A program made the position numbers and the translations under genes. Below, piece after piece: positions 1-64,000 of a DNA stretch of 64,000 nt (the stretch's first letter is position 1; each line of letters starts with the position of its first letter). Where the stretch lies: positions 1-64,000 of the forward strand of contig WGND01000020.1 in NCBI GenBank assembly GCA_016124805.1. The letters run 5' to 3'. This DNA comes from Hyphomicrobiales bacterium. GTDB taxonomy: Bacteria > Pseudomonadota > Alphaproteobacteria > Parvibaculales > Parvibaculaceae. The notes below the pieces were generated by a model, which worked only from the letters and a program-made list of their open reading frames with translations, had not been told where the DNA came from and ran no database searches.

Positions 1-303
1 CATCTCGACTGGAACAATCCGGCTGAGCTTGTGCCGCCGCATGGCGAAAGCTTTGCCGATCATGCCGACCGTGTGGCTGGTGCCATTGAAAGGCTGAGTG
101 CGCATTATGCCGGTCGCAGTATTGTCGCGGTGACCCATGCCGGCGCGATCAGGGCGGCAATTGCCTATGCGCTGGAACTGGATGTGGCAATGGCGCTGCG
201 CATTGAGGTGGCACCTGTCTCCCTGACGCGGCTCACACATCGCGTGAGTGATGGCGTGGCAAGCTGGAGCGTGGGCGCCATCAATCTGGAAGTGCGCATC
301 TAG
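1..303 (+). CDS. Histidine phosphatase family protein (5' partial)
   Basis: The frame is open from base 1, so the true start and the catalytic RHG motif lie outside the window. The visible 100 residues carry the second half of the fold: a PPHGES segment (residues 11-16) equivalent to the PPGGES stretch of CobC/phosphoglycerate-mutase-like enzymes, and VTHAGAIRA (about residues 44-52) with the second catalytic His. The family removes phosphate from small molecules such as alpha-ribazole phosphate or sugar phosphates. The substrate cannot be told from this fragment. The next gene is convergent and ends 10 bp downstream. Confidence 0.85.
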   Translation, partial: HLDWNNPAELVPPHGESFADHADRVAGAIERLSAHYAGRSIVAVTHAGAIRAAIAYALELDVAMALRIEVAPVSLTRLTHRVSDGVASWSVGAINLEVRI

Positions 304-313
304 TCCTGCTCAA

Positions 314-946
314 TTAGGCCTGTGCGGCGGCATTTTCGTCGCGCGGCATGTGCAGGGTCAGCAGTTCGTCGCGTTCCCACACGCTGAGCATATAGCCGAG
401 ATAGATTTCGAGTTCATTCAGCCCGTCGATCACCTGGACGGTGCGCTCGGCTGTGAGCTTCACATAGGCGCAGGCCATGAAAATGCCTGCCGCGTGGCTT
501 TCGATTTCGTCGCAGCAATCGGCATCGGCGCCACTGGTGCGCAGCTTTTCGCTCGCCACGCGCAATTGTTCGCTGGCGGCGAGAATGTCATTGGTGGCGC
601 GTTCGGATTTCTCGGTGATGCCATCCAGATGTTCCTCAAGCCGGGACCCGGCGCAGGGACCTTCCGCCTCCATGGCAACCATCATCTGGCGCAGTTGCAG
701 GAGACCGGCACGCATGTCCTGAATCTCGTGATAGAGAAGTTCGAGCTGGGCGCTTTCCTTGTTTTTGACGGCCGTGTGGAACAGACGCTCAATGGCCTCA
801 ATCACGGATCGGGTGTCGGCGGCTCTGGCACGGCGGGCATGTTCGCGCAGGAAGAGGCGTCCACGCGGGCTCTCCAGGACAGCCGTTTCGATGGCATCAT
901 ATTCGGTATCGCTGATGGCCTGTGGCGCGTCGGTCATGATGGACAT
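314..946 (-). CDS. CheZ-like helical protein lacking the catalytic residues
   Basis: This 210-residue soluble, helical protein begins with a segment (ESPRGRLFLREHARR, about residues 25-39) common in alphaproteobacterial CheZ-like proteins. Its C-terminal third (about residues 150-185) aligns by eye with the CheZ four-helix-bundle active-site helix. CheZ there reads FQDLTGQ, with Asp and Gln that dephosphorylate CheY-P. Here the aligned stretch is YVKLTAE, so both catalytic residues are replaced (D to K, Q to E). I infer a relative of CheZ without phosphatase activity, possibly a response-regulator binding protein. AGAGGA lies close to the ATG at 946; a second ATG at 937 is possible. No chemotaxis genes are adjacent. 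Confidence 0.6.
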   Translation of the reverse strand: MSIMTDAPQAISDTEYDAIETAVLESPRGRLFLREHARRARAADTRSVIEAIERLFHTAVKNKESAQLELLYHEIQDMRAGLLQLRQMMVAMEAEGPCAGSRLEEHLDGITEKSERATNDILAASEQLRVASEKLRTSGADADCCDEIESHAAGIFMACAYVKLTAERTVQVIDGLNELEIYLGYMLSVWERDELLTLHMPRDENAAAQA

Positions 947-1062
947 GATCCTCTGGAGTGGTTCGGCGGATTATGCAGGGGCATTCCTTGCCGTTTGGTT
1001 GACTGCTAGGCTCAACTCATGCAACCCATGACACTTGGCGGGCATTTATCGGGAGAATTCCT

Positions 1063-1908
1063 TTGAAACTGGTGCGATTTGGTGAAAAGGGGCTGGAAAA
1101 GCCCGGCCTGTTGGATGCCGAGGGCAAGCTGCGCGATGTCAGTGCACATGTGCCAGATTTTGATGGCGCGGGGCTCGCGCCTGACTCACTTGCCCGGCTC
1201 GCAGCCCTTGATCCGGCTTCCCTGCCATTGGCCCCGACGGGCGCGCGTCTGGGTGCCTGCGTGGCCAATCCGGGCAAGATTCTCTGCATCGGGAAGAATT
1301 TCCGCGACCATGCCGCCGAGATGAAGTCCGATGTTCCGAGCGAACCGCTGCTTTTCATGAAAGCCAACAGTGCGCAGAACGGCCCCTTTGATCCGGTCAC
1401 CATTCCGCGCGGGTCGGTCAAGATCGATTATGAAGGCGAGGTGGCGCTGGTGATCGGGCGTCAGGCCAAATATGTCGGGCGGGCTGACGCGCTCTCCCAT
1501 GTGGCAGGCTATTTCATCATGAATGATGTGTCCGAACGCGCCTTCCAGAACGAACGTGGCGGGCAGATGACCAAGGGCAAGAGCTGCGATGGTTTTGCGC
1601 CGATGGGGCCGTGGATTGCCACAGCAGATGAAGTGCCAGACCCGCAGGCGCTGCGCATCCGCACCGATGTGGATGGTGAAGTCCGTCAGGACGGGTCAAC
1701 TGCGGATATGGTTTTCCCGGTTGATGAGATCATTTCCTATCTCTCGCATTTCTTTACGCTTTATCCGGGTGACATTATCTCCACCGGCACGCCGCATGGC
1801 GTGGCGGCGGGCATGACGCCGCCGGGCTGGGTGAGGCCGGGCCAGTCCGTCTCGGTGACGATTGACGGGCTCGGCAGCCTGCGGAACCATTTTGTGGCGG
1901 ATGCCTGA
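1063..1908 (+). CDS. Fumarylacetoacetate hydrolase (FAH) family protein
   Basis: The 281-residue product has the FAH fold signature: GKILCIGKNFRDHAAEM (about residues 73-89) for the substrate pocket, and IDYEGEVALVIG (about 122-133) with acidic metal ligands. An N-terminal FAH_N-like segment (MKLVRFG...KPGL) precedes it. Such enzymes (ureidoglycolate lyase, 5-oxo-1,2,5-tricarboxylate decarboxylase or acylpyruvase types) cleave C-C bonds of 2,4-dioxo or related acids using Mg2+. The exact substrate is not evident. The start is TTG preceded by GGGAGA; no better ATG is nearby. Its stop overlaps the start of the next gene (TGATG), so the two are translationally coupled. Confidence 0.88.
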   Translation: MKLVRFGEKGLEKPGLLDAEGKLRDVSAHVPDFDGAGLAPDSLARLAALDPASLPLAPTGARLGACVANPGKILCIGKNFRDHAAEMKSDVPSEPLLFMKANSAQNGPFDPVTIPRGSVKIDYEGEVALVIGRQAKYVGRADALSHVAGYFIMNDVSERAFQNERGGQMTKGKSCDGFAPMGPWIATADEVPDPQALRIRTDVDGEVRQDGSTADMVFPVDEIISYLSHFFTLYPGDIISTGTPHGVAAGMTPPGWVRPGQSVSVTIDGLGSLRNHFVADA

Positions 1909-2528
1909 TGACACGCACACTTCCGATCGATATTGAAACCGTCAAGGGCTTCATGGATGCCGAAGAAGGCTGGGCTCTCCATGAGGCGGCGCTTGAAACA
2001 ACCGTCAGGGGCCCGGCGCTGGAAATAGGTTCCTATTGCGGCAAGTCCACCGTTTATATGGGCGTTGCCTGCAAGATGAACGGGTCTGTGCTTTACGCTC
2101 TCGACCATCATTACGGGTCGGAGGAAAACCAGCGTGGCTGGGAGCATCATGACGAAACGCTTTATGATCCGCAGACGGATCGTCTGAACACCTTTCCGCT
2201 GTTCCGCGAAACGATGCGCAAGGCAAGTCTTGAGGATACGGTTGTGCCACTTGTGGCACCCTCTGCCGTGGCGTCTAAACAATGGGGGACGCCGCTTGCG
2301 ATGGTCTTCATTGATGGCGGGCATGGTATGGAGCCGGCCCTGACGGATTACCGCCACTGGGCGCCGCGTGTGATGACGGGCGGGATTCTCGCCATTCATG
2401 ACGTCTTCCCCGACCCCCGCGATGGCGGGCGGCCTCCCTTCGAGATTTACAAGATGGCGATTGCTTCCGGCCTTTTCATTGAAGAGAAGGCGGTCAAATC
2501 GCTCAGGCTGCTGAGGCGGCTGGGATAG
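1908..2528 (+). CDS. Class I SAM-dependent methyltransferase (Methyltransf_24 type)
   Basis: This 206-residue protein carries a Rossmann motif I, ALEIGSYCGKSTVYMG (about residues 35-50). Downstream are YALDHH (acidic end of strand 2) and a motif-III-like FIDGGHGMEPALTDYRHW (about 130-147), typical of the CmcI/MDMC-like small methyltransferases. It shares one base with the upstream FAH-family stop codon (TGATG), which implies co-translation. The acceptor substrate is unknown. The pairing suggests modification of a small molecule in the same pathway as the FAH enzyme, but that is inference. Confidence 0.8.
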   Translation: MTRTLPIDIETVKGFMDAEEGWALHEAALETTVRGPALEIGSYCGKSTVYMGVACKMNGSVLYALDHHYGSEENQRGWEHHDETLYDPQTDRLNTFPLFRETMRKASLEDTVVPLVAPSAVASKQWGTPLAMVFIDGGHGMEPALTDYRHWAPRVMTGGILAIHDVFPDPRDGGRPPFEIYKMAIASGLFIEEKAVKSLRLLRRLG

Positions 2529-2530
2529 GT

Positions 2531-3616
2531 CTATTCTGCTGCTTCGACCATGGGGCGCTCGGCGAAAAGATGCGCGGCGGGCGTTGCGCCGGTGATGCTG
2601 TCCGTTGCAAGGATGACGGCGGCTGCCGTCCATGCCGGTTTTTCGGCAGGCCAGGCGACCTGATCCTCAAACTGGTAGCCCATCCAGTAGGAGCCGTCCG
2701 CATCGCGCCACTGATGCTGCCAGGCGAGCAGGGCTTCCGCCTTTTTGCGTTCACCGGCCACAAGCAGGGCCATGGTGAGTTCGGCGGATTCCGCAATTGT
2801 CACCCAGGGCTGATCCATGACGCAGCGGCAGCCTTTGCCTTCAGCGACGAAGATGTCCCATTTGCTGGCGAGGCGCTTGCGTGCGGCGGCGCCGGTGATG
2901 ACACCGGCCAGAACGGGATAGTACCAGTCCATGGAATAGCGCGCCTTGGATTCCCACTGACGGTCAAAGCGATGCGGCTTTTCGCGCAGGGCTGTGCCAA
3001 GCCGGGCACGTGCGGCTGTCCATTCACGCGACGGCTCGCCCAGTTCGCGGGCGATGTGGACTGCGCATTCAAGGCTCTTGTAGATTGATGAGCAGCCGGT
3101 GATCAGCGCGTCATCTTCCGGCGTATGCGGATCATCTGCTGCCCAGCGGATTTCGCCATGCTCGCTCTGAAGCGAGAGAACAAAGGTCATGGCTGCCTTG
3201 ACATGAGGCCACATGGTTTTGAGCCAGACCTTGTCGCGCGTGATCAGATAATGGTGCCAGACGCCGGTGGCGATATAAGCGGCGAAATTGGTGTCGCGAA
3301 TATGGTGGCCGGCGTCTTCTTCCTCGCCGGTGAAGCGCTGTTCGACTTCGTCAAAGGGCACGGCGCTGCCAAGCTGCCCCCACCACGAGCCATCCTTGAG
3401 CTGCGTATCAACGAGATACTGGAAGGCGCGGCGGGCATGGCTGATTTCGCCCAGCACAGAAAGACCCATGGCCGCTTCGGTGTGGTTCCACGGATCAATC
3501 ACGCCACCATCATACCAGGGGATCGCACCATTATCGCGCTGCAGTTCGAGGATGCGCGAAAGCGCTCCGTCGAAATGTCCGTCGGGAAAGGTGTCACCAA
3601 AGGTCAGATAGGTCAT
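2531..3616 (-). CDS. Six-hairpin glycosidase-fold protein ('prenyltransferase'-type hypothetical)
   Basis: The 361-residue protein contains repeated alpha/alpha hairpins with Trp-rich turns: GAIPWYDGGVIDPWNHTEAAMGL near residues 31-53, then DGSWWGQLG, DGSYWMGY and WPAEKPAWTAAAVILA near the end. This pattern is typical of (alpha/alpha)6 toroids. Close relatives are often labelled prenyltransferase through squalene-cyclase-like repeats, but no prenyl-diphosphate motif is visible. It is the last gene of a minus-strand operon with a GT4 glycosyltransferase and a methyltransferase; its ATG overlaps the methyltransferase stop as ATGA. A role in trimming or tailoring a glycan or glycolipid is inferred from context. 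Confidence 0.7.
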   Translation of the reverse strand: MTYLTFGDTFPDGHFDGALSRILELQRDNGAIPWYDGGVIDPWNHTEAAMGLSVLGEISHARRAFQYLVDTQLKDGSWWGQLGSAVPFDEVEQRFTGEEEDAGHHIRDTNFAAYIATGVWHHYLITRDKVWLKTMWPHVKAAMTFVLSLQSEHGEIRWAADDPHTPEDDALITGCSSIYKSLECAVHIARELGEPSREWTAARARLGTALREKPHRFDRQWESKARYSMDWYYPVLAGVITGAAARKRLASKWDIFVAEGKGCRCVMDQPWVTIAESAELTMALLVAGERKKAEALLAWQHQWRDADGSYWMGYQFEDQVAWPAEKPAWTAAAVILATDSITGATPAAHLFAERPMVEAAE

Positions 3617-4329
3617 GCCGATCCCTTGTAGAAATAGAAGACGACACTTTTGCCCATCAGGGGGCCTGCAATTTTTTCAAGCATGCGCGTGAGGCGCGGT
3701 GCTTCCAGAATGTCCCATTCAAGGAACTTCTTATAGGCATTTATGATGCCGACATCTTCACGCTTCACGCCAAAGGCACATTTCAGCCACCAATAGGGCG
3801 AGTGCAGGCCATGGGCCCAATGGCGATAAAAGAAATTCAGGCCCTTTTCGGCGACCGCCCCTTTGAGTTCGCTTTCGGTGAAGATGCGCACATGGCCGCC
3901 GGGCTCGTTGTGATAATCGTCACTCAGCTTCCAGCAAACCCATTCGGGGAAGAAGCGCGGCACCGATATCGCCAATGTGCCGCCGGGCTTGAGGACACGG
4001 TTGATCTCGCTGACGGCTTGCTTGTAGTCGGGAATATGTTCGAGGACTTCCGAGCAGAGAATCTTGTCGAAGGTGGCATCGGGAAAAGGCAGGCTCAGCG
4101 CATCACCGACGCTCAGCGAAAAAGCGCGCTGCGTTTCGGGGTCCATGTCCGGGCAGGATTCAAAACCGCTGCGCGTGCGCTTGACGTCTTCAAAGCCCAG
4201 ATCAATGCCGACGACATGGCATTTGGCATGGTAATACATGGCATGGACATGCCGCCCCGCACCGCAACCGAGGTCGAGCGCGCGTTGCCCATCTTTAAGC
4301 CCGAGCGCGTTGAGATCGATTGTTTGCAT
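3613..4329 (-). CDS. Class I SAM-dependent methyltransferase
   Basis: The product is about 238 residues. Motif I, ALDLGCGAGRHVHAM, lies within the first 30 residues, followed by GIDLGF, FDKILCSEVLEHIPDYKQAV and the post-motif LKPGGTLAISVPRFFPEWVCW. This is the UbiE/Methyltransf_11 layout. The frame stays open further upstream, but that stretch lies inside the glycosyltransferase gene and reads as low-quality sequence. I therefore choose the ATG at 4329, just before the fold begins (MQTIDLNALGLKDG). This start overlaps the end of the glycosyltransferase by 35 bp. Substrate unknown; it probably methylates the product of its operon partner. Confidence 0.85.
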   Translation of the reverse strand: MQTIDLNALGLKDGQRALDLGCGAGRHVHAMYYHAKCHVVGIDLGFEDVKRTRSGFESCPDMDPETQRAFSLSVGDALSLPFPDATFDKILCSEVLEHIPDYKQAVSEINRVLKPGGTLAISVPRFFPEWVCWKLSDDYHNEPGGHVRIFTESELKGAVAEKGLNFFYRHWAHGLHSPYWWLKCAFGVKREDVGIINAYKKFLEWDILEAPRLTRMLEKIAGPLMGKSVVFYFYKGSA

Positions 4330-5677
4330 TGAGAATGGCCTGTCTGTAGACGTCCACACATTGCTGTGCAGCACGTTCCCATTTGAAATTGTCGAGGATG
4401 CGCTGGCGGGCGGCGGCGCCATAGCGTTCACGCAGCACCTTGTCGTCGAGCATGGTGGCGATGGCACCGGCCAGAGCGGCGGGGTTGGAATGCGGCACGA
4501 TGATACCGGCATCGCCCACAACTTCGGGCAATGAGCCGCCTGTTGTTGCAATCACCGGTGTGCCGCAGGACATGGCTTCGCCACAGGGAAAGCCGAAGCC
4601 TTCATAGACCGAGGGCGAGATGGCGATGGTTGCTTCGTTATAGAGCTCGGTGATCCTGTCGTCGGTGACGCCGCCGATGAACTCGACCTTGTCCATGATG
4701 CCGAGATCGCGCAATTCATCCGATGTATTGCCTTCGCGCAGGCGACCGATGACGCGCAATTTCAGATCGGGCCGGGTTTTGAGAAGCTCGGCATAGGCGC
4801 GGATCAGGTAAATCAGGCCCTTGAGCGGCACATCCGCGCTGGCGCAGGCGATCAGCATGTCGTCGCGGCGCTTGACATGGGGCAGGGGTTTGAACTGCAC
4901 ATGATCAATGCCGTGCAGGACGAGATGGGTGCGTTCGGGCTTGATGCCGAAATCGCGCGCCACGTCGCGGCGCGTGCTTTCGGAGACGACGATGAGCGGG
5001 TCAAGCTGGCGGGCCACCTTGATCTGCATGTTGAGGAAAGAATACCAGCGCATCTTCAGCAGCTTGAGCTGGATGGTCTTGGCCGCCTCAATGTCGATGC
5101 GGCGATCCATGGTGATGGGGTGATGGATGGTGCCGACGATGGGCAGACCCATGTCGCGCATTTTCAGCAGGCCCCAGCAGAGTGTCTGGTTGTCGTGGCA
5201 GACATCATAGTCATTCAGCGTGCCGCGCACATAGCGCGCCATGCGCTCGCCAAATGTGTAGGGCTCCGAGAAGCCGCCCGTGGCATGGCTCCACCATTCG
5301 AACAGATCGATGGGGGACCCCAGCATCCAGGGCCGGATGGATTTGATAGGATGCGGATCGGCGTAGAGATCGAGTGAGGGGAGCTTGATCAGCTTCACGC
5401 GCGGATCGAGATCGGGATAGGGCGGGCCGGAAATGACATCGACCTGATGACCAAGCTCCACCAATGCCTTGGAAATGTGGCGCATATAGACGCCCTGACC
5501 GCCGGTGGTGGGATTGGACCGATAGCTCGGCAGCAGGATGCGCAGGGGCTCATCGCCCTTGATGCGGACCAGTTGCGGATCGTGGTCGCCGGTATGGACG
5601 GGTGGCGCGGGGAACGGTGCGACATCGGCCTTTGTCGGGTCGATGGTCATATCTGTCCGATCCAGGGCCTGCGACAT
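4295..5677 (-). CDS. GT4-family glycosyltransferase
   Basis: This protein of about 460 residues has the GT-B layout of family GT4. An N-terminal acceptor domain contains PTTGGQGVYMRHISKAL. The C-terminal nucleotide-sugar domain has VSESTRRDVARDFGI, a VLHGIDHVQFKP linker and the E-x7-E motif in SPSVYEGFGFPCGEAMSCGTPVI. Family members transfer sugars from NDP-sugars to lipids, sugars or polymers at the cytoplasmic face. A TTG further upstream (5710) is in frame, but GGAGA sits about 6 bp before the ATG at 5677, which I prefer. It heads the operon with the methyltransferase and the six-hairpin protein. The 155 bp upstream hold no gene and presumably contain the promoter. Confidence 0.88.
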   Translation of the reverse strand: MSQALDRTDMTIDPTKADVAPFPAPPVHTGDHDPQLVRIKGDEPLRILLPSYRSNPTTGGQGVYMRHISKALVELGHQVDVISGPPYPDLDPRVKLIKLPSLDLYADPHPIKSIRPWMLGSPIDLFEWWSHATGGFSEPYTFGERMARYVRGTLNDYDVCHDNQTLCWGLLKMRDMGLPIVGTIHHPITMDRRIDIEAAKTIQLKLLKMRWYSFLNMQIKVARQLDPLIVVSESTRRDVARDFGIKPERTHLVLHGIDHVQFKPLPHVKRRDDMLIACASADVPLKGLIYLIRAYAELLKTRPDLKLRVIGRLREGNTSDELRDLGIMDKVEFIGGVTDDRITELYNEATIAISPSVYEGFGFPCGEAMSCGTPVIATTGGSLPEVVGDAGIIVPHSNPAALAGAIATMLDDKVLRERYGAAARQRILDNFKWERAAQQCVDVYRQAILNANNRSQRARA

Positions 5678-5832
5678 CAACGTCTCCGGTCGTTTTTGAG
5701 GCGTGGGCAAGCCAGGCGCAAAAATGAGAGGGCCCCGCTTTGGGCAGGGCCTGAAGTGAAGGGGATATTACGCAATTCGATCTAATGCAACAAGTCACTT
5801 ACATAATTGTAAACCGTTCAAATCTGCACATC

Positions 5833-6246
5833 TCAGTTCATCCGACGCTGGGGCGCCTTCTGGTTTTCGTCCGGATCGGGTGTCGGCCCTGATTGATGAT
5901 GGATGAGGCGCCAGCCATTGCCTGCCCGGGCAAATATGTTGGTGGCGATGAGATAGTCCTCGCCCACCTGCTCATAGCAGATGACAAGACCAATATCGCC
6001 GTGAATGCCGGGACGTGCCCCCATGCAGGCCATGTCGGGGCTGGAGGGATTTGTCAGGATGGCGTGCCAGCTTTGCAGCACGGTTTCACGCCCTTCGAGC
6101 GGTGGCCAGCCGGGATGGAGACAGGTGACGGGTTCTTCATCCGCCCAGACGGCACTCATGAGGGTCACGTCCTTGCTGGCAAAGGCGCGATAAAATGTTT
6201 CATTGGCAAAGAGGAGGGCGGCGCGGTCGCGGTCTGAATCTGTCAT
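5833..6246 (-). CDS. NTF2/SnoaL-like protein
   Basis: The product is a small cone-shaped alpha+beta protein of about 137 residues. Recognisable SnoaL/DUF4440 features are ANETFYRAFASKDVTLMSAVWADE at the N terminus, then CLHPGWPPLEGRETVLQSW and a C-terminal GNGWRLIHHQSG strand pair. Such proteins are isomerases, dehydratases or ligand-binding domains; no function can be assigned. Starts at 6264 and 6285 are also in frame. The ATG at 6246 is preferred because AAGG lies 6 bp upstream. Confidence 0.75.
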   Translation of the reverse strand: MTDSDRDRAALLFANETFYRAFASKDVTLMSAVWADEEPVTCLHPGWPPLEGRETVLQSWHAILTNPSSPDMACMGARPGIHGDIGLVICYEQVGEDYLIATNIFARAGNGWRLIHHQSGPTPDPDENQKAPQRRMN

Positions 6247-6354
6247 GGGAAGCCTTGCGATCATCAGCGTTTCGACAAGGATCAATATAACCTGTGTGAG
6301 ACAGGAGGCCAGTGTGCAGCCATGCCATCAGCTCATTCCATCAGGTTGGGGTCA

Positions 6355-6735
6355 TCAGGCCAGGGCGGCACTGCCGGCGTAAAAGCGATAGATGCTGAGC
6401 ACGTCAAATCCCATGGTGACGAGATTGAGGATCACCGTGAGGATGAGATAGGGCGCAAAGGCACTTCTGTAATCGATATCCGGGTTTGTCCAGATGAGGC
6501 AGATCAGGGCAGGCACCCAGATGATGAGGTGGCTGAGCTGCCAGGCAAGCGGGTGGTGATATTGCGTTGTGAGGACCCAGGCAACGGCAAGTGTAAGGGG
6601 GACGGTTGCCAGAATGATGCGAGCTTCGACGTGGTGCCAGACATGGCTCGTCGAGCCCGTGTTGAGCAACAGCAGGGCGCTCGCCCAGATAAGTATGAGA
6701 AACGGCGTCTGGCCGCTCGCGGTGATCTGTTCCAT
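6355..6735 (-). CDS. Small four-helix membrane protein, unknown
   Basis: This product of about 126 residues has four hydrophobic segments: FLILIWASALLLLNT, IILATVPLTLAVAWVL, LSHLIIWVPALICLIW and YLILTVILNLVTMGF. I recognise no family. The start at ATG 6735 is chosen because GGGGGG lies 7 bp upstream; the frame runs on to 6777 without better signals. It sits between an NTF2-like gene and a DUF423 gene, all on the minus strand but with gaps of 70-160 bp, so a shared operon is uncertain. Confidence 0.6.
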   Translation of the reverse strand: MEQITASGQTPFLILIWASALLLLNTGSTSHVWHHVEARIILATVPLTLAVAWVLTTQYHHPLAWQLSHLIIWVPALICLIWTNPDIDYRSAFAPYLILTVILNLVTMGFDVLSIYRFYAGSAALA

Positions 6736-6894
6736 CTCTGCGCCCCCCGGCGATAGACTGGATCTCATCGATGACATTCAGGCGAAACAGGGCCCCTCTG
6801 TTTCTCCGAGACGAGACTTCGTCAGCTTTTGGCGATCATGTCCAGCCTGTTGGCCGCTGAATCTGATGCCTTTAGACCACAATTCGAGATGGAT

Positions 6895-7263
6895 TTAGGG
6901 CAGGCGCCATGCGGCGACGGCGAGTGAGAACCAGCCGATGAGAAAGGCAAGGCCGCCGACGGGGGTGACGAGGACGAGCGCCCGGCTGCCGGTGATGCCG
7001 AGATAATAGAGCGACCCGCAAAACAGCAATGTGCCGATGACAAAAGCCGACCCGGCTGTGGTGACGAGGGCATTGCCGCCTTGCGAGGCAAGCCAGGCCA
7101 CGGCGATGAGCGCGAGGGCATGATACATCTGGTAACGCGCGGCTGTTTCAAACACCGCCAGCTCCTGTGCCCCGACGCGCGACTGCAGGCCATGGGCGGC
7201 AAAGGCCCCCAGTGCCACCGAGAGAAAGCCGCTGACGGCGGCCAGCATGAGCCAGAGTTTCAT
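6895..7263 (-). CDS. DUF423 family membrane protein
   Basis: The 122-residue product begins with the family signature: a first helix followed by GFLSVALGAFAAHGL (about residues 10-24). It continues with FETAARYQMYHALALI and three further membrane helices ending FLIGWFSLAVAAW. DUF423 (YgdD-like) proteins are small inner-membrane proteins of unknown function. The ATG at 7263 has AAGG about 9 bp upstream and places the conserved N terminus correctly; the longer frame to 7329 is not supported. Confidence 0.88.
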   Translation of the reverse strand: MKLWLMLAAVSGFLSVALGAFAAHGLQSRVGAQELAVFETAARYQMYHALALIAVAWLASQGGNALVTTAGSAFVIGTLLFCGSLYYLGITGSRALVLVTPVGGLAFLIGWFSLAVAAWRLP

Positions 7264-7479
7264 GAGATGTACCTTGCATATGGGCGGCGTTGCGTGACTG
7301 ACCATAAGGCGGTGATCGTCCGGCTGCAATGATCACCGCCTTATGGGGCCTGCGCGAAGGGATGCCTGACGCTGCGGCAAGGTTGAAACTCTTGAGTTCC
7401 CTGTTGACCGCTACGATGGCGGACCGCATCGTATGGCCAAATCACTGCAAGATCCGGCTTGAACCGGACGGAGGGAATG

Positions 7480-8586
7480 ATGCTCACAAAAGCGGATGAC
7501 TATCCGATTCATCAGACATCGGAGCCGATTGCCTTTGCCGGCACAGACCGCAACTATTATGACCGCTATTTCTTCAATGGCTACAGCCTGACCGGCGATC
7601 TGTTCTTTGCAGCGGGGCTGGGTGTCTATCCCCATCTCAACATCATGGATGCGGCCTTCAGTGTTGTGCATAAGGGCGTGCAGCATAATGTGCATGCTTC
7701 GCGTTATCTCAACATGGAACGCCTCGATACGCAGGTTGGTCCCATTCGCGTGGAAGTTGTCACGCCGCTCGAAGTGCTGCGCCTGCATGTGAATGATGCG
7801 GAAAACGGCATCAAGGCCGACCTCACCTATCACTGCCGCACAAGGCCGCTGAAGGAACCGCGCTTCACCTATCGTGAAGGGCCGCGCACGGTGATGGATA
7901 TCACGCGCATGACGCAGAACGGCACATATGAAGGCTGGATCGAAGTGGCGGGCGAGCGCATTGAGATTACGCGTGACAGATATTTCGGTACCCGTGACCG
8001 ATCATGGGGCGTGCGCCCGATTGGTCTGTCTGATCCGCAGCCGCTGGCGCCGGCCAAGCCGCCGCAATTTTACTGGCTCTGGTCGCCGCTGAACTTCGAT
8101 GACCGCATTTCGCTCTATCATTTGAATGATGATGCGCAAGGCCGCTCATGGAACACCAATGCCGTGATCTGCGGTATTGGCGATGGCGAGCCGGAAGAAA
8201 TGTTCAAATGCCGTTCGGAGATTGATTTCAAATCCGGATCGCGCCATGCGAAGGCGGCCCGTCTTTTCTTCACCCATGAAAATGGCAGCGAGACACGCAT
8301 TGATCTGACGCCGCAATGGCAATTCTACATGACGGGCATCGGCTACGGGAATCCGGATTGGGCGCATGGCCTGAACAAGGGCGAACTGGCGACGGGCTAT
8401 GATTCATTCCGTACCAATGAGATCAAAGGCTATATGCCGCCTCATCTACATATTCAGGCCTTCGTGACCGCAGAAATGCATCTGCCCGATGGCAGCACCA
8501 AGCAGGGGGCGGGCATATTGGAGCAGTTGATCGTCGGGCCCCACGCGCCATCCGGATTTCAAGACATTCTTGATCCGGCAAAGTAG
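7480..8586 (+). CDS. AttH/CrtC-like beta-barrel protein (DUF7064/7065-type), function unknown
   Basis: The roughly 368-residue protein is rich in beta strands and aromatic residues and has no signal peptide. It resembles lipocalin-like AttH/hydroxyneurosporene-synthase proteins often found beside APH-like kinases and DUF6285 genes. Segments such as DRYFGTRDRSWGVRP (about residues 170-184) and FYWLWSPLNFDD look like the conserved core. GGAGGG ends at 7475, so either ATG 7477 or 7480 is used. It is followed after 10 bp by the APH-like gene and then DUF6285, making a three-gene operon. A role in lipid, terpenoid or steroid turnover is only a guess from that association. Confidence 0.65.
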   Translation: MLTKADDYPIHQTSEPIAFAGTDRNYYDRYFFNGYSLTGDLFFAAGLGVYPHLNIMDAAFSVVHKGVQHNVHASRYLNMERLDTQVGPIRVEVVTPLEVLRLHVNDAENGIKADLTYHCRTRPLKEPRFTYREGPRTVMDITRMTQNGTYEGWIEVAGERIEITRDRYFGTRDRSWGVRPIGLSDPQPLAPAKPPQFYWLWSPLNFDDRISLYHLNDDAQGRSWNTNAVICGIGDGEPEEMFKCRSEIDFKSGSRHAKAARLFFTHENGSETRIDLTPQWQFYMTGIGYGNPDWAHGLNKGELATGYDSFRTNEIKGYMPPHLHIQAFVTAEMHLPDGSTKQGAGILEQLIVGPHAPSGFQDILDPAK

Positions 8587-8596
8587 GGGGGTGGCC

Positions 8597-9643
8597 ATGG
8601 ATGAATTATCCCAGCGCTTTGCTGCCTATCTGCAGCACCGCATGCCGCATGTCAGCAATGTCGAGGTGAGCGGCTTGTCGCGCATTCATGGCGGGGCCAG
8701 CCGCGAGACATATCGGCTCCGGGCAAGCTGGCGCGAGAATGGCGTGGAGGGCGGGCGGGCTTTGATCCTCCGACGGGACCCGGTGGCAAGCCTTATCGAG
8801 ACCGAGCGTGATCTTGAATTCAACGCCTATCGCGCTTTTCACCCGACGGGCCTGCCGGTGCCGGAGCCGCTCTTTCTTGAAACGGACCTTGAGTGGCTCG
8901 ACCGTCCCTTCTTTGTAATGGAACAGATCGAAGGTTGTCAGGCGGCCTCGCCCTTCAACGACGATCCATATGGCGCGCTGGCGCCGAAAATCGGTGAGCA
9001 GTTCTGGACCCATCTCGGACGGATCGCGGCGGCTGATCCCGACGCCATCGGCTTTGCGGAAACGGTTGATCCGGTCGCGCCGGATGAATGCTGGAAAATC
9101 GCGCTGGGTCATTGGGAAAAGGTCATCGACGAGGATGCGCTCTCGCCCCAGCCCATTGCGCGAGCGGCCATTCGCTGGATGCGCCGGAATCCGCCGCCGC
9201 CTGCCAAGCGCATCAGCGTGGTGCATGGCGATTACCGGACCGGCAATTTCCTGTTTGATGAGGCGGGCGACATTCGCGCCATTCTCGACTGGGAAATGTG
9301 CCATCTGGGCGATCCGCTGGAAGATCTTGCCTGGGCGGCAGATCCCCTTTGGGCCAATGGTCATGGCGAACGTCCGGCCGGTTTGATTGACCGGGCGTCC
9401 GCCTATGCGTTGTGGGAAAAAGCGAGCGGCATGACCATCGATCCCGTCGCCATGCGCTGGTGGGAGGTTTTTGCCGCCGTGAAGGGACTTGCGATCTGGA
9501 TTTCAGCCGGCAGTGAATATCAGACCGGTTCCAACCATGATCCCGTGCTCGCCTTTTCAAGCTGGTTCTGCACCGATTTCCACGACCGCCTGCTGGCCGG
9601 CAAGCTGAAAGCCGTTTACGAGGAGGCCCATTATGAAGCCTGA
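8597..9643 (+). CDS. Phosphotransferase (APH/ACAD10-like kinase) family protein
   Basis: This protein of about 348 residues has a kinase-like fold. SRIHGGASRETYRLR (near residue 23) is the glycine-rich nucleotide loop. VVHGDYRTGNFLFDE (about 210-224) is Brenner's catalytic motif with Asp and Asn, and ILDWEMCHLGDPLEDLAW (about 229-246) supplies the metal-binding Asp. Relatives include ACAD10/ACAD11 kinase domains that phosphorylate hydroxyacyl-CoAs; others act on aminoglycosides or choline, so the name should not be read as drug resistance. AGGGGGG lies 5 bp before the ATG. Its end overlaps the DUF6285 start by 11 bp. Confidence 0.85.
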   Translation: MDELSQRFAAYLQHRMPHVSNVEVSGLSRIHGGASRETYRLRASWRENGVEGGRALILRRDPVASLIETERDLEFNAYRAFHPTGLPVPEPLFLETDLEWLDRPFFVMEQIEGCQAASPFNDDPYGALAPKIGEQFWTHLGRIAAADPDAIGFAETVDPVAPDECWKIALGHWEKVIDEDALSPQPIARAAIRWMRRNPPPPAKRISVVHGDYRTGNFLFDEAGDIRAILDWEMCHLGDPLEDLAWAADPLWANGHGERPAGLIDRASAYALWEKASGMTIDPVAMRWWEVFAAVKGLAIWISAGSEYQTGSNHDPVLAFSSWFCTDFHDRLLAGKLKAVYEEAHYEA

Positions 9644-10070
9644 TGTTGAGGTGGTGATGCAGGGGTTTATGGGCACGCTCTTTACCGATATTGCGCCGCA
9701 TCTGACGGCGGAATATGCGGTGGGGCATGTCAGCCTGATGGCGCTCATGCTGTTCATGACGGCCCATGAACATGAGCATGGCGCCGAATTCGAGATGACG
9801 GATATTCAGGAAATGCAGGCGATTTTTGCCGATGCGACAGGCAAGGTGGCGGACACGGCGCTGAAAGCACGTCTGGCCGAGGCCGCCAAAGCCGACGTGC
9901 CTTCGCTTCAGCTTTCAAAGCTGCGGGCGCAGGGTGACCTTTACCGGTCGCTTCTGATTGAGCTGCATGAATGGGCCGAAGCCCACAATGCCCATCTGGA
10001 GGGCGTGATCCTGGATCATCTGCTTGATGCCGCCAACCGGCGCAAGCTGACCATGCCGTCTTTGGGGTGA
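9633..10070 (+). CDS. DUF6285 domain-containing protein
   Basis: The 145-residue all-helical protein overlaps the kinase gene, so the two are almost certainly co-translated. It matches DUF6285 as I remember that family: short proteins encoded directly after APH/ACAD10-like kinases, ending in a His/Glu/Leu-rich helix (LIELHEWAEAHNAHLEGVILDHLLDAANRR). It probably works as a small partner or regulatory subunit of the kinase, but no activity is established and no catalytic motif is visible. Confidence 0.75.
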   Translation: MKPDVEVVMQGFMGTLFTDIAPHLTAEYAVGHVSLMALMLFMTAHEHEHGAEFEMTDIQEMQAIFADATGKVADTALKARLAEAAKADVPSLQLSKLRAQGDLYRSLLIELHEWAEAHNAHLEGVILDHLLDAANRRKLTMPSLG

Positions 10071-10166
10071 GCCGCTGAATCTGCTTCGCGCCGACAGGTG
10101 AATGGCGTATCACTGAGTGCCTGTTGCTGATGACCTCTTGCCGGGCAAAACGGTCGAAGAACCATC

Positions 10167-11384
10167 ATGTCGCTCACGCTGCGCCTTTCCCTTTTTTATG
10201 CCTCGCTGTGCATTTTCAGCGGCATCTATCTTCCCTTTTACCCGGTGTGGCTGAAGGGGAACGGGCTGGGTGCCGAGCAGATTTCCTTCATCATTGCGGC
10301 GACGAGTTTCCTGCGTGTCATTTCCGCGCCGGGCATTGCTTTTGTCGCCGACCGGCTGGGGGACAGGCGCGGTGTTGTCATTGCACTTGGCTGGATTTCA
10401 CTTGCCTGCGTTCTGGTGCTCTGTTTTTCCAGCGGCTTTGTCGCGATCTTTCTGGTGAGCGCCACGTTGATGCTGTTTCTGCCCGCGATCAGCCCGCTGG
10501 CTGAAACCATGGCGATGCGGGCGGCCATTGATCAGGGCATCAATTATGGTCGCGTGCGCATCTGGTGTTCGATCACCTTCATTGCGGCGAGCTCCGGCAT
10601 GGGCTGGGTTCTGGAATGGCAGCCTGCCGGCATTATCGTCTTTGCGCTGGTCGGCGCCGTCGCTCTTAATCTGGGGGGCTCCTATCTGCTGTCGCGCGAT
10701 CTGGCCGAACCCCGGCGCAGCGGGTCGAGCGGGGTTCAGATGCGGGCCATGTGGCAGATGGCACGTCACCCGCTGTTTCTGACCGGGATCATGTCGGCCA
10801 GCCTCATCCAGTCCGGCCATGCCGTCTATTATGCCTTTGGCACGCTTAACTGGGTCCGGCTTGGCTATAGCGAAACCATGATCGGCTTTCTCTGGGCGCT
10901 GGGTGTCATTGCCGAGATTGTGCTTTTCTTTGTGGCCTCGAATGTGGTCGGACGACTGGGGGCTCCGCGCCTGATGATGCTGGCCGCCGCCGGCGGCATA
11001 TTGCGGTGGGGGCTGATGGCGCTCAATCCACCACTTTGGGGTGTGGTTTGCCTGCAGCTTTTGCATGCCGCCAGCTTCGGGGCGGCCCATCTGGCGGCGC
11101 TGCATTTTGTGGCCCATGCCGCGCCGCGTTCTCTGGGCGCCACGGCGCAGGGGCTCTATTCGTCGCTTTCATCGGGACTGATGATGGGGGGTGTTACGCT
11201 CCTCGCGGGTCCTCTATATGTTGCCTATCATGAGAAGGCCTATCTGCTTTCGGCATTTGTGTGCCTGTTGGCATTGATCGGCACGTTCATCATCGCGACA
11301 CGCTGGCATGGCGGCGCGCTGATTGCGGAGGAAACAGGAAATGACAATCAAGGTGATCCCTACAGGGGCGGCGCTGGGTGCTGA
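10167..11384 (+). CDS. MFS transporter (MFS_1-like, HcaT-type)
   Basis: The 405-residue protein has about twelve hydrophobic segments. Its start, LFYASLCIFSGIYLPFYPVWLKGNGLGAEQI, followed by FVADRLGDRRG (loop 2-3 motif A), resembles the 3-phenylpropionate/nucleoside-type MFS_1-like group. Substrate unknown. The gene overlaps the following dioxygenase by 44 bp, suggesting that it imports a compound attacked by that enzyme. The ATG at 10167 fits the first helix directly; only a weak GAAGAA precedes it. Confidence 0.85.
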   Translation: MSLTLRLSLFYASLCIFSGIYLPFYPVWLKGNGLGAEQISFIIAATSFLRVISAPGIAFVADRLGDRRGVVIALGWISLACVLVLCFSSGFVAIFLVSATLMLFLPAISPLAETMAMRAAIDQGINYGRVRIWCSITFIAASSGMGWVLEWQPAGIIVFALVGAVALNLGGSYLLSRDLAEPRRSGSSGVQMRAMWQMARHPLFLTGIMSASLIQSGHAVYYAFGTLNWVRLGYSETMIGFLWALGVIAEIVLFFVASNVVGRLGAPRLMMLAAAGGILRWGLMALNPPLWGVVCLQLLHAASFGAAHLAALHFVAHAAPRSLGATAQGLYSSLSSGLMMGGVTLLAGPLYVAYHEKAYLLSAFVCLLALIGTFIIATRWHGGALIAEETGNDNQGDPYRGGAGC

Positions 11385-12198
11385 AATTCAGGGTGTGGAT
11401 CTGTCCGCCCCTTTGAGTGCCGATGACCGCGAAGCCATTTTGCAGGCCTGGGCCGATCACATCGTTCTGCTGTTTCGCGGCCAGTCCATCAATGATGATG
11501 ATCTGATTGTCTTTTCGCGTCATTTTGGCGAACTCGAAATCGCGCCTGCCAGCGCGACCGACATGGCCGGCAGTCAGGAAAAATCGCGGCCCGAAATCTG
11601 GATCATTTCCAATGTCGTGGAGGGCGGGAAGCCGATCGGCGCCCTGGGCGACAAGGAAGCCGAATGGCATACTGACATGTCCTATGTGGATGAGCCGCCC
11701 ATGGCCAGCGTGCTCTATTCGCTGGAAATTCCAAGCAAGGGCGGCGACACGAGCTTTGCCAATATGTATCGCGCCTATGAGACATTGCCAGATGATCTGA
11801 AACAGCAGATCGAAGGGCGCATGGCCAATCATGATTCCAGCATGACAAGTGTTGGCGAATTGCGTGCCGGTGCCTCTGCCGTGCTGGATGTGCGCGAGGC
11901 GCCTGGCGCCAAGCACGCCATGGTGCGGACACATCCGGTGACCGGCGGCAAGGCGCTCTATCTTGGCCGCCGGATGAATGCCTATGTGCTGGGTGAGGCG
12001 GTTGACGCGAGTGACCGGCTTCTCGATGCCTTGTGGGCGCATTGCACCAAACCGGAATTTGCCTGGACCCATAAATGGCAGGTCGGTGACCTTTTGATCT
12101 GGGATAATCGTTGCGCCATTCATCGCCGCGACGCTTTTAACGGCAAAGAACGTCGCGTCATGCACCGTACGCAAATCAAGGGTGATCGCCCGCGTTGA
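11341..12198 (+). CDS. TauD/TfdA-family Fe(II)/2-oxoglutarate dioxygenase
   Basis: The 285-residue product shows the TauD fold with its facial triad: HTD in AEWHTDMSYVDEPP (about residues 108-121) and the distal His in IWDNRCAIHRRDAF (about 252-265). An Arg further on, in RRVMHRTQ, is suited to bind 2-oxoglutarate. Members hydroxylate taurine, sulfonates, 2,4-D, alkyl sulfates or carnitine-like compounds. GGAGG lies about 8 bp before the ATG at 11341, so the in-frame TTG at 11323 is not needed. The overlap with the MFS gene and the MDR enzyme 56 bp downstream suggest an uptake-and-oxidation operon; the substrate is not evident. Confidence 0.88.
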   Translation: MTIKVIPTGAALGAEIQGVDLSAPLSADDREAILQAWADHIVLLFRGQSINDDDLIVFSRHFGELEIAPASATDMAGSQEKSRPEIWIISNVVEGGKPIGALGDKEAEWHTDMSYVDEPPMASVLYSLEIPSKGGDTSFANMYRAYETLPDDLKQQIEGRMANHDSSMTSVGELRAGASAVLDVREAPGAKHAMVRTHPVTGGKALYLGRRMNAYVLGEAVDASDRLLDALWAHCTKPEFAWTHKWQVGDLLIWDNRCAIHRRDAFNGKERRVMHRTQIKGDRPR

Positions 12199-12253
12199 CA
12201 GGGGCGCCTGCGAGGGACTTTATTCGTGCAAAACAATAAGAAGGAATTGCACG

Positions 12254-13264
12254 ATGCGCGTTTTGCAGCTCACCGACGACTATGGAATCGACAAGCTTCA
12301 ACTTGTTGAACAGGACCGTCCCAAGCCCGGTCATGGCGAAATCCTTATCGCGCTGAAACATGCCTCGCTGAATTATCGCGATCTGGCGACGATCAGCGGC
12401 TTCATGGGCAAGCTGCCTGCACCTTTCATTCCGCTTTCCGATGCCGCAGGTGAAGTGGTGGAAGTGGGCGAGGGCGTGACGCGCTTCAAGGCAGGTGACA
12501 AAGTCTGCCCCGGCTTCTTCCCGACATGGCTGAGTGGCCCGCCGACACAAGCCGTTCTTTCCAGGGCACTGGGCGGGTCGCTGAATGGTGTGGCTTGTGA
12601 ATATATCTGTCTGCCGCAGACCGGGGCGTCGCTTGTGCCGAAAAACCTCTCATTGGCTGAAGCATCCACCCTGCCTTGCGCGGGCCTGACGGCCTGGCGG
12701 GCGCTGGTTGTGGAAGGCGACATCAAGGCGGGTGATACGGTGCTCGTGCAGGGCACGGGTGGCGTTTCCATTTTCGCGCTGCAATTTGCCAAGGCGGCAG
12801 GCGCGCGCGTGATTGCGACATCCTCCTCTGACGAAAAACTGGAGCAGGCCCGCAAGCTCGGCGCGGACGAGACCATCAACTACAAATCCACCCCCAAATG
12901 GGGCAAGGAAGCGCGCCGCCTGACTGGTGGTCTGGGTGTGGATCATGTGGTTGAAGTCGGCGGGGCGGGCACGCTGGAGGAATCGCTGCAGGCCACCCGC
13001 GTGAATGGCCATATCGCCATGATCGGCATTTTGTCGGGATTGAGCAGCAATCTCTCCATGGCGGCGGTTTTCTCCAACAATTTGCGCATCAAAGGCATTT
13101 CTGTCGGCAGTATCGCGCAGTTTGAAGAGATGAGCCGTGCTATAGAAGCCAATGACCTGCATCCGGTAATCGACTGCCATTTCCCCTTCGAAAAGACAGG
13201 CGACGCTCTGGCACATATGCAGGCGGGCAAACATCTCGGTAAAGTGGTTATCGATATCGCCTGA
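12254..13264 (+). CDS. MDR-family NAD(P)-dependent alcohol dehydrogenase/quinone oxidoreductase
   Basis: This 336-residue protein is a medium-chain dehydrogenase/reductase. It has an N-terminal GroES-like domain with LKHASLNYRDLATISG and PLSDAAGEVVEVGEGVTRFKAGDKV, and a Rossmann domain with VLVQGTGGVSIFALQFAKAAGARVI (about residues 157-181). The Cys ligands of the catalytic and structural zincs in classical ADH are absent from their usual places, so a zinc-free quinone-oxidoreductase-like enzyme is more likely. AAGGA sits 8-9 bp before the ATG at 12254. It may process the product of the upstream dioxygenase. Confidence 0.85.
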   Translation: MRVLQLTDDYGIDKLQLVEQDRPKPGHGEILIALKHASLNYRDLATISGFMGKLPAPFIPLSDAAGEVVEVGEGVTRFKAGDKVCPGFFPTWLSGPPTQAVLSRALGGSLNGVACEYICLPQTGASLVPKNLSLAEASTLPCAGLTAWRALVVEGDIKAGDTVLVQGTGGVSIFALQFAKAAGARVIATSSSDEKLEQARKLGADETINYKSTPKWGKEARRLTGGLGVDHVVEVGGAGTLEESLQATRVNGHIAMIGILSGLSSNLSMAAVFSNNLRIKGISVGSIAQFEEMSRAIEANDLHPVIDCHFPFEKTGDALAHMQAGKHLGKVVIDIA

Positions 13265-13290
13265 TCTCAGCGCCCGCTGAGGGGGTGCGT

Positions 13291-14550
13291 GTGAGGATCA
13301 GGATGGCGGCGAGGCAGGGCGTATTTCATCAGAAGGCGGGTGTGATCTTTATCCTGATCACGGTGACGCTGGACATGCTGTCTCTGGGCATTGTCGTGCC
13401 CGTCTTGCCGGGGCTGATTGTCGATTTCCTTGATGGCGACACGGCGCGCGGGGCCGAGATTTACGGCCTCATGACAACGGGTTGGGCGCTGATGCAGTTT
13501 TTCTGCTCGCCCATGCTCGGCGTGTTGTCGGACCGTTTCGGACGACGCGCTGTGGTGCTGCTCTCCAATTTTGGCCTGGGCCTTGATTATGTGCTGATGG
13601 CCTGGGCGCCCGGTATTGTCTGGCTTTTTGTCGGGCGCATCATTGCCGGTGTCACCTCGGCCAGCGTTGGCGCGGCCAATGCCTATATTGCCGACGTGAC
13701 GGCACCGGAAAAACGCGCGCAGGCCTTTGGCATGATCGGGGCGGCGTTCGGGGTGGGGTTCATCATCGGGCCGGCCATCGGTGGCGTGCTGGGTGACATC
13801 AGCCCGCGCCTGCCGTTCTGGGTGGCGGCAGGGCTGAGCCTTGCCAATGCCGCCTATGGCTATTTCGTGCTGCCGGAATCGCTGCCCGTTGAAAAGCGCA
13901 TCAAGACCATCAACTGGAAGCGGGCCAATCCGGTGGGCTCGCTCACCATGCTGCGGGCGCATCGCGACCTGATCGGCCTTTCTGCCGCGCATTTCCTGTC
14001 GCAGCTGGCCCATCACGCGCTGCCCGCCGTGTTTGTCATCTATACAAGCTATCGCTTTGGCTGGGACACCAAGACCGTGGGGCTGACCCTTGCTGTTGTC
14101 GGCGGGGCGAGCATCATCGTGCAGGTGGGGTTGATCCGTCCGGTGGTGAGGCGCTTTGGTGAGCGCTGGACGCTGCTCTTCGGGTTGCTCTGCGGCGCGC
14201 TTGGCTTCACGATTTATGGACTAGCGCCGACAGGGTTCGTCTACTGGATGGGCATTCCCGTGATGGCCTTGTGGGGGCTTGCCAGTCCGGCGCTTCAGGG
14301 GCTGATTACGCAGCGCGTGAGCGATGCCGAACAGGGCCAGCTTCAGGGTGCGCTTTCAAGCCTGATCGGCATTGCCGGTCTTTTCGGGCCTGTGCTCTTT
14401 ACCTACACCTTTGCGCTCTTCATTGGTCCCGGCATTGGCTGGCATCTGCCCGGTGCGCCCAACCTGCTGGCCGGTCTGCTGATGCTGGCATCATTTCTGG
14501 TGGTGCTGATCTATCTGCGCGTCGGCGCGGGCAAGGCCGTTCGCGCCTAG
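13291..14550 (+). CDS. MFS transporter of the TCR/Tet group
   Basis: The roughly 419-residue, 12-helix protein has the drug:H+ antiporter-1 style signatures: [15 protein letters not shown] in helix 1, [15 protein letters not shown] (motif A) and a motif-C-like [22 protein letters not shown] in helix 5. These place it near TetA-type efflux pumps, but the group also exports many other small molecules and no resistance claim is justified. The start is uncertain: GTG 13285, GTG 13291 (GAGGGGG 5 bp upstream, chosen) or ATG 13303. Its TAG stop lies in a CTAG palindrome shared with the convergent epimerase gene. Confidence 0.85.
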
Positions 14551-15530
14551 CCCCATAATTCCGGGCGCGGCGGCAGGACGAGGCTGCCTTCATATTCCAG
14601 CGCCGGGCTGCGGTCTCTGGCGAGCAGCAGGGGGCCGTCGAGATCGACATATTGCGCCTGCTGGGCAATGAGCATGGCAGGCGCCATGGCAAGCGATGTC
14701 GCGACCATGCAGCCGACCATGGTTTTCAGGTCACGCCGCCTGGCACATCGCATGACGGAAAGGGCTTCGGTGAGGCCGCCCGTCTTGTCGAGTTTCACAT
14801 TCACATATTGATAGAGGCCGACAAGGCGCAGCATGCCTTCCAGACCATGGGCCGATTCATCGGCACACAGAGGAATGGGGCAGTCGATCCCCCGCAGGGC
14901 TTCGTCCTTGCCTGCCGGAAGGGGCTGTTCGATGAGTGCGACGCCGAGCTTTTTCATTTCTTTGGCGAGCGGCACGACATCATCAATGGACCAGCCTTCA
15001 TTGGCATCGACAATGAGCGTGGCGTCGGGGGCACCGCGGCGCACGGCTTCGACACGGGCCAGATCGTTGCCGTCGCCCCCAAGTTTCAGTTTCAGCAGGG
15101 GGCGGGCATGGGCCGCGCGGGCGGCTGCCTCCATGTCTTCGGGTGCGGCAAGGCTCAGGGAATAGGCCGTTGTGAGTGGTTTTGGCGCTTCAAGGCCTGC
15201 CAGTTCCCAGGCAGATTTGCCGGCAAGTTTTGCTTCCAGATCCCAGAGCGCGCAATCAATGGCATTGCGGGCGGCCCCGCGCGGCATGGCGCGCTGAAGC
15301 TCTTCGCGGCCGAGATCATCGGCCAGGCGGCTCTCCATATTGCGGATGGAAGCCACGACATCTTTCATGCTTTCGCCATAGCGCGCATAGGGCACGCATT
15401 CGCCGCGCCCTTCCTTGCCATCCTCGCGAATGGTGACAAGGATGACATCGGCCTGCGTTTTTGTGCCCCGCGAGATGGTGAATTCTCCGGCGATAGGCCA
15501 GCTCTGGGTTTCAACGAGAATGTCGCGCAT
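14547..15530 (-). CDS. Dipeptide epimerase (L-Ala-D/L-Glu type, enolase superfamily)
   Basis: The 327-residue protein has the muconate-lactonizing subgroup architecture. The catalytic pair is LLKLKLGG (about residues 144-151) and VKLDKTGG (about 245-252). Metal ligands are in VDANEGW, EQPLPAG and CADES. The N-terminal capping domain begins ETQSWPIAGEFTISRGTKT. This set is typical of YcjG/YkfB-like Ala-Glu epimerases that recycle murein dipeptides. The acidic/basic specificity loop cannot be judged further by eye. It converges on the Tet-type MFS gene and shares the CTAG stop. Confidence 0.88.
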   Translation of the reverse strand: MRDILVETQSWPIAGEFTISRGTKTQADVILVTIREDGKEGRGECVPYARYGESMKDVVASIRNMESRLADDLGREELQRAMPRGAARNAIDCALWDLEAKLAGKSAWELAGLEAPKPLTTAYSLSLAAPEDMEAAARAAHARPLLKLKLGGDGNDLARVEAVRRGAPDATLIVDANEGWSIDDVVPLAKEMKKLGVALIEQPLPAGKDEALRGIDCPIPLCADESAHGLEGMLRLVGLYQYVNVKLDKTGGLTEALSVMRCARRRDLKTMVGCMVATSLAMAPAMLIAQQAQYVDLDGPLLLARDRSPALEYEGSLVLPPRPELWG

Positions 15531-15628
15531 GGGGGCCGCATCTATCGTGATGGCGCAGATGAATCACCTGCAGATGATGCGCATCATGGCCCTATGGTCG
15601 GCGCAGGCCAAGCCCCTCTGTGAGGTGT

Positions 15629-17890
15629 TCAGATGCGACCGATAAACCAGGAGCCGTTCCAGTATTCGCCGGGCGGGGCGACCTCATACTGGGCGATGCG
15701 GGCTTCATAAAAATCGTAAAGTGTCGAAATGGCACCATTCAGCTTGCGGCATTCGGCAATGGCCGCACGTGCCTCTGCCCAGCGCTGGCTGCGATAGGCT
15801 GCGAAGATCAATGTATGGGCTTCCTGAAGGGCGCGGAATTTCGGATTGGCGCGCATGATGGGATCGCCCAGCAGCGCGAAGACCCGGCGGCCTTCAGGAT
15901 GGCGCGGTGTCGAAATGAGATCGATCTCCAGCAGCGCGTAGCGGTCGCCGACCACGCGCTGGGTGCCTTCGCCAACAATGATGGCGGGTCCGTAATTGCG
16001 CGCATTGTGCTGTAGATAGGCAGCGAAGCTGACGGGTTCGCCCAGCACGCCATAATCAAAGCGCTGGACGGCCCCCATGTTGCCGGTGATGGCCGAACCG
16101 CTGTCGACCCCGATGGAAAGACTGAGCGGCACATGGGAGAGATGCTGGCGGCGGGCATCCTCCTCAAGGAATTCATTGAGCGCCTCGAGATTTTCCACCA
16201 TGCGCAAGGCGGCGTCGCAGGCCTTGGAGGCATGGTCGCTGACGCTGAGCGGTGCATTCCAGACGCCATAAAGCGAGTCGCCGACGGTACGGTCGACCAT
16301 GCCCTGGCGTTCCTGCACGATCTTGATCATGGGCGAGAAGAAGCGATTGAGAATATCGGCATAGGCCGTCGGATCTTCGAGATAGCGGTCTGCAATAATG
16401 TTGAAACCGCGCAGGCCGACAACCAGCGATGTCACATCGCGCAGCTCGCCTTCGGCCTGGATGAGGCGCGGATTGGCGCGCACCTTGGCGAGGCCGGTTG
16501 TCGAGAGACGACGGGCAAATTGCGTTTCGATAAAGCGTGTTTCGTCCTCGGTGTGCAGACGTGTCATCAGGGCGCAGGTGATCGCCGCAAAAATGAGCGT
16601 GAGGGAGGGCAGCGCCGGATCAATCAGCCAGCGGTGCTGTTCAAAGCCATACCATGAGCCATAGACGGCTCCGGCTGACATGAGAATGGCGAGGGTCATG
16701 CCCCAGCGGATGCGGAAGCTGCTGACAACGGCAATGACAAAAAGGCCCCCAAGGAAGATGAAGCCCTGTTCGGCAGCGCCCGCCCAGCCCGGTCGCGTGA
16801 GATAGTCGCCAGTCATGATCTGGTCGATACCGTTGGCCAGCAGGGCACCGGAAGCGAGCTTCAACCCGACAGGCGTATTGTAGAGGCGCTCCGTGCCGTT
16901 GACGGAGACGCCGATGACGGCGATGCGGTTTTTGAGGTCGGGCACATCGGATGTGCCTTCAATTACTTTCCAGGCGGGCACGGCGCTGCGTGTTTCGGGG
17001 CCACCGAAATAGAGGCGCATGTCGCCATTGGGCGCCGTCTCGGCTGTATAGGGTGTGCCAATGATGGCGACGCGGTCGATGCCGGGCTCGAATTCCAGTG
17101 CGAAACCGTTTTCAGCTTCGGATACATCCACGCTATAGGCGCTACCTTTGCGGGCAACGCGCAGGGCCTCGAGCATGGCGGAGGGGTAGATGGACCCGTC
17201 CATGGCCACAAGCGTAGGAATGGTCCGCACGATGCTGCCGTGATCGAGATCAACCAGCGAGGCGCCGACGCCGCGCGCGGCCTTTTCAAAGAGCGGCTGG
17301 CTGGCGCGCCAATTGGCGTAATTTGCCAGATGGTGACGGGCATCGCCACCGCTCTTGCTGATTGATGTCTTGTGAATGATCGGGGTGAGCTGCTCGACAG
17401 CAGGCCGACCGGGGACAAAGGTGACCACCGAGGGTGTCTGCGCCAGCGTGGCGGCCAGTTCCGTATCGGGGTCGGGCAGATCGGCCATGGCGGTGCCCAT
17501 GCCCGCATAGTTGCCGTCGCCCGGCAGACTTTTCCAGAGCTTGAGCAATTGCACGCTTGATGTGGGATCGGCCTCGGCAAGGGGTGCATCAATGACGATG
17601 GCGTCGACATTGCGAATATTCAGCGCCTGCACGAGCTGCTGCACGCGTTTGCGCGGCCAGGGCCATGTGCCGTAGCGCTTGGAGGTTTCGGCATCAATGT
17701 CGATATAGACGGCCTGGGGGCCCATCTGGTTGGCGGCTCGCGGGATGAGACGCTGATAGAGATCAAAAACCTGATTTTGCAGGAAGGATGCGCCGCCCCC
17801 GATGTCGTAAATCGACACAGCAAGGCTCAGCACCAGAACAAGTCCTGGAAGGATGGCGGAAAGCCTGCGGAAAATCGGGTTCGGATTCAT
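15629..17890 (-). CDS. CHASE2 sensor protein with a degenerate class III cyclase domain
   Basis: The 753-residue protein has an N-terminal membrane anchor, a periplasmic CHASE2 domain (about residues 40-330, with YIDIDAETSKRYGTWPWPR and a VIGVSVNGTERLYNTPVG end) and three membrane helices (about 350-430). A class III nucleotidyl cyclase homology domain follows (about 470-650). The cyclase core is recognisable, but key residues are changed. The first metal Asp of the usual FSDIRGF is Gly (VVGLRGF). The substrate Lys is Arg in VDRTVGD. The transition-state Asn and Arg of GDxVNxAARL are Ser and Tyr (GEPVSFAAYL). Only the second metal Asp remains. I infer a receptor with a non-catalytic cyclase-like output. 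Confidence 0.85.
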   Translation of the reverse strand: MNPNPIFRRLSAILPGLVLVLSLAVSIYDIGGGASFLQNQVFDLYQRLIPRAANQMGPQAVYIDIDAETSKRYGTWPWPRKRVQQLVQALNIRNVDAIVIDAPLAEADPTSSVQLLKLWKSLPGDGNYAGMGTAMADLPDPDTELAATLAQTPSVVTFVPGRPAVEQLTPIIHKTSISKSGGDARHHLANYANWRASQPLFEKAARGVGASLVDLDHGSIVRTIPTLVAMDGSIYPSAMLEALRVARKGSAYSVDVSEAENGFALEFEPGIDRVAIIGTPYTAETAPNGDMRLYFGGPETRSAVPAWKVIEGTSDVPDLKNRIAVIGVSVNGTERLYNTPVGLKLASGALLANGIDQIMTGDYLTRPGWAGAAEQGFIFLGGLFVIAVVSSFRIRWGMTLAILMSAGAVYGSWYGFEQHRWLIDPALPSLTLIFAAITCALMTRLHTEDETRFIETQFARRLSTTGLAKVRANPRLIQAEGELRDVTSLVVGLRGFNIIADRYLEDPTAYADILNRFFSPMIKIVQERQGMVDRTVGDSLYGVWNAPLSVSDHASKACDAALRMVENLEALNEFLEEDARRQHLSHVPLSLSIGVDSGSAITGNMGAVQRFDYGVLGEPVSFAAYLQHNARNYGPAIIVGEGTQRVVGDRYALLEIDLISTPRHPEGRRVFALLGDPIMRANPKFRALQEAHTLIFAAYRSQRWAEARAAIAECRKLNGAISTLYDFYEARIAQYEVAPPGEYWNGSWFIGRI

Positions 17891-18048
17891 TCTTCAATCG
17901 CCTGAGACCGCTTACGGCCTCATCACTGCCCCAAATTGAACCTGAGCTTCATCACTGTCTTGTAACGGGACAATGAAAAAGCCACTCGTAGCGTCATCTG
18001 CAGCTTTCGTTCCAGCTGTCAGATGTGTCTTAACGGGTGTTCATGGGG

Positions 18049-18070
18049 CAGGGGGCCGGTTGGCCCCCTG
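18049..18070. other. Hairpin downstream of the cytochrome c gene
   Basis: CAGGGGGCC and GGCCCCCTG form a perfect 9-bp stem with a GGTT loop, 35 bp beyond the cytochrome c stop. No T-run follows on either strand, so it may stabilise a 3' end rather than terminate. A second palindrome (GCGGG-AATT-CCCCGC) lies at about 18080. Nothing else is seen in 17891-18104. Confidence 0.5.
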
Positions 18071-18104
18071 GCGATTTGTGGCGGGAATTCCCCGCGCCGC
18101 AAGA

Positions 18105-18521
18105 TCAGGGCTGCTTGGCGCCTGTTGCGATTTCGAGATAGGCGATCAAGTCCCTGCGATCTTCCGGCTTCTTCAGACCGGCGAAGGACATGGTGGTGCC
18201 GGGGACGAATTTCTTCGGGGCTTCAAGATATTCAAAAAGCGTTTCACCGGACCAGACGAGGCCTTCAGCCGCTTTGGCCTTGGCACCGGCTGAATAGTTG
18301 TAATCGGGATTATGCGTGCTCCCGGACCCGAAAATGCCCCAGAGATTGGGGCCGACGCGGTTGGGACCGCCTTCTTCAACGGTATGGCAGGCCATGCATT
18401 TCTTGAAGACCTTGGCACCCTTGGTGGCGTCGCCGCCCTGCCAATCGTCTGATGCCAATGCCAAACCCGAGACGGCCATGGCCAGCGAAAACACCGCCAA
18501 GCCCTTGATAAAGCTATTCAT
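18105..18521 (-). CDS. Class I c-type cytochrome (cytochrome c2/c-552-like)
   Basis: The 138-residue precursor has a signal peptide (MNSFIKGLAVFSLAMAVSGLALA). The mature domain has one haem-binding CMACH (about residues 43-47), GPNLWGIFG and the axial Met loop GTTMSFAGLKKPEDRRDLIAYL. This is the layout of soluble mitochondrial-type cytochromes that shuttle electrons in the periplasm between the bc1 complex and oxidases. The ATG at 18521 is preferred because GAGAGGA lies about 8 bp upstream and the signal peptide starts there; the frame extends to 18623. It is divergent from the Mla operon. Confidence 0.93.
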   Translation of the reverse strand: MNSFIKGLAVFSLAMAVSGLALASDDWQGGDATKGAKVFKKCMACHTVEEGGPNRVGPNLWGIFGSGSTHNPDYNYSAGAKAKAAEGLVWSGETLFEYLEAPKKFVPGTTMSFAGLKKPEDRRDLIAYLEIATGAKQP

Positions 18522-18703
18522 TACATCATTCCTCTCGCCGAACCGGCGTATTGGTCGTGAAAGCACCCCGAAACTGGTACGTAGATGATAGTAAGTTGCG
18601 CTCAGGATGAAAGAATGCGTCAAACTGGCGCAAGATTGGGGCTGGTTTGTGATAATGCTACCAGAACCGCGATTCTGCCCGTTCTGCTGGGAATGAGAGC
18701 GAA

Positions 18704-19876
18704 ATGCATCGAGTAAGATCAGAAGCTCGTCCCGTGAATAGCTCCGGACCGGCCACTCTGGAAATCGAAGACGAAGATGGCACGCTGCGGGTGGTCGCCC
18801 ATGGCGACTGGACGGTGCGTTCTGTCATGGCGATTGATCAGCGCATGCGGCATCTGGCCGGTGAATTGCCCGCAAGCGGTGCGGCGATCCTTGATATTGC
18901 CGATGTGGGCCGTCTCGACACGGCAGGTGCCTGGATTTTGCGGCGCACGGTTGAAGAATTCGAACTGCACGGCATCAAATGCACCTTGGAAGGCATGGAT
19001 GAAAGCGAGCAGACGCTTTTTGAAAATGTCGACTCCACACCCATTCCCGAGCCTGAAGTCACGGTCAAGATCAATCCTTTCATCTATATTGCCGGTCGGA
19101 CAGGCGATGGCCTGATCGGGGTTGTCGGCGAGTTTTTGCGGATTGTCGATTTCATCGGCCAGGTTTTTCTGGCGATGGGGCGGCTGGTTGTGAAGCCGTC
19201 GCGTCTGCGCCTCATCCCGCTCGTACATCACATGGAAAAAGCCGGCATGGATGCCGTGCCGCTTGTCTGCCTGCTGACAGGCCTGATCGGGGGCGTGGTG
19301 GCGCAGCAGGGTGCCACGCAGCTTCGGCAATTTGGTGCGGATGTTTTCACGGTCAATCTCGTCGCCATCATTTTCCTGCGGGAGGTCGGCATTCTTCTTA
19401 CGGCGATTATCGTGGCCGGTCGTTCGGGCAGTGCCTTTACCGCCGAGATCGGCTCGATGAAAATGCGCGAAGAGATCGACGCCATGCGCACGCTGGGTCT
19501 CGATCCCATGGAGATGCTGGTGCTGCCGCGCATTCTGGCGCTTATCATCACGCTGCCGATCCTGACATTTTTGGCAGACATTATGGGGCTGATTGGCGGC
19601 GGCATTGTCGTGATGCTGATGCTCAACATGTCGCCGGACAGCTATATTGCGCGTCTTCAGGAGGCGTCCGATTTCTGGACCTTCGGCGTCGGCCTCGTGA
19701 AAGCGCCCTTCATGGCTTTGATGATCGGGCTGATCGGGTGCCGCGCGGGGCTGGCCGTGGCGGGCAGTGCGGAGTCCGTGGGCTCGCAGACCACCCGCTC
19801 GGTGGTGCAGTCGATCTTTGTGGTCATCATTCTTGATGCCTTCTTCGCGCTGTTCTTCACGGCCATCGGCATATAG
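18704..19876 (+). CDS. mlaE: MlaE-family permease with N-terminal STAS domain
   Basis: The 390-residue protein fuses an N-terminal STAS-like domain (about residues 15-105, with GAAILDIADVGRLDTAGAWIL) to an MlaE permease domain. The permease part includes PLVCLLTGLIGGVVAQQGATQL, FLREVGILLTAIIVAGRSGSAFTAEIGSMK and the conserved EEIDAMRTLGLDPMEMLVLPR coupling segment. In Mla/MCE systems this subunit forms the inner-membrane channel that moves phospholipid or other lipids. In E. coli the STAS domain (MlaB) is separate; fusion as here is common in other proteobacteria. It is the first of four tightly spaced genes. Confidence 0.92.
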   Translation: MHRVRSEARPVNSSGPATLEIEDEDGTLRVVAHGDWTVRSVMAIDQRMRHLAGELPASGAAILDIADVGRLDTAGAWILRRTVEEFELHGIKCTLEGMDESEQTLFENVDSTPIPEPEVTVKINPFIYIAGRTGDGLIGVVGEFLRIVDFIGQVFLAMGRLVVKPSRLRLIPLVHHMEKAGMDAVPLVCLLTGLIGGVVAQQGATQLRQFGADVFTVNLVAIIFLREVGILLTAIIVAGRSGSAFTAEIGSMKMREEIDAMRTLGLDPMEMLVLPRILALIITLPILTFLADIMGLIGGGIVVMLMLNMSPDSYIARLQEASDFWTFGVGLVKAPFMALMIGLIGCRAGLAVAGSAESVGSQTTRSVVQSIFVVIILDAFFALFFTAIGI

Positions 19877-19886
19877 GACCTGACCC

Positions 19887-20657
19887 ATGCCGACAGCCAC
19901 ACCCATCATCGAAGTTCGCGGGCTGGTCAATGCCTTTGAGGACAATGTCATCCACCGCAATCTCGACCTGACTGTGCGGCGTGGTGAGGTGATCGGTATT
20001 GTCGGGGGCTCGGGCACGGGCAAATCCGTGCTGCTGCGATCAATTCTCGGCCTGCGCCATCCCGATGCCGGCAGTGTGAAAGTCTTTGGCAAGGACCTGA
20101 CAAAACTCAACGATGATGAGCGCCGCCTTGAGGAGCAGCGCTGGGGCGTGATGTTTCAGGACGGCGCGCTTTTTTCGGCGCTGACCGTGGCGGAGAATGT
20201 GCAGGTCGCCTATCGCGAACATCTGCATATGCCCAAGCTGCTGATGGATGAGCTGGCGGATGTCAAAATCCGGATGGTGGGGCTGCGTCCGGATGCGCGC
20301 GACCTCTATCCCTCGGAACTGTCTGGTGGCATGCGCAAGCGGGCGAGCCTTGCCCGCGCCCTGGCGCTGGACCCCGAGATATTGTTTCTGGATGAGCCGA
20401 CGGCGGGTCTTGATCCCATCGGGGCGGCGGCCTTCGATGAGTTGGTCAATAATCTCAAGCATACGCTGGGTCTGACCGTCTTTATGGTGACGCATGATCT
20501 GGATTCCCTCTATGCGGTGTGTGACAGGGTCGCCGTTCTGGCCGAGCAACGTGTTATTCTCATCGGGACGATGGATGACATGATGGCCAGCGACCATCCC
20601 TGGATACGCGAATATTTTCACGGGCCGCGTGCACGCGCTGCCCAAAAAAGCAGATAG
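19887..20657 (+). CDS. mlaF: MlaF-family lipid-transport ABC ATPase
   Basis: The 256-residue ATPase shows Walker A GGSGTGKSVLLR (about residues 36-47), the Q-loop in GVMFQDGALFSALTVAENV, signature ELSGGMRKRASLARAL (about 143-158), Walker B EILFLDEPTAGLDP and the H-loop VTHDLDS. It would drive the adjacent MlaE-type permease from the cytoplasm. The start lies 10 bp after the permease stop. Confidence 0.93.
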   Translation: MPTATPIIEVRGLVNAFEDNVIHRNLDLTVRRGEVIGIVGGSGTGKSVLLRSILGLRHPDAGSVKVFGKDLTKLNDDERRLEEQRWGVMFQDGALFSALTVAENVQVAYREHLHMPKLLMDELADVKIRMVGLRPDARDLYPSELSGGMRKRASLARALALDPEILFLDEPTAGLDPIGAAAFDELVNNLKHTLGLTVFMVTHDLDSLYAVCDRVAVLAEQRVILIGTMDDMMASDHPWIREYFHGPRARAAQKSR

Positions 20658-20671
20658 CAGGACAGGCGGAT

Positions 20672-21580
20672 ATGGAAATCAAATCCCACAATGTGCTGAT
20701 TGGCAGCTTTGTTCTGACGACGCTGTTGGCGATCGTCATTTTTGCGATGTGGATCGCACAGATTCAGCTCGACCGTCAGTACACATATTATCACATCGTC
20801 TTTGAAGGCTCCGTCTCGGGTCTGGGGAAGAGCGGTGCGGTCCAGTATAACGGCCTGCCCGTCGGCAAGGTCGCCGATCTCTATCTGGCCGAGGATGATC
20901 CCAACAAGGTGATCGCGCTGGTGCAGCTTGATTCACGCACACCGGTGAAAGAAGACTCGGTTGCCAAGCTGGAGCTTTATGGTCTGACGGGTGTGGCGCT
21001 GATTGAGATCACCGGTGGCAGTCCCAACGCGCCCATGCTGAAGCCCAAGCCGGGTGAGACCTATGCCACGATCACGGCGGCGCAGTCGACGCTGCAGGAA
21101 CTTGCAGCTTCCGCGCCGGAGGCCATGCAGGAAGCGCGTGAGACGCTGGCGCAGATCAAGATGCTGGTGAGTGAAAACCAGCAGAGCATTCATGACACGC
21201 TCGCCAATATCAAGGAACTGACCGGGGCGCTGGCGGCAAGTTCGGATGATATCGAGAAGACGATGAAAAATCTGTCGCAAGCCTCGGTGCAGGTGAACAG
21301 CCTGACGAGCGATGCCAATAAGCTGATGAAGAATGACGTGCGCGGTTTTCTGGATGATGCCAGTGCGACCGCGCGCAGTTTCCGTGAGCTTTCCGATCAA
21401 CTTGAGACGATCTCGCGCGAGAATGGCCCGGCGCTGGGGGATGGCATTTCCGAACTGCCGGGGTTGGTGAGCGACATGCGTGCGCTGGTGAGTTCGCTCG
21501 ATAAGATCGCGAGCAAGGCGCAGGATGATCCCGCCCGGTTCCTGCTTGGCAATAATGTTCCAGAGGTTGAAGCCAAATGA
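20672..21580 (+). CDS. mlaD: MlaD-family MCE protein
   Basis: The 302-residue protein has one N-terminal membrane anchor (LIGSFVLTTLLAIVIFAMWIA), a single MCE domain (about residues 38-115, with VSGLGKSGAVQYNGLPVGKVADL) and a long helical C-terminal tail. Single-MCE proteins form hexameric rings that bind lipid in the periplasm. The tail (about 130-300) is longer than in E. coli MlaD, as in MCE proteins that build extended tubes. It lies 14 bp after mlaF and overlaps the next gene by 4 bp. Confidence 0.92.
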   Translation: MEIKSHNVLIGSFVLTTLLAIVIFAMWIAQIQLDRQYTYYHIVFEGSVSGLGKSGAVQYNGLPVGKVADLYLAEDDPNKVIALVQLDSRTPVKEDSVAKLELYGLTGVALIEITGGSPNAPMLKPKPGETYATITAAQSTLQELAASAPEAMQEARETLAQIKMLVSENQQSIHDTLANIKELTGALAASSDDIEKTMKNLSQASVQVNSLTSDANKLMKNDVRGFLDDASATARSFRELSDQLETISRENGPALGDGISELPGLVSDMRALVSSLDKIASKAQDDPARFLLGNNVPEVEAK

Positions 21581-22239
21581 ATATCAGCAAGATCACGCCA
21601 GAGGGCTGCCGTCATATTGCCAGACAGATGCTGGTGCTGACCCTTCTGGCCTCGCCCCTGATGGGCTGCGCGCTGGCAAATGTGGCTGGTGACGCACCGC
21701 CGGCACTTTACGTGCTGACCGTGCCGGATACACATGTTGCCGACACACAGCTGGCCGCGGCAAAGCCCGCCATTCTGGTTGGCCGTTTTGCAGCGCCGGC
21801 GGCAATTGATACGGCGCGCATCGTCTATCAGCCGGCGCCGACCGAAGTGAAATATTATGCCGCGGCCCGCTGGAGCGATACCGCCCCTTCCATGATCCAT
21901 GATCTGATGGTGGAGGCGCTGGACCATAGTGCGCAGGCGCTTGTGATGGGCAATCGCAGCCTGGCGCTGAGCAGTGATTATGAGCTGGTGGGCGATATCC
22001 GCCAGTTCGGTGCCCGCCCCAAGGCTGATGGCAGCACAGAGGTGGATGTGGTGCTGGCGGCGCGTCTGGTGCGCAGCAGCGACCGGGCGATCATCAGTTC
22101 GCGCAGTTTTCAATCCGTTGTGGCAAGCGAAGGGCGCGGCATGGAACCTGTCATTGCGGCCTTCAATCAGGCCTTGCAGACCAATCTTGCCGATATGACC
22201 GGCTGGGTTCTCGCCACTGCTTCAACCGACAAGCGCTAG
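21577..22239 (+). CDS. ABC-type transport auxiliary lipoprotein (ABC_trans_aux)
   Basis: The 220-residue protein has a lipoprotein signal ending in the lipobox LMGC (Cys at about residue 30). Its PqiC/LbpA-like domain contains LYVLTVPD, VGRFAAPAAIDTARIVYQ and YYAAARWSDTAPSMIHDLMVEAL. Such lipoproteins sit in the outer membrane and complete MCE lipid-transport pathways. The ATG overlaps the MCE gene stop. No MlaC- or MlaA-like gene follows, so this lipoprotein is the only outer-membrane partner encoded here. Confidence 0.88.
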   Translation: MNISKITPEGCRHIARQMLVLTLLASPLMGCALANVAGDAPPALYVLTVPDTHVADTQLAAAKPAILVGRFAAPAAIDTARIVYQPAPTEVKYYAAARWSDTAPSMIHDLMVEALDHSAQALVMGNRSLALSSDYELVGDIRQFGARPKADGSTEVDVVLAARLVRSSDRAIISSRSFQSVVASEGRGMEPVIAAFNQALQTNLADMTGWVLATASTDKR

Positions 22240-22246
22240 TCCGGTC

Positions 22247-24478
22247 TTAGGAGATGCGCCCGGTTGCCTGGGCGAGCATGAGATAGACCTTGCCCGTGTC
22301 CGAGGTGAGATAGGTTTCGGCGAGAATGTTGTCGCGGTCGCGCTCGGCGGCGGTGTCGAGCAAATCCTCAAAGAGGCCGACAAAGCGATCCACATGGTCG
22401 CGGAATTCGCCATCCTGTCGATATTTCACGGCGACCTGATCATAGAGTTCGCGACCGGCGAGATTATAAAGGCGGCGGGCAAAGACATTGCGCTCGCCAG
22501 CTTTGTAACGACGCCAGAGGTCGGAGGGCGGGCTCTGTTCCAGCGCCCGGTCGAGATCAATCGCCAGTGACTGAAGGGTCTCGATGACATGCAGCGAGGC
22601 GCGGTGGAAATCCGGATCGGCCCCGGCGCGACGTTTGTCGGCGGTCGGTTCCTGTCGGCGGTCGGCGGCGGCGAGCAGGTCTGACAGTCCCCAGCGGCCA
22701 CGGGGCTCCTCCGTGCGCCGGGGTTCGCGTTCGGCGGCGCGCTGCGTCATCTCGCGCGAGGCCTGCGCCAGCGGGGCCCGGGAAACGGGCGGCGCGGCGG
22801 GCGATGTGCGATCAAGGCTGCGGGCATGGCGCACGACAATTTCGGAAATGGTGGCCAGCGCCGAAATATGTTCGGAGAGGACATTGCTCAGGGCTTCGGC
22901 ACTTTGCGCCGCCTCGGCGGGCATCTCGTCGATCTGCCGGCTGAGGTCGCCGGTTGCCTGTGTCAAGGCTTCGCCGGCCTGACGGGCAGCCGCGCCCAGA
23001 CGCTGCATGGCGTCGTGGAAATTCTGCGCGGCGGCATTGTTCTGCGCCAGCGCCTGCCCGGTGAGGGTCTGCAGCTCATTGAACTGTTTGACGATATTGT
23101 CGTTCAGCGCGGCGGTGGCCTTGCCGAGGTCTGCGCTCATTTCGCCAGTCGCTTGCCGCAACTGGCTTGCGGTGGCGCGAATGGCTTCGGTCGCGCCCTG
23201 CTGGATTTCATCTTTCAGGGTGCCGGAGACCTGCTTCAGCTCATCCATGGTCGAGGCGATGGCGCGGGTGGCAGCTCCTGCCGAGCGGCTGACGGCGGCT
23301 GATGTCTCTTCGGCATCGCTTGCGGCGCGCGCGATTTCGGCGGTGACCGTTTCGCGCATGGCTCTGGTTTTGCCTTCGACGGATTTGAAGGTGTTGTCGA
23401 GCCCGGCGGCAAGGGCGGAGACGGCTTTGCCGATTTCGGCTGTATGGGCGGCGAGTGCCGTGTCAGCGAATTCAAGCTGTTCCTTGTTGGCTTCGAACAC
23501 GCTTTGCAGGCGCTTGTGCTCCCTGTCGAGCCGGTCGGCGGCCTCGCTGAGCGTTTCGCGCTGGATCTCATAGCGGTGGGCAATGGCATCGGCCTTGGAA
23601 AGCGCATTGGTGGCGACCACCTCAAGCCGCGAAGCCTGACGGTCGAGTGTCGAGGAAGTGGCATCGGCGCCTGCGCGGGCGGCATCGCTGACGCGGGCAA
23701 GTGTCGTCGTCTGCTCGACAACGCGCTCGCCTGCGCGGCGCAGATCGCTTTCGGCCTTGCCTGTGAGATTGCGGACGGCTTCCACTTCCATGCGGATGGC
23801 GCGCGCGATGGTGTCGCTTTCGCTGCCGAGCGCAAGGCCCAGCTCTTCCAGATTGGTGCGGTGGCGCGAGAGCAGTTCTTCCATGGCGCGGGCGCGGAAT
23901 TCAGCCCGACCGGTGCCGCGCTCAATGTCTTCAAGCTCGCGGGTGACAAGCGCCTTCAGTTCGGCGGCCTGCGTGAGCGCCTCCTTGAGGCCGCCGCGCA
24001 TGAGATCAATCTCCTTGCGCACGGCTTGAGAGAGGGTGGCGACTTCGTCGGCGGTATGGTCGGCCGGATCGGAGAGGCGGATGGCGGCCTTGGCGAGCGC
24101 CTCCGACATGAGCTGCATTTCCTGACCGCGCCAGATCATGAAGGCAATAAGCGTGATGAGCAGGACGGGCAGGGCAACGGCAAGCGCCAGCGCGGCTGTC
24201 TCAAGCGGCGCCATGGCAAAAAGACGGTCGGGGCCAAAATAGTTCCAGATGCCGAGACCCAGCGCGGCGAGCACCACGAGGCTCCCAAGAAAGGCGATCT
24301 GGGGGATGGCAGCGGCAGGTTTGCGCGCGAGCAGACGATAGATGGCGCCCGCGGTCGGGCTGTCCTCATTGGCGGCTGTCACATTTTTGCCCGCCGATGC
24401 CTTGTCCGATGTCTTGTCCGAGGTGGGGCGCTCGGGCTTTGCGCCTGATGATTTCGGGGACAAATCGCTGGTTTTCAT
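22247..24478 (-). CDS. Large membrane-anchored coiled-coil protein (TipN-like candidate)
   Basis: The roughly 743-residue protein has a charged cytoplasmic N terminus, two membrane helices (about residues 58-80 and 92-115) and about 450 residues of Ala/Glu-rich coiled coil. A conserved C-terminal domain follows (about 620-743, with WRRYKAGERNVFARRLY, FRDHVDRFVGLFEDLL and YLTSDTGKVYLMLAQATGR). This order (two helices, long coiled coil, C-terminal globule) matches the cell-pole marker TipN of Caulobacter as I remember it, but similarity could not be tested. The ATG at 24478 has GGAA 5 bp upstream. It converges on the Mla operon and diverges from an Hpt gene. Confidence 0.6.
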   Translation of the reverse strand: MKTSDLSPKSSGAKPERPTSDKTSDKASAGKNVTAANEDSPTAGAIYRLLARKPAAAIPQIAFLGSLVVLAALGLGIWNYFGPDRLFAMAPLETAALALAVALPVLLITLIAFMIWRGQEMQLMSEALAKAAIRLSDPADHTADEVATLSQAVRKEIDLMRGGLKEALTQAAELKALVTRELEDIERGTGRAEFRARAMEELLSRHRTNLEELGLALGSESDTIARAIRMEVEAVRNLTGKAESDLRRAGERVVEQTTTLARVSDAARAGADATSSTLDRQASRLEVVATNALSKADAIAHRYEIQRETLSEAADRLDREHKRLQSVFEANKEQLEFADTALAAHTAEIGKAVSALAAGLDNTFKSVEGKTRAMRETVTAEIARAASDAEETSAAVSRSAGAATRAIASTMDELKQVSGTLKDEIQQGATEAIRATASQLRQATGEMSADLGKATAALNDNIVKQFNELQTLTGQALAQNNAAAQNFHDAMQRLGAAARQAGEALTQATGDLSRQIDEMPAEAAQSAEALSNVLSEHISALATISEIVVRHARSLDRTSPAAPPVSRAPLAQASREMTQRAAEREPRRTEEPRGRWGLSDLLAAADRRQEPTADKRRAGADPDFHRASLHVIETLQSLAIDLDRALEQSPPSDLWRRYKAGERNVFARRLYNLAGRELYDQVAVKYRQDGEFRDHVDRFVGLFEDLLDTAAERDRDNILAETYLTSDTGKVYLMLAQATGRIS

Positions 24479-24662
24479 GGGGTTTCCGACCATCAATTGA
24501 TGCGGTTTACTGGCTTCCAGCCTGTCGGAAGCTCGGCTTCCCGTCAATATGACGCAAAAGACGCGCTGTGACGCGCCTCTTTTAACCTTTCGGTACCTGT
24601 CGCGGGCCTAGACTCACCCCTGAGGGCTGGCGACGGCTGGAAACCGCGAAGGGGAAGACGAG

Positions 24663-25046
24663 ATGGCATTCATGGCAACAATGTCGGAGGGCAATGGCGA
24701 GATGAGGGCACAGGCATCGACCGCGCGCCCCATTGATCTGGTGCATCTTTCCACCTACACGCTGGGCAACAGTTCGCTGGAAGCCGAATTGCTGGGGCTC
24801 TTCCGCAATCAGGCTGACGTCTATATTTCGCGCCTTGAAGCGGCGACCTCCGCTGACGAGTGGAAGAATACCGCCCATAGCCTGAAGGGCTCGGCCAAGG
24901 GGCTGGGGGCCTGGACTGTGGCGATGCTGGCTGAGCAGGCCGAAGCGGCAGCCGGGGCGGATGCCACAACGCGGCGCGCACTGCTCACCGATATTTCAGA
25001 TGCGCTGAGCGCGGTGAAGCATTTCATCGACAGCATGGCCGAGTAA
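24663..25046 (+). CDS. Hpt (histidine phosphotransfer) domain protein
   Basis: The 127-residue helical protein carries the Hpt signature AHSLKGSAKGLGA (about residues 72-84) with the phospho-accepting His. Stand-alone Hpt proteins pass phosphate between receiver domains of a phosphorelay. No kinase or regulator is adjacent, so its partners are encoded elsewhere. Upstream AAGGGGAAG supports the ATG at 24663. It is divergent from the coiled-coil polarity-like gene. Confidence 0.88.
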   Translation: MAFMATMSEGNGEMRAQASTARPIDLVHLSTYTLGNSSLEAELLGLFRNQADVYISRLEAATSADEWKNTAHSLKGSAKGLGAWTVAMLAEQAEAAAGADATTRRALLTDISDALSAVKHFIDSMAE

Positions 25047-25048
25047 TT

Positions 25049-26170
25049 TCAGACGAGTTTCTGTCTGACGACTTCCGCCAGCGCGAGCGAGGCGGTGAGA
25101 CCCGGGCTTTCAATACCGAAGAGATTGACGAGCCCCGCGACCCCGTGATCTGCGGGACCCGATATCACAAAATCAGCCGCCGGTTCATCAGGGCCTGACA
25201 TCTTGGGACGGATGCCCGCATAGGCTGGCGTGAGCGTGCCATCTTTCAGCGCGGGCCAGTAGCGGCGGATGGCGGCATAGAAGAGATCGCCACGCGCAGG
25301 CTCGACGCGATAGTCGGGTGTTTCATTTTCCACATCGATCCATTCCACATCGGGGCCGAAGCGGGCCTGCCCGCCCATGTCGAGGGTGAGGTGGATGCCG
25401 AGACCGGCATTGTTGTGCATGGGATAGATGAGCCGCGCGAAAGGCGCGCGACCGGCGAGGGTGAAATAATTTCCCTTGGCAAAGCGGGCTTGGGGCACAT
25501 GCGCGGCCTCAAGACCCTGCATGCGCTGCGCAAGCGCGGGGGCCCAGAGCCCGGCGGCATTGACGAGATGGCGGCAGGTGAGCTGGGTCGGCTCCGCGCC
25601 GCCGACATGGAGCGTGAAAAAATCGCCATGGCTGTCGATGCGCGTGACAGGCGCGTTGAGTGCCACTGCGCCGCCGTGATCCTCGATCTCGCCGCGCAGG
25701 CTCAGCATATAGGCGTGGGTGTCGAATATGCCGGTGGAAGGTGAATGCAGCGCGCCGAGACAATGGAGCGCGGGTTCGGCAGCCATGGCCTCGCGGGCCG
25801 AGATTTCGCAGATGTCGCTGACGCCATTTTCCTTCGCGCGCGTGGCGAGTGCGGCAAGCCCGTCACGTTCGGCCTCATCGGTTGCAACGATGAATTTGCC
25901 GCAGCGCTGATGCGGCAGGTGATGGCTTTCGAGATAGGCATAGAGTAGCGCCCGCCCGCGCAGGCAGAGCGCCTGCTTCAGACTGTTGCTCGGATAATAG
26001 ATGCCGGCATGAATGACCTCGCTGTTGCGCGCCGAGGTTTCGGTGCCGATAGCGCCGTGACGTTCGAGCACGACCACCTCATGACCGGCACGCGCCATCT
26101 CGCGGGCACAGGCCAGACCGATGGCGCCCGCGCCTATGATGATGGTGTCGATGTCGGTGGATATGGTCAT
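25049..26170 (-). CDS. FAD-dependent oxidoreductase, L-2-hydroxyglutarate oxidase-like
   Basis: The 373-residue protein is a DAO-superfamily flavoenzyme. The FAD-binding IIIGAGAIGLACAREMARAGHEVVVLE lies at residues 10-36. NSEVIHAGIYYPSNSLKQALC follows, typical of L2HGDH/LhgO. The C-terminal portion reads GLGIHLTLDMGGQARFGPDVEW and FGIESPGLTASLALAEVV. Such enzymes oxidise L-2-hydroxyglutarate or related hydroxyacids and pass electrons to quinone. It converges with the Hpt gene, 2 bp apart. Confidence 0.83.
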   Translation of the reverse strand: MTISTDIDTIIIGAGAIGLACAREMARAGHEVVVLERHGAIGTETSARNSEVIHAGIYYPSNSLKQALCLRGRALLYAYLESHHLPHQRCGKFIVATDEAERDGLAALATRAKENGVSDICEISAREAMAAEPALHCLGALHSPSTGIFDTHAYMLSLRGEIEDHGGAVALNAPVTRIDSHGDFFTLHVGGAEPTQLTCRHLVNAAGLWAPALAQRMQGLEAAHVPQARFAKGNYFTLAGRAPFARLIYPMHNNAGLGIHLTLDMGGQARFGPDVEWIDVENETPDYRVEPARGDLFYAAIRRYWPALKDGTLTPAYAGIRPKMSGPDEPAADFVISGPADHGVAGLVNLFGIESPGLTASLALAEVVRQKLV

Positions 26171-26284
26171 GGACGCGAATTCAACAAGTCGTGGATGGCC
26201 CGGTCAAGCCGGGCCATGACGGTTTCTGGTTTTGTTGACAGGCGGTGTCCCCTCACCCTCGCCGGACTTGCCAGACTTGGCAGT

Positions 26285-26347
26285 CCGTCTCTCCCTCTCC
26301 CCTCAGGGGAGAGGGCAAGTGAGCATCAGCGAGCGCGGGTGAGGGGC
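26285..26347 (+). repeat. 62-bp dispersed palindromic repeat, copy 1
   Basis: This segment contains the near-perfect palindrome CCCTCTCCCCTCAGGGGAGA followed by a G-rich arm ending GAGCGCGGGTGAGGGGC. The same sequence, inverted, lies at 34765-34826 with about eight differences. It begins 14 bp beyond the 3' end of the sulfatase gene, in the 190-bp gap to the oxidoreductase gene. The hairpin could act as a 3'-end or terminator element. Confidence 0.85.
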
Positions 26348-26360
26348 ACAGCAGATGCCT

Positions 26361-27902
26361 TTACCAGCGGGCGGCGGCGCGGGCGACGGGCCCGTCATCG
26401 GTGATGGCGATGTGGGTCAGGGTCTGTTCGTCATGGTTCATCCGCCATGAGAGCATTTTCTGGGCATAGGCCAGCACCAGCGGCAGATAGGCCGGATCGG
26501 TGGCGCGGTTCACCTGTTCGTCGGGGTCTTTTTCGAGATCGAAAAAGAGCGGCGGCAATTTGGTGAAGTGGACATATTTATATTTCTCGTCACGGATGAT
26601 GTTCATGGTGCATTGATGCAGCGTGAGGTCGAGGGCGGCTTCGGCTGCCGGGTCTGCCGGATCGCGGAAGTCATATTCCCAATGGGCTTCGCTGCGCCAT
26701 GAGACCGGTTCGCGACCTTCAAGGAAGGGCGTGAGCGACTTGCCATCGCATTGCACGGGAATGTCGAGGCCCAGCATGTCGAGCATGGTAGGCATGATGT
26801 CGATATTTTCGGTGAAGCGCGAAATTTTTGTGCCGCGCGACTTATCCCCGGTCTTGCGGGGGTCCCTTACAATGAGCGGGATCTGGTAAGAGGCGTCGAA
26901 ATAGCCGCATTTGCCGAGCAGCCAGTGGTCGCCCATCTGCTCGCCATGGTCGGAGGTGAAAATGATCACCGTCGTCTCCCACAGATCGTGCTCTTTGAGA
27001 AAGTGAACCAGACGACCGATCTCGTCATCGACGCGCGTCATGAGGCCGTAATAGACGGCCTTGAGGCGGCGCAGCTTTTTCTCGTCTGCCGGCGCGCGGT
27101 AAAGACGGCGGGAAAGCTGATGGGCAAGCCATGGGTGCTGTGTGCCTTCATCCTCCCATGTGGCTTGCCTGTTGAAGCCCGGCACGGCCATGGGGTCATA
27201 CATGGCGGCGTAGGGTTCCGGTGCGACGAAGGGGGGATGGGGTCGTAACAGTGAAAGATGGGCGACAAAGGGACCGGACGCGGTGCCGATGTAGTCCATC
27301 AGCTGATTGACCATGAAGGCGGTGTCGTCGTCCTCGGCCGGGTAGATGAGGGGCTTGGGGGTCGGCGCGCCGTCTTCATAATCAGGACCGTCCTTGCGAT
27401 AGCCCGGTGCAAAACGGATGTCGGCGGGCACGTCGTAGCCTTCGCGCTTCAGCCAGTCGGTCCAGGGGGTGGGCCAGGTGCCCATCATGCAGATGGGGCG
27501 GATGCCGGGCAGGGGGCCTTCATAGGTGGTGAGCCAGGGGCTCTCGGGGTCTTCCTCGCGCGGGTCCTGGCTCGTATCGGTATAGCCGAAGAGCACGGGG
27601 TCGTAGCCGGCGCGCGCCACCTCTTTGGCCCAGTTGGTGTGACGGGCATCGAGCGGGGTGCCATTGGTGCCGGAGCGGTGATTCTGCAGATACATGCCGG
27701 TGTGGAGCGAGGCGCGCGAGGGGCCGCAGGGCACGGCATTGGCGTAATGGCGGGTGAACTGGACGCCTTCAGCGGCAAGCGCATCGAGATGGGGCGTTTT
27801 GACCATGGGATGGCCGAGACCCGAGAGGCAGTCGCCGCGCCACTGGTCGGCAGTGATGAAAAGCACGTTGAGCGGGGATGATGTTGGTGTGGGGCGGCTC
27901 AT
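26361..27902 (-). CDS. Formylglycine-dependent sulfatase / phosphonate monoester hydrolase-like
   Basis: The roughly 513-residue enzyme belongs to the alkaline-phosphatase-superfamily sulfatases. ITADQWRGD near the N terminus supplies a metal Asp. NAVPCGPSRASLHTGMY (about residues 53-69) contains the CxPSR motif whose Cys is converted to formylglycine. A second metal site, IIFTSDHGEQMGDH, lies about 310-323. Activity therefore needs a formylglycine-generating enzyme, which is not in this window. Sulfate esters or phosphonate/phosphate esters are possible substrates. No signal peptide is visible, suggesting a cytoplasmic enzyme. GGGAGA 7 bp upstream supports the ATG at 27902 rather than the longer frame. 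Confidence 0.87.
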   Translation of the reverse strand: MSRPTPTSSPLNVLFITADQWRGDCLSGLGHPMVKTPHLDALAAEGVQFTRHYANAVPCGPSRASLHTGMYLQNHRSGTNGTPLDARHTNWAKEVARAGYDPVLFGYTDTSQDPREEDPESPWLTTYEGPLPGIRPICMMGTWPTPWTDWLKREGYDVPADIRFAPGYRKDGPDYEDGAPTPKPLIYPAEDDDTAFMVNQLMDYIGTASGPFVAHLSLLRPHPPFVAPEPYAAMYDPMAVPGFNRQATWEDEGTQHPWLAHQLSRRLYRAPADEKKLRRLKAVYYGLMTRVDDEIGRLVHFLKEHDLWETTVIIFTSDHGEQMGDHWLLGKCGYFDASYQIPLIVRDPRKTGDKSRGTKISRFTENIDIMPTMLDMLGLDIPVQCDGKSLTPFLEGREPVSWRSEAHWEYDFRDPADPAAEAALDLTLHQCTMNIIRDEKYKYVHFTKLPPLFFDLEKDPDEQVNRATDPAYLPLVLAYAQKMLSWRMNHDEQTLTHIAITDDGPVARAAARW

Positions 27903-27936
27903 GCCGGGTCTCCCTTGGATGCGTCGCGTGGCCTGA

Positions 27937-28431
<495 letters not shown>

Positions 28432-28438
28432 TCTGATT

Positions 28439-29065
28439 TCACCTTTTTGAAGCGGGGGGATGCGGCTGACATATCAGCTGCACGGCTCCCTCTGCGAGCG
28501 ACTGCAGGGCATCCCGGCTTTCGCCGGCGCGCGCCCTGACTGCAATGCTGTGCAGCACGGAAGCCGCGAGCCGCGCCAGCATGGCGGGATCGGCCTCTTG
28601 CGATAATTCGCCTTCGGCCACGGCGCAGCTGATCCGCGCTTCGAGGCTTGCATCAATTTCTTTCAGGATGGCGGCAAGCGCCTGCCGGATATCGGCGTCT
28701 GTTGCCGCCGCCGTCGGCGCGGTGCAGATGACATAGCAGCCGCGCGGCCCCTCCGGTCCCGAGAGATAGAGCTCTATGGCGCCGCCATAGAAGGCGCGCA
28801 GCGTGTCGGACAGGGAACCCGCCTTGCCCAAGTCGCCTGCCAGCGATTTTTCCATTTCCGATGCAAAGCGCTGGAGCGTTTTCAGATAGAGCGTCTTCTT
28901 GTCGCCAAAGGCGGCATAGAGGCTCGGGCGGTTCATGGCCGTGGCCGCCGAGAGATCGTCGAGCGAGGTGGCGGCAAATCCGCTGCTCCAGAAGGTTTCC
29001 AGCGCCTGCCAGAGGGCGAGGTCCGGATTATAGGATTTGGGGCGTCCGCGGGGTCTTCCGGCCAT
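28439..29065 (-). CDS. TetR/AcrR-family transcriptional regulator
   Basis: The 208-residue protein starts with a basic arm and helix-turn-helix (about residues 10-58: ALETFWSSGFAATSLDDLSAATAMNRPSLYAAFGDKKTLY), followed by a helical ligand-binding domain with a CYVICTAPT segment containing Cys. It is divergent from a glutathione S-transferase gene. An inverted repeat spans the 87-bp gap, so it probably represses both genes and is released by an electrophile or other small ligand. Confidence 0.9.
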   Translation of the reverse strand: MAGRPRGRPKSYNPDLALWQALETFWSSGFAATSLDDLSAATAMNRPSLYAAFGDKKTLYLKTLQRFASEMEKSLAGDLGKAGSLSDTLRAFYGGAIELYLSGPEGPRGCYVICTAPTAAATDADIRQALAAILKEIDASLEARISCAVAEGELSQEADPAMLARLAASVLHSIAVRARAGESRDALQSLAEGAVQLICQPHPPASKR

Positions 29066-29133
29066 TTTGTACCAATTCGCAAATAATTATTGACGGGGCT
29101 GCCGGATTTAATATTGTTCGGTTCGGTACAAAA
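29065..29133. promoter_or_regulatory. Inverted repeat (probable TetR operator) in the TetR/GST divergent promoter
   Basis: TTTTGTACC (29065-29073) and GGTACAAAA (29125-29133) are perfect inverted 9-mers, 51 bp apart, one at the TetR start codon and one 19 bp before the GST start. A possible GST promoter, TTGACG (29090-29095) with TATTGT 16 bp further on, lies between them. Binding of a dimer at each arm, or looping, would silence both genes. Confidence 0.55.
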
Positions 29134-29152
29134 ATCAATATGAGAAGGACCG

Positions 29153-29788
29153 ATGCCGATGGAACTCTATTTCACGCCGCTTGCCTGTTCCCTTGCGACC
29201 CGCATCACGCTTTATGAAACCGGGCAGGGCGAGGCGACCGCTTTTCATCCCGTGACGCTGATGGACAAAAAGCTGGCTGACGGGTCGGACTATCTGGCGG
29301 TCAATCCCAAGGGACAGGTGCCGGCGCTGCGGATCGGGCCCGGCGAGCTGCTGACGGAAGGTGCGGCGGTGCTGCAATATGTGGCCGACCGCAAGCCGGA
29401 AGCGGGGCTGGTGCCGGCGGCAGGCAGCATGGAACGCTATCGGCTGCAATCGGCGCTCAATTTCATTTCGACCGAGCTGCACAAGCAGATCCTTGCCGTG
29501 ATCTTTGATCCCTTTGTGCCTGAAGCGGCCAAGACCCATGCCCGCGAGGTGAAAGCCCCGGCCAAGCTGGCGCTGCTGGCAGGCGAGCTGGGCGAGAAAC
29601 CCTTTCTGCTTGGCGATGATTTCACCGTCGCTGACGCCTATGCCTTTTTCTTTCTGACGATGCTGCCGATGGCCGGGGTGCGCTATGACGCCTGGCCCGC
29701 GCTTGGCGCTTATTACCAGCGGATGATGGCGCGGCCGCATGTGGCCCGGGCGCTGCAGGATGAACTCAAGCTGGCCGGGCGGGCATGA
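29153..29788 (+). CDS. Glutathione S-transferase family protein
   Basis: The 211-residue protein has the N-terminal thioredoxin-like domain of bacterial (beta-like) GSTs. MELYFTPLACSLATRI carries the active-site Ser/Cys region, and NPKGQVPAL supplies the cis-Pro. The all-helical C-terminal domain has the GDDFTVADAYAFFFL capping motif. It conjugates or reduces electrophiles with glutathione. The ATG at 29153 follows AGAAGGA; the ATG two codons later is also possible. An HD-domain gene follows 1 bp after the stop and is probably co-transcribed. Confidence 0.9.
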   Translation: MPMELYFTPLACSLATRITLYETGQGEATAFHPVTLMDKKLADGSDYLAVNPKGQVPALRIGPGELLTEGAAVLQYVADRKPEAGLVPAAGSMERYRLQSALNFISTELHKQILAVIFDPFVPEAAKTHAREVKAPAKLALLAGELGEKPFLLGDDFTVADAYAFFFLTMLPMAGVRYDAWPALGAYYQRMMARPHVARALQDELKLAGRA

Positions 29789-29789
29789 C

Positions 29790-30512
29790 ATGGCGGGGCT
29801 GACAGAGAAACTCGAGCGCCTGCCGACATGGCAGCTTGCGCCGAAGCTGATGGCCTCGCAGATGCGCGGGGTGGTGCATCGGGCGCTCAGCCAGTTGGGG
29901 CTGCGGGCGAAGGCGGTGCTGGACGAGGCTGATCTGGTGGTGCCGGATTCAGCGCTGGCGCAGCAGGCTTTGGCGCTGGTGGCGGAGGTGTCGCCGGTCT
30001 ATCTGCTCAATCATTCGCTGCGCACATTTGCCTTTGGTGCGGTGCTGGGGCGGCGCGAAACCTTGCGCTTTGACCGCGAACTCTTTTTCCTCGCCGCGAT
30101 CATGCATGATCTGGGACTGACCGACCGCTTCGAGGGGCCGGCACCTTTCGAGTTGCAGGGGGCGCGGGCGGCGCGCGGCTTTCTGCTGGAAAAGGGCGTT
30201 GCCGAAACCAAAGCCGATTGCGTGCATGAGGCGATTGCGCTGCATGCCCGTGTCGGCGAAGCGGAGAAGGGATCGCCGGAGGGACGGCTTGTGCATTTCG
30301 GGGCGGGTGTCGATGTGGCGGGATTCCGGATCTATGATCTCAGGCGGCAGGATGTGGACCGGGTGGTGGCACGCTGGCCGCGCGAACAGTTCAAAAGCTG
30401 CTTCTGCCATCTGATGCAGGATCAGGCGCGGCTCAAACCGCAGAGCAATATTGCCGGGCTTGTGGGGCTGGGCTTCACCAAAATGATCGAGGCAGGACCC
30501 TTCAGCGAATAG
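29790..30512 (+). CDS. HD-domain phosphohydrolase-like protein
   Basis: The 240-residue protein has an HD-superfamily core. The first His is in NHSLRTFAFG (about residue 72), the HD pair is in FFLAAIMHDLGLTDRF (about 98-113), and later residues in HEAIALHARV complete the set. Homologues of this type resemble cyanamide hydratase-like or uncharacterised metal phosphohydrolases. It starts 1 bp after the GST stop, so a shared role in detoxification is plausible but unproven. Confidence 0.8.
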   Translation: MAGLTEKLERLPTWQLAPKLMASQMRGVVHRALSQLGLRAKAVLDEADLVVPDSALAQQALALVAEVSPVYLLNHSLRTFAFGAVLGRRETLRFDRELFFLAAIMHDLGLTDRFEGPAPFELQGARAARGFLLEKGVAETKADCVHEAIALHARVGEAEKGSPEGRLVHFGAGVDVAGFRIYDLRRQDVDRVVARWPREQFKSCFCHLMQDQARLKPQSNIAGLVGLGFTKMIEAGPFSE

Positions 30513-30515
30513 GGC

Positions 30516-30815
30516 CTAGCCGGCGGCCTTTTTCTTGGCGTCGAAGACATCAAATTCATGGGCGATGGAGCGCTCGATCAGGAGACGCCAGACAGGCTCG
30601 GCAATGGCGCGTGAGAGGCCCTGGCGGTCGGCTTCCTCCAGCACCTTGGCCACCACATCTTCGATGCGGGGCTGGTCGATGACCGTGTCGCGGTCACCCT
30701 TGATGATTCCTGCCTGCTCGATATAGGTCTGACGCTCGGCCAGAAGCGCCACCAAAGCCCGGTCGATGCGGTCAATTTCGCGGCGAACCTCCGGCATGGT
30801 GTTGCATTTGACCAT
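30516..30815 (-). CDS. Chorismate mutase, AroQ type
   Basis: The 99-residue all-helical protein matches the AroQ/PchB monofunctional class. The first helix is EVRREIDRIDRALVALLAERQTYIEQAGIIKG with the catalytic Arg and Leu/Ala core. VAKVLEEADRQGLSRAIAEPVWRLLIERSIAHE forms the third helix with the Glu/Gln region. It converts chorismate to prephenate, or acts as an isochorismate lyase-like variant. GAGGAGA 7 bp upstream fixes the ATG at 30815; the frame extends to 30968 without supporting signals. It converges with the HD-domain gene. Confidence 0.87.
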   Translation of the reverse strand: MVKCNTMPEVRREIDRIDRALVALLAERQTYIEQAGIIKGDRDTVIDQPRIEDVVAKVLEEADRQGLSRAIAEPVWRLLIERSIAHEFDVFDAKKKAAG

Positions 30816-30952
30816 TCTCATCTCCTCAGAAAGCCCGGGAAACGCGGCAGCGCGTTTCATAACGTCCCTTATGTAAGCAATCGCAGCAAAAAAGGCGACC
30901 TGACCCAGGGACGTGATCGCATTTTCTTTGGTCCGGAAGTCGTTTTTTTGCT

Positions 30953-30980
30953 TTGCGTCACCCGGCACCCACCCTATATA
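30953..30980 (+). promoter_or_regulatory. Candidate sigma-70-type promoter of the ferredoxin reductase operon
   Basis: TTGCGT (30953-30958) and TATATA (30975-30980) are separated by 16 bp in an AT-rich stretch about 117 bp before the reductase start. The match is by eye only. Confidence 0.4.
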
Positions 30981-30992
30981 AGCATCACAGAT

Positions 30993-31013
30993 TGTGAAAT
31001 AAATTATATCACA
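30993..31013. promoter_or_regulatory. 21-bp palindromic operator upstream of the ferredoxin reductase
   Basis: The sequence TGTGA-A-ATAA-A-TTAT-A-TCACA is symmetrical at nine of ten base pairs around a central A. A TCACA directly upstream (30985-30989) makes a second, shorter palindrome, TCACA-N3-TGTGA. The position just downstream of the candidate -10 suggests a repressor site. The spacing is not that of a CRP/FNR box. Confidence 0.6.
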
Positions 31014-31027
31014 TTAAATTATCGTGA

Positions 31028-32125
<1,098 letters not shown>

Positions 32126-32152
32126 TTTTGTTGGTTGCTTGTGAGTGTGGAC

Positions 32153-32476
32153 ATGAAGATTTTTCTTGTCGATGAAAAGGGCGTGGAACATCGCCTTGAT
32201 GCGATTGAAGGCTGGCGGGTGATGGAGATCGTGCGCGACCACGGTTTCGGCATCATCGCCGAATGCGGCGGGGCCTGCGCCTGCGGGACCTGTCAGGTGG
32301 AAATTGAGCCGGAATGGCTTGATCGCCTGCATCCGGCACGCGACGACGAGCAGGATCAGCTCGACGACAATTATGCCGGGCCGAATGAAAGGCTTTCCTG
32401 CCAGCTGATTTTCACGCCGGAACTGGACGGTCTCCGGCTGCGCCTGTCGCGCGTGTCGCTGGAGAAAGCCGCCTGA
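32153..32476 (+). CDS. [2Fe-2S] ferredoxin
   Basis: The 107-residue ferredoxin has cluster Cys residues in ECGGACACGTCQVEI (C-x5-C-x2-C, about residues 38-46) and LSCQLIF. It probably exchanges electrons with the reductase encoded just upstream in the same operon. The frame extends to a TTG at 32135, but the ATG at 32153 gives the usual N terminus (MKIFLVDEKG). It is a diverged paralogue of the ferredoxin at 28111. Confidence 0.9.
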   Translation: MKIFLVDEKGVEHRLDAIEGWRVMEIVRDHGFGIIAECGGACACGTCQVEIEPEWLDRLHPARDDEQDQLDDNYAGPNERLSCQLIFTPELDGLRLRLSRVSLEKAA

Positions 32477-32550
32477 CTCTTTCTCCATAATGAGCCAAGT
32501 TTGACGGGTGCGCCGGTGACGGTGCGCCCGTTGCTCATTAAACTGGGACC

Positions 32551-33408
32551 ATGTTCACAACCATGACATGCGCTGAAAAATCATTCGAGGTCTGGCCGGG
32601 GCTGCTGCATGTGGTGGCGACCGGGCCGGCGGCGCTGGAAGCTGTGGAACTCGGGTTTTCGCTGGCGCGTGATTTTTCCGCCGATGTGATGGCGGATGCC
32701 TGCGCGATTGTCAGCGGCACGCCGGAGGCTGTGAAGGGCGCACCGGCGCGTGCGTTGCCCGAGGCGGTTGAGGCGCTGGCGCCGATATTGCGGGCCGAGG
32801 ACATGCCGCCCGATCTGGTGGCACTGCCCGGCGCGCTGTGCGATGCCTTGCTTGCCGGGATGGAACGGGCCGGGGTCTGCGACTTTGCGGCGGTGAGTCT
32901 TGGCGATGTGATGGCCTTTGGCGGACGGGTTGAGGAAGCGCGCGAGGTGGTGAGCGTTCTCCCGCCGCTGCTGAGCGAGTTTCTGCGCGCCGCGCCGCCG
33001 ATGACGACAGGCGGGGTGGCGCTGGCCGGCGTGCGCTGCGGCGGGCCTTCGGATGGCGTGGCGGACCGGGTGGTGGTGCTTGCGGCCAATGGCGCACAGG
33101 CGGCGCTGGCGGCCTCAACGCTTGCCTCAGCCTGTGCCGTGCAGCCCGGCATGGCGATCAGCGAGGAGCGCCCGCGCGACCGGCTTTATGCAGCGGCCTG
33201 GCAGGGACGGCGGCTGATTGACGAAACCGGCCATATGGAACCCGAAGCGGTGTGGGATGCGCTGTCGGGTGCGGCACGGCGCGGCCGGACGCTGCTCGAC
33301 CGGGGGGGCATCAAGGCGGCGGCCCTGACGCTCAAGGGCCGTGGCCGCGTGATCGGGCGGATCAAGGGCGATGCCTTGCTGCGGATCGGCGTTTCGGAGT
33401 GGCGCTAG
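32551..33408 (+). CDS. Hypothetical Ala/Val-rich protein, family not recognised
   Basis: The 285-residue product is rich in Ala, Gly, Val and Leu, has no membrane segment or signal peptide, and shows no motif I can name. Regions that look structured are WPGLLHVVATGPAALEAVELGF at the start, VSLGDVMAFGGRVEEA in the middle, and a basic C-terminal tail (ALTLKGRGRVIGRIKGDALLRIG). Codon use and G+C match the neighbours, so it is probably real. It lies between the ferredoxin and a methyltransferase, all on the plus strand. Confidence 0.6.
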   Translation: MFTTMTCAEKSFEVWPGLLHVVATGPAALEAVELGFSLARDFSADVMADACAIVSGTPEAVKGAPARALPEAVEALAPILRAEDMPPDLVALPGALCDALLAGMERAGVCDFAAVSLGDVMAFGGRVEEAREVVSVLPPLLSEFLRAAPPMTTGGVALAGVRCGGPSDGVADRVVVLAANGAQAALAASTLASACAVQPGMAISEERPRDRLYAAAWQGRRLIDETGHMEPEAVWDALSGAARRGRTLLDRGGIKAAALTLKGRGRVIGRIKGDALLRIGVSEWR

Positions 33409-33451
33409 GGCGCGTTTCGTCCCATCATCTTCCCAAAAGGGGAGAGCGATC

Positions 33452-34072
33452 ATGGGATTTTACGAAAAACATATTGTGCCGCATGTGGTGAACTGCGCCT
33501 GCGGGACCAAGCCGATCACCTATCAGCGCAAGAAAGTGGTGCCGATGGCCGAAGGCGTGGTGCTGGAGATCGGCATCGGCACGGGCCACAACCTGCCTTT
33601 TTATGATGCCAGCAAGGTGACAAAGCTGATCGGCCTCGACCCGTCGGAGGAATCCTGGAAGATGGCCGGTGAGCGCGCCAGGGCGCTGCCCTTTCCGGTT
33701 GAATTTATCGGGCTGCCGGGCGAGGACATTCCGCTGGATGACAAATCCGTCGACAGCGTGCTGGTGACCTTTGCGCTCTGTACGATCCCTGATCCGGTGA
33801 AGGCGCTGGAAGGCATGCGCCGCGTGCTCAAGCCCGGCGGCAAGCTGATCTTCTGCGAGCATGGCGCGGCCCCGGATGCCGATGTGCTGAAATGGCAGAA
33901 CCGCGTGAACCCTGTGTGGAAGGTTCTGTTTGGCGGCTGCCACATCAATCGCAACATGCCGGAAATCATCCGCGCGGGCGGCTTCCGCATTGATGATCTG
34001 CAGCAGATGTATCTGCCGTCCACGCCGCGCATTGCCGGCTTCAATGTCTGGGGCATGGCGCAGGGCGCCTGA
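33452..34072 (+). CDS. Class I SAM-dependent methyltransferase (METTL7/UbiE-like)
   Basis: The 206-residue protein starts MGFYEKHIVPHVVNCACG and carries motif I VLEIGIGTGHNLPFYD (about residues 37-52), LIGLDPSEESWKMA, VDSVLVTFALCTIPDPVKAL and LKPGGKLIFCEHG. This matches a widespread group of small methyltransferases related to METTL7, possibly acting on thiols or phospholipids; the substrate is unknown. AAAGGGGAGAG upstream supports the ATG at 33452. Confidence 0.85.
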   Translation: MGFYEKHIVPHVVNCACGTKPITYQRKKVVPMAEGVVLEIGIGTGHNLPFYDASKVTKLIGLDPSEESWKMAGERARALPFPVEFIGLPGEDIPLDDKSVDSVLVTFALCTIPDPVKALEGMRRVLKPGGKLIFCEHGAAPDADVLKWQNRVNPVWKVLFGGCHINRNMPEIIRAGGFRIDDLQQMYLPSTPRIAGFNVWGMAQGA

Positions 34073-34088
34073 GCCCCACCAGCCAGTC

Positions 34089-34370
34089 TTACCAGTAAGG
34101 CCCGTAGCCCGGACGGCCATAGGGCCAGAAGGGCGAGGGCGTGTTGGCGCGCCGGAGCTGATCGGTGTTGTCTTCGGTGGCGCGGATTTCCTGCAGCTTG
34201 AGCATGCAGTTGGCAAAGGCTTCCGTTTTGGGCTGGAAGCCGAGCAGGCTGCATTCGGCTTCATCGGCCTGACGCTGGGCAGCGGCGGCGGCGGCCTGTT
34301 CCTCGGGCGAGACGCAAGCTGCAAGCGCCAGCAAAAAGAGGGCGGGGAGAAGGGTTTTGAGATGCTTCAT
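34089..34370 (-). CDS. Small lipoprotein, paralogue B of a tandem pair
   Basis: The 93-residue precursor has a lipoprotein signal (LLPALFLLALAAC, lipobox LAAC, Cys at about residue 19). It then has the segment CSLLGFQPKTEAFANCMLKLQEIRA and a C-terminal Pro/Gly/Tyr tail (YGRPGYGPYW). The LGF-x-x-x-TEA-x-x-NCMLK block with two Cys also occurs in the gene just upstream. Function unknown; the Cys pair could form a disulfide in the periplasm. Confidence 0.75.
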   Translation of the reverse strand: MKHLKTLLPALFLLALAACVSPEEQAAAAAAQRQADEAECSLLGFQPKTEAFANCMLKLQEIRATEDNTDQLRRANTPSPFWPYGRPGYGPYW

Positions 34371-34374
34371 GATG

Positions 34375-34647
34375 CTAGAGTCCGATACCTATGCCGAGGC
34401 CGACGCCATAATGGATATTGGAGCCGGAGCCTTTTGACTCAGCCCGCAATTCGCGCATTTTGAGCATGCAGTTGCCATAGGCTTCCGTGCCCTGCTTGAA
34501 GCCGAGATCGGTGCAGTTTTTGCTGTCGATGGCATCCAGGCGGGCCTGTTCGGCGGCGCGGTCGGCGGCCGTTTCGCAGCCCATCAGGAAGAGCGGCGCG
34601 GCAAGCGTGAGGCCCATGCTGAAGGCTTTCAGTCGGCGATGTGTCAT
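34375..34647 (-). CDS. Small lipoprotein, paralogue A of a tandem pair
   Basis: The roughly 90-residue precursor has a lipobox LMGC after a hydrophobic signal. It shares the block CTDLGFKQGTEAYGNCMLKMRELRA with the following gene and ends in a Gly-rich hydrophobic tail (GVGLGIGIGL). The ATG at 34647 has AAAGGAGA upstream and fits the signal peptide. The two genes are 4 bp apart and arose by duplication. Function unknown. Confidence 0.75.
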   Translation of the reverse strand: MTHRRLKAFSMGLTLAAPLFLMGCETAADRAAEQARLDAIDSKNCTDLGFKQGTEAYGNCMLKMRELRAESKGSGSNIHYGVGLGIGIGL

Positions 34648-34764
34648 GTCGTCTCCTTTCGCTCCCCTGGCAAGCAAGGTGGGGCGGGTGGGCGATATGA
34701 CCAGTCTAACCCGGAAGACGGCGAAATCAGGGCAGGGTTAAGCGCGAACGCACAAAAGAATTGC

Positions 34765-34826
34765 GCCCCTCACCCGCGCTCGCAAGGCTCGCTTGCCCTC
34801 TCCCCCGAGGGGAGAGGGAGAGACGG
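34765..34826 (-). repeat. 62-bp dispersed palindromic repeat, copy 2 (inverted)
   Basis: This is the reverse complement of the element at 26285-26347, including the same CCCTCTCCCC/GGGGAGAGGG hairpin and GAGCGCGGGTGAGGGGC arm. It ends 13 bp short of the CoxE-like gene's stop, between that gene and the lipoprotein pair. Both copies therefore lie just past the 3' end of a minus-strand gene. Confidence 0.85.
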
Positions 34827-34838
34827 CAGAGCACGGGG

Positions 34839-36014
34839 TTAGCGCGAGAGCTCGCGCATGGCCTTGTCGAGACCTTCCAGTGTGAGCGGATACATGCGGT
34901 CGCCGAAAATCTGGGCGATCATCTGGGCCGACGGTGTGTGCTGCCAGTGACGCTCGGCGATGGGGTTAAGCCAGACCACATTTTCATAGATCTGGATGAC
35001 GCGGTCGAGCCAGATGGCGCCGGGTTCCTCGTTCCAGTGTTCCACCGAGCCGCCGGCATAGGTGATCTCGTAATTGCTCATGGTGGCATCGCCGACAAAG
35101 ATCACCTTGTAGTCGGAGGGATATTTGTGGAGCACATCCCATGTGCTCATCTTCTCGTTATGGCGGCGGCGGTTGTCCTTCCACACGCCTTCATAGAGGC
35201 AGTTGTGGAAGTAGAAATATTCCATGTTCTTGAATTCGGAGCGGGCCGCTGAAAAAAGCTCCTCGCAAAGCTTGATGTGGCTGTCCATGGAACCGCCGAC
35301 ATCAAAGAAGATCAGGACGTTGATCTTGTTCTTGCGCTCGGCAATCATCTTTATGTCGAGATAGCCCTGATGCGCGGTCGAACGGATCGTCTCGTCGAGA
35401 TCGAGTTCGGTGGGCTGGCCTTCGCGGGCAAATTTGCGCAGACGGCGCAGCGCGACCTTGATGTTGCGGGTGCCAAGCTCAAGTGAATCGTCGAGGTTCT
35501 TGTATTCGCGCTTGTCCCAGACCTTGACCGCCTTGCCGTGGCGGCCTTCCTTCTGGCCGATGCGGACGCCTTCGGGATTATAGCCATCGGCGCCGAAGGG
35601 CGAGGTGCCGCCGGTGCCGATCCATTTGTTGCCGCCCTCGTGGCGCTCTTTCTGTTCTTCGAGGCGCTTTTTCAGCGTCTCCATGATCTTTTCCCAGCCG
35701 CCCAGCGCTTCGATCTGGGCTTTTTCTTCTTCGGTCAGGAATTTCTCGGTGAGCGAACGCAGCCATTCCTCGGGGATCTCGGCGGTCTGGTCGTCGCTGA
35801 CCATGTCGAGGCCCTTGAAGACATGGGAGAAGACGCGGTCGAATTTGTCGAGATTGCGTTCGTCCTTCACCAGCGAGGCGCGGGAGAGGAAATAGAAATC
35901 CTCGACCTTGTTCTCGATGATGCCGGAATCCATGGCTTCCATCAGCATCAGATATTCGCGCAGGGAGACAGGCACATTGGCCTTTTTCAGCTCATGGAAA
36001 AAATGGACGAACAT
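34839..36014 (-). CDS. CoxE-like VWA domain protein
   Basis: The 391-residue protein starts with the CoxE-family segment FHELKKANVPVSLREYLMLMEAM. It has a charged middle with KRLEEQKERHEGGNKWIGTGGTSPFG. Its C-terminal von Willebrand A domain has a MIDAS-like DVGGSMDSHI (about residues 238-247) and VIFVGDATMS. CoxE-like proteins work with MoxR AAA ATPases to mature or insert metal cofactors in other enzymes (CO dehydrogenase is the classic case). The MoxR partner lies directly upstream; no molybdenum enzyme is nearby, so the client is unknown. Confidence 0.88.
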   Translation of the reverse strand: MFVHFFHELKKANVPVSLREYLMLMEAMDSGIIENKVEDFYFLSRASLVKDERNLDKFDRVFSHVFKGLDMVSDDQTAEIPEEWLRSLTEKFLTEEEKAQIEALGGWEKIMETLKKRLEEQKERHEGGNKWIGTGGTSPFGADGYNPEGVRIGQKEGRHGKAVKVWDKREYKNLDDSLELGTRNIKVALRRLRKFAREGQPTELDLDETIRSTAHQGYLDIKMIAERKNKINVLIFFDVGGSMDSHIKLCEELFSAARSEFKNMEYFYFHNCLYEGVWKDNRRRHNEKMSTWDVLHKYPSDYKVIFVGDATMSNYEITYAGGSVEHWNEEPGAIWLDRVIQIYENVVWLNPIAERHWQHTPSAQMIAQIFGDRMYPLTLEGLDKAMRELSR

Positions 36015-36097
36015 GGCAAAGCCTTATCGTTGAATGATCAATTCGAGACGCTGTTCACACCATGGCCGGAACATCTGCCCCGGCCATGACGCCATTA

Positions 36098-36946
36098 TCA
36101 GTTGCGTTCGCGGCGCGCGAGGAAGGCCAGACGCTCAAAGAGATGCACATCCTGCTCGTTCTTGAGGAGCGCGCCATGCAGCGGCGGGATGAGCTTTGTC
36201 GGGTCTTTTTCGCGCAGTGTTTCGGGCGAAATATCTTCCGAGAGAAGCAGCTTCAGCCAGTCGAGAAGTTCCGATGTGGAGGGCTTCTTCTTGAGGCCGG
36301 GCACGTCGCGGATTTCGTAGAAAATCTTGAGCGCTTCGCCGACGAGCTTGCTCTTGAGGCCGGGGAAGTGGACGTCGATGATCGAGCGCATCACTTCTTC
36401 GTCGGGAAATTTGATGTAGTGGAAGAAGCAGCGACGCAGGAAGGCGTCGGGCAGCTCTTTTTCATTGTTGGAGGTGATGATGACGATGGGGCGGACATCG
36501 GCCTTGATCGTCTCATTGGTTTCGTAAACGTAAAATTCCATGCGATCGAGCTCCTGCAGGAGGTCGTTCGGGAATTCGATGTCGGCCTTGTCGATTTCGT
36601 CGATCAACAGGATCGGGCGCTCGGTGCGGGTGAAAGCTTCCCAGAGTTTGCCCTTGGTGATGTAGTTGCGGATGTCGTGGACGCGCTCGTCGCCGAGCTG
36701 GCTGTCGCGCAGACGCGAAACGGCGTCATATTCATAAAGACCCTGATGGGCCTTGGTGGTGGATTTGATGTGCCAGGTGATGAGCTCGGCATTGACGGCC
36801 TTGGCCACTTCCTCGGCCAGCACGGTCTTGCCGGTGCCGGGTTCGCCCTTGATGAGCAGCGGGCGCTGCAGGGTGATGGCGGCATTCACGGCGACGCGCA
36901 GATCGTCGGTGGCGATGTAGTTTTCTGTTCCCTCAAACTTCGTCAA
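36098..36946 (-). CDS. MoxR-family AAA+ ATPase
   Basis: The roughly 282-residue ATPase has Walker A IKGEPGTGKTVLAEEVA (about residues 34-50), Walker B PILLIDEIDKAD, sensor 1 VIITSNNEKELPDAFLRRC with the Arg finger, and a helical lid. It starts TKFEGTENYIATDDL, typical of the group, if a TTG near 36946 preceded by GGGGAGAGA is used. An in-frame ATG at 36991 would add 15 atypical residues. It acts as a chaperone with the CoxE-like protein encoded downstream. Confidence 0.87.
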   Translation of the reverse strand: MTKFEGTENYIATDDLRVAVNAAITLQRPLLIKGEPGTGKTVLAEEVAKAVNAELITWHIKSTTKAHQGLYEYDAVSRLRDSQLGDERVHDIRNYITKGKLWEAFTRTERPILLIDEIDKADIEFPNDLLQELDRMEFYVYETNETIKADVRPIVIITSNNEKELPDAFLRRCFFHYIKFPDEEVMRSIIDVHFPGLKSKLVGEALKIFYEIRDVPGLKKKPSTSELLDWLKLLLSEDISPETLREKDPTKLIPPLHGALLKNEQDVHLFERLAFLARRERN

Positions 36947-37114
36947 AGCACTCTCTCCCCGGGGCTCTACGGCATGGCCGTGCCCGTTCATGACAATTGG
37001 TTGTTGCGACAGAAACTAGGGCTTGTCTTCAAGGCGTTCAAGAAAAAGGCCTCTTCACATATGAGCGGGGCGGGTCATTTCTGTCGGGTGGCGTGCCGCC
37101 GGACCCCGATGAGG

Positions 37115-37129
37115 CGGCAAATCTTGCCG
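37115..37129. promoter_or_regulatory. ftr-like palindrome 1 upstream of flgE
   Basis: CGGCAA-ATC-TTGCCG is a perfect inverted repeat, 74 bp upstream of the sigma-54 element at 37203. It resembles the ftr enhancer sites bound by FlbD in Caulobacter as I recall them. The interval 36992-37278 contains no gene; this site, a second copy and the promoter are what it holds. Confidence 0.65.
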
Positions 37130-37133
37130 GGGG

Positions 37134-37147
37134 CGGCAATTGGTGCC
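37134..37147. promoter_or_regulatory. ftr-like element 2 upstream of flgE
   Basis: CGGCAATTGGTGCC repeats the motif of 37115-37129 with centres about 18 bp apart, i.e. roughly two helical turns, suited to cooperative binding of an activator. It lies 56 bp upstream of the -24 element. Confidence 0.6.
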
Positions 37148-37202
37148 ATCCGCATGAAGCGCCGCGCGATCTTAAGTCATTGAAATATATCGGTTTCCAT
37201 CG

Positions 37203-37217
37203 TGGCCTGCTCCTTGC
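37203..37217 (+). promoter_or_regulatory. Sigma-54 promoter of flgE
   Basis: TGGCCTG-CTCC-TTGC matches the -24/-12 consensus TGGCACG-N4-TTGC with two mismatches and the invariant GG/GC dinucleotides. It is 61 bp before the flgE ATG and would drive flgE-flgK-flgL. Confidence 0.75.
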
Positions 37218-37278
37218 TCTCTATGGGCCAAGGCATTCTCCCGCCCTTCAATGCGGGAAACACCCATGGAGACAAGTC

Positions 37279-38652
37279 ATGAGTTTCTTCGGAACGATGA
37301 GCACTGCGACGACCGGCATCCGCGCACAGTCGAGCGCGCTGGGCAATATCTCGGACAATATCGCCAATTCCCAGACCATCGGGTTCAAGCGAACAGATAC
37401 GAGCTTCTCGGACATTGTGACGGCTTCTTCGAGCCGGAATCATCTGCCGGGCGCCGTGCTGGCCACGCCGAGCTACACAAATAGCGTTCAGGGGTCGATT
37501 GACGCGTCATCGGTGGCCACGCATATGGCGATCAACGGCGAAGGCTTCTTCATTGTCTCCTCGCAGGTGGCGACGGTGGACGGCAAGCCCGTCTATGACA
37601 ATGTGAACTACTACACACGCCGCGGCGATTTCGCGATGGACAAATATGGCTATCTGACCAACGGCGCGGGCTATACGCTGCAGGGTCTGGCTGTTGATCC
37701 GGCGACAGGGAACGCGATTGGCGATTCACCCTCGCGCATCCAGATCAGCCAGGACTTCCTGGCGGCCAAGACAACCAGTGTCATCAACTACAAGGCGAAC
37801 CTGCCGTCCTATCCGATGACGACAAATGCCGATACGGGCATTGCGGGCAGTGAATTGCTGACGCTGGCCTCGATGACCGGCCAGACAGACCTCGACACCA
37901 TCACGGCGGCCAATGCCGACGGGTTCCTCGACCGCACCATCTCGGGCGGCGCCGTGACCGGCTATAACGCGCTGGGCGGACCCGTAAACGTGCAGTTCCG
38001 CTGGGCCAAGCTTGAAAATACCGCTGGTGACGGCGGCACAGGCGGCACAACGGACGAATGGGCGCTCTACTACAAGAGCAATGACACCGCCAATGACGCG
38101 ATCTGGACGAGCACTGGTCAGAGCTACACATTTGATGCCGCCGGCAAGCTGACACCGGCAGTTGATACCTCGACCATCACGGGTGTGACGGTGGATGGCG
38201 TGTCGCTGGGCGATGTGACGCTGGATCACGGCGCGTCCAATATCACGCAGTTTGAAGACAAGAATGGCAGCGCCACGGTCAACAGCATTGACCAGAACGG
38301 CTATCCGTCGGGCGAGCTGGTGAGTGTGGCTGTGTCGGATAATGGCCGCATCACGGGCACCTATACCAACGGCCAGACAGTTGACCTGGCACAGGTGACG
38401 CTGGCGAAGTTCAACTCGCCTGACAAACTCCAGAAGCTTGACGGTACGGCCTTTGCGGCGACGCAGGAATCCGGTGAAGCGCTGCTCGGCGGCACGGGCG
38501 ACATTATTGCCTCGTCCAATGAAGCCTCGAATGTCGATATTGCCGACGAGTTCTCCAAGCTGATCATCACGCAGCAGGCCTATTCGGCCGGTACGCGCAT
38601 CATCACCACGATTGATGACCTGATCCAGCAGACGCTGAACATGAAACGATAA
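37279..38652 (+). CDS. flgE: Flagellar hook protein FlgE
   Basis: The 457-residue protein has the N-terminal rod/hook signature (SFFGTMSTATTGIRAQSSALGNISDNIANSQTIGFKRTDTSF), an internal FlgE/F/G-like region with INGEGFFIVSS and YYTRRGDFAMDKYGYL, and a C-terminal helix ending ITQQAYSAGTRIITTIDDLIQQTLNMKR. It polymerises outside the cell into the hook that joins rod and filament. The ATG at 37279 follows GGAGACAAG. The frame is open back to 36997, but that stretch contains the promoter and is not coding. Confidence 0.96.
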   Translation: MSFFGTMSTATTGIRAQSSALGNISDNIANSQTIGFKRTDTSFSDIVTASSSRNHLPGAVLATPSYTNSVQGSIDASSVATHMAINGEGFFIVSSQVATVDGKPVYDNVNYYTRRGDFAMDKYGYLTNGAGYTLQGLAVDPATGNAIGDSPSRIQISQDFLAAKTTSVINYKANLPSYPMTTNADTGIAGSELLTLASMTGQTDLDTITAANADGFLDRTISGGAVTGYNALGGPVNVQFRWAKLENTAGDGGTGGTTDEWALYYKSNDTANDAIWTSTGQSYTFDAAGKLTPAVDTSTITGVTVDGVSLGDVTLDHGASNITQFEDKNGSATVNSIDQNGYPSGELVSVAVSDNGRITGTYTNGQTVDLAQVTLAKFNSPDKLQKLDGTAFAATQESGEALLGGTGDIIASSNEASNVDIADEFSKLIITQQAYSAGTRIITTIDDLIQQTLNMKR

Positions 38653-38728
38653 GCCATGAGCCGGGCGCGATGAGGTGCCCGGTCTGACGAGACGCTGACC
38701 CCTTGTTTGTCCCTCAGGACTGTTGGAT

Positions 38729-40627
38729 ATGACCCTTTCTTCCGCACTCGGCGCCGCAATGAGCGGCTTGAATACAAGCCAGGCTGGCATTGATCTTGTC
38801 TCGCGCAATATCGCCAATGCCAGCACGCCGGGCTATACGCGCAAGATTCTGCCGCAGGAAAATGCGATGGCGGGCGGGGATGGCATTGGTGTGCGCCGCG
38901 AGGCCGCCCAGCGCCAGGTCGACAGCTTCCTGCAGCAGCAGCTGCGCACCGAATCGGCCAAGGGGGCCTATCAGAATATTCTCGCAAGCATGACGTCACG
39001 CATCGACGGCATGTTTGGCTCGCCTGACTCCGACACCGCCATTTCCTCGACGATTTCCTCGCTTTCGACGCGGCTGCAGGAGCTGGCCAATAATCCGGAA
39101 GATTCTGCCTATCGGCAGTCCTTCCTGAATGATGCTTCCAATATTGCCGCCCAGCTCAATGACATGTCGGACCAGGTGCAGTCGATGCGTCTGGAGTCCG
39201 AACAGAATATCGGCGCGGCGGTGAAGGATGCCAATGATCTGCTCGCCAAGATCGCCGACATCAATCAGGAAATCTCCCTGCGCCAGGCCAGCAATGTCTC
39301 GGTGGCCGACCTGCAGGACGAGCGCGACAATTCCATCAATGAGCTGAGCAAGCTGATGGGCCTGAAGGTTGTCGACCGCAATGACGGCACGGTGACGATT
39401 TTCACGACGGGCGGCCAGCTGCTACTCGACCGCGAACCGGCCGTACTGAAATTTGACGAGCATACTTCGATCAATGCGGGCTCGGTCTATGACAAGGATT
39501 CATCCAAGCGCGGTGTCGGCACGATCACGCTGACATCGGGTTCGACGACGATTGATCTTCTGGCGACAGGCGCTTTCAAGACCGGCACGATTGCCGGCTA
39601 CGTCAACACGCGTGACAATGTGCTGCCCGAAGCGCAGGCCCAGCTTGACGAATTGGCAAGCCAGCTGGCGCTGGCGATGTCGCGTGAGACCGTGCCCGGC
39701 ACGGCGGCAACATCGGGCGCCTCTTCCGGCTTTGATCTTGATATTGAGTCCTTCCTGAGCGGCAACACATCCGGCGCGACAGGGCAGAGCCTCCAGTTTT
39801 CCTACACCGATGGCACGGGCACGCATAATGTTTCCGTGCTGCCGGTCAGCGATGCCTCGGTGTTGCCGCTTGCAGGCGATGCGACGGCCAAGGCCGGTGA
39901 TGATGTCATCGGCGTCTATGTGGGGCCGACGACAACGGCGGCTGACATTGCCGCCGCCATCAGTGCGTCGCTGCCATCAAGTGTGACGGTGAGCGCCAGC
40001 GGCACCACGCTGAGCGTGCTCGATGACGGGCTTGGTTCGACGACGATCAACAGTGCCTCGACAACACTTGTGATGAATGCCGATACGTTTTCGGATGGCC
40101 CCGGCTCAAGCATGGGGCTGGCGCTGTTTGTTGATGGATCGACGCAGGCGACTTATACCGGCGCTATCGGCACGGTTTCGCAGAAGACGGGTTTTGCCTC
40201 GCGCATTCAGGTCAATCAGGCGCTTTATGATGATGACTCGCGGCTGGTCGCCTATAGCGCGACGACGCTGTCGGGCGACAATTCCCGTATTCTGGAACTT
40301 AACAAGCGCCTGACCACAGACAGCCAGACCTATTCCTCGGCCACCGGCATCGGCAGTGCGACGACACCCTATACGGGCTCGATCGATGCCTTTGCGCGGC
40401 GTCTTGTTTCCTATCAGTCCTCGCAGGCAGCCAATGCCGAAAGCAATACCAACTCGCAGGAGACCATCGTCAACGCGCTTCAGGAGCGCTTTGACGGGGA
40501 AACCGGCGTCAATGTGGATGACGAGCTTTCAAATCTGCTCATCCTGCAGAATGCCTATTCGGCCAATGCGCGGGTGATGACAACTATCCAGGAACTGTTT
40601 CAGGTTCTCATGAGTATCGGAAGGTAA
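38729..40627 (+). CDS. flgK: Flagellar hook-associated protein 1, FlgK
   Basis: The 632-residue protein starts with the axial-protein helix (SSALGAAMSGLNTSQAGIDLVSRNIANASTPGYTRK) and ends with LSNLLILQNAYSANARVMTTIQELFQVLMSIGR. A large Ser/Thr/Gly-rich middle (about residues 260-540) corresponds to the variable outer domains. It forms the first junction ring between hook and filament. AGGA lies upstream of ATG 38729; a TTG two codons earlier is possible. It lies 76 bp after flgE and 4 bp before flgL. Confidence 0.95.
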   Translation: MTLSSALGAAMSGLNTSQAGIDLVSRNIANASTPGYTRKILPQENAMAGGDGIGVRREAAQRQVDSFLQQQLRTESAKGAYQNILASMTSRIDGMFGSPDSDTAISSTISSLSTRLQELANNPEDSAYRQSFLNDASNIAAQLNDMSDQVQSMRLESEQNIGAAVKDANDLLAKIADINQEISLRQASNVSVADLQDERDNSINELSKLMGLKVVDRNDGTVTIFTTGGQLLLDREPAVLKFDEHTSINAGSVYDKDSSKRGVGTITLTSGSTTIDLLATGAFKTGTIAGYVNTRDNVLPEAQAQLDELASQLALAMSRETVPGTAATSGASSGFDLDIESFLSGNTSGATGQSLQFSYTDGTGTHNVSVLPVSDASVLPLAGDATAKAGDDVIGVYVGPTTTAADIAAAISASLPSSVTVSASGTTLSVLDDGLGSTTINSASTTLVMNADTFSDGPGSSMGLALFVDGSTQATYTGAIGTVSQKTGFASRIQVNQALYDDDSRLVAYSATTLSGDNSRILELNKRLTTDSQTYSSATGIGSATTPYTGSIDAFARRLVSYQSSQAANAESNTNSQETIVNALQERFDGETGVNVDDELSNLLILQNAYSANARVMTTIQELFQVLMSIGR

Positions 40628-40631
40628 GATC

Positions 40632-42104
40632 ATGCAGGTCATTTCATCCCTTGCGCAGGCCCTTAACCGTCGCAGTGATGTTGCAAAGATGCAGACGCAG
40701 ATGGCTGATCTGAACCGTCAGCTGACGACCGGTATCAAGAGCGACAGCTATTCGGGCCTCGGCACGAGCCGCAATCTGGTGCTGTCGCTCCAGAACCAGA
40801 TCAAGCAGCTGGAAACCTATCAGAACACGATCAAGACAACGCAGCTGCGCATGGAAACCATGTCGAGCACCCTGACGCGCGTGAACGATATTTCGCGCGA
40901 GATGAAGACGAGCGGCCTGACGGCTGACTTTGATCTGGTCAATGGCAAGCAGACGGGCGCCCAGCAGTCGGCCGGGATGCAGCTTGACGAACTTGTCTCG
41001 CTGATGAATTTGAAGGTTGAAGATCGCAGCCTTTTCGGTGGCCGCGATACGCAGACCACGCCCGTGGTGCTGCCCGACCTGATGCTGAATGGCGATACGA
41101 CACATGCCGGTCTGAAGCAGGTGATCGCCGAACGCAAGACGGCTGACCTGGGTGCTGACGGGATGGGGCGTCTGTCCTTCTCCTCGACAGGGGCGGGCAA
41201 TGTGACGCTGACCGAGGACAATGCGGTGTTCGGCTTCAAGCTTGCCGCCGTCAATTCCTCGCTGTCGGGCACAACGGTGACGGGTCCGACGGGTTCGCCT
41301 GCGGCGCTGGGTGTGGATTTCGGCGGGACATTGCCTTCGGCTGGCGAAACGATCAGCCTTGATCTGGCCCTGCCTGACGGTACGACGACGACTGTGAGCC
41401 TGAAGGTAACGGCGGCCTCGCCGGCGGGCAAGGGCGAATTCACCATCGGTGCAGATGCCACCGCCACAGCAGCCAATTTTCAGGCCGCCCTTGATACATC
41501 GCTCAAGGCGGAGGCGGGCAGCACGCTGCGCGCGGCCTCGTCTGTTCAGGCCTCGAACGAATTTTTCGACAACAACCCGCCGCTGCGTGTGGATGGCACG
41601 GGCAATGGTCTTGTTGCCGGGACATCGGACAATACCGTGATCTGGTACAAGGGCGACAGCTCCGGCACAGCGGGCAATAATTTCGTTACTCAGATCGGGG
41701 AGGGCCAGCAGATTGCCTATGGCGCGCGGGCCGACCAGTCCGCCCTGCGGGATACGATCAAATCGGCAGCCCTTCTTTCAGCCGTCGAATATGATGAAAC
41801 CGACACCAATGCCTCGGCCTCCTATAGCGCGCTGCAGACCCGTGTGTCGGAGAAGATGACTTTCAAGAATACGGAGTCTGTCAAGGATATCGTTACGGAC
41901 CTGGGGTTGAAATCGAGTCGTATCGACCAGACCGAGACACGGCAGGCAAACCTCATGTCAACCGCGCAGGGGCTGCTGGATGATACGCAGGCCTCGGATG
42001 ATTATGAGGTCAGTGTCAAGATCACGGCGCTGCAGACACAGCTTCAGGCGAGCTATCAGGTGACCTCGATGGTGACAAGCCTGAGCCTGGTGAACTTCCT
42101 CTGA
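40632..42104 (+). CDS. flgL: Flagellar hook-associated protein 3, FlgL
   Basis: The 490-residue protein has flagellin-like D0/D1 ends: N-terminal MQTQMADLNRQLTTGIKSDSYSGLG and C-terminal ALQTQLQASYQVTSMVTSLSLVNFL. Between them lies a long Ser/Thr-rich insert that makes it longer than the enteric protein (about 317 residues). It forms the second junction ring under the filament. It is the last gene of the flgE-flgK-flgL unit and is followed by a strong terminator. Confidence 0.92.
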   Translation: MQVISSLAQALNRRSDVAKMQTQMADLNRQLTTGIKSDSYSGLGTSRNLVLSLQNQIKQLETYQNTIKTTQLRMETMSSTLTRVNDISREMKTSGLTADFDLVNGKQTGAQQSAGMQLDELVSLMNLKVEDRSLFGGRDTQTTPVVLPDLMLNGDTTHAGLKQVIAERKTADLGADGMGRLSFSSTGAGNVTLTEDNAVFGFKLAAVNSSLSGTTVTGPTGSPAALGVDFGGTLPSAGETISLDLALPDGTTTTVSLKVTAASPAGKGEFTIGADATATAANFQAALDTSLKAEAGSTLRAASSVQASNEFFDNNPPLRVDGTGNGLVAGTSDNTVIWYKGDSSGTAGNNFVTQIGEGQQIAYGARADQSALRDTIKSAALLSAVEYDETDTNASASYSALQTRVSEKMTFKNTESVKDIVTDLGLKSSRIDQTETRQANLMSTAQGLLDDTQASDDYEVSVKITALQTQLQASYQVTSMVTSLSLVNFL

Positions 42105-42127
42105 TCTGAGCCCCGCTCAAAGGAAAA

Positions 42128-42155
42128 GGGCCTGCAGTGGATGCAGGCCCTTTTT
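42128..42155. terminator. Bidirectional intrinsic terminator between flgL and flaF
   Basis: GGGCCTGCA and TGCAGGCCC pair around GTGGA and are followed by TTTTT on the plus strand. On the minus strand the stem is followed by TTTTCC. It serves flgL (+) and the flbT-flaF operon (-). Confidence 0.88.
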
Positions 42156-42178
42156 CGTTCAAGCGTCGGTAGGCGCGC

Positions 42179-42553
42179 TCAGGCGGCTTTCTGATAGAGG
42201 CCGGCGGCAATCTCGCGATTGATCGTGATGAGTGTTTCAAGCAGGCGGGCTTCGCCGGTTGTCTGATAGGTCGCGGTCTGCTTGAAAATGAAGACGGCGA
42301 GGCTGGCGATGTTCTGCTTGATGGGTTTGGGCAGGGGGTGATCCATTTCGGCCGCTGAGGCTGCGAAAACCGTCCAGATCTTCCGATTATAGATCAGGTG
42401 GGGTTCGCTTTCGTCGATGCGGACATTGTCGCCCATGTCGCGCAGCTTCTGCAGTCTGGCGGCTGCTTTCAGCAGAAGATTGGCTTCAAACTCGCGCGGG
42501 TCGGAAATGACCATGCGGGAGGAATTTGCATAAGCTTCATGCGCCTTTGACAT
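42179..42553 (-). CDS. flaF: Flagellar biosynthesis regulator FlaF
   Basis: The 124-residue helical protein starts SKAHEAYANSSRMVISDPREFEANLLLKAAARL and continues IDESEPHLIYNRKIWTVFAASAAEMDHPLP, both hallmarks of alphaproteobacterial FlaF. In Caulobacter FlaF promotes flagellin synthesis and secretion in opposition to FlbT. Its start overlaps the flbT stop by 17 bp, so the two are translated as a coupled pair with flbT first. Confidence 0.93.
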   Translation of the reverse strand: MSKAHEAYANSSRMVISDPREFEANLLLKAAARLQKLRDMGDNVRIDESEPHLIYNRKIWTVFAASAAEMDHPLPKPIKQNIASLAVFIFKQTATYQTTGEARLLETLITINREIAAGLYQKAA

Positions 42554-42929
42554 TACCCATCAGCTCCGTTTCATGCTCGATCAATTTGCGAGCATCCTTC
42601 AGAGCTTTATACATTTCACCGGTTAAGATTTTACTGTTGATGGCGTCCAGATAGGGCCTCGTGCTGGGGGCGGCCTTGAGCACGTCCTTAACGAATTCGA
42701 AATAGGTGTCGTGGTGCCGGCTGGGATCGGTTGCCAGATACATCATCTGCACGAGCAGATAGATTTTCTTGCAGGGCGTGTCGGCATCCTCCAGGCGCAG
42801 AATATCCTTCTCGCGCAGGATGGGGGAATTGCCCTCAATGAAGAGGCGGGTGCGCTGGTCATCATTGGTGATGACGCTATCGCCCAGAATAAAGCGTTCG
42901 CCCGGCTTGAGTTCGACTTTGAGCGCCAT
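42537..42929 (-). CDS. flbT: Flagellar biosynthesis repressor FlbT
   Basis: The 130-residue protein has the family sequence ALKVELKPGERFILGDSVITNDDQRTRLFIEG...ILREKDIL and KKIYLLVQMMYLA. FlbT binds the 5' leader of flagellin mRNA in Caulobacter and lowers its stability until the hook is complete. Two flagellin genes lie just upstream on the same strand; the more distal one has a long structured leader. No convincing promoter was found in the 160 bp before it, so it may be read from the flagellin side or from a weak site. Confidence 0.95.
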   Translation of the reverse strand: MALKVELKPGERFILGDSVITNDDQRTRLFIEGNSPILREKDILRLEDADTPCKKIYLLVQMMYLATDPSRHHDTYFEFVKDVLKAAPSTRPYLDAINSKILTGEMYKALKDARKLIEHETELMGNVKGA

Positions 42930-43025
42930 GACATCGCATCCTCAAATGGGGGCCAAGGGAATCAGGGTCCTGTCACATTTTAGACCGAAATGGCGCGAAA
43001 TGCGCGCCGGACGAGAAAGCCGGAC

Positions 43026-43056
43026 AAGAGAAAGGCGGGGAATTGCTTCCCCGCCT
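43026..43056 (-). terminator. Terminator of the proximal flagellin gene
   Basis: On the minus strand AGGCGGGGAA-GCAA-TTCCCCGCCT forms a perfect 10-bp stem followed by TTTCTCTT, 38 bp past the flagellin stop. Confidence 0.75.
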
Positions 43057-43093
43057 CGCCTTCGTGTCGTCTGGCCGAAGCCAGTGGGTGACC

Positions 43094-44209
43094 TTAACGG
43101 ATCAGCGAGAGGACGTTCTGTTCAGCCTGGTTGGCCAGCGAGAGCGTCTGCGTGCTGATGGACTGACGGGTCTGAAGAGCCAGCAGGTTGGCGGATTCTT
43201 CGTTGGAGTCAGCCAGTGTGAGGTTGCCAGCGCCAGTCTGGAGAACGTTGATCAGCGCCTTGGAGAAGTCCTGACGGTTCTGCACGACCGAGAGGTTCGC
43301 ACCGAAAGTCGAAGACTGCTTGCGGAGTGTCGTCGTCGCGGCGTTCAGCTCGGTGATGGCCGAGTTGACGCTGTCGTCGTCGGAGAAGGCAGCTTCCGAG
43401 ATGGAGAGGTCGCCAGCAGCCGTGAAGGTCTTGCCCGTGATGGCCAGCTTGGAGGAGCCATCTTCGTTGAACTTCACTGTCAGCGAGTCACCATTGAGCA
43501 GGTTGACACCGTTGAAGGATGCGTCACCGGCCAGCTGGTCGATCTGGTTGCGCAGATCGTTGAAGTCGGTCTGGTAGGTTGCGCGGTTTTCCGTTTCGGT
43601 CTTGCCGTTGGTCGAGGAGGTTGTGCCGAAGGCGCTGGCAAGTGTGCCGCCGATTTCGAGGTCTTCACCTGTGTCGAGTGTCAGCGAAGCCGTGGCGCCG
43701 CTCACCGAAACAGTCAGGCCCGACACAGTTGAACCGATGGCCGATTTGATTTCCGACGCCAGTTCGGCAGCGGTGTAGTCAGCGGCGTCGATCACAACGC
43801 TGGAAGTCGTGCCACCAGCAACGATCGTGAAGGTACGGGCACCGGCAGAAGCACCCGAGAGGTTGGTTGCCGAAATCGTGGCGTCGAGTGTCGTGTCGGT
43901 TGCCTTGGCCTGAAGCGCCTGGTTGGCGACCGATTTGGCCTGATCGACAAGCTTCTGGATGCCTTTGATGCCTTCGTCAGCCGCGCGAAGTGTCTGCACA
44001 CCGAGGCTCGAGTCGTCAAGCAGGGCGCTCAGATCGGACGCACGGTTGTTGAGGCCCTGAGCTGTGAAGTAAGACTGGGGATTGTCGAGAGCGCTGGACA
44101 CCTTCAGACCTGTCGCAAGACGGTTCTGAGTCGTTTCAAGAAGCGAAGCGGTGTTCTGCAGCGAGAGAAGGTTTGAGCGAACTGCGCTCGTAAGTGTAAT
44201 GCCACCCAT
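43094..44209 (-). CDS. Flagellin (proximal copy)
   Basis: The 371-residue flagellin has conserved ends: N-terminal LTSAVRSNLLSLQNTASLLETTQNRLATGLKVSSALDNPQSYFTAQGLNNRASDL and C-terminal NEESANLLALQTRQSISTQTLSLANQAEQNVLSLIR. A Ser/Thr-rich central domain (about residues 105-240) is a likely site of O-glycosylation. It forms the filament. AAAGGAA lies 8 bp before the ATG. Its upstream 200 bp contain only a weak TTAA-N7-TAAA half-match and no clear sigma-54 element. Confidence 0.95.
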   Translation of the reverse strand: MGGITLTSAVRSNLLSLQNTASLLETTQNRLATGLKVSSALDNPQSYFTAQGLNNRASDLSALLDDSSLGVQTLRAADEGIKGIQKLVDQAKSVANQALQAKATDTTLDATISATNLSGASAGARTFTIVAGGTTSSVVIDAADYTAAELASEIKSAIGSTVSGLTVSVSGATASLTLDTGEDLEIGGTLASAFGTTSSTNGKTETENRATYQTDFNDLRNQIDQLAGDASFNGVNLLNGDSLTVKFNEDGSSKLAITGKTFTAAGDLSISEAAFSDDDSVNSAITELNAATTTLRKQSSTFGANLSVVQNRQDFSKALINVLQTGAGNLTLADSNEESANLLALQTRQSISTQTLSLANQAEQNVLSLIR

Positions 44210-44348
44210 GGTCGTGTTCCTTTCTAGGAATAATTACAGGGCTCGTCCTGAGCCATGTCGCAACCTTATGGGTGCGCTTCTTAAGACGGAGTAAATTCCA
44301 GAAAAAAAGATGGGATTTTTATTCTTATTGCACGGCGATTGCGAAACG

Positions 44349-44380
44349 AAAAAAAAGAGGCGAAGGAAAACCTTCGCCTC
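44349..44380 (-). terminator. Terminator of the distal flagellin gene
   Basis: On the minus strand GAGGCGAAGG-TTTT-CCTTCGCCTC is a perfect 10-bp stem followed by TTTTTTT, 42 bp after the flagellin stop. The two flagellins are therefore separate transcription units. Confidence 0.9.
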
Positions 44381-44421
44381 TTCATATTCCGTTCACCCCG
44401 TTTTCCGGGGCTATGTCTGAC

Positions 44422-45630
44422 TTAACCGAAGAGACGGAGCACGCTCTGTTCAGACTGGTTGGCCAGCGAGAGGGCGGTCGTGCCCAGAGACTGACGGGTC
44501 TGCAGTGTCAAAAGTTTCGCGCCTTCTTCGTTTGAATCGGCCACGGTGAGATTTGATGCACCGGTTTCGAGCGTGTTGATGAGGTTCTTTGTGAAGTCCT
44601 GGCGGATTTCGACCACACCCAGATTGGCGCCGAAGGTGGATGACTGCTGACGCAGGACGCCCGTGGCGGAGTTGAGTGAATCGATGGCTGCCTGAATGTC
44701 GGTGTCGTTGAGGAAGCCATGATTGCCGGGTTCATTGCCAATGGCGGCAATGTTGAGATCGGCGTCCGGCGTCAGGGTGACGCCCGAGATGTCGAGCTTG
44801 CTGGTCTGCTCGCTGTTGAAGAAGATGCTGAGATCATCGCCATTGAGCAGGTTGACGCCCTTGTAGCTGGCATCCTTGGCAAGCTGCGTGATCTGGTCGC
44901 GCAGGTCATTATAGTCTTTCTCGAACTTGTCGCGATTGACGCCATCATTAGCCGAGAGATGCGTGCCGGTGAGGGCGGAAAGCGACACGGTGGCCGCCGG
45001 GGAGCCGCCATCATTGCCGGCGATGGCAATGTCATGGCCGCTGCCGGCTGTGAGCTGCAACTGGCCATCGACGATGGCAGCGGCAACGCCTTCATTTTCA
45101 AATTCGCCACTGGCCGCGGACTCGGCATTGACGGCGTCAATGAGGTCCTGAACGGTTGTGACCGTGGTGCCGGTAGCCGGTGTGCCGACCGTGAATGTCT
45201 GTGTGGCCTCGCCAACTGTCACCACGATCTTGGTGCCGGCTGTGAGGTTGAGGCTTGAAAGCGTGTCCGACCCGTCGGTTGCGAGCGTGGTGCCCGCATT
45301 GCCGGTGAGGGTGGTTGGCTTGAGCTTGGTTTCAAGCGCCTGGTTGGCTGTCGACTTCAAAGTGTCGACGAGGCTCAGGATCGACTTGATGCCTTCGTCG
45401 GCGGCTTTGAGCGTCTGCACGCCCTGGCCCATGGAGTCGAGCAGGTTGTTGAGGTCGGAGGCGCGGTTGTTGAGGCCCTGAGCGGTGAAGAATGCTGTTG
45501 GACTGTCAATGGCGCTGTTGACCTTGAGACCGGTCGACAAACGAAGATTTGTTTCATCGAGCATCCGGGTCGTGTTCTGCATGCTCAGCAGGTTGGACCT
45601 TATGCTGCTAGGAAGAACTACATCAGCCAT
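44422..45630 (-). CDS. Flagellin (distal copy)
   Basis: The 402-residue paralogue of the downstream flagellin has ends LPSSIRSNLLSMQNTTRMLDETNLRLSTGLKVNSAIDSPTAFF and LLTLQTRQSLGTTALSLANQSEQSVLRLFG. The central domain differs in sequence and is about 30 residues longer. GGAGGGG lies 8-9 bp before the ATG. The 327 bp upstream carry a long leader hairpin, a sigma-54 promoter and an ftr-like site, which suggests late, activator-dependent expression and possible leader-mediated control. Confidence 0.95.
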   Translation of the reverse strand: MADVVLPSSIRSNLLSMQNTTRMLDETNLRLSTGLKVNSAIDSPTAFFTAQGLNNRASDLNNLLDSMGQGVQTLKAADEGIKSILSLVDTLKSTANQALETKLKPTTLTGNAGTTLATDGSDTLSSLNLTAGTKIVVTVGEATQTFTVGTPATGTTVTTVQDLIDAVNAESAASGEFENEGVAAAIVDGQLQLTAGSGHDIAIAGNDGGSPAATVSLSALTGTHLSANDGVNRDKFEKDYNDLRDQITQLAKDASYKGVNLLNGDDLSIFFNSEQTSKLDISGVTLTPDADLNIAAIGNEPGNHGFLNDTDIQAAIDSLNSATGVLRQQSSTFGANLGVVEIRQDFTKNLINTLETGASNLTVADSNEEGAKLLTLQTRQSLGTTALSLANQSEQSVLRLFG

Positions 45631-45728
45631 CGTAAATACCCCTCCAGGGTGCTTCGCCTCTGTGCCAATCGGGCACGCGGGCTATACTCGGCATTAATGA
45701 TTAATTCCGGGTAAACGCTCCGAACGCC

Positions 45729-45780
45729 GGAAGAATGAGATCTGAATGGCCTGCCGAGCCTGGTCTTAGATCGTTCTTCC
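45729..45780 (-). promoter_or_regulatory. Hairpin in the long 5' leader of the distal flagellin
   Basis: In the minus-strand transcript GGAAGAA and GAUCU pair with AGAUC and UUCUUCC, giving 12 bp with one small internal loop (C opposite UCA) and a 24-nt apical region. The hairpin starts about 100 nt before the flagellin ATG, inside a predicted leader of about 200 nt. Confidence 0.6.
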
Positions 45781-45844
45781 GTGCCGGTTGCGGGGGTCTG
45801 TTTGAGTCCTGACTGGCCCGCGGTTTCGACTTGCCAATATCATC

Positions 45845-45859
45845 GCAAGCGGCGGGCCA
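45845..45859 (-). promoter_or_regulatory. Sigma-54 promoter of the distal flagellin
   Basis: Read on the minus strand, TGGCCCG-CCGC-TTGC differs from the consensus TGGCACG-N4-TTGC at one fixed position. It lies 215 bp before the flagellin start, with an ftr-like site 66 bp further upstream. Confidence 0.75.
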
Positions 45860-45924
45860 ACTTGAAAAATATAGTAATATCAATGACTTGATTATTTTTC
45901 AGGTCGCGTGAGGCTATGCTTACC

Positions 45925-45938
45925 GGGCAATTAATGCC
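45925..45938. promoter_or_regulatory. ftr-like element upstream of the distal flagellin
   Basis: GGGCAATTAATGCC is the same motif as at the flgE, flgI/fliX and flgF/fliL intergenic sites, 66 bp from the flagellin -24 element. It falls between that promoter and the end of the TPR glycosyltransferase-like gene. Confidence 0.6.
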
Positions 45939-45957
45939 GGGCGAAGGCAAATTTTAC

Positions 45958-47616
45958 TCAGGCAGAAAGCGTCGCGGGCGCGCCGGCCAATTGCGCGCGG
46001 GTGGCCGCATGAATGCGGGCGCAGAGATCGGCGCGGTCAAAACCGGGCTGGATCTGCATGACCTTGAGGGTCGGATACCAGGGGAAGTCGGGCTGTCCGA
46101 GCAGATTGGGATGGGCGGCGGGGGCATAGATGATGCCTTTGGTGCCCAGCGCCCCGGCAAATTCGGATGCCGCATTCCATGGCGCGATGATGAAATCAAG
46201 TTCGCTTGTCAGCGCGCCGACGCCTTCCAGATCGGCATGGGTATCAAGGCCCGGCATCTCATGGATGGTGACGCCAAGGTCGCGGGCCGCCATGTCGAGT
46301 TCTTCGCGCGGATCGGCATATTGCAGATTGATGATATCGAAGGCCTCGTCGCGCAGCAGGGGCAGCCAGTCGGCGATGGCGGTGGTCCAGATTTCGCGGA
46401 CCGGGTCCTTGATGCCCGAGCGCCAGGCAAAGCCGATTTTGGGTTTGCGACCGAGCGAGTCCAGCCATTGGCGCGAGGCCGCGCGGCGCTCAGGGCAGGC
46501 CACAAGATAGGACGGATCGGCGCTGAACTGATCGAGGCGGCGGCGCAACTGGGCAGCCATGATGCCGGTCGGCGCGGTGACATCGAAGTCGAGCTCGCCG
46601 TAATTGTCAAAGCCCGTGGCGAGATTGGTCGAGGGGCGCACGGTGGCGGTGGGCCAGGTGCGCTTATACATGGCGACAATGCGGGGATCGCACTCAATGA
46701 TGACGTGTTTGGCCATGCCGACAAGGTCGTGATAGCAGGTCGAAAAGCGGAAATCGTCGCCAAGACCCTGTTCGCGCCAGACCATGATGGTCTTGTCGCT
46801 GAGGTCTTCGCCCTCCCAGATGAGATCGGGGAAGGGGCGCAGGGGTTTGCGCTCGCCGCTGGCAAAGCCGAAACCGTAAAGGTCCCAGCCCTGTTCGAGA
46901 TGACCGGCGGCCAGAAGCGCCAGCGCCAGATTCCAGCAGATCGCATCGCGCAGATTATCCTGATGGGGCAGGATCAGATTGAGGGCTGTGCGAAGTTCCT
47001 GAATGGCGAGTGCCGGTTTGCAGGACACCAGATAGAGCGAGCCAAGATTGATATGGGTTTCGGGCGCCATGGGCGCGATGCCGATGGCTTGCTGATAGGC
47101 GGCATAGGCTTCTTCAAACATGCCGGCTTCGGCAAGGACGCGGCCGAGGCTGTTATAGGCAAGGCCGCTGCCGGGATTGACCTCGATGGCATGGGCGAGC
47201 AGATCGGCGGCGCGCTGGCGTTCGCCGCGCCGGGCCAGCAGATTGCCGAGATTGACGAGCAGGGGCTCATGATCGGGCAGCAGGCGCAGGGCCTCTTCGT
47301 AAAGTGCTTCAGCGCGCTCGAGATTGTTGAAGTCTGAATAGAGGCGGGCGAGCGTCATATAATGGGTCGCGGTGCCATGCTCGGCCCTGGCGACTTCATC
47401 AAGTTCACCCAGCGCATCGGCGGTGCGGTCGGCGGCCTGCAACATGGCGATGATCTTGGTCAGGGCTTGCGTGTGGGTGGGGTCGGCACGCAGGATTTTG
47501 CGGAAGCGGCTCTCGGCCTCATCAAGGCGACCGGCTTCTTCCAGACGCAGACCCTGCTGGAACTTGCGGTCCAGTGCGTCGCGGTCCACCCGCTTTCGGC
47601 TATTGAGAGATGCCAT
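45958..47616 (-). CDS. TPR protein with GT-B domain, candidate flagellin glycosyltransferase (FlmG-like)
   Basis: The 552-residue protein has about six TPR units in residues 10-240 (e.g. ADALGELDEVARAEHGTATHYMTLARLYSDF). A GT9/GT41-like GT-B domain follows, with MVWREQGLGDDFRFSTCY (about 275), KPKIGFAWRSGIKDP (about 395), DIINLQYADPREEL and DFIIAPWNAASEFAGALG. In Caulobacter FlmG combines a flagellin-binding TPR part with such a domain and attaches pseudaminic acid to flagellin. The same architecture directly upstream of the flagellins suggests the same job here; sugar-biosynthesis genes are not in the window. AGGGG 8 bp upstream supports the ATG at 47616. Confidence 0.72.
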   Translation of the reverse strand: MASLNSRKRVDRDALDRKFQQGLRLEEAGRLDEAESRFRKILRADPTHTQALTKIIAMLQAADRTADALGELDEVARAEHGTATHYMTLARLYSDFNNLERAEALYEEALRLLPDHEPLLVNLGNLLARRGERQRAADLLAHAIEVNPGSGLAYNSLGRVLAEAGMFEEAYAAYQQAIGIAPMAPETHINLGSLYLVSCKPALAIQELRTALNLILPHQDNLRDAICWNLALALLAAGHLEQGWDLYGFGFASGERKPLRPFPDLIWEGEDLSDKTIMVWREQGLGDDFRFSTCYHDLVGMAKHVIIECDPRIVAMYKRTWPTATVRPSTNLATGFDNYGELDFDVTAPTGIMAAQLRRRLDQFSADPSYLVACPERRAASRQWLDSLGRKPKIGFAWRSGIKDPVREIWTTAIADWLPLLRDEAFDIINLQYADPREELDMAARDLGVTIHEMPGLDTHADLEGVGALTSELDFIIAPWNAASEFAGALGTKGIIYAPAAHPNLLGQPDFPWYPTLKVMQIQPGFDRADLCARIHAATRAQLAGAPATLSA

Positions 47617-47717
47617 GATGTTGCCCCTGATCACGCATGGTGATGACTTTGCCCAATGCCCCTAGAAGGCATTGGACATGGTTACCATCAGGTTAAAACG
47701 GCCTGCCCGGCGGGCGA

Positions 47718-48176
47718 TTAGAAGCGTTCATCGACCGCGATGGCGAAAGAGCTGCGCTTGGCGGGCATGGCGGCATTGGCGCCATAGCCAAGGGTCGGTG
47801 CCTTGCGCTCGTTGCAGGCCTCGGCGATGGCTCGGATCAGCCGCTCGGAAATGGATTTGGCGGCGACAATGGCGTCGGCATTTTCCTTCAGGGCTTCTTC
47901 CAGACGGGCCATGGCGCCTTTGAGCTTGCTGATTTTTTCCGATGGTGCGCGATCCAGCAGGTTCTTGCGGTCGCGGATAGTCTGCATGTCGAGGGCATAT
48001 TCATTGGCAAGGCGTGTTTTTTCGTCCTGCATCTCGACGATCTGGAGCGGACGATTGGCGCGCAGACAGAGTGTTTCGCGCATGACGACGCCTGTGAGTT
48101 CCGTCACCAGCGTCTGCAGACGCTCTACAATGTCATTGGGGCTCAGCGTGTCGATGGTGCTGCGATGTGCGCTCAT
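47718..48176 (-). CDS. FlgN/FlbY-like flagellar export chaperone
   Basis: The 152-residue helical protein (DIVERLQTLVTELTGVVMRETLCLRANRPLQIVEMQDEKTRLANEYALDM) has the length and helical pattern of FlgN-like chaperones, which hold FlgK and FlgL before export. Its position after flgI and cheL matches Caulobacter flbY. It overlaps the cheL stop by 4 bp. The C terminus (residues 125-152) looks unstructured. Confidence 0.75.
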   Translation of the reverse strand: MSAHRSTIDTLSPNDIVERLQTLVTELTGVVMRETLCLRANRPLQIVEMQDEKTRLANEYALDMQTIRDRKNLLDRAPSEKISKLKGAMARLEEALKENADAIVAAKSISERLIRAIAEACNERKAPTLGYGANAAMPAKRSSFAIAVDERF

Positions 48177-48493
48177 TTTCCAGCTTCCTGCATTTTGAGA
48201 ATTTCGGAATAGATGGAGTCGGCAATGCCGATGCCGCCGCTCTGGGAAATCTTGGTGCCGTATTGATCGACGAGCAGCGAGCGGAACATGTCTTCACCCT
48301 GACCGCCTTCAAAGGGGCCGTCCGCCTTGATCCCGGCAAACATGGACTGGGTCATGGTGGAGATGAACTGGGCTTCGAAGTCCTGTGCCGCCGCCCAGGC
48401 CTTGGCGTCGGCATGGGGCGTCCGGGCGGGCCTGGGCAGGGTGGCTGTGTGCAGCCAGCCCTGTGACGCGAGAGCGGAGGTGTCGATATTCAT
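48173..48493 (-). CDS. cheL: Rod-binding protein CheL / FlgJ N-terminal domain
   Basis: The 106-residue protein corresponds to the FlgJ rod-cap domain only: AAAQDFEAQFISTMTQSMFAGI (about residues 33-54), GGQGEDMFRSLLVDQYGTKISQSGGIGIADSIYSEILK. The muramidase domain of enteric FlgJ is absent, as is normal in alphaproteobacteria, so a separate wall-cutting enzyme is needed. It lies between flgI and the FlgN-like gene with 1-4-bp overlaps. Confidence 0.88.
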   Translation of the reverse strand: MNIDTSALASQGWLHTATLPRPARTPHADAKAWAAAQDFEAQFISTMTQSMFAGIKADGPFEGGQGEDMFRSLLVDQYGTKISQSGGIGIADSIYSEILKMQEAGK

Positions 48494-49611
48494 TACATCA
48501 CCTCGATTTCGGCCTGAAGGGCGCCGGCAGATTTGATGGCCTGCAGAATGGTGATCATGTCGCGCGGGGAGACGCCGAGGGCATTGAGCCCGTCGACCAG
48601 TTCGCGCAGGCTGATCGAGCCATCGACATAGGCAAGCTGCTTGCCCTTCTTTTCTTCGTCCACGGTGACAGTGGTGCGCGGCACGACGGCTGTCTGGCCC
48701 TGATTGGAGAAGGGCGAGGGCTGGCTGACCTGCGGTGTTTCGCTGACCGAGATGGTGAGATTGCCCTGTGCGATGGCGACCTTGCTGACGCGGACATCCT
48801 GACCCATAACGACGACGCCGGAGGCTTCATCAATGATGACGCGGGCGGGCAGGTCCGGCTCGACGCGGATCTGCTCGATCTGGGTGAGGAGCTGGACGAC
48901 ATCGCCCTTGCGGTTTGACGGCACGGAAAGTTCCACCGTTGTGGGGTTGTCGGCCACGGCGGCATTGCGGCCGAGATAGGTGTTGATGGCGGTGGCGACG
49001 CGCTGGGCCGTTGTCAGATCCGGGTTACGCAGTGACAGGCGCAGGGTCTGAAGCTCGGCGAGGTTGAATTCGATTTCGCGCTCCACAATGGCGCCATTGG
49101 CGATGCGCGCATTGGTGGGGACGCCGCGGACGACGGAAGCCGCTTCGCCCTTGGCCGAGAAGCCGCCCGTGGCGACGGGGCCCTGCGAGACGGCATAGAC
49201 CTGACCATCGGCACCCATGAGCGGGGTGACGAGCAGGACTCCGCCCTGAAGATTGGAGGCATCGCCCAGCGCGCTGACCGTGACATCGATGCGCGTGCCC
49301 TGTGCGGCGAAGGGGGGCAGGTTGGCGGTGACCATGACGGCAGCGACATTTGCTGTTTTCAGCGTGGTGCCGCGCGTGTTGACGCCGAGACGTTCGAGCA
49401 TGCCGATGAGGCTCTGCTGGGTGAAGGGGGCGTTGCGCAGGGTGTCGCCCGTGCCGTTGAGGCCGACGACGAGGCCATAACCGACCAGCATGTTGTCGCG
49501 GATGCCTTCGACATCAACAATGTCCTTGATGCGCGAGGCGGCATGGGCCGGAGCGGGCATGGTGACGCCGACCAGGCTGAGGGCCAGGAGGGTGACGAAG
49601 GCTTGTTTCAT
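48493..49611 (-). CDS. flgI: Flagellar P-ring protein FlgI
   Basis: The 372-residue precursor has a Sec signal (MKQAFVTLLALSLVGVTMPAPAHA). The conserved P-ring sequence follows: SRIKDIVDVEGIRDNMLVGYGLVVGLNGTGD, MVTANLPPFAAQGTRIDVTVSALGDA, VIIDEASGVVVMGQDVRVS and the end ELVDGLNALGVSPRDMITILQAIKSAGALQAEIEVM. It forms the periplasmic ring around the rod. The frame is open to 49809, but a sigma-54 promoter lies at 49677-49691, so translation starts at ATG 49635 or 49611 (chosen); neither has a strong Shine-Dalgarno. Confidence 0.95.
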   Translation of the reverse strand: MKQAFVTLLALSLVGVTMPAPAHAASRIKDIVDVEGIRDNMLVGYGLVVGLNGTGDTLRNAPFTQQSLIGMLERLGVNTRGTTLKTANVAAVMVTANLPPFAAQGTRIDVTVSALGDASNLQGGVLLVTPLMGADGQVYAVSQGPVATGGFSAKGEAASVVRGVPTNARIANGAIVEREIEFNLAELQTLRLSLRNPDLTTAQRVATAINTYLGRNAAVADNPTTVELSVPSNRKGDVVQLLTQIEQIRVEPDLPARVIIDEASGVVVMGQDVRVSKVAIAQGNLTISVSETPQVSQPSPFSNQGQTAVVPRTTVTVDEEKKGKQLAYVDGSISLRELVDGLNALGVSPRDMITILQAIKSAGALQAEIEVM

Positions 49612-49676
49612 GAACTGTGGCAGGTGCCGGGACATATTGTGACCATTTCTACGCCAGTGGATCCATGCCCTCTCTA

Positions 49677-49691
49677 GCGAAGACCGTGCCA
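49677..49691 (-). promoter_or_regulatory. Sigma-54 promoter of the flgI-cheL-flgN operon
   Basis: On the minus strand TGGCACG-GTCT-TCGC has a perfect -24 box and the invariant GC at -12 (TCGC for TTGC). It is 66 bp before the chosen flgI start. An ftr-like palindrome lies 108 bp upstream. Confidence 0.75.
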
Positions 49692-49798
49692 GCCGTTTTG
49701 TGCGAGGCTGACGGTCATATGTCATTGATTTTAAAGCATTTTCATTTGACCCCCTGGGTGGCAAAGCCGGGCTGAAGGGGCAGCATTTACCATCTGCC

Positions 49799-49812
49799 CG
49801 GCAAAACATGCC
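49799..49812. promoter_or_regulatory. ftr-like element between flgI and fliX
   Basis: CGGCAAAACATGCC, extended to a palindrome CCGGCA-N5-TGCCGG, matches the other flagellar intergenic sites. It is 108 bp upstream of the flgI sigma-54 promoter and 16 bp from the CtrA-type box at fliX, so it could serve both directions. Confidence 0.65.
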
Positions 49813-49827
49813 GGGGGGAAAACAGGC

Positions 49828-49842
49828 TTAACGTCGCATTAA
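49828..49842. promoter_or_regulatory. CtrA-type box upstream of fliX
   Basis: TTAA-CGTCGCA-TTAA is an exact TTAA-N7-TTAA match, 57 bp before the fliX ATG, the distance expected for a site overlapping a -35 region. Confidence 0.6.
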
Positions 49843-49898
49843 GGCAAATGCTTCAAATTGATCTTCAAGACAGCGAGCTATCTCACAAGAGGGTTCTT

Positions 49899-50333
49899 AT
49901 GAAGATCGGTACGGCCAGAGCGACATCCCAGACAGGCGCCAAGCGTGGCGCTGGTGCGGCACGGGGTTCGTCTGGCGGTTTTTCGGTTTCCGGACCTGAC
50001 AATGCGCGCGCGGCGGCCGGCCTTTCGGGTGCGACCTCAATCGGCATTGTCGATGCGTTTCTGGCCCTGCAGGGGACCGAAGGGGCGGGGGATGCGCTGC
50101 ATTCACCGCGCCGGGCGATCCGCCGGGGCGAGGATATGCTGGATGTGCTCGATGAGATGAAAATCAGCCTGTTGAGCGGCCAGATGCCTGAAAAACAGCT
50201 CAACCGGCTGCTGAAACTGGTGGATGGGCAGCGCAGTCAGGCGCTGGATCCCCAACTGGGCGATCTGCTGGATCAGATCGAATTGCGGGCCCGTGTGGAG
50301 CTGGCAAAATTCGAGTCTTATCATAAAGGCTAG
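49899..50333 (+). CDS. fliX: Flagellar assembly regulator FliX
   Basis: The 144-residue protein has a low-complexity N terminus and the conserved helical region IVDAFLALQGTEGAGDALHSPRRAIRRGEDMLDVLDEMKISLLSGQMPEKQLNRL, typical of FliX. In Caulobacter FliX couples basal-body completion to activation of FlbD, the sigma-54 enhancer-binding protein, and is itself under CtrA. Both signal types flank it here. The ATG at 49899 follows AGAGGG. FlbD is not in the window. Confidence 0.92.
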   Translation: MKIGTARATSQTGAKRGAGAARGSSGGFSVSGPDNARAAAGLSGATSIGIVDAFLALQGTEGAGDALHSPRRAIRRGEDMLDVLDEMKISLLSGQMPEKQLNRLLKLVDGQRSQALDPQLGDLLDQIELRARVELAKFESYHKG

Positions 50334-50477
50334 GTTTCCTGCCGATTGACCGGTTGCAGGGCGAATATCACAGAGATTTCACGGACTTGGCCTGATTCTT
50401 GGTATTGAGAATCGAGAATGGCCTCCATATACTCCCGCCGGATTTCCGGGGGCTGTTAGCGGGAGATACTGCAGAGC

Positions 50478-50894
50478 ATGGCTGTCAAATTGCCGAAGGG
50501 CTACGTCCCCTCAGAAGACGAACCGTTTATGAACAAAAAGCAGCAGGAATATTTCCGCCGCAAGCTTGAGCATTGGAAAGAAGACATCCTGGCTGAGAAC
50601 CGTGAAACCCTGCAGCATCTGCAGGAAGAAACGATTCAGCATCCCGATCTGGCGGACCGGGCAACCGACGAGACCGAGCGCTCGCTGGAACTGCGCACGC
50701 GCGACCGCCAGCGCAAGCTGGTGGGCAAGATCGACGCGGCATTGCGGCGTCTGGATGAGGGCAATTACGGCTATTGCGAAGAGACCGGTGAGCCGATCAG
50801 CCTGAAGCGGCTGGATGCGCGCCCCATCGCGACGCTGTCGATTGAGGCGCAGGAGCGCCATGAGCGCCGCGAGAAGGTCTATCGCGACGATTGA
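50478..50894 (+). CDS. dksA: DksA-type RNA polymerase-binding factor, single-Cys variant
   Basis: The 138-residue protein has the DksA coiled coil (QEYFRRKLEHWKEDILAENRETLQHLQEE, about residues 24-52) and the coiled-coil tip region ADRATDETERSLELRTRDRQRKL with the acidic pair used in the secondary channel. The globular end reads GYCEETGEPISLKRLDARPIATLSIEAQE. Canonical DksA has four zinc Cys there; this one keeps only the first (Cys, Thr, Ser, Ala), so it should fold without zinc. It modulates promoters together with ppGpp. It follows fliX by 144 bp and ends at a strong shared terminator. Confidence 0.93.
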   Translation: MAVKLPKGYVPSEDEPFMNKKQQEYFRRKLEHWKEDILAENRETLQHLQEETIQHPDLADRATDETERSLELRTRDRQRKLVGKIDAALRRLDEGNYGYCEETGEPISLKRLDARPIATLSIEAQERHERREKVYRDD

Positions 50895-50920
50895 TGGTTT
50901 GTTGCCTGAGACGCAAACGA

Positions 50921-50949
50921 AAAACGCGGCCCCTTGAGGGCCGCGTTTT
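50921..50949. terminator. Bidirectional terminator between dksA and flgH
   Basis: AAAACGCGGCCC and GGGCCGCGTTTT form a perfect 12-bp inverted repeat around CTTGA. The A/T ends supply a short U-run in both directions, serving dksA (+) and flgH (-). Confidence 0.9.
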
Positions 50950-50969
50950 GTTTGGGGTAATCGGTTGTT

Positions 50970-51722
50970 TTAGAAGGGCATGATGATGTCGAAAAGCTGC
51001 TGACCGTACCGGGGCTGCTGGACATCGCTGATCTGGCCGCGACCACCATAGGAGATGCGCGCTTCGGCGATCTGCGTGTGCTTGATGGTGTTGGTGTTTG
51101 AAATATCTTCCGGGCGCACGATGCCATCGACACTGAGTTCGCGCAGTTCATTGTTGACGCGGACTTCCTGATGACCATCGATGACAAGATTTCCGTTGGG
51201 CATGACCTGTGTGACGACGGCGGCAACGGTCAGTTCAACTTTTTCCTGACGGTCTACGGAGCCGGAGCCTTCATTGGAACTGGAGCTGTCGGCCTTGACG
51301 AGGTTGCCGGGATCAACGGCATTGGGCAGGACCTTGGAGAGGCTGGACTCAAAGCCGAGGAAATTATCAAGGCCGGCGCCTTCGGCATTGGCACGGCTGC
51401 GTTTAGTCGTGTTGTCCACCTTGGCGCTGTCGGCAATGTCGATCATGACGGTGAGAATGTCGCCGACACGGGCGGCGCGCTGGTCGCGGAAGAAGGAGCG
51501 GCCACCCGAACGCCAGAGCGAATTGGGCTGATAGACAACGGTTTCCGGCGCAGGCATGGGCATGGAGACGGGTTCATAACCAGCCTGGCGCGTGGGATCG
51601 GTGATGCTGCCCATGGCTGGCGGCTCGCCAATATTTCGGACGCGGTCCATCGCAGAACAACCAGCAAGCAGGCCACCCAGAAGGGCGAAGGCAGCGATGC
51701 GGGAAACAAGAACATGTGACAT
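50970..51722 (-). CDS. flgH: Flagellar L-ring lipoprotein FlgH
   Basis: The 250-residue precursor has a lipobox LLAGC (Cys at about residue 22). The L-ring sequence follows: NSLWRSGGRSFFRDQRAARVGDILTVMIDIADSAKVDN, VDRQEKVELTVAAVVTQVMPNGNLVIDGHQEVRVNNELRELSVDGIVRPEDI and TQIAEARISYGGRGQI. It forms the outer-membrane ring of the basal body. The ATG at 51722 gives the standard signal peptide. It is the last gene of the flgF-flgG-flgA-flgH operon. Confidence 0.95.
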   Translation of the reverse strand: MSHVLVSRIAAFALLGGLLAGCSAMDRVRNIGEPPAMGSITDPTRQAGYEPVSMPMPAPETVVYQPNSLWRSGGRSFFRDQRAARVGDILTVMIDIADSAKVDNTTKRSRANAEGAGLDNFLGFESSLSKVLPNAVDPGNLVKADSSSSNEGSGSVDRQEKVELTVAAVVTQVMPNGNLVIDGHQEVRVNNELRELSVDGIVRPEDISNTNTIKHTQIAEARISYGGRGQISDVQQPRYGQQLFDIIMPF

Positions 51723-51749
51723 GGCGGCGACTTTCTGCACGGTGATCAA

Positions 51750-52727
51750 TCAGGATGGCGAATGGGTGTTGGCATTGGCCGCGGCGCGCGAGACGCCCGG
51801 GGCCGAGATGCTGACGGTATTGGGCCCGGTGACAACACCCTGAATGGTGCGGTTCGAGGTGGTGTTGAGGACGGATACCATGTCGCCGATGGCACCGCTT
51901 TCGAGCGCGCGACCATGGGCTGTGAGGCTGAGGGCGCCAGTCTGGTAAAGCACATCGACCTGCGTGCCTTTTTCCACCACGACGGGGGGCTGCATGTCGT
52001 TGATACGGACAGGCTCACCCTGACGGACGGGACGGCGGGGCGACATGCCCAGCAGCTTGTCCTGCGAGGTGATCATGTTGAGGCTGACGCGGTTGGTCGG
52101 CAGCTTGACCCATTCAATGTCATCAGCGTGGACCACTTCGCCGGGCTGCATGTCGCGCTGAAGGACGGGCACCTGGGCGACCGGATAGGCGCGGCCCGAG
52201 AGGCGGCGCAGCGGGCTCAGCATGTCGTTGGCAGGGGCGCGCAGCAGGGCATCGAACTGCGCAGTGCGCGGATTGAAGGCGATCTGCTCGATGGAGACGG
52301 TCTGCGGTTCGCCTTCGGCGACCTGGACACCGGAGGCGCCATTTGAAAAATCGATCTGCAGGTCATCGGCATCGGCCAGACCGGGATTGCGCGACGTGAT
52401 GGCCCGGGCAATGGCCTCGGAGACATCGGCATCGGGCACGCTGATGCCGCTGCGGGCGACAACCACATGGGTGAGATTGCTGGTGTTGCGCCATTCAACG
52501 CCGCTGCGACGCGCGGCCATGGAAATGCGCGAGACGGAAATCTCGTCACGCATGCCGGGTGCGGGTGCGTCGGCGACGATGACGTTGCTTGCATCGCCGG
52601 CTTCGTCGAAGAGATCGCCGAGTGTGACATAGGCGCCTGCGACTGTGGCGGCGGGGCGCAGCTCGGCGGCGGTGGCCGCAGCTGTGGTGGCGATCAGAGC
52701 CATAGCAAGAAGGATTATGCGGAACAT
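51750..52727 (-). CDS. flgA: Flagellar P-ring assembly chaperone FlgA
   Basis: The 325-residue precursor has a signal peptide (MFRIILLAMALIATTAAATAA), an N-terminal region with VTLGDLFDEAGDASNVIVADAPAPG and the SAF domain near the C terminus (VPVLQRDMQPGEVVHADDIEWVKLP, about residues 195-219), followed by GMSPRRPVRQGEPVRINDMQPPVVVEKG. It is longer than enteric FlgA (about 219 residues) because of the N-terminal part, as is usual in alphaproteobacteria. It escorts FlgI in the periplasm. AAGGG precedes two nearby ATGs; 52727 has the better spacing. Confidence 0.92.
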   Translation of the reverse strand: MFRIILLAMALIATTAAATAAELRPAATVAGAYVTLGDLFDEAGDASNVIVADAPAPGMRDEISVSRISMAARRSGVEWRNTSNLTHVVVARSGISVPDADVSEAIARAITSRNPGLADADDLQIDFSNGASGVQVAEGEPQTVSIEQIAFNPRTAQFDALLRAPANDMLSPLRRLSGRAYPVAQVPVLQRDMQPGEVVHADDIEWVKLPTNRVSLNMITSQDKLLGMSPRRPVRQGEPVRINDMQPPVVVEKGTQVDVLYQTGALSLTAHGRALESGAIGDMVSVLNTTSNRTIQGVVTGPNTVSISAPGVSRAAANANTHSPS

Positions 52728-52739
52728 CAGCATCAGCCC

Positions 52740-53525
52740 TTATTTCATGTTGTTGGTGGCGGACATCATTTCGTCAGCGGCGGTAATGATCTTGGCGTTC
52801 ATTTCATAGGCGCGCTGGGCGGAGATGAGTGTCGTGATTTCGGCCACGGAATTGACATTGGATGTTTCCAGAAAGCCCTGCTGGACGGAGCCGAAGCCTT
52901 CCGAACCCGGCGTGCCGGTGATGGCGGGACCGCTGGCTGTTGTTTCCATGAAGAGGTTGTTGCCCTGCGGATCAAGACCGGCGTCATTCTGGAAGCTGGC
53001 AAGTTCAAGCTGGCCGACAACCTGCGTGTCGGTTTGACCGGCAAGCTTGACCTGCACCTGGCCATCATTGCTGATGGTGACATCGGTGGCATTGGACGGG
53101 ATGGTGATGCCGGGCGATACCGTGTAGCCATCGGAATTGACGATGAGACCATCGGGGCTGAGCTGAAAGGAGCCCGCGCGCGTATAGGCTTCTTCGCCGC
53201 TCGGCAGCTGGACCGTGAAATAGCCCGCGCCCTGAATGGCGACATCAAGCGGGCTGTCGGTGACCGTGAGGCCGCCCTGTGTCATAACGCGATAGATGGA
53301 GCCTGTCTTGACGCCGAGGCCGACCTGAATGCCTGCCGGAACAATGGTGCCGGCATCCGACGAGTTGGTGCCGACGCGGCGCATGTTCTGGTAGAGCAGG
53401 TCCTGAAACTCCGCGCGCTGAGCCTTGTAGCCGGTCGTGCTCATATTGGCGATGTTGTTGGAGATCACCTCGACATTGAGCTGCTGGGCCATCATGCCTG
53501 TGGCGGCGATGCTGAGCGCTTGCAT
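52740..53525 (-). CDS. flgG: Flagellar distal rod protein FlgG
   Basis: The 261-residue protein has the usual rod-protein length and signatures: ALSIAATGMMAQQLNVEVISNNIANMSTTGYKAQRAEFQDLLYQ at the start, VAIQGAGYFTVQLPSGEEAYTRAGSFQLSPDGLIV, and a C-terminal VNSVAEITTLISAQRAYEMNAKIITAADEMM. It forms the distal rod through the P and L rings. Confidence 0.96.
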   Translation of the reverse strand: MQALSIAATGMMAQQLNVEVISNNIANMSTTGYKAQRAEFQDLLYQNMRRVGTNSSDAGTIVPAGIQVGLGVKTGSIYRVMTQGGLTVTDSPLDVAIQGAGYFTVQLPSGEEAYTRAGSFQLSPDGLIVNSDGYTVSPGITIPSNATDVTISNDGQVQVKLAGQTDTQVVGQLELASFQNDAGLDPQGNNLFMETTASGPAITGTPGSEGFGSVQQGFLETSNVNSVAEITTLISAQRAYEMNAKIITAADEMMSATNNMK

Positions 53526-53555
53526 GTTTTATTCCTTCTCTCTTCCGTATCGGCC

Positions 53556-54287
53556 TTAGGCGGCCTGTCCGAGTGTGCTGATGGCGCGGGCGCGCATATC
53601 GTCTGCTGTTTCGATGAGCTTCCGGGCGCGTTCATAGGAGCGCTGGACCTCGATCATGTTGGTCATTTCCAGGATGGGCTTCACATTGGAACCTTCGACC
53701 GCGCCCTGAATGAGGCGCACACCTGTGGCTGGAATTTCGGCCTGAGTCGTCGACATCATGGACTGGCCCTCATTTTTCATGGCCTGCATGTTGTCGAAGC
53801 TGACGACGGCGAGCTTGCCGCGTGTGCCTGCGCTGGTGGTGATGGTGCCGTCGCGGGCAATGGTGATGCTCTTCTCATCCGTGGCAAAGGTGATGGGGCT
53901 GCCGGCATCGCTCAGGATGGGGTCGCCATTGGAATTGACGAGCTGGCCCTGATCATCAAGCTGCATGTGGCCATTGCGCGTATATTGCGTGCCACCGGGT
54001 GTCTGCACCTTGAAAAAACCCTGGCCGGTGATGGCGATGTCGAGCGGGTTGCCGGTTGTTTCCAGCGAGCCGTCGGACATGTCGCGGGTCTGGCCATAGT
54101 CCTGCACGAAGGAGAGCGTCTTGTCCGGGCTCTGCTCGGTTGCGTTTTTCATTACATACTCTTCAAAGAGCATATTTTCCGCCTTGTAGCTGGGCGTGTT
54201 CATGTTGGCGATGTTGTTGGCGATGGTCGACATCTGGCGCGACATGACCATCTGCCGTGACAATCCGATGAGAAGTGCATTTTCCAT
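53556..54287 (-). CDS. flgF: Flagellar rod protein FlgF
   Basis: The 243-residue protein has SRQMVMSRQMSTIANNIANMNTPSYKAENMLFEEYV at the start, LDIAITGQGFFKVQTPGGTQYTRNGHMQLDDQGQLV, and a C-terminal MTNMIEVQRSYERARKLIETADDM. It is a proximal rod component. It heads the operon; a sigma-54 promoter lies 69 bp upstream of its ATG. Confidence 0.95.
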   Translation of the reverse strand: MENALLIGLSRQMVMSRQMSTIANNIANMNTPSYKAENMLFEEYVMKNATEQSPDKTLSFVQDYGQTRDMSDGSLETTGNPLDIAITGQGFFKVQTPGGTQYTRNGHMQLDDQGQLVNSNGDPILSDAGSPITFATDEKSITIARDGTITTSAGTRGKLAVVSFDNMQAMKNEGQSMMSTTQAEIPATGVRLIQGAVEGSNVKPILEMTNMIEVQRSYERARKLIETADDMRARAISTLGQAA

Positions 54288-54355
54288 GTCGGTACCGCTT
54301 GCCTGAACTTTTACGTGCTGACCCCGGAGGGCCTGTTTCGCTCGGGATCAGTGTT

Positions 54356-54370
54356 GCAGGGGCTGTGCCA
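54356..54370 (-). promoter_or_regulatory. Sigma-54 promoter of the flgF operon
   Basis: On the minus strand TGGCACA-GCCC-CTGC matches the consensus at nine of eleven fixed positions, with GG and GC intact. The whole interval 54288-54599 has no gene; it holds this promoter, an AT-rich stretch and the ftr-like site 77 bp upstream. Confidence 0.75.
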
Positions 54371-54446
54371 ACTTTATTTTTAAACAAAAACAATGACTTA
54401 GTGTTTTTGGCGGTGGCGCGGAAGGGGGATTCCAGCAAGCCTTGCC

Positions 54447-54460
54447 CGGCAATAAATGCC
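54447..54460. promoter_or_regulatory. ftr-like element between flgF and fliL
   Basis: CGGCAATAAATGCC is the same motif as at the other flagellar sites, 77 bp from the flgF -24 element and about 140 bp before fliL. Confidence 0.6.
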
Positions 54461-54599
54461 CATCACAGGCGCCAATCACAACGCTTCGTTAACCAAAGTG
54501 AGCGAGCATTGGCCTCATGTCCGGTGAAGACCGGCAAATCCCGGATGGGCATCCGGACTTTGAATGGTGGGCAATCTCATGGCGGCAATGGAAGCTGAT

Positions 54600-55079
54600 A
54601 TGTCTGATGAAGCGGGTGCGGAAGCGCCGGCCAAGAAGAAACTGTCAGGCAAGGTTCTCGTTCTCTATATCGCGTTGCCGCTTCTGCTGCTGATTGGTGG
54701 CGGGGCGGGCGCCTATTTTTCCGGCCTGCTGGGGGGCGGCGAACATGAGGCTGACCATGAGCCCGTGGTTGCCGCGGCACCGGTTTTCTACGATCTGCCC
54801 GATTTTCTCGTCAATCTCAGCGGACCGCCGCCCCAGCATTATCTGAAGATGCGCGTCACGCTGCAGATCGCCGATCCCGAAATCGCCAAGACCCTTGATG
54901 CGCAGATGCCGCGCGTCCTCGACAGTTTCCAGACCTTTCTGCGCGAGATGCGCCCCGAAGACCTGCAAGGCTCGGAAGGCATGTTGCGGCTGAAGGAAGA
55001 GTTGCTGCGCCGGATCAATCTGGTTCTTGATCCGACCGTTGTCAGCGACGTGTTGTTCAAAGAAATCATCGTTCAGTAA
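54600..55079 (+). CDS. fliL: Flagellar basal-body-associated protein FliL
   Basis: The 159-residue protein has a short charged N terminus, one membrane helix (VLVLYIALPLLLLIGGGAGAYF, about residues 18-39) and the periplasmic stomatin-like FliL domain (FYDLPDFLVNLSG...YLKMRVTLQIADPEIAKTLDAQMPRVLDSFQTFL). It surrounds the stator and supports motor torque. GGAAG 5 bp upstream favours ATG 54600; 54579 is possible. It is followed by fliM after 32 bp. Confidence 0.92.
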   Translation: MSDEAGAEAPAKKKLSGKVLVLYIALPLLLLIGGGAGAYFSGLLGGGEHEADHEPVVAAAPVFYDLPDFLVNLSGPPPQHYLKMRVTLQIADPEIAKTLDAQMPRVLDSFQTFLREMRPEDLQGSEGMLRLKEELLRRINLVLDPTVVSDVLFKEIIVQ

Positions 55080-55111
55080 TCGCGTTAGACGCAGACTCAG
55101 GCAAAACATCC

Positions 55112-56215
55112 ATGGCCGATACCATCGAAAAAGAGCCTAATCTCGACAATCTTGCGGCTGCCCTTGAGGCGGAGCCGGCGCCGAATGCTGCCGAAGAGCC
55201 CGCAGCTGAGCCCTCTGATCGCGTTCTCAACCAGGACGAGATCGACAGCCTGCTGGGCTTTGAGCTGGAAAATGAAGCGGATGAAGCGCGCTCCGGGATC
55301 GGCGCCATCGTCAATTCGGCGCTTGTTTCCTATGAACGCCTGCCGATGCTGGAAATCGTTTTTGACAGGCTCGTCCGCCTGATGACGATTTCGCTGCGTA
55401 ATTTCACCTCCGACAATGTCGAAGTGTCGCTCGACAATGTGTCGTCGATCCGCTTTGGCGATTATCTCAATTCCATTCCGCTGCCTGCCATTCTGGCCGT
55501 GTTCCGCGCCAAGCAGTGGGACAATTTCGGCATGTTCACCGTCGACTCCAATCTGATCTATTCGATTGTCGATGTGCTTCTGGGGGGACGCCGGGGGACG
55601 GCGGCAATGCGTATTGAAGGCCGTCCTTACACGACCATCGAGCTGAATCTGGTCCAACGCATGATCGAGGTCGTGCTGCAGGATGTGCAGGCCGCCTTTG
55701 AACCGCTGTCACCTGTGACGCTTGAACTTGACCGGATGGAAACCAATCCGCGCTTTGCCGCGATTGCCCGTCCGGCAAATGCCGCCATTCTGGTGAAGCT
55801 GCGCGTCGATATGGATGATCGCGGGGGGCGCATCGAAATGCTGTTGCCCTATGCGACGCTTGAACCGATCCGCGAATTGCTGCTGCAGATGTTCATGGGC
55901 GAAAAATTCGGCCGTGACTCGATCTGGGAAGGCCATCTGGCGACCGAATTGTGGGCGACGAAGGTGCCGCTGGAAGCCGTGCTCGACGAGCAGCAGATGA
56001 AGCTGCGCGAGGTGATGGAATTCAAGGTGGGGCAGACATTGATGCTCAACAATACACCGGACGGCACGATTGACATGCGCTGCGGTGGCGTGGCGCTGGG
56101 CAAGGGGCGCATGGGCCGTGTTGGCAATAATGTGGCCGTGCGTGTGGAAAAAGGTATTCGCAGGTCGCAGGGCGCCGAAATTCTGGCTGGCCCCGCTGGT
56201 GGAGAGAGTAAATGA
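55112..56215 (+). CDS. fliM: Flagellar motor switch protein FliM
   Basis: The 367-residue protein has the CheY-binding N-terminal motif LNQDEIDSLLGFE (about residues 46-58), the middle CheC-like domain (SIRFGDYLNSIPLPAILAVFRAKQW...IYSIVDVLLGGRRG) and a C-terminal SpoA domain (FKVGQTLMLNNTPDGTIDMRCGGVALGKGRMG). It forms the switch ring that reverses or stops rotation. Its acidic N-terminal extension before the CheY motif (about 45 residues) is longer than usual. Its stop overlaps the next start by 4 bp. Confidence 0.95.
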   Translation: MADTIEKEPNLDNLAAALEAEPAPNAAEEPAAEPSDRVLNQDEIDSLLGFELENEADEARSGIGAIVNSALVSYERLPMLEIVFDRLVRLMTISLRNFTSDNVEVSLDNVSSIRFGDYLNSIPLPAILAVFRAKQWDNFGMFTVDSNLIYSIVDVLLGGRRGTAAMRIEGRPYTTIELNLVQRMIEVVLQDVQAAFEPLSPVTLELDRMETNPRFAAIARPANAAILVKLRVDMDDRGGRIEMLLPYATLEPIRELLLQMFMGEKFGRDSIWEGHLATELWATKVPLEAVLDEQQMKLREVMEFKVGQTLMLNNTPDGTIDMRCGGVALGKGRMGRVGNNVAVRVEKGIRRSQGAEILAGPAGGESK

Positions 56216-56703
56216 GCATGATCCCGGAACTGCCTTTTGACGTGATGCTGGAAGCCATTGTCTGCGTGTTGCTGCTGGCAACGATTGGCTATTGCGCGGT
56301 GATTGACCGCCGTCTGCGTGCGATGCGTGCGGGGCAGGATGGTCTGCGCGTGCTGGTGCATGATCTCAACACGGCAACGGAGCGCGCCGCCACGGCCATC
56401 CATCGCCTGAAGGAAACAAATGACGTGACCGGTCGCGAACTGGGTGAGCGCGTGGCCCGTGCCCGCGCCCTGGCCGATGAACTGGGCATGATGGTGGAGT
56501 CGGGCAATGGCATCGCCGACCGTCTCGCCAGTATCGATATGCGACGCGTGGCCCGCACGGCAGCGTCACAACAGCCACAGCCGCAGCCCGTCGCCGGACC
56601 CCGTCAGGCGCCGGCACAGGCCTCGCGACCCGCTGCCGCCCCGCAGACGCGCGGTGGCCTCGACATGCATCCGCTTCTTGATGCGCTCAAGCGCGCCCGT
56701 TAA
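56212..56703 (+). CDS. DUF6468 flagellar-operon membrane protein
   Basis: The 163-residue protein has one N-terminal membrane helix (LEAIVCVLLLATIGYCAVI), a cytoplasmic coiled-coil segment (LRAMRAGQDGLRVLVHDLNTATERAATAIHRLKE) and a Pro/Gln/Ala-rich linker ending in a conserved short helix (GGLDMHPLLDALKRAR). This matches DUF6468, seen between fliM and MotE-like genes in alphaproteobacteria. Function unknown, presumably motor-associated. It overlaps fliM by 4 bp. Confidence 0.8.
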   Translation: MSMIPELPFDVMLEAIVCVLLLATIGYCAVIDRRLRAMRAGQDGLRVLVHDLNTATERAATAIHRLKETNDVTGRELGERVARARALADELGMMVESGNGIADRLASIDMRRVARTAASQQPQPQPVAGPRQAPAQASRPAAAPQTRGGLDMHPLLDALKRAR

Positions 56704-56720
56704 GCCAGACAGGACCGACC

Positions 56721-57479
56721 ATGCTCGACCGCATCCGTCTTTTGCCCACACTGATCCTCTGCGCGGCGGCACTGTTCGCCATCAAGGTCGTGCATCTGGG
56801 CGCGGATCTGGTGAGCCCTGCCATGGCGCAATCGGCGGCACCATCGCCAGCCGCGGATAAAAAGAAAGATGATGCCCCCGCTCATGAAGGCACAAAGGCT
56901 GCCGGGGCGGGCGCGTCGCATGAGGCTGCCGCGCTGCCGCCACAGGAAGCCCCGCAGGAAGCCCCGCAGGAAGCCAAGCCGATGATGAGCCCTTCGGAGA
57001 TTGCCGTTCTGCAGCGTCTCTCCGGTCGGCGCGAGGAGCTGGAGCAGCGCGCCAAGGAACTTGATATGCGCGAGCAGCTTCTTTCCGCTGCTGAAAAGCG
57101 CGTGGAAGACCGCATTGCCGAACTCAAGCTGCTGGAGAAGAAGGTCAATGGCGACATTGGCGCGACCGACCAGAAGAATGAAGAGCGGCTGGCCGCCGTC
57201 GTGAAGATGTATGAAACCATGAAGCCCAAGGATGCAGCGCGCATTTTCGAGCGCCTCGATATGGGCGTGCTGATTGATGTCTCCAAGCGCATGGAGCCGC
57301 GCAAAATGTCGGCTGTGCTGGCGGTGATGGACCCCGTGGCAGCCCAGGAACTGACGGTGGAACTGGCAACGGGTGCACCGATGGGGCCTGTCCAGCGTGT
57401 GCCGGACGCCAAGACGGCGCCGCGCGCCAGTGCCGAAATGCCGGCGGGATCGCCCGCGACAGCTGCCAATCCCAGCTGA
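56721..57479 (+). CDS. MotE-like flagellar protein (MgtE_N-type domain)
   Basis: The 252-residue protein has an N-terminal membrane anchor or signal (LLPTLILCAAALFAIKVVHLGADLV) and a Pro/Ala-rich linker containing a 12-bp tandem repeat. A coiled coil follows (RREELEQRAKELDMREQLLSAAEKRVEDRIAELKLLEKKV), then an MgtE-N-like helical domain (YETMKPKDAARIFERLDMGVLIDVSKRMEPRKMSAVLAVMDP, about residues 166-207). MotE in Rhizobium is a periplasmic chaperone for the motor protein MotC, and similar proteins occur in many alphaproteobacterial flagellar operons. The exact role here is inferred from that family. Confidence 0.82.
   Translation: MLDRIRLLPTLILCAAALFAIKVVHLGADLVSPAMAQSAAPSPAADKKKDDAPAHEGTKAAGAGASHEAAALPPQEAPQEAPQEAKPMMSPSEIAVLQRLSGRREELEQRAKELDMREQLLSAAEKRVEDRIAELKLLEKKVNGDIGATDQKNEERLAAVVKMYETMKPKDAARIFERLDMGVLIDVSKRMEPRKMSAVLAVMDPVAAQELTVELATGAPMGPVQRVPDAKTAPRASAEMPAGSPATAANPS
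56945..56975 (+). repeat. 12-bp in-frame tandem repeat
   Basis: The unit GGAAGCCCCGCA occurs 2.6 times inside the MotE-like gene and encodes QEAP repeats in the linker. Unit-number changes would alter linker length without shifting the frame. Confidence 0.8.
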
Positions 57480-57497
57480 CACGAGAATTTCAAAGCC

Positions 57498-57512
57498 TTA
57501 AGCGCCACTTAA
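57498..57512. promoter_or_regulatory. CtrA-type box upstream of the large AMIN/TPR gene
   Basis: TTAA-GCGCCAC-TTAAC matches the CtrA consensus fully, including the terminal C. It lies 117 bp before the chosen start of the downstream gene. Confidence 0.55.
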
Positions 57513-57628
57513 CCGGCGATCTTTATGCTGATTGGGCGGGCGTTTAGGCGTGTGCGCAGGGGCCAAATCACGTCATGGTGTGATGTGGCAGGACTATTGA
57601 TTCGTAACGGTTTTTGAAGGCACGCCAC

Positions 57629-60600
57629 GTGGGCAAGATGGGCGCTGGAAAATCAGGCATTTGGGGCCGGGGCGGGCTGCTGCTCGCGCTTGGCCTGATG
57701 CTGTTCTTCGCCATCATGCCCGCCGCCGAGGCCGCCACCAAACTTCAGGCCAGCTATACCGAGGAAGATGGCTATGGCCGTCTGGTCTTCAACTGGCCCG
57801 GTCAGATGCCCGGCTACAAGGCTGATCTGATGGCCGGCGTGCTGGTGCTCCATTTCGATGAGCCCTTCACGCTCGACCTTGATGACCTGATGCGTCGCAT
57901 GCCGCGCTATGTGGCGCTGGCCCGTCAGGATGCCGATCTCAAGACATTGCGCGTGGCGCTGAAGGCCGAATTTACCGAGCGCACGCAAATGGCCGAGGGC
58001 AAGCTCTATCTCGACCTGCTGCCGGAAACATGGAAAGGCGCGCCACCGCCGCTGCCCGCCGATGTGCTGGCGCGCATGGCAGCCGCGGAAGAACTCAAGA
58101 AGGAAGCCGCCCTGGAAGCCGCCCAGGCCAAGGAAGCCGGTGTTGTGGTGCCGGTTGCCGAGGTGCCCAAGCTGAAGGTGCGTGTGGGGCGGCATGAGGG
58201 CTTTACGCGCATCGTCTTCGACTGGAACCAGCCGGTGCTATATGCGCTGGTGCAGAAGGGCAATCAGGCCACGCTGACATTTGACCGCGATGCCAAGGTT
58301 GATCTGGCGCCGCTGCGTGTGGATGCGCCGCCCTATCTCGATACCATCAAATCCATGAATGAGGACGGCCATCTGGCTGTTGTGCTGACGCTGAAGAAAG
58401 ATGTTCAGATTGCCGATTTCCGTGAGGATCTGGGCATTGTTCTGGATTTGAAGCCGAGCTCGCCCGCCGGACCTGTGGTGCAGGAGCAGACGCCGGCGCA
58501 GGAACGCGATGATCGCATGGCCGCAGCAAAGACCGATGCCGACAATGAGGCGGTGGCGGAGAAGACATCGGCGCCGGCCAATATCGTACCGGATGTGCAT
58601 GAGGCAGAGGGCCATGGTGAGGCCGACACGCATGAGGTGGCGGCTGCCGAGTCGGACGCCACCGGGCCGGCGCCAGAGGCCGAACGCAAGCCGATCCGCG
58701 ACCATGTTGTGGTGACGAGCGACATTGCCAGTGATCACGCCGATATTATTTTTGACTGGGAGACGCCTGTGGGCGCGGCGGTCTTCGTGCGCGGCAATGC
58801 CCTGTGGATGGTCTTTGACGAGAAGATGCCGCTGGATACGACGGCGCTGGCAATTGATTTCACGCGCCAGTTCGGCACGCCCCGCATTGTCGATCTGGAT
58901 GACGGCGTGGCGATGATTGTGACATTGCGCGAGCTCGCCCTTGTCAGCGTGAGCGAAGAGGGCGACCAGTGGCGCATTTCGACGGGTTCGCAGCTGACCA
59001 ATACAGGCCGCCCCATCACATTGACGCGCAGCTGGCGCGAAACAGGCGAGGGGCTTGTCTCCTTTGACATGCGCGGGGCGCGCAAGGTGATATCGGTCAC
59101 CGATCCCTCCTCACGCGACCGCCTGATGGTGGCAACGGCGCGCGGCCCCGTCCAGTCGCTGCAGACACCGCGCGGCTTTGTCGAATTCCGGGCGCTGCAA
59201 AGCATGCAGGGTCTTGTGATCCAGCCCATTGCCGATGATCTGCTCGTGACGGCGGCCCCGGATGCCGTGCTTGTGTCGCGTGCCATTGGCCTGACCCTGT
59301 CGCTGGATGCACCGCGCTCGGACATGGTGCCGGGTGCGGGCCAGATGGTGGCAACATCCTCGCCTGCCTATATTGATTTTGAAGGCTGGAAGCAGACGCC
59401 GGTGCGTGGCTTCACTGAGGGTCGCAAATATCACATGGCGCGCATTGCCGCGGCGACGATGGAAAATGTCGGCCGGATGCGTCTGGACTATGCCAAATTC
59501 CTGCTTGCTCATCGCATGGGGCCGGAAGCCCTGACCGTGATGAAGGCTGCGCGCGACAGCGAGCCCGGTCTGGAATATGAGCCTCTTTTCCGCTCGATGC
59601 GTGGTGTCGCGGCGGTGCTCTCGGGGCGCTATGCCGAAGCGATCAAAGATCTTTCGGTCAGTGAATTGATGCATGACAGCTATGCGGCGGCCTGGCGTGG
59701 CGTGGCGCGGGTCGGCATGCAGGACTATGGCGAAGCGAAAGTGGATTTCGCGCTGGCGATGCCGGTGCTGGCCAGCGTGTCGCCGGATATTCAGGCCATG
59801 TTCCGTGCCAAGGCGGCTGAGTCCGCCATTGCGCGCAAGGAGCCGGCGCTGGCGCAGTCTTTCCTGTCAAATATTCCGCCGGGGGCGGGCGACGCGCGGA
59901 CGCGGGCGGAGCTGCAGCTTGTGCGGGCGCAGATCACTGAAGCCTCTGGCCATGCGGCGGATGCCGCCCATCTCTATGATGTGGCGATTGCCGAAGGCTA
60001 TCTGCCGGTCACGGCGCGGGCCCGCTTTGGCAAGGCGCAGCTTGCCTATGCCAATGGTGAATTGACCGAAGATGAATATGCCCGCGAACTGCTCCGGCTT
60101 GATCTGGCCTGGCGCGGCGACGGCCTTGAGATTGCGGTGCTGCGCAAGCTGGCCGATCTCCGGCTGAAGGAGAATGATATTGTCGGTGCGCTCAAGGTGA
60201 TGCGGACCGTTTCCAGGAATTTCCCGGATAATGACGAGACGCGCCTGATGTATGGGCGGATGTCTGATCTCTTCGCGGATTTCTTCATCAGCGGCAAGGC
60301 GGAGAAAATGCCCGCCGTGCAGGCGCTGGCCTTCTTCTATGACCTTCAGGACCTGACGCCGATCGGCCAGAAGGGGGACCAGATGATCCGCCAGCTGGCC
60401 GAGCAGCTTGTCGCTGTCGACCTGCTGCCGCAGGCCGAGGAATTGCTGAAATACCAGATTGAAAACCGTCTTCACGGCTCTGTTGCCAAGGCGCAGGTGG
60501 CCGCGCGTCTGGCGAGCATCTATCTGCTCGACCGGCAGGCGGAAAAGGCCCTGGGGATTTTGCGCGATACCAAGCAGGACGGTCTGCCCGATGATCTGGC

Positions 60601-61081
60601 AGAACGTCGCCGTCTTATCGAGGTGCGCGCGCTGGCTGAAATGAAGCAGACGGATTTTGCCCTTGATCTGCTCGCCAGCATGGATGGCCGTGTGGTGGAA
60701 GAGTTGCGCGCCGACATTCTCTGGGATGGCCAGCGCTGGGGCGATTGCGGCATGGCCGTGGAAGAATTGCTGGGCGAAAGCTGGAAGAGCGACAAGCCAC
60801 TTGATGACGCGACGCGCTTTGACGTGATGCGCGGGGCGATTGCCTATTCGCTTGCGGGCGATGAAGCCGGGCTGTCGCGCATGCGGACCAAATTTGGTGA
60901 GGCCATGCGCAAGAGCCAGGATGCCAGTGCCTTTGAAACGGTGAGTGACCCGATTGTGAAGCAGGGCACAGCTTTCCGCGAGATGGCCACCAAGATTGCC
61001 TCGGTCAATACGCTGGACCGCTTCGTCGCCTCGCTGCGCAATGGTGATGTGGTGGCCGCGGCAGAACCTGCGGTCAATTAG
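57629..61081 (+). CDS. Large periplasmic AMIN-like/TPR protein in the flagellar island, function unknown
   Basis: The roughly 1,150-residue protein has a membrane anchor or signal (LLLALGLMLFFAIMPAAEAA). It then has three AMIN-like beta modules recognisable by GRLVFNWPG (about residue 48), TRIVFDWNQPVLYALVQ (about 191) and ADIIFDWETPVGAAVFV (about 370). An acidic Ala-rich linker precedes the third. The C-terminal half (about 600-1,040) is helical with TPR-like units. AMIN domains often bind peptidoglycan or secretins, so a scaffold between wall and motor is plausible. GAAGG 8 bp before GTG 57629 decides the start; TTG 57614 and ATG 57638 are alternatives. It follows the MotE-like gene. Confidence 0.75.
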   Translation: MGKMGAGKSGIWGRGGLLLALGLMLFFAIMPAAEAATKLQASYTEEDGYGRLVFNWPGQMPGYKADLMAGVLVLHFDEPFTLDLDDLMRRMPRYVALARQDADLKTLRVALKAEFTERTQMAEGKLYLDLLPETWKGAPPPLPADVLARMAAAEELKKEAALEAAQAKEAGVVVPVAEVPKLKVRVGRHEGFTRIVFDWNQPVLYALVQKGNQATLTFDRDAKVDLAPLRVDAPPYLDTIKSMNEDGHLAVVLTLKKDVQIADFREDLGIVLDLKPSSPAGPVVQEQTPAQERDDRMAAAKTDADNEAVAEKTSAPANIVPDVHEAEGHGEADTHEVAAAESDATGPAPEAERKPIRDHVVVTSDIASDHADIIFDWETPVGAAVFVRGNALWMVFDEKMPLDTTALAIDFTRQFGTPRIVDLDDGVAMIVTLRELALVSVSEEGDQWRISTGSQLTNTGRPITLTRSWRETGEGLVSFDMRGARKVISVTDPSSRDRLMVATARGPVQSLQTPRGFVEFRALQSMQGLVIQPIADDLLVTAAPDAVLVSRAIGLTLSLDAPRSDMVPGAGQMVATSSPAYIDFEGWKQTPVRGFTEGRKYHMARIAAATMENVGRMRLDYAKFLLAHRMGPEALTVMKAARDSEPGLEYEPLFRSMRGVAAVLSGRYAEAIKDLSVSELMHDSYAAAWRGVARVGMQDYGEAKVDFALAMPVLASVSPDIQAMFRAKAAESAIARKEPALAQSFLSNIPPGAGDARTRAELQLVRAQITEASGHAADAAHLYDVAIAEGYLPVTARARFGKAQLAYANGELTEDEYARELLRLDLAWRGDGLEIAVLRKLADLRLKENDIVGALKVMRTVSRNFPDNDETRLMYGRMSDLFADFFISGKAEKMPAVQALAFFYDLQDLTPIGQKGDQMIRQLAEQLVAVDLLPQAEELLKYQIENRLHGSVAKAQVAARLASIYLLDRQAEKALGILRDTKQDGLPDDLAERRRLIEVRALAEMKQTDFALDLLASMDGRVVEELRADILWDGQRWGDCGMAVEELLGESWKSDKPLDDATRFDVMRGAIAYSLAGDEAGLSRMRTKFGEAMRKSQDASAFETVSDPIVKQGTAFREMATKIASVNTLDRFVASLRNGDVVAAAEPAVN

Positions 61082-61131
61082 AGCTTTTCAACAGACAGTG
61101 ATTTTCAGGCGGCGACAGCTTTGGCTTCTGG

Positions 61132-61887
61132 CTAGAGGCCGAAGCTGTGCACCAGACTGCCTGCAATCAATGACCAGCCATCCACCAGCACGAAGAATAT
61201 GAGCTTGAAGGGGAGCGAGATCACCACGGGCGGCAGCATCATCATGCCCATGGACATCAGCACCGAGGCGACAACCATGTCGATGACGATGAAGGGCAGG
61301 AAGACAAGAAAGCCGATTTCAAAGGCGCGGCGCAATTCGCTGATCATGAAAGCGGGCACCAGCACCTGAAGGCCGATATCGGTGGCTTCTTCGGGTTCGG
61401 GCGCCTTGGCGAGATCGACAAAGAGCTTGAGGTCTTCCTTGCGCACCTGGGTCAGCATGAAGGCCTTGAAAGGCTCGGATGACTTTTCAAAGGCTTCGGC
61501 AAATTCAATCTGCTTGTTCATCAGCGGCTCAATGCCGTTCTGATAGGCCGTGGTGAAGGTTGGTGTCATCACGAAGGCCGTCAGGAACAGTGCCAGGCTG
61601 ACCATCACCGTGTTGGGTGGGGATTGCTGGATGCCGATAGCCGTGCGCAGGAGCGAGAGCACCACGATGATACGCACAAAAGAGGTGACCATGATGAGGA
61701 TGGATGGCGCGAGGCTGAGCACCGTGATGAGGGCAACGATCTGCACCACATTGTCGGTGAGCCCAAAATTATCTGCCAGATCGACCTTGATGGTGTCGGC
61801 AAATGCGGGATCGGCCAGCACCAGCGCGGTCAAGGCGGCAAGGGCGGCCATGGCATAGCGGCTGCTGTTCTTGTGAAGGAGGCTCAT
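61132..61887 (-). CDS. fliP: Flagellar type III export gate protein FliP
   Basis: The 251-residue precursor has a signal peptide (about residues 1-31), then the conserved FliP core: VQIVALITVLSLAPSILIMVTSFVRIIVVLSLLRTAIGIQQSPPNTVMVSLALFLTAFVM, LVPAFMISELRRAFEIGFLVFLPFIVIDMVVASVLMSMGMMMLPPVVISLPFKLIFFVLVDGW. It forms the export gate with FliQ and FliR. fliP sits apart from fliQ, on the opposite strand. Its ATG overlaps the fliO stop as ATGA. Confidence 0.97.
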   Translation of the reverse strand: MSLLHKNSSRYAMAALAALTALVLADPAFADTIKVDLADNFGLTDNVVQIVALITVLSLAPSILIMVTSFVRIIVVLSLLRTAIGIQQSPPNTVMVSLALFLTAFVMTPTFTTAYQNGIEPLMNKQIEFAEAFEKSSEPFKAFMLTQVRKEDLKLFVDLAKAPEPEEATDIGLQVLVPAFMISELRRAFEIGFLVFLPFIVIDMVVASVLMSMGMMMLPPVVISLPFKLIFFVLVDGWSLIAGSLVHSFGL

Positions 61888-62294
61888 GCTTGCTGTTCCG
61901 CATTGAGGGTGTTGGGGCGCTGCATCATGGAGGTGAGGCGCGTGAGCCAAGGTGGCATGACGATCTGCGGGGCAGGCGTCGTGGCACGCGCGGCTGACTG
62001 AATTTCGCTGTCCGGGACGGCTTCGGGTTCAGGCGCATCAATGCCGCTTTCGATGAGCAGATTCTGCTCGCCCATGAGAATGAGATGTTCCTTGCCGTCG
62101 CGACGAATGAGCAGGAGACGGTGTTTGGCGTCGATGGCTTTGACTTCGACAATGGCCAGACGCTTGGGCGCGGATGTGGGGTGCCAGCCGCCATTAGCCA
62201 GACCCAGACGGCGCGCGGCATAGGCGCAAAGGCCGATAAGGCCGATGATGAAGACCAGTGCCGCAATGAAGCGGAAGATTTCCGAAAGTTCCAT
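61884..62294 (-). CDS. fliO: Flagellar biosynthesis protein FliO
   Basis: The 136-residue protein has one N-terminal membrane helix (FRFIAALVFIIGLIGLCAYAARRL) and the short cytoplasmic domain KRLAIVEVKAIDAKHRLLLIRRDGKEHLILMGEQNLLIESGI, characteristic of FliO. It assists assembly of the FliP ring and is translationally coupled to fliP. The ATG at 62294 is chosen because it starts the conserved region; the frame extends to 62366 close to a CtrA-type box. Confidence 0.9.
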   Translation of the reverse strand: MELSEIFRFIAALVFIIGLIGLCAYAARRLGLANGGWHPTSAPKRLAIVEVKAIDAKHRLLLIRRDGKEHLILMGEQNLLIESGIDAPEPEAVPDSEIQSAARATTPAPQIVMPPWLTRLTSMMQRPNTLNAEQQA

Positions 62295-62370
62295 TTGCCC
62301 AGTTCCCCGTGCCCATGAGGGGAAACCCCTCGGGATGTCCCGTACTGGGAAGAATTTGCCCCCCACATGC

Positions 62371-62385
62371 TTAATGACGGGTTAA
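62371..62385. promoter_or_regulatory. CtrA-type box between fliO and flgB
   Basis: TTAA-TGACGGG-TTAA is an exact TTAA-N7-TTAA match, 77 bp before fliO and about 190 bp before flgB, in a 283-bp divergent intergenic region. Confidence 0.6.
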
Positions 62386-62435
62386 GAGCGAGGCAGGCTG
62401 TGCGATTTGCTGGTTACCCAAAGATTGAGGCGCTG

Positions 62436-62448
62436 GGCAAAGTTTGCC
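62436..62448. promoter_or_regulatory. ftr-like palindrome between fliO and flgB
   Basis: GGCAAA-G-TTTGCC is a perfect inverted repeat of the same type as the other flagellar sites. No -24/-12 element was found on either strand within 110 bp. With the nearby CtrA-type box this suggests repression of an early promoter rather than sigma-54 activation. Confidence 0.55.
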
Positions 62449-62577
62449 GCGTTAGGACGATCTTAACCAAGGACGCATGAGGATGGGCCCGTCACCAAGA
62501 AATGCGTGGCTTCGAAAGACCGGATCGCAGACCCCCAGAAAGCGCGGGTAGGCAAGGCCGGTCAGGTGGGCAACGAC

Positions 62578-63003
62578 ATGGCTATCGGTGATCTCCCGAT
62601 CTTCATGATGATGAAGCAGCGCATGCAATGGCTGAGCGAGCGACAGGCTGTGCTTTCGCAGAACGTCGCCAATTCAGATACGCCCGGCTATGAAGCGCGT
62701 GATCTCAAGGAACTTGATTTTGGTGCATTGGTAGCGTCGAGCACGGCGCGGCTGGCACCTGTGGCGACATCGGCTGCACATATCGGCAGTCCCGTGGCGG
62801 GCGGTCTTGGCATGAAGCTGGGACAGGCGCGCGGGGGCGAAGTGATGAAGAAGCCTGACTTTGAAACAACGCCGACAGGCAACTCGGTGGTGCTTGAAGA
62901 CGAGATGATCAAAGTCGCCGAGACACAGATGGATTATCAGACAGTGACCGGACTCTATGCCAAGAGCATGGGGCTTTTCAAAATCGCGCTGGGTCGCGGT
63001 TAG
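62578..63003 (+). CDS. flgB: Flagellar proximal rod protein FlgB
   Basis: The 141-residue protein has MKQRMQWLSERQAVLSQNVANSDTPGYEARDLKELDF (about residues 12-48) and a C-terminal MIKVAETQMDYQTVTGLYAKSMGLFKIALGR, the standard FlgB ends. The ATG at 62578 gives the usual length; the frame extends to 62506. It starts the flgB-flgC-fliE-fliQ operon. Confidence 0.95.
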   Translation: MAIGDLPIFMMMKQRMQWLSERQAVLSQNVANSDTPGYEARDLKELDFGALVASSTARLAPVATSAAHIGSPVAGGLGMKLGQARGGEVMKKPDFETTPTGNSVVLEDEMIKVAETQMDYQTVTGLYAKSMGLFKIALGRG

Positions 63004-63019
63004 TTAAAGGCAGGACATT

Positions 63020-63439
63020 ATGAGCGCACTCGATCTCGTTAAATCAATGATGGTGGCGGCCTCCGGCATGAAGGCGCAGAGCGGCCGCATGCGCGTCATT
63101 GCCGAGAATATCGCCAATTCCGACTCGACCTCGAAAGTGCCGGGCGGCGACCCCTATCGGCGCAAGGTTGTGACCTTTGAAGACAAGCTGAACCGTGAAC
63201 TCGGTGTGCAGACGGTGTCGCTTTCCAAGCCCGTCTACGACACGAGCGACTTCCAGCTGAAATACATGCCCGGCCATCCCGGGGCGGACGCCAATGGCTA
63301 TGTGAAAATGCCGAATGTGAACGCGCTGGTGGAAACCATGGACATGCGCGAAGCACAGCGCAGCTATGAGGCCAATCTCAATCTGATCCAGGCATCGCGC
63401 CGCATGATCAGCCAGACAATTGACATTCTGCGCAAGTAA
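63020..63439 (+). CDS. flgC: Flagellar proximal rod protein FlgC
   Basis: The 139-residue protein has VKSMMVAASGMKAQSGRMRVIAENIANSDSTS and GADANGYVKMPNVNALVETMDMREAQRSYEANLNLIQASRRMISQTIDILRK, as expected for FlgC. It lies 16 bp after flgB. Confidence 0.96.
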   Translation: MSALDLVKSMMVAASGMKAQSGRMRVIAENIANSDSTSKVPGGDPYRRKVVTFEDKLNRELGVQTVSLSKPVYDTSDFQLKYMPGHPGADANGYVKMPNVNALVETMDMREAQRSYEANLNLIQASRRMISQTIDILRK

Positions 63440-63467
63440 GCGCGCGACAGGGTAGGGGCTGACAGCC

Positions 63468-63791
63468 ATGACAACACCAGCATCATTCGCACTTGGCGCC
63501 TATGCCAAAGCAGCCGGCATGGGCGGCGCGCAGGCAGGGGCCGGCGCAGGCGCTGCCAAAACGGCGGCCGGGGGCGGCTTTGGCGACATTCTCGAAAAGG
63601 CCATGGGCGAGGTCGTTGATACCGGCAAGAACAGCGAACGCCAGATGGCGGCTGTGACGGGCACCAAGCAGGGAAATCTGGTGGATGTGGTGACAGCCGT
63701 ATCGGAAGCGGAAATGACGCTGCAGACGGTCGTGACAGTGCGCGACAAGGTGATCTCCGCCTATCAGGAAATCCTGCGGATGCCGATCTAG
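63468..63791 (+). CDS. fliE: Flagellar hook-basal body adaptor FliE
   Basis: The 107-residue protein has a Gly/Ala-rich N terminus and the conserved FliE C-terminal part (GNLVDVVTAVSEAEMTLQTVVTVRDKVISAYQEILRMPI). It links the export gate/MS ring to the rod. It follows flgC by 28 bp. Confidence 0.95.
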   Translation: MTTPASFALGAYAKAAGMGGAQAGAGAGAAKTAAGGGFGDILEKAMGEVVDTGKNSERQMAAVTGTKQGNLVDVVTAVSEAEMTLQTVVTVRDKVISAYQEILRMPI

Positions 63792-63830
63792 GGATCAGGC
63801 CGATTCATCTTTCTTTTAGTGGGCAAGCAA

Positions 63831-64000
63831 ATGACCGGACCTGAAATTCTCGATATCGCGCGTGCCAGTATCTATCTGATGCTGGAAATTTCCGCCCCCA
63901 TGATGATCGTGGCGCTGGTTGTCGGCATTGCCATTGCGCTTCTGCAGGCATTGACGCAGGTGCAGGAAATGACACTGGTTTTCGTGCCGAAAATCATTGC
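63831..64000 (+). CDS. fliQ: Flagellar export gate protein FliQ (3' partial)
   Basis: The first 56 codons are present (MTGPEILDIARASIYLML...), including the first helix VALVVGIAIALLQALTQVQEMTLVFVPKII, which is diagnostic for FliQ (about 88 residues when complete). The gene is cut by the right edge. fliR would be expected next. Confidence 0.95.
   Translation, partial: MTGPEILDIARASIYLMLEISAPMMIVALVVGIAIALLQALTQVQEMTLVFVPKII

Follow-up and report, generated by a model that had tools for sequence, protein, structure and literature searches.

A palindrome recurring between flagellar genes of a Parvibaculum relative as a probable ftr-type docking site for FlbD

Which protein would read a short palindrome that recurs in the flagellar intergenic regions of a Parvibaculum relative, and to what effect? 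A word search of the window (the whole 64-kb stretch of DNA analysed) revealed exact GGCAA-N4-TGCC cores at 37116, 37135, 45926, 49800, 54448, and 62436. All six sites of an earlier sequence-only reading were recovered, its coordinates being the core start or one base 5' of it. The gap between the half-sites, given there as 3-4 bp, was 4 bp in all six. Of the CGGCAA given there, the leading C is found at 37115, 37134, 49799, and 54447 when the + strand is read; for 62436 it stands on the opposite strand, and at 45925 a G takes its place.

37116-37128, no strand: ftr-type palindrome 1, upstream of flgE (class matrix 23.3 bits; sigma-54 element 81 bp from its centre)
37135-37147, no strand: ftr-type palindrome 2 (weaker), upstream of flgE (window matrix 12.9 bits; sigma-54 element 62 bp away)
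45926-45938, no strand: ftr-type palindrome upstream of the flagellin gene (exact core)
49800-49812, no strand: ftr-type palindrome between flgI and fliX (word kept in the same region of 50 of 89 other genomes)
54448-54460, no strand: ftr-type palindrome in the flgF-fliL intergenic region (65 of 73 fliL/flgF regions exceed the 99% shuffle level)
62436-62448, no strand: ftr-type palindrome in the fliO-flgB intergenic region (11 of 14 flgB/fliO regions exceed the 99% shuffle level)

The two flgE palindromes lie 19 bp apart. Counted on either strand, the pattern occurred at nine places in the 64 kb, six of them within 2,297 bp of flagellar intergenic DNA (delimited by hand, from 34-64 kb of the window), where 0.32 would be expected (binomial p 1.6e-7); in 5,000 first-order Markov simulations of this intergenic DNA, the mean was 0.046 sites and the maximum 2. 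Since the pattern was picked after the sites had been seen, the unseeded word count in relatives described below is the stronger control. Comparison of the window with Rfam at gathering thresholds resulted in no match.

Four of the regions had been proposed to pair the palindrome with sigma-54 promoters of late genes, and an element scan confirmed this for flgE, flagellin, flgI, and flgF.

36997-38652, + strand: flgE, hook protein (open frame; FlgE homology from about residue 95)
37203-37217, + strand: sigma-54 element for flgE, TGGCCTGCTCCTTGC (element scan)
44422-45630, - strand: flagellin gene, here called fljB (homology)
45845-45859, - strand: sigma-54 element for the flagellin gene (ftr centre 73 bp away)
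48493-49809, - strand: flgI, P-ring (open frame; FlgI homology from about residue 93)
49677-49691, - strand: sigma-54 element for flgI (ftr centre 115 bp away)
53556-54287, - strand: flgF, proximal rod (homology)
54356-54370, - strand: sigma-54 element for flgF (ftr centre 84 bp away)

Outside the six sites, the motif was also found at other flagellar promoters of the genome, namely before fliK, together with a sigma-54 element, and before fliF, whose presumed operon holds flbD. The late genes with both signals nearby were thus flgE, one flagellin gene, flgI, flgF, and fliK; a second flagellin gene (start 44209) revealed neither an ftr site nor a sigma-54 element, and no sigma-54 word scoring at least 11 was found by the scan near the fliO/flgB palindrome at 62436.

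The early regions, for which CtrA-type boxes had been claimed, bore this out in part.

49828-49842, no strand: CtrA box TTAA-N7-TTAA, 8/8, fliX side (29 bp between box and ftr centres)
49899-50333, + strand: fliX, FlbD partner in Caulobacter (PF10768, 4e-39; NCBIfam FliX models matched below their cut-offs)
54573-55079, + strand: fliL, early gene (homology)
62371-62385, no strand: CtrA box, 8/8, fliO side (ftr centre 64 bp away; the distance is 64-65 bp in 10 of 14 flgB/fliO regions)
62452-62466, no strand: CtrA-like box, 7/8, flgB side (17 bp between box and ftr centres)

As the fliL region of the window contains no TTAA-N7-TTAA box of 7/8 or better, the pairing applies, among the three early regions, to two (fliX and fliO/flgB).

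A single factor had been proposed to act at all these sites, and its identification as FlbD is well supported by an equivalog match, the presence of FliX, and the joint absence of FlbD, ftr site, and sigma-54 element in Arboricoccus pini. The FlbD homologue (NCBIfam NF050807, 815.5 bits vs a cut-off of 750) carries a sigma-54 domain and a Fis-type HTH, and its gene lies downstream of fliF (PF01514) on the same strand (locus L036), separated from it by frames that read by eye as fliG, fliH, and fliN. Apart from FlbD and FliX, this genome also encodes CtrA (NF045991, 426 bits vs a cut-off of 350) and RpoN. Judged from sequence, the palindrome is almost certainly a docking site for FlbD, and we consider it highly probable that CCGGCA-N5-TGCCGG is the ftr element of this FliX-controlled sigma-54 enhancer-binding protein within the early-to-late flagellar switch. 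Judging by position, its consensus may be that of the Caulobacter ftr element.

The FlbD/ftr mechanism is already known from Caulobacter. Binding, control by FliX, activation, and repression of fliF are carried over from there by analogy, and we infer the same pairing of protein and site, with the same effects, for this organism. CtrA would thus fire the early genes first, i.e., the fliF operon with flbD, fliX, fliL, and flgB; once the early structure is complete, FliX would release FlbD to act, and FlbD bound to ftr sites about 50-140 bp from the sigma-54 elements would turn on the genes for rod, ring, hook, fliK, and flagellin. The likeness to Caulobacter crescentus extends to FlbD in the fliF operon, FliX, early CtrA boxes, late sigma-54 elements, and one palindrome at early and late classes with fliF among the targets. 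Passages of PMC7064773 and PMC12421884 also speak for this explanation.

The search covered the best 80 of 211 relatives, 73 of which yielded a fliL/flgF region. Without seeding, the palindrome was recovered from the fliL/flgF, fliX/flgI, and fliF regions. It was the top dyad in the non-Parvibaculum fliL/flgF set (39 of 51 regions; best of five shuffles 13) and in the fliF set (42/65; shuffles at most 13), and it tied for the top with a sigma-54 word in the fliX/flgI set (50/89; shuffles at most 11). For the fliX/flgI set, 90 of 155 FliX genomes were read including our own, leaving 89 others (three regions below 100 bp); the fliF set comprised 65 of 68 FliF genomes (G073, G225, and G238 left out) and includes L212, a misplaced region, as its match has only 58 bp of sequence upstream. 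The flgB/fliO regions belonged to the Parvibaculum group in 13 of 14 cases; in this group's flgB/fliO and flagellin upstream sets and in the non-Parvibaculum flagellin upstream set (n=6), the palindrome was outside the top dyads listed. Score thresholds were set by hand, and the class matrix was trained on the same sequences that it scores, a circularity of which the dyad counts are free.

FlbD was searched for in 46 genomes from the 80 loci kept, and it followed FliF on the same strand within 5 kb in 36 of the 39 genomes having both (counted by eye). In Arboricoccus pini, FliF was present, the missing ftr site and sigma-54 element being those of its fliL/flgF region. Three genomes (L098, L115, and L117) encoded FlbD and revealed no matrix match at fliL/flgF, and five ftr-bearing genomes gave neither an FlbD nor a FliF match.

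Compared with Caulobacter crescentus, the site is traced here through many families of the Alphaproteobacteria; in the pooled data it keeps helical register with both sigma-54 and CtrA elements, and this spacing geometry goes beyond the textbook. The spacings suggest that the sites hold set distances from neighbouring promoter signals. For flgI, 59 of 89 rows entered the test, near relatives (L121, L124, L126, L139, L153, L154, and L205) having been dropped together with rows that missed the score limits or had spacings beyond 40-150 bp; the best period of the ftr-sigma-54 spacing was 10.9 bp (p 0.0005, the test floor), and pooling with the collapsed flgF values gave 10.8 bp (n=80, p 0.0005, again the floor). 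Taken alone, the collapsed flgF spacings (n=21) were best at 7.9 bp (p 0.033 at 10.8), and the distinct ones (n=18) were not periodic (p 0.19). Both the sigma-54 elements near the sites and the pooled helical phase back the proposed activation of late genes by one factor.

The ftr-CtrA pool, from which L281, L283, and L295 were removed besides the near relatives dropped for flgI, comprised 119 pairs with ftr 12-66 bp upstream only and revealed a best period of 10.5 bp (p 0.0005); reduced to 50 distinct gene-distance values, it gave p 0.002 (scan 0.005). Per promoter, the distinct values were weak (fliF p 0.053, fliX 0.019 at 10.5, fliL 0.21; scans 0.22, 0.19, and 0.76), as were fliX and fliL together (p 0.063, scan 0.37), and a separate fliX test showed no periodicity, whether on distinct values (p 0.18, n=18) or on 8/8 boxes (p 0.68, n=12). 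The phase agreed across promoters, with 8.3 bp for fliX, 8.2 bp for fliL, and 8.8 bp for fliF.

These data bear on a narrower reading, in which the sites between divergent genes act for the late sigma-54 gene alone and FlbD is without effect on fliX, fliL, and flgB, the CtrA boxes lying close by because the intergenic regions are short. We regard it as possible, if somewhat doubtful. In its favour, two of the window's three early regions are divergent from a sigma-54 gene, and it also gains from the weak ftr-CtrA periodicity on distinct values; however, the site is kept in 11 of 14 fliO/flgB regions, which lack a strong sigma-54 element, the fliF site keeps set distances from the CtrA box where no sigma-54 word of at least 12 is present (L277 aside), and fliX, fliL, and fliF share the ftr-CtrA phase. 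For the shared sites at fliX/flgI and fliL/flgF themselves, service to the late gene only may be what they do.

With FlbD as the protein that would bind, the fliF promoter is of particular interest. We classed 95 fliF regions (L212 left out; L257 and L295, one genome, both counted) by the distance between ftr and CtrA box. The ftr site was found upstream of the box in 39, mostly at 19 bp, downstream at 20-25 bp in 18, including this genome and L277, and on both sides in nine, among them L266, placed here on account of several CtrA-like boxes within an AT-rich stretch; 12 regions, including both from Geminicoccaceae, were without ftr. In the upstream class, to which Ferrovibrio and Elioraea belong, 14 of 39 had a second site 17-33 bp further on, seven of them at exactly 21 bp (by eye). 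Apart from L277, the regions so classed revealed no sigma-54 word of 12 or more. In probable contrast to Caulobacter crescentus, the upstream position is thus commoner than the downstream one, 39 vs 18 in an unbalanced draw of genomes.

This distribution suggests that FlbD sites take two alternative positions at flbD's own promoter. A tentative version of this grammar, somewhat more likely to fail than to hold, places them about +19 bp upstream (on the same helical face, sometimes in tandem), about -24 bp downstream over the core promoter, or on both flanks, the arrangement of the Parvibaculum-group loci examined. If true, FlbD would contact CtrA from upstream besides covering the start site, and lineages may differ in the sign or strength of flbD autoregulation.

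In this genome, fliF has a 7/8 CtrA box and, 24 bp downstream of it, a palindrome with one weak half-site. Because this site lies just downstream of the box and would cover the core promoter, FlbD probably turns off its own fliF operon. The parts consulted of PMC3096577 and PMC3930126 report that FlbD represses fliF in Caulobacter. Repression by FlbD is plausible here by geometry and analogy, and the claim that the factor restrains early genes is plausible for fliF; this support does not extend to the early genes of the window, at which the fliX and flgB sites lie upstream of the CtrA box.

Such upstream sites would also fit FlbD working positively with CtrA, the sign of autoregulation then varying by lineage. 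Though the upstream site is in register and almost touches the CtrA box in 39 of 95 fliF regions, with a tandem second site in 14 of these 39, we consider this unlikely, since the measured case, Caulobacter, is one of repression and a protein bound upstream could also block or lock CtrA. The natural fliF variants (upstream, downstream, and both sides) offer ready-made comparisons, so that the question of how one protein activates sigma-54 promoters yet restrains CtrA promoters becomes testable, and a regulon known chiefly from a single model organism becomes readable as promoter grammar from sequence across the class.

Enhancers of the NtrC type are likewise palindromic, lie upstream of -24/-12 elements, and are recognized through a Fis-type HTH; their consensus differs, and, unlike them, the palindromes described here also flank CtrA boxes. 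Another Fis-type regulator, be it NtrC, NtrX, or a fourth sigma-54 activator, is a very improbable reader of the site. Four proteins with a strong sigma-54-activator domain are encoded in the genome, but the best sites are at flagellar genes, FlbD is the flagellar-operon member with the equivalog match, and Arboricoccus pini lacks site and FlbD alike. With respect to fla2 of Rhodobacter sphaeroides, the part consulted of PMC6180460 describes divergent early flagellar promoters with CtrA boxes, as found here, and reports FlbD to be absent from the Rhodobacteraceae that it discusses.

A chance or compositional motif of GC-rich DNA, which the genome-wide excess of GGCAA-N4-TGCC (160 strand-hits vs 15 for the reversed pattern) might suggest, is ruled out for practical purposes by the intergenic concentration and the unseeded recovery in relatives given above. 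These 160 hits mean that the bare word is not rare. Scoring with the class matrix comprised 44 rows, i.e., 42 distinct places of the 59 fitting the degenerate pattern, and six of the nine best places were flagellar; each place was listed with its longest open frame, which also spans intergenic sites. One non-flagellar match (L337) falls within a frame resembling, by eye, an alpha/beta hydrolase, and a match in the window at 27962 lies between frames reading as a sulfatase and a ferredoxin.

The genome comprises 3.21 Mb in 20 contigs, with the window forming part of contig 10, and its closest FlgG relatives belong to Parvibaculum (73–79% identity). The sequence-only reading had described six recurrent flagellar palindromes, all of which were found as GGCAA-N4-TGCC (at 37116, 37135, 45926, 49800, 54448, and 62436), here called ftr. 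With both strands counted, nine places in the 64-kb window match, six of them within the 2,297 bp of flagellar intergenic DNA as bounded by hand (0.32 expected, p = 1.6e-7), and none of 5,000 simulated sequences contained more than two palindromes. The following promoter elements were identified:

begins 37203, sigma-54 element, flgE
begins 45859, sigma-54 element, flagellin
begins 49691, sigma-54 element, flgI
begins 54370, sigma-54 element, flgF
49828, CtrA box, fliX
62371, CtrA box, fliO
62452, CtrA box with 7/8 matches, flgB

Gene names were profile-based for the listed parts and otherwise assigned by eye from window translations. Sigma-54 promoters had been proposed for four regions, and elements were seen in each; the CtrA boxes proposed for the early regions were found at fliX, fliO, and flgB, but the window scan revealed none of 7/8 or better at fliL.

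The FlbD homologue, whose identification had been suggested, is encoded in the genome (NF050807, 815.5 bits vs. a cut-off of 750), as are CtrA (NF045991, 426 vs. 350 bits), FliX (PF10768 match), and RpoN. Contig 7 (L036) carries fliF followed by flbD, and the motif extends to these further flagellar promoters, with an ftr site and a sigma-54 element ahead of fliK and a weaker palindrome at fliF, 24 bp downstream of the CtrA box. The ctrA gene (L036, 133–840, reverse strand) shares its strand with the fliF-flbD-flhA run and lies about 4 kb past it.

A de novo search over the flagellar regions of relatives, as proposed earlier, counted all 4-mer dyads without the motif as input (gaps of 0–12 for the fliX|flgI and fliF sets, 0–10 for the fliL|flgF, flgB|fliO, and flagellin sets). 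GGCA-N5-TGCC was the top dyad in non-Parvibaculum fliL|flgF regions (39/51; best of five shuffles 13), shared the top with a sigma-54 word in fliX|flgI of the class-wide draw (50/89; shuffles at most 11), and occurred in 42 of 65 fliF upstream regions (shuffles at most 13), one of which (L212) is misplaced; it was absent from the listed dyads of Parvibaculum-group flgB|fliO and of flagellin upstream regions. Using the matrix from the window sites, ftr exceeded the 99% shuffle level in 65/73 fliL|flgF, 38/43 fliX|flgI, 11/14 flgB|fliO, and 16/21 flagellin upstream regions, and the class matrix gave the consensus CCGGCA-N5-TGCCGG. Of 289 genomes sampled across the class, 155 encode FliX. The observation of a recurrent palindrome is right and well supported.

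For FlbD, 47 of 80 named loci were chosen and 46 genomes searched, 39 of which matched its N-terminal part (E < 1e-25). Five of the seven genomes without a match possess an ftr site and also lack a FliF match, so that their assemblies look incomplete. Marinimicrococcus lacks FliF, FlbD, and ftr, and is therefore uninformative. Arboricoccus pini (L110) has FliF and is missing FlbD together with the ftr and sigma-54 element at its retained fliL|flgF, possibly a natural case of rewiring. Three genomes of 1.9–2.1 Mb (L098, L115, L117) encode FlbD with no matrix hit at fliL|flgF, where the motif may have drifted. Of the 39 genomes having both, 36 place FlbD no more than 5 kb after FliF and in the same orientation, as counted by eye; the remaining three carry them on separate contigs. 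Two flagellar systems are suggested for G184, G295, and G296, each of which has an additional FliF gene with a good score.

For Caulobacter, PMC3930126, PMC3096577, and PMC7064773 report FlbD binding and its control by FliX, as well as activation and the repression of fliF, and PMC12421884 names Fumeaux et al. for the mapping of FlbD binding sites. The factor at the palindrome is most likely FlbD. As to the proposal of one factor activating late and repressing early genes, the single factor is well supported, and the sites near fliX, fliL, and flgB may or may not act on these genes. The best account is that FlbD would serve as enhancer protein for the late genes and, via fliF, as controller of its own operon. 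The FlbD/ftr system is already known from Caulobacter, and the present genome represents another case of it.

On the late side, spacing was measured from the ftr centre to the sigma-54 element and amounts to 81, 62, 73, 115, 84, and 90 bp in the genome itself. The flgI spacings (59 of 89 regions after filters) were fitted best by a period of 10.9 bp (p = 0.0005, the lowest value that the test can give), and all 44 non-Parvibaculum flgF values by one of 11.4 bp (p = 0.0005). After collapsing flgF by relatedness (n = 21), the best fit was 7.9 bp, with p = 0.033 at 10.8 bp, and its distinct spacings displayed no significant periodicity (n = 18, p = 0.19). Pooling flgI with collapsed flgF (n = 80) resulted in 10.8 bp (p = 0.0005), and at a period of 10.5 bp their phases match (8.1 and 8.5 bp).

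A set of 66 fliF regions contained 61 ftr-CtrA pairs no more than 90 bp apart, 45 of them with ftr either upstream (+18 to +21) or downstream (−24 to −20) of the CtrA box. With upstream defined as ftr 16–31 bp upstream of the CtrA box and downstream as 20–25 bp downstream of it, 95 regions comprised 39 upstream, 18 downstream (own genome included), 9 with both, 14 without a CtrA box, 12 without ftr, and 3 others. The five Parvibaculum-group loci covered carry ftr on both sides (+21/−24), Ferrovibrio (2/2) and Elioraea (3/3) upstream, and Roseomonas (3/3) downstream, while fliF of Geminicoccaceae (2/2) showed no ftr. In a tree built on FlgI from 59 genomes, the downstream arrangement required 4 changes vs. 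9.4 in shuffles and is thus clustered by lineage; well-supported branches are compatible with a single origin. By eye, the downstream site overlaps a −10-like CTA. Since the CtrA site lies at −35 in most CtrA-activated Caulobacter promoters, according to PMC11264516, a downstream ftr would cover the core promoter and an upstream one would sit near −54, almost touching CtrA. Upstream ftr-CtrA phases match at fliF, fliX, and fliL (8.8, 8.3, and 8.2 bp; period 10.5 bp); periodicity was strong in the pooled test and not strong in most single-promoter tests on distinct values. An open-access literature search, whose coverage excluded the primary ftr papers and the FlbD site-mapping study and which is thus no proof of novelty, returned no paper describing helical phasing or alternative fliF arrangements. 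Specialist attention would best go to the two-position fliF grammar and to the helical register.

Elsewhere in the window, a good palindrome at 27962–27974, with a sigma-54-like word 126 bp off and flanked by sulfatase-like and ferredoxin-like frames, is probably due to chance. A perfect CtrA box (57498–57512) precedes a large TPR-like frame (57614–61081), and no ftr was found there. The second flagellin gene (43094–44209, reverse strand) has neither an ftr site nor a strong sigma-54 element in front. Adjoining the flagellin genes is a TPR-containing frame (45958–47634, reverse strand), which resembles the flagellin glycosyltransferase FlmG by description only (PMC7591256).
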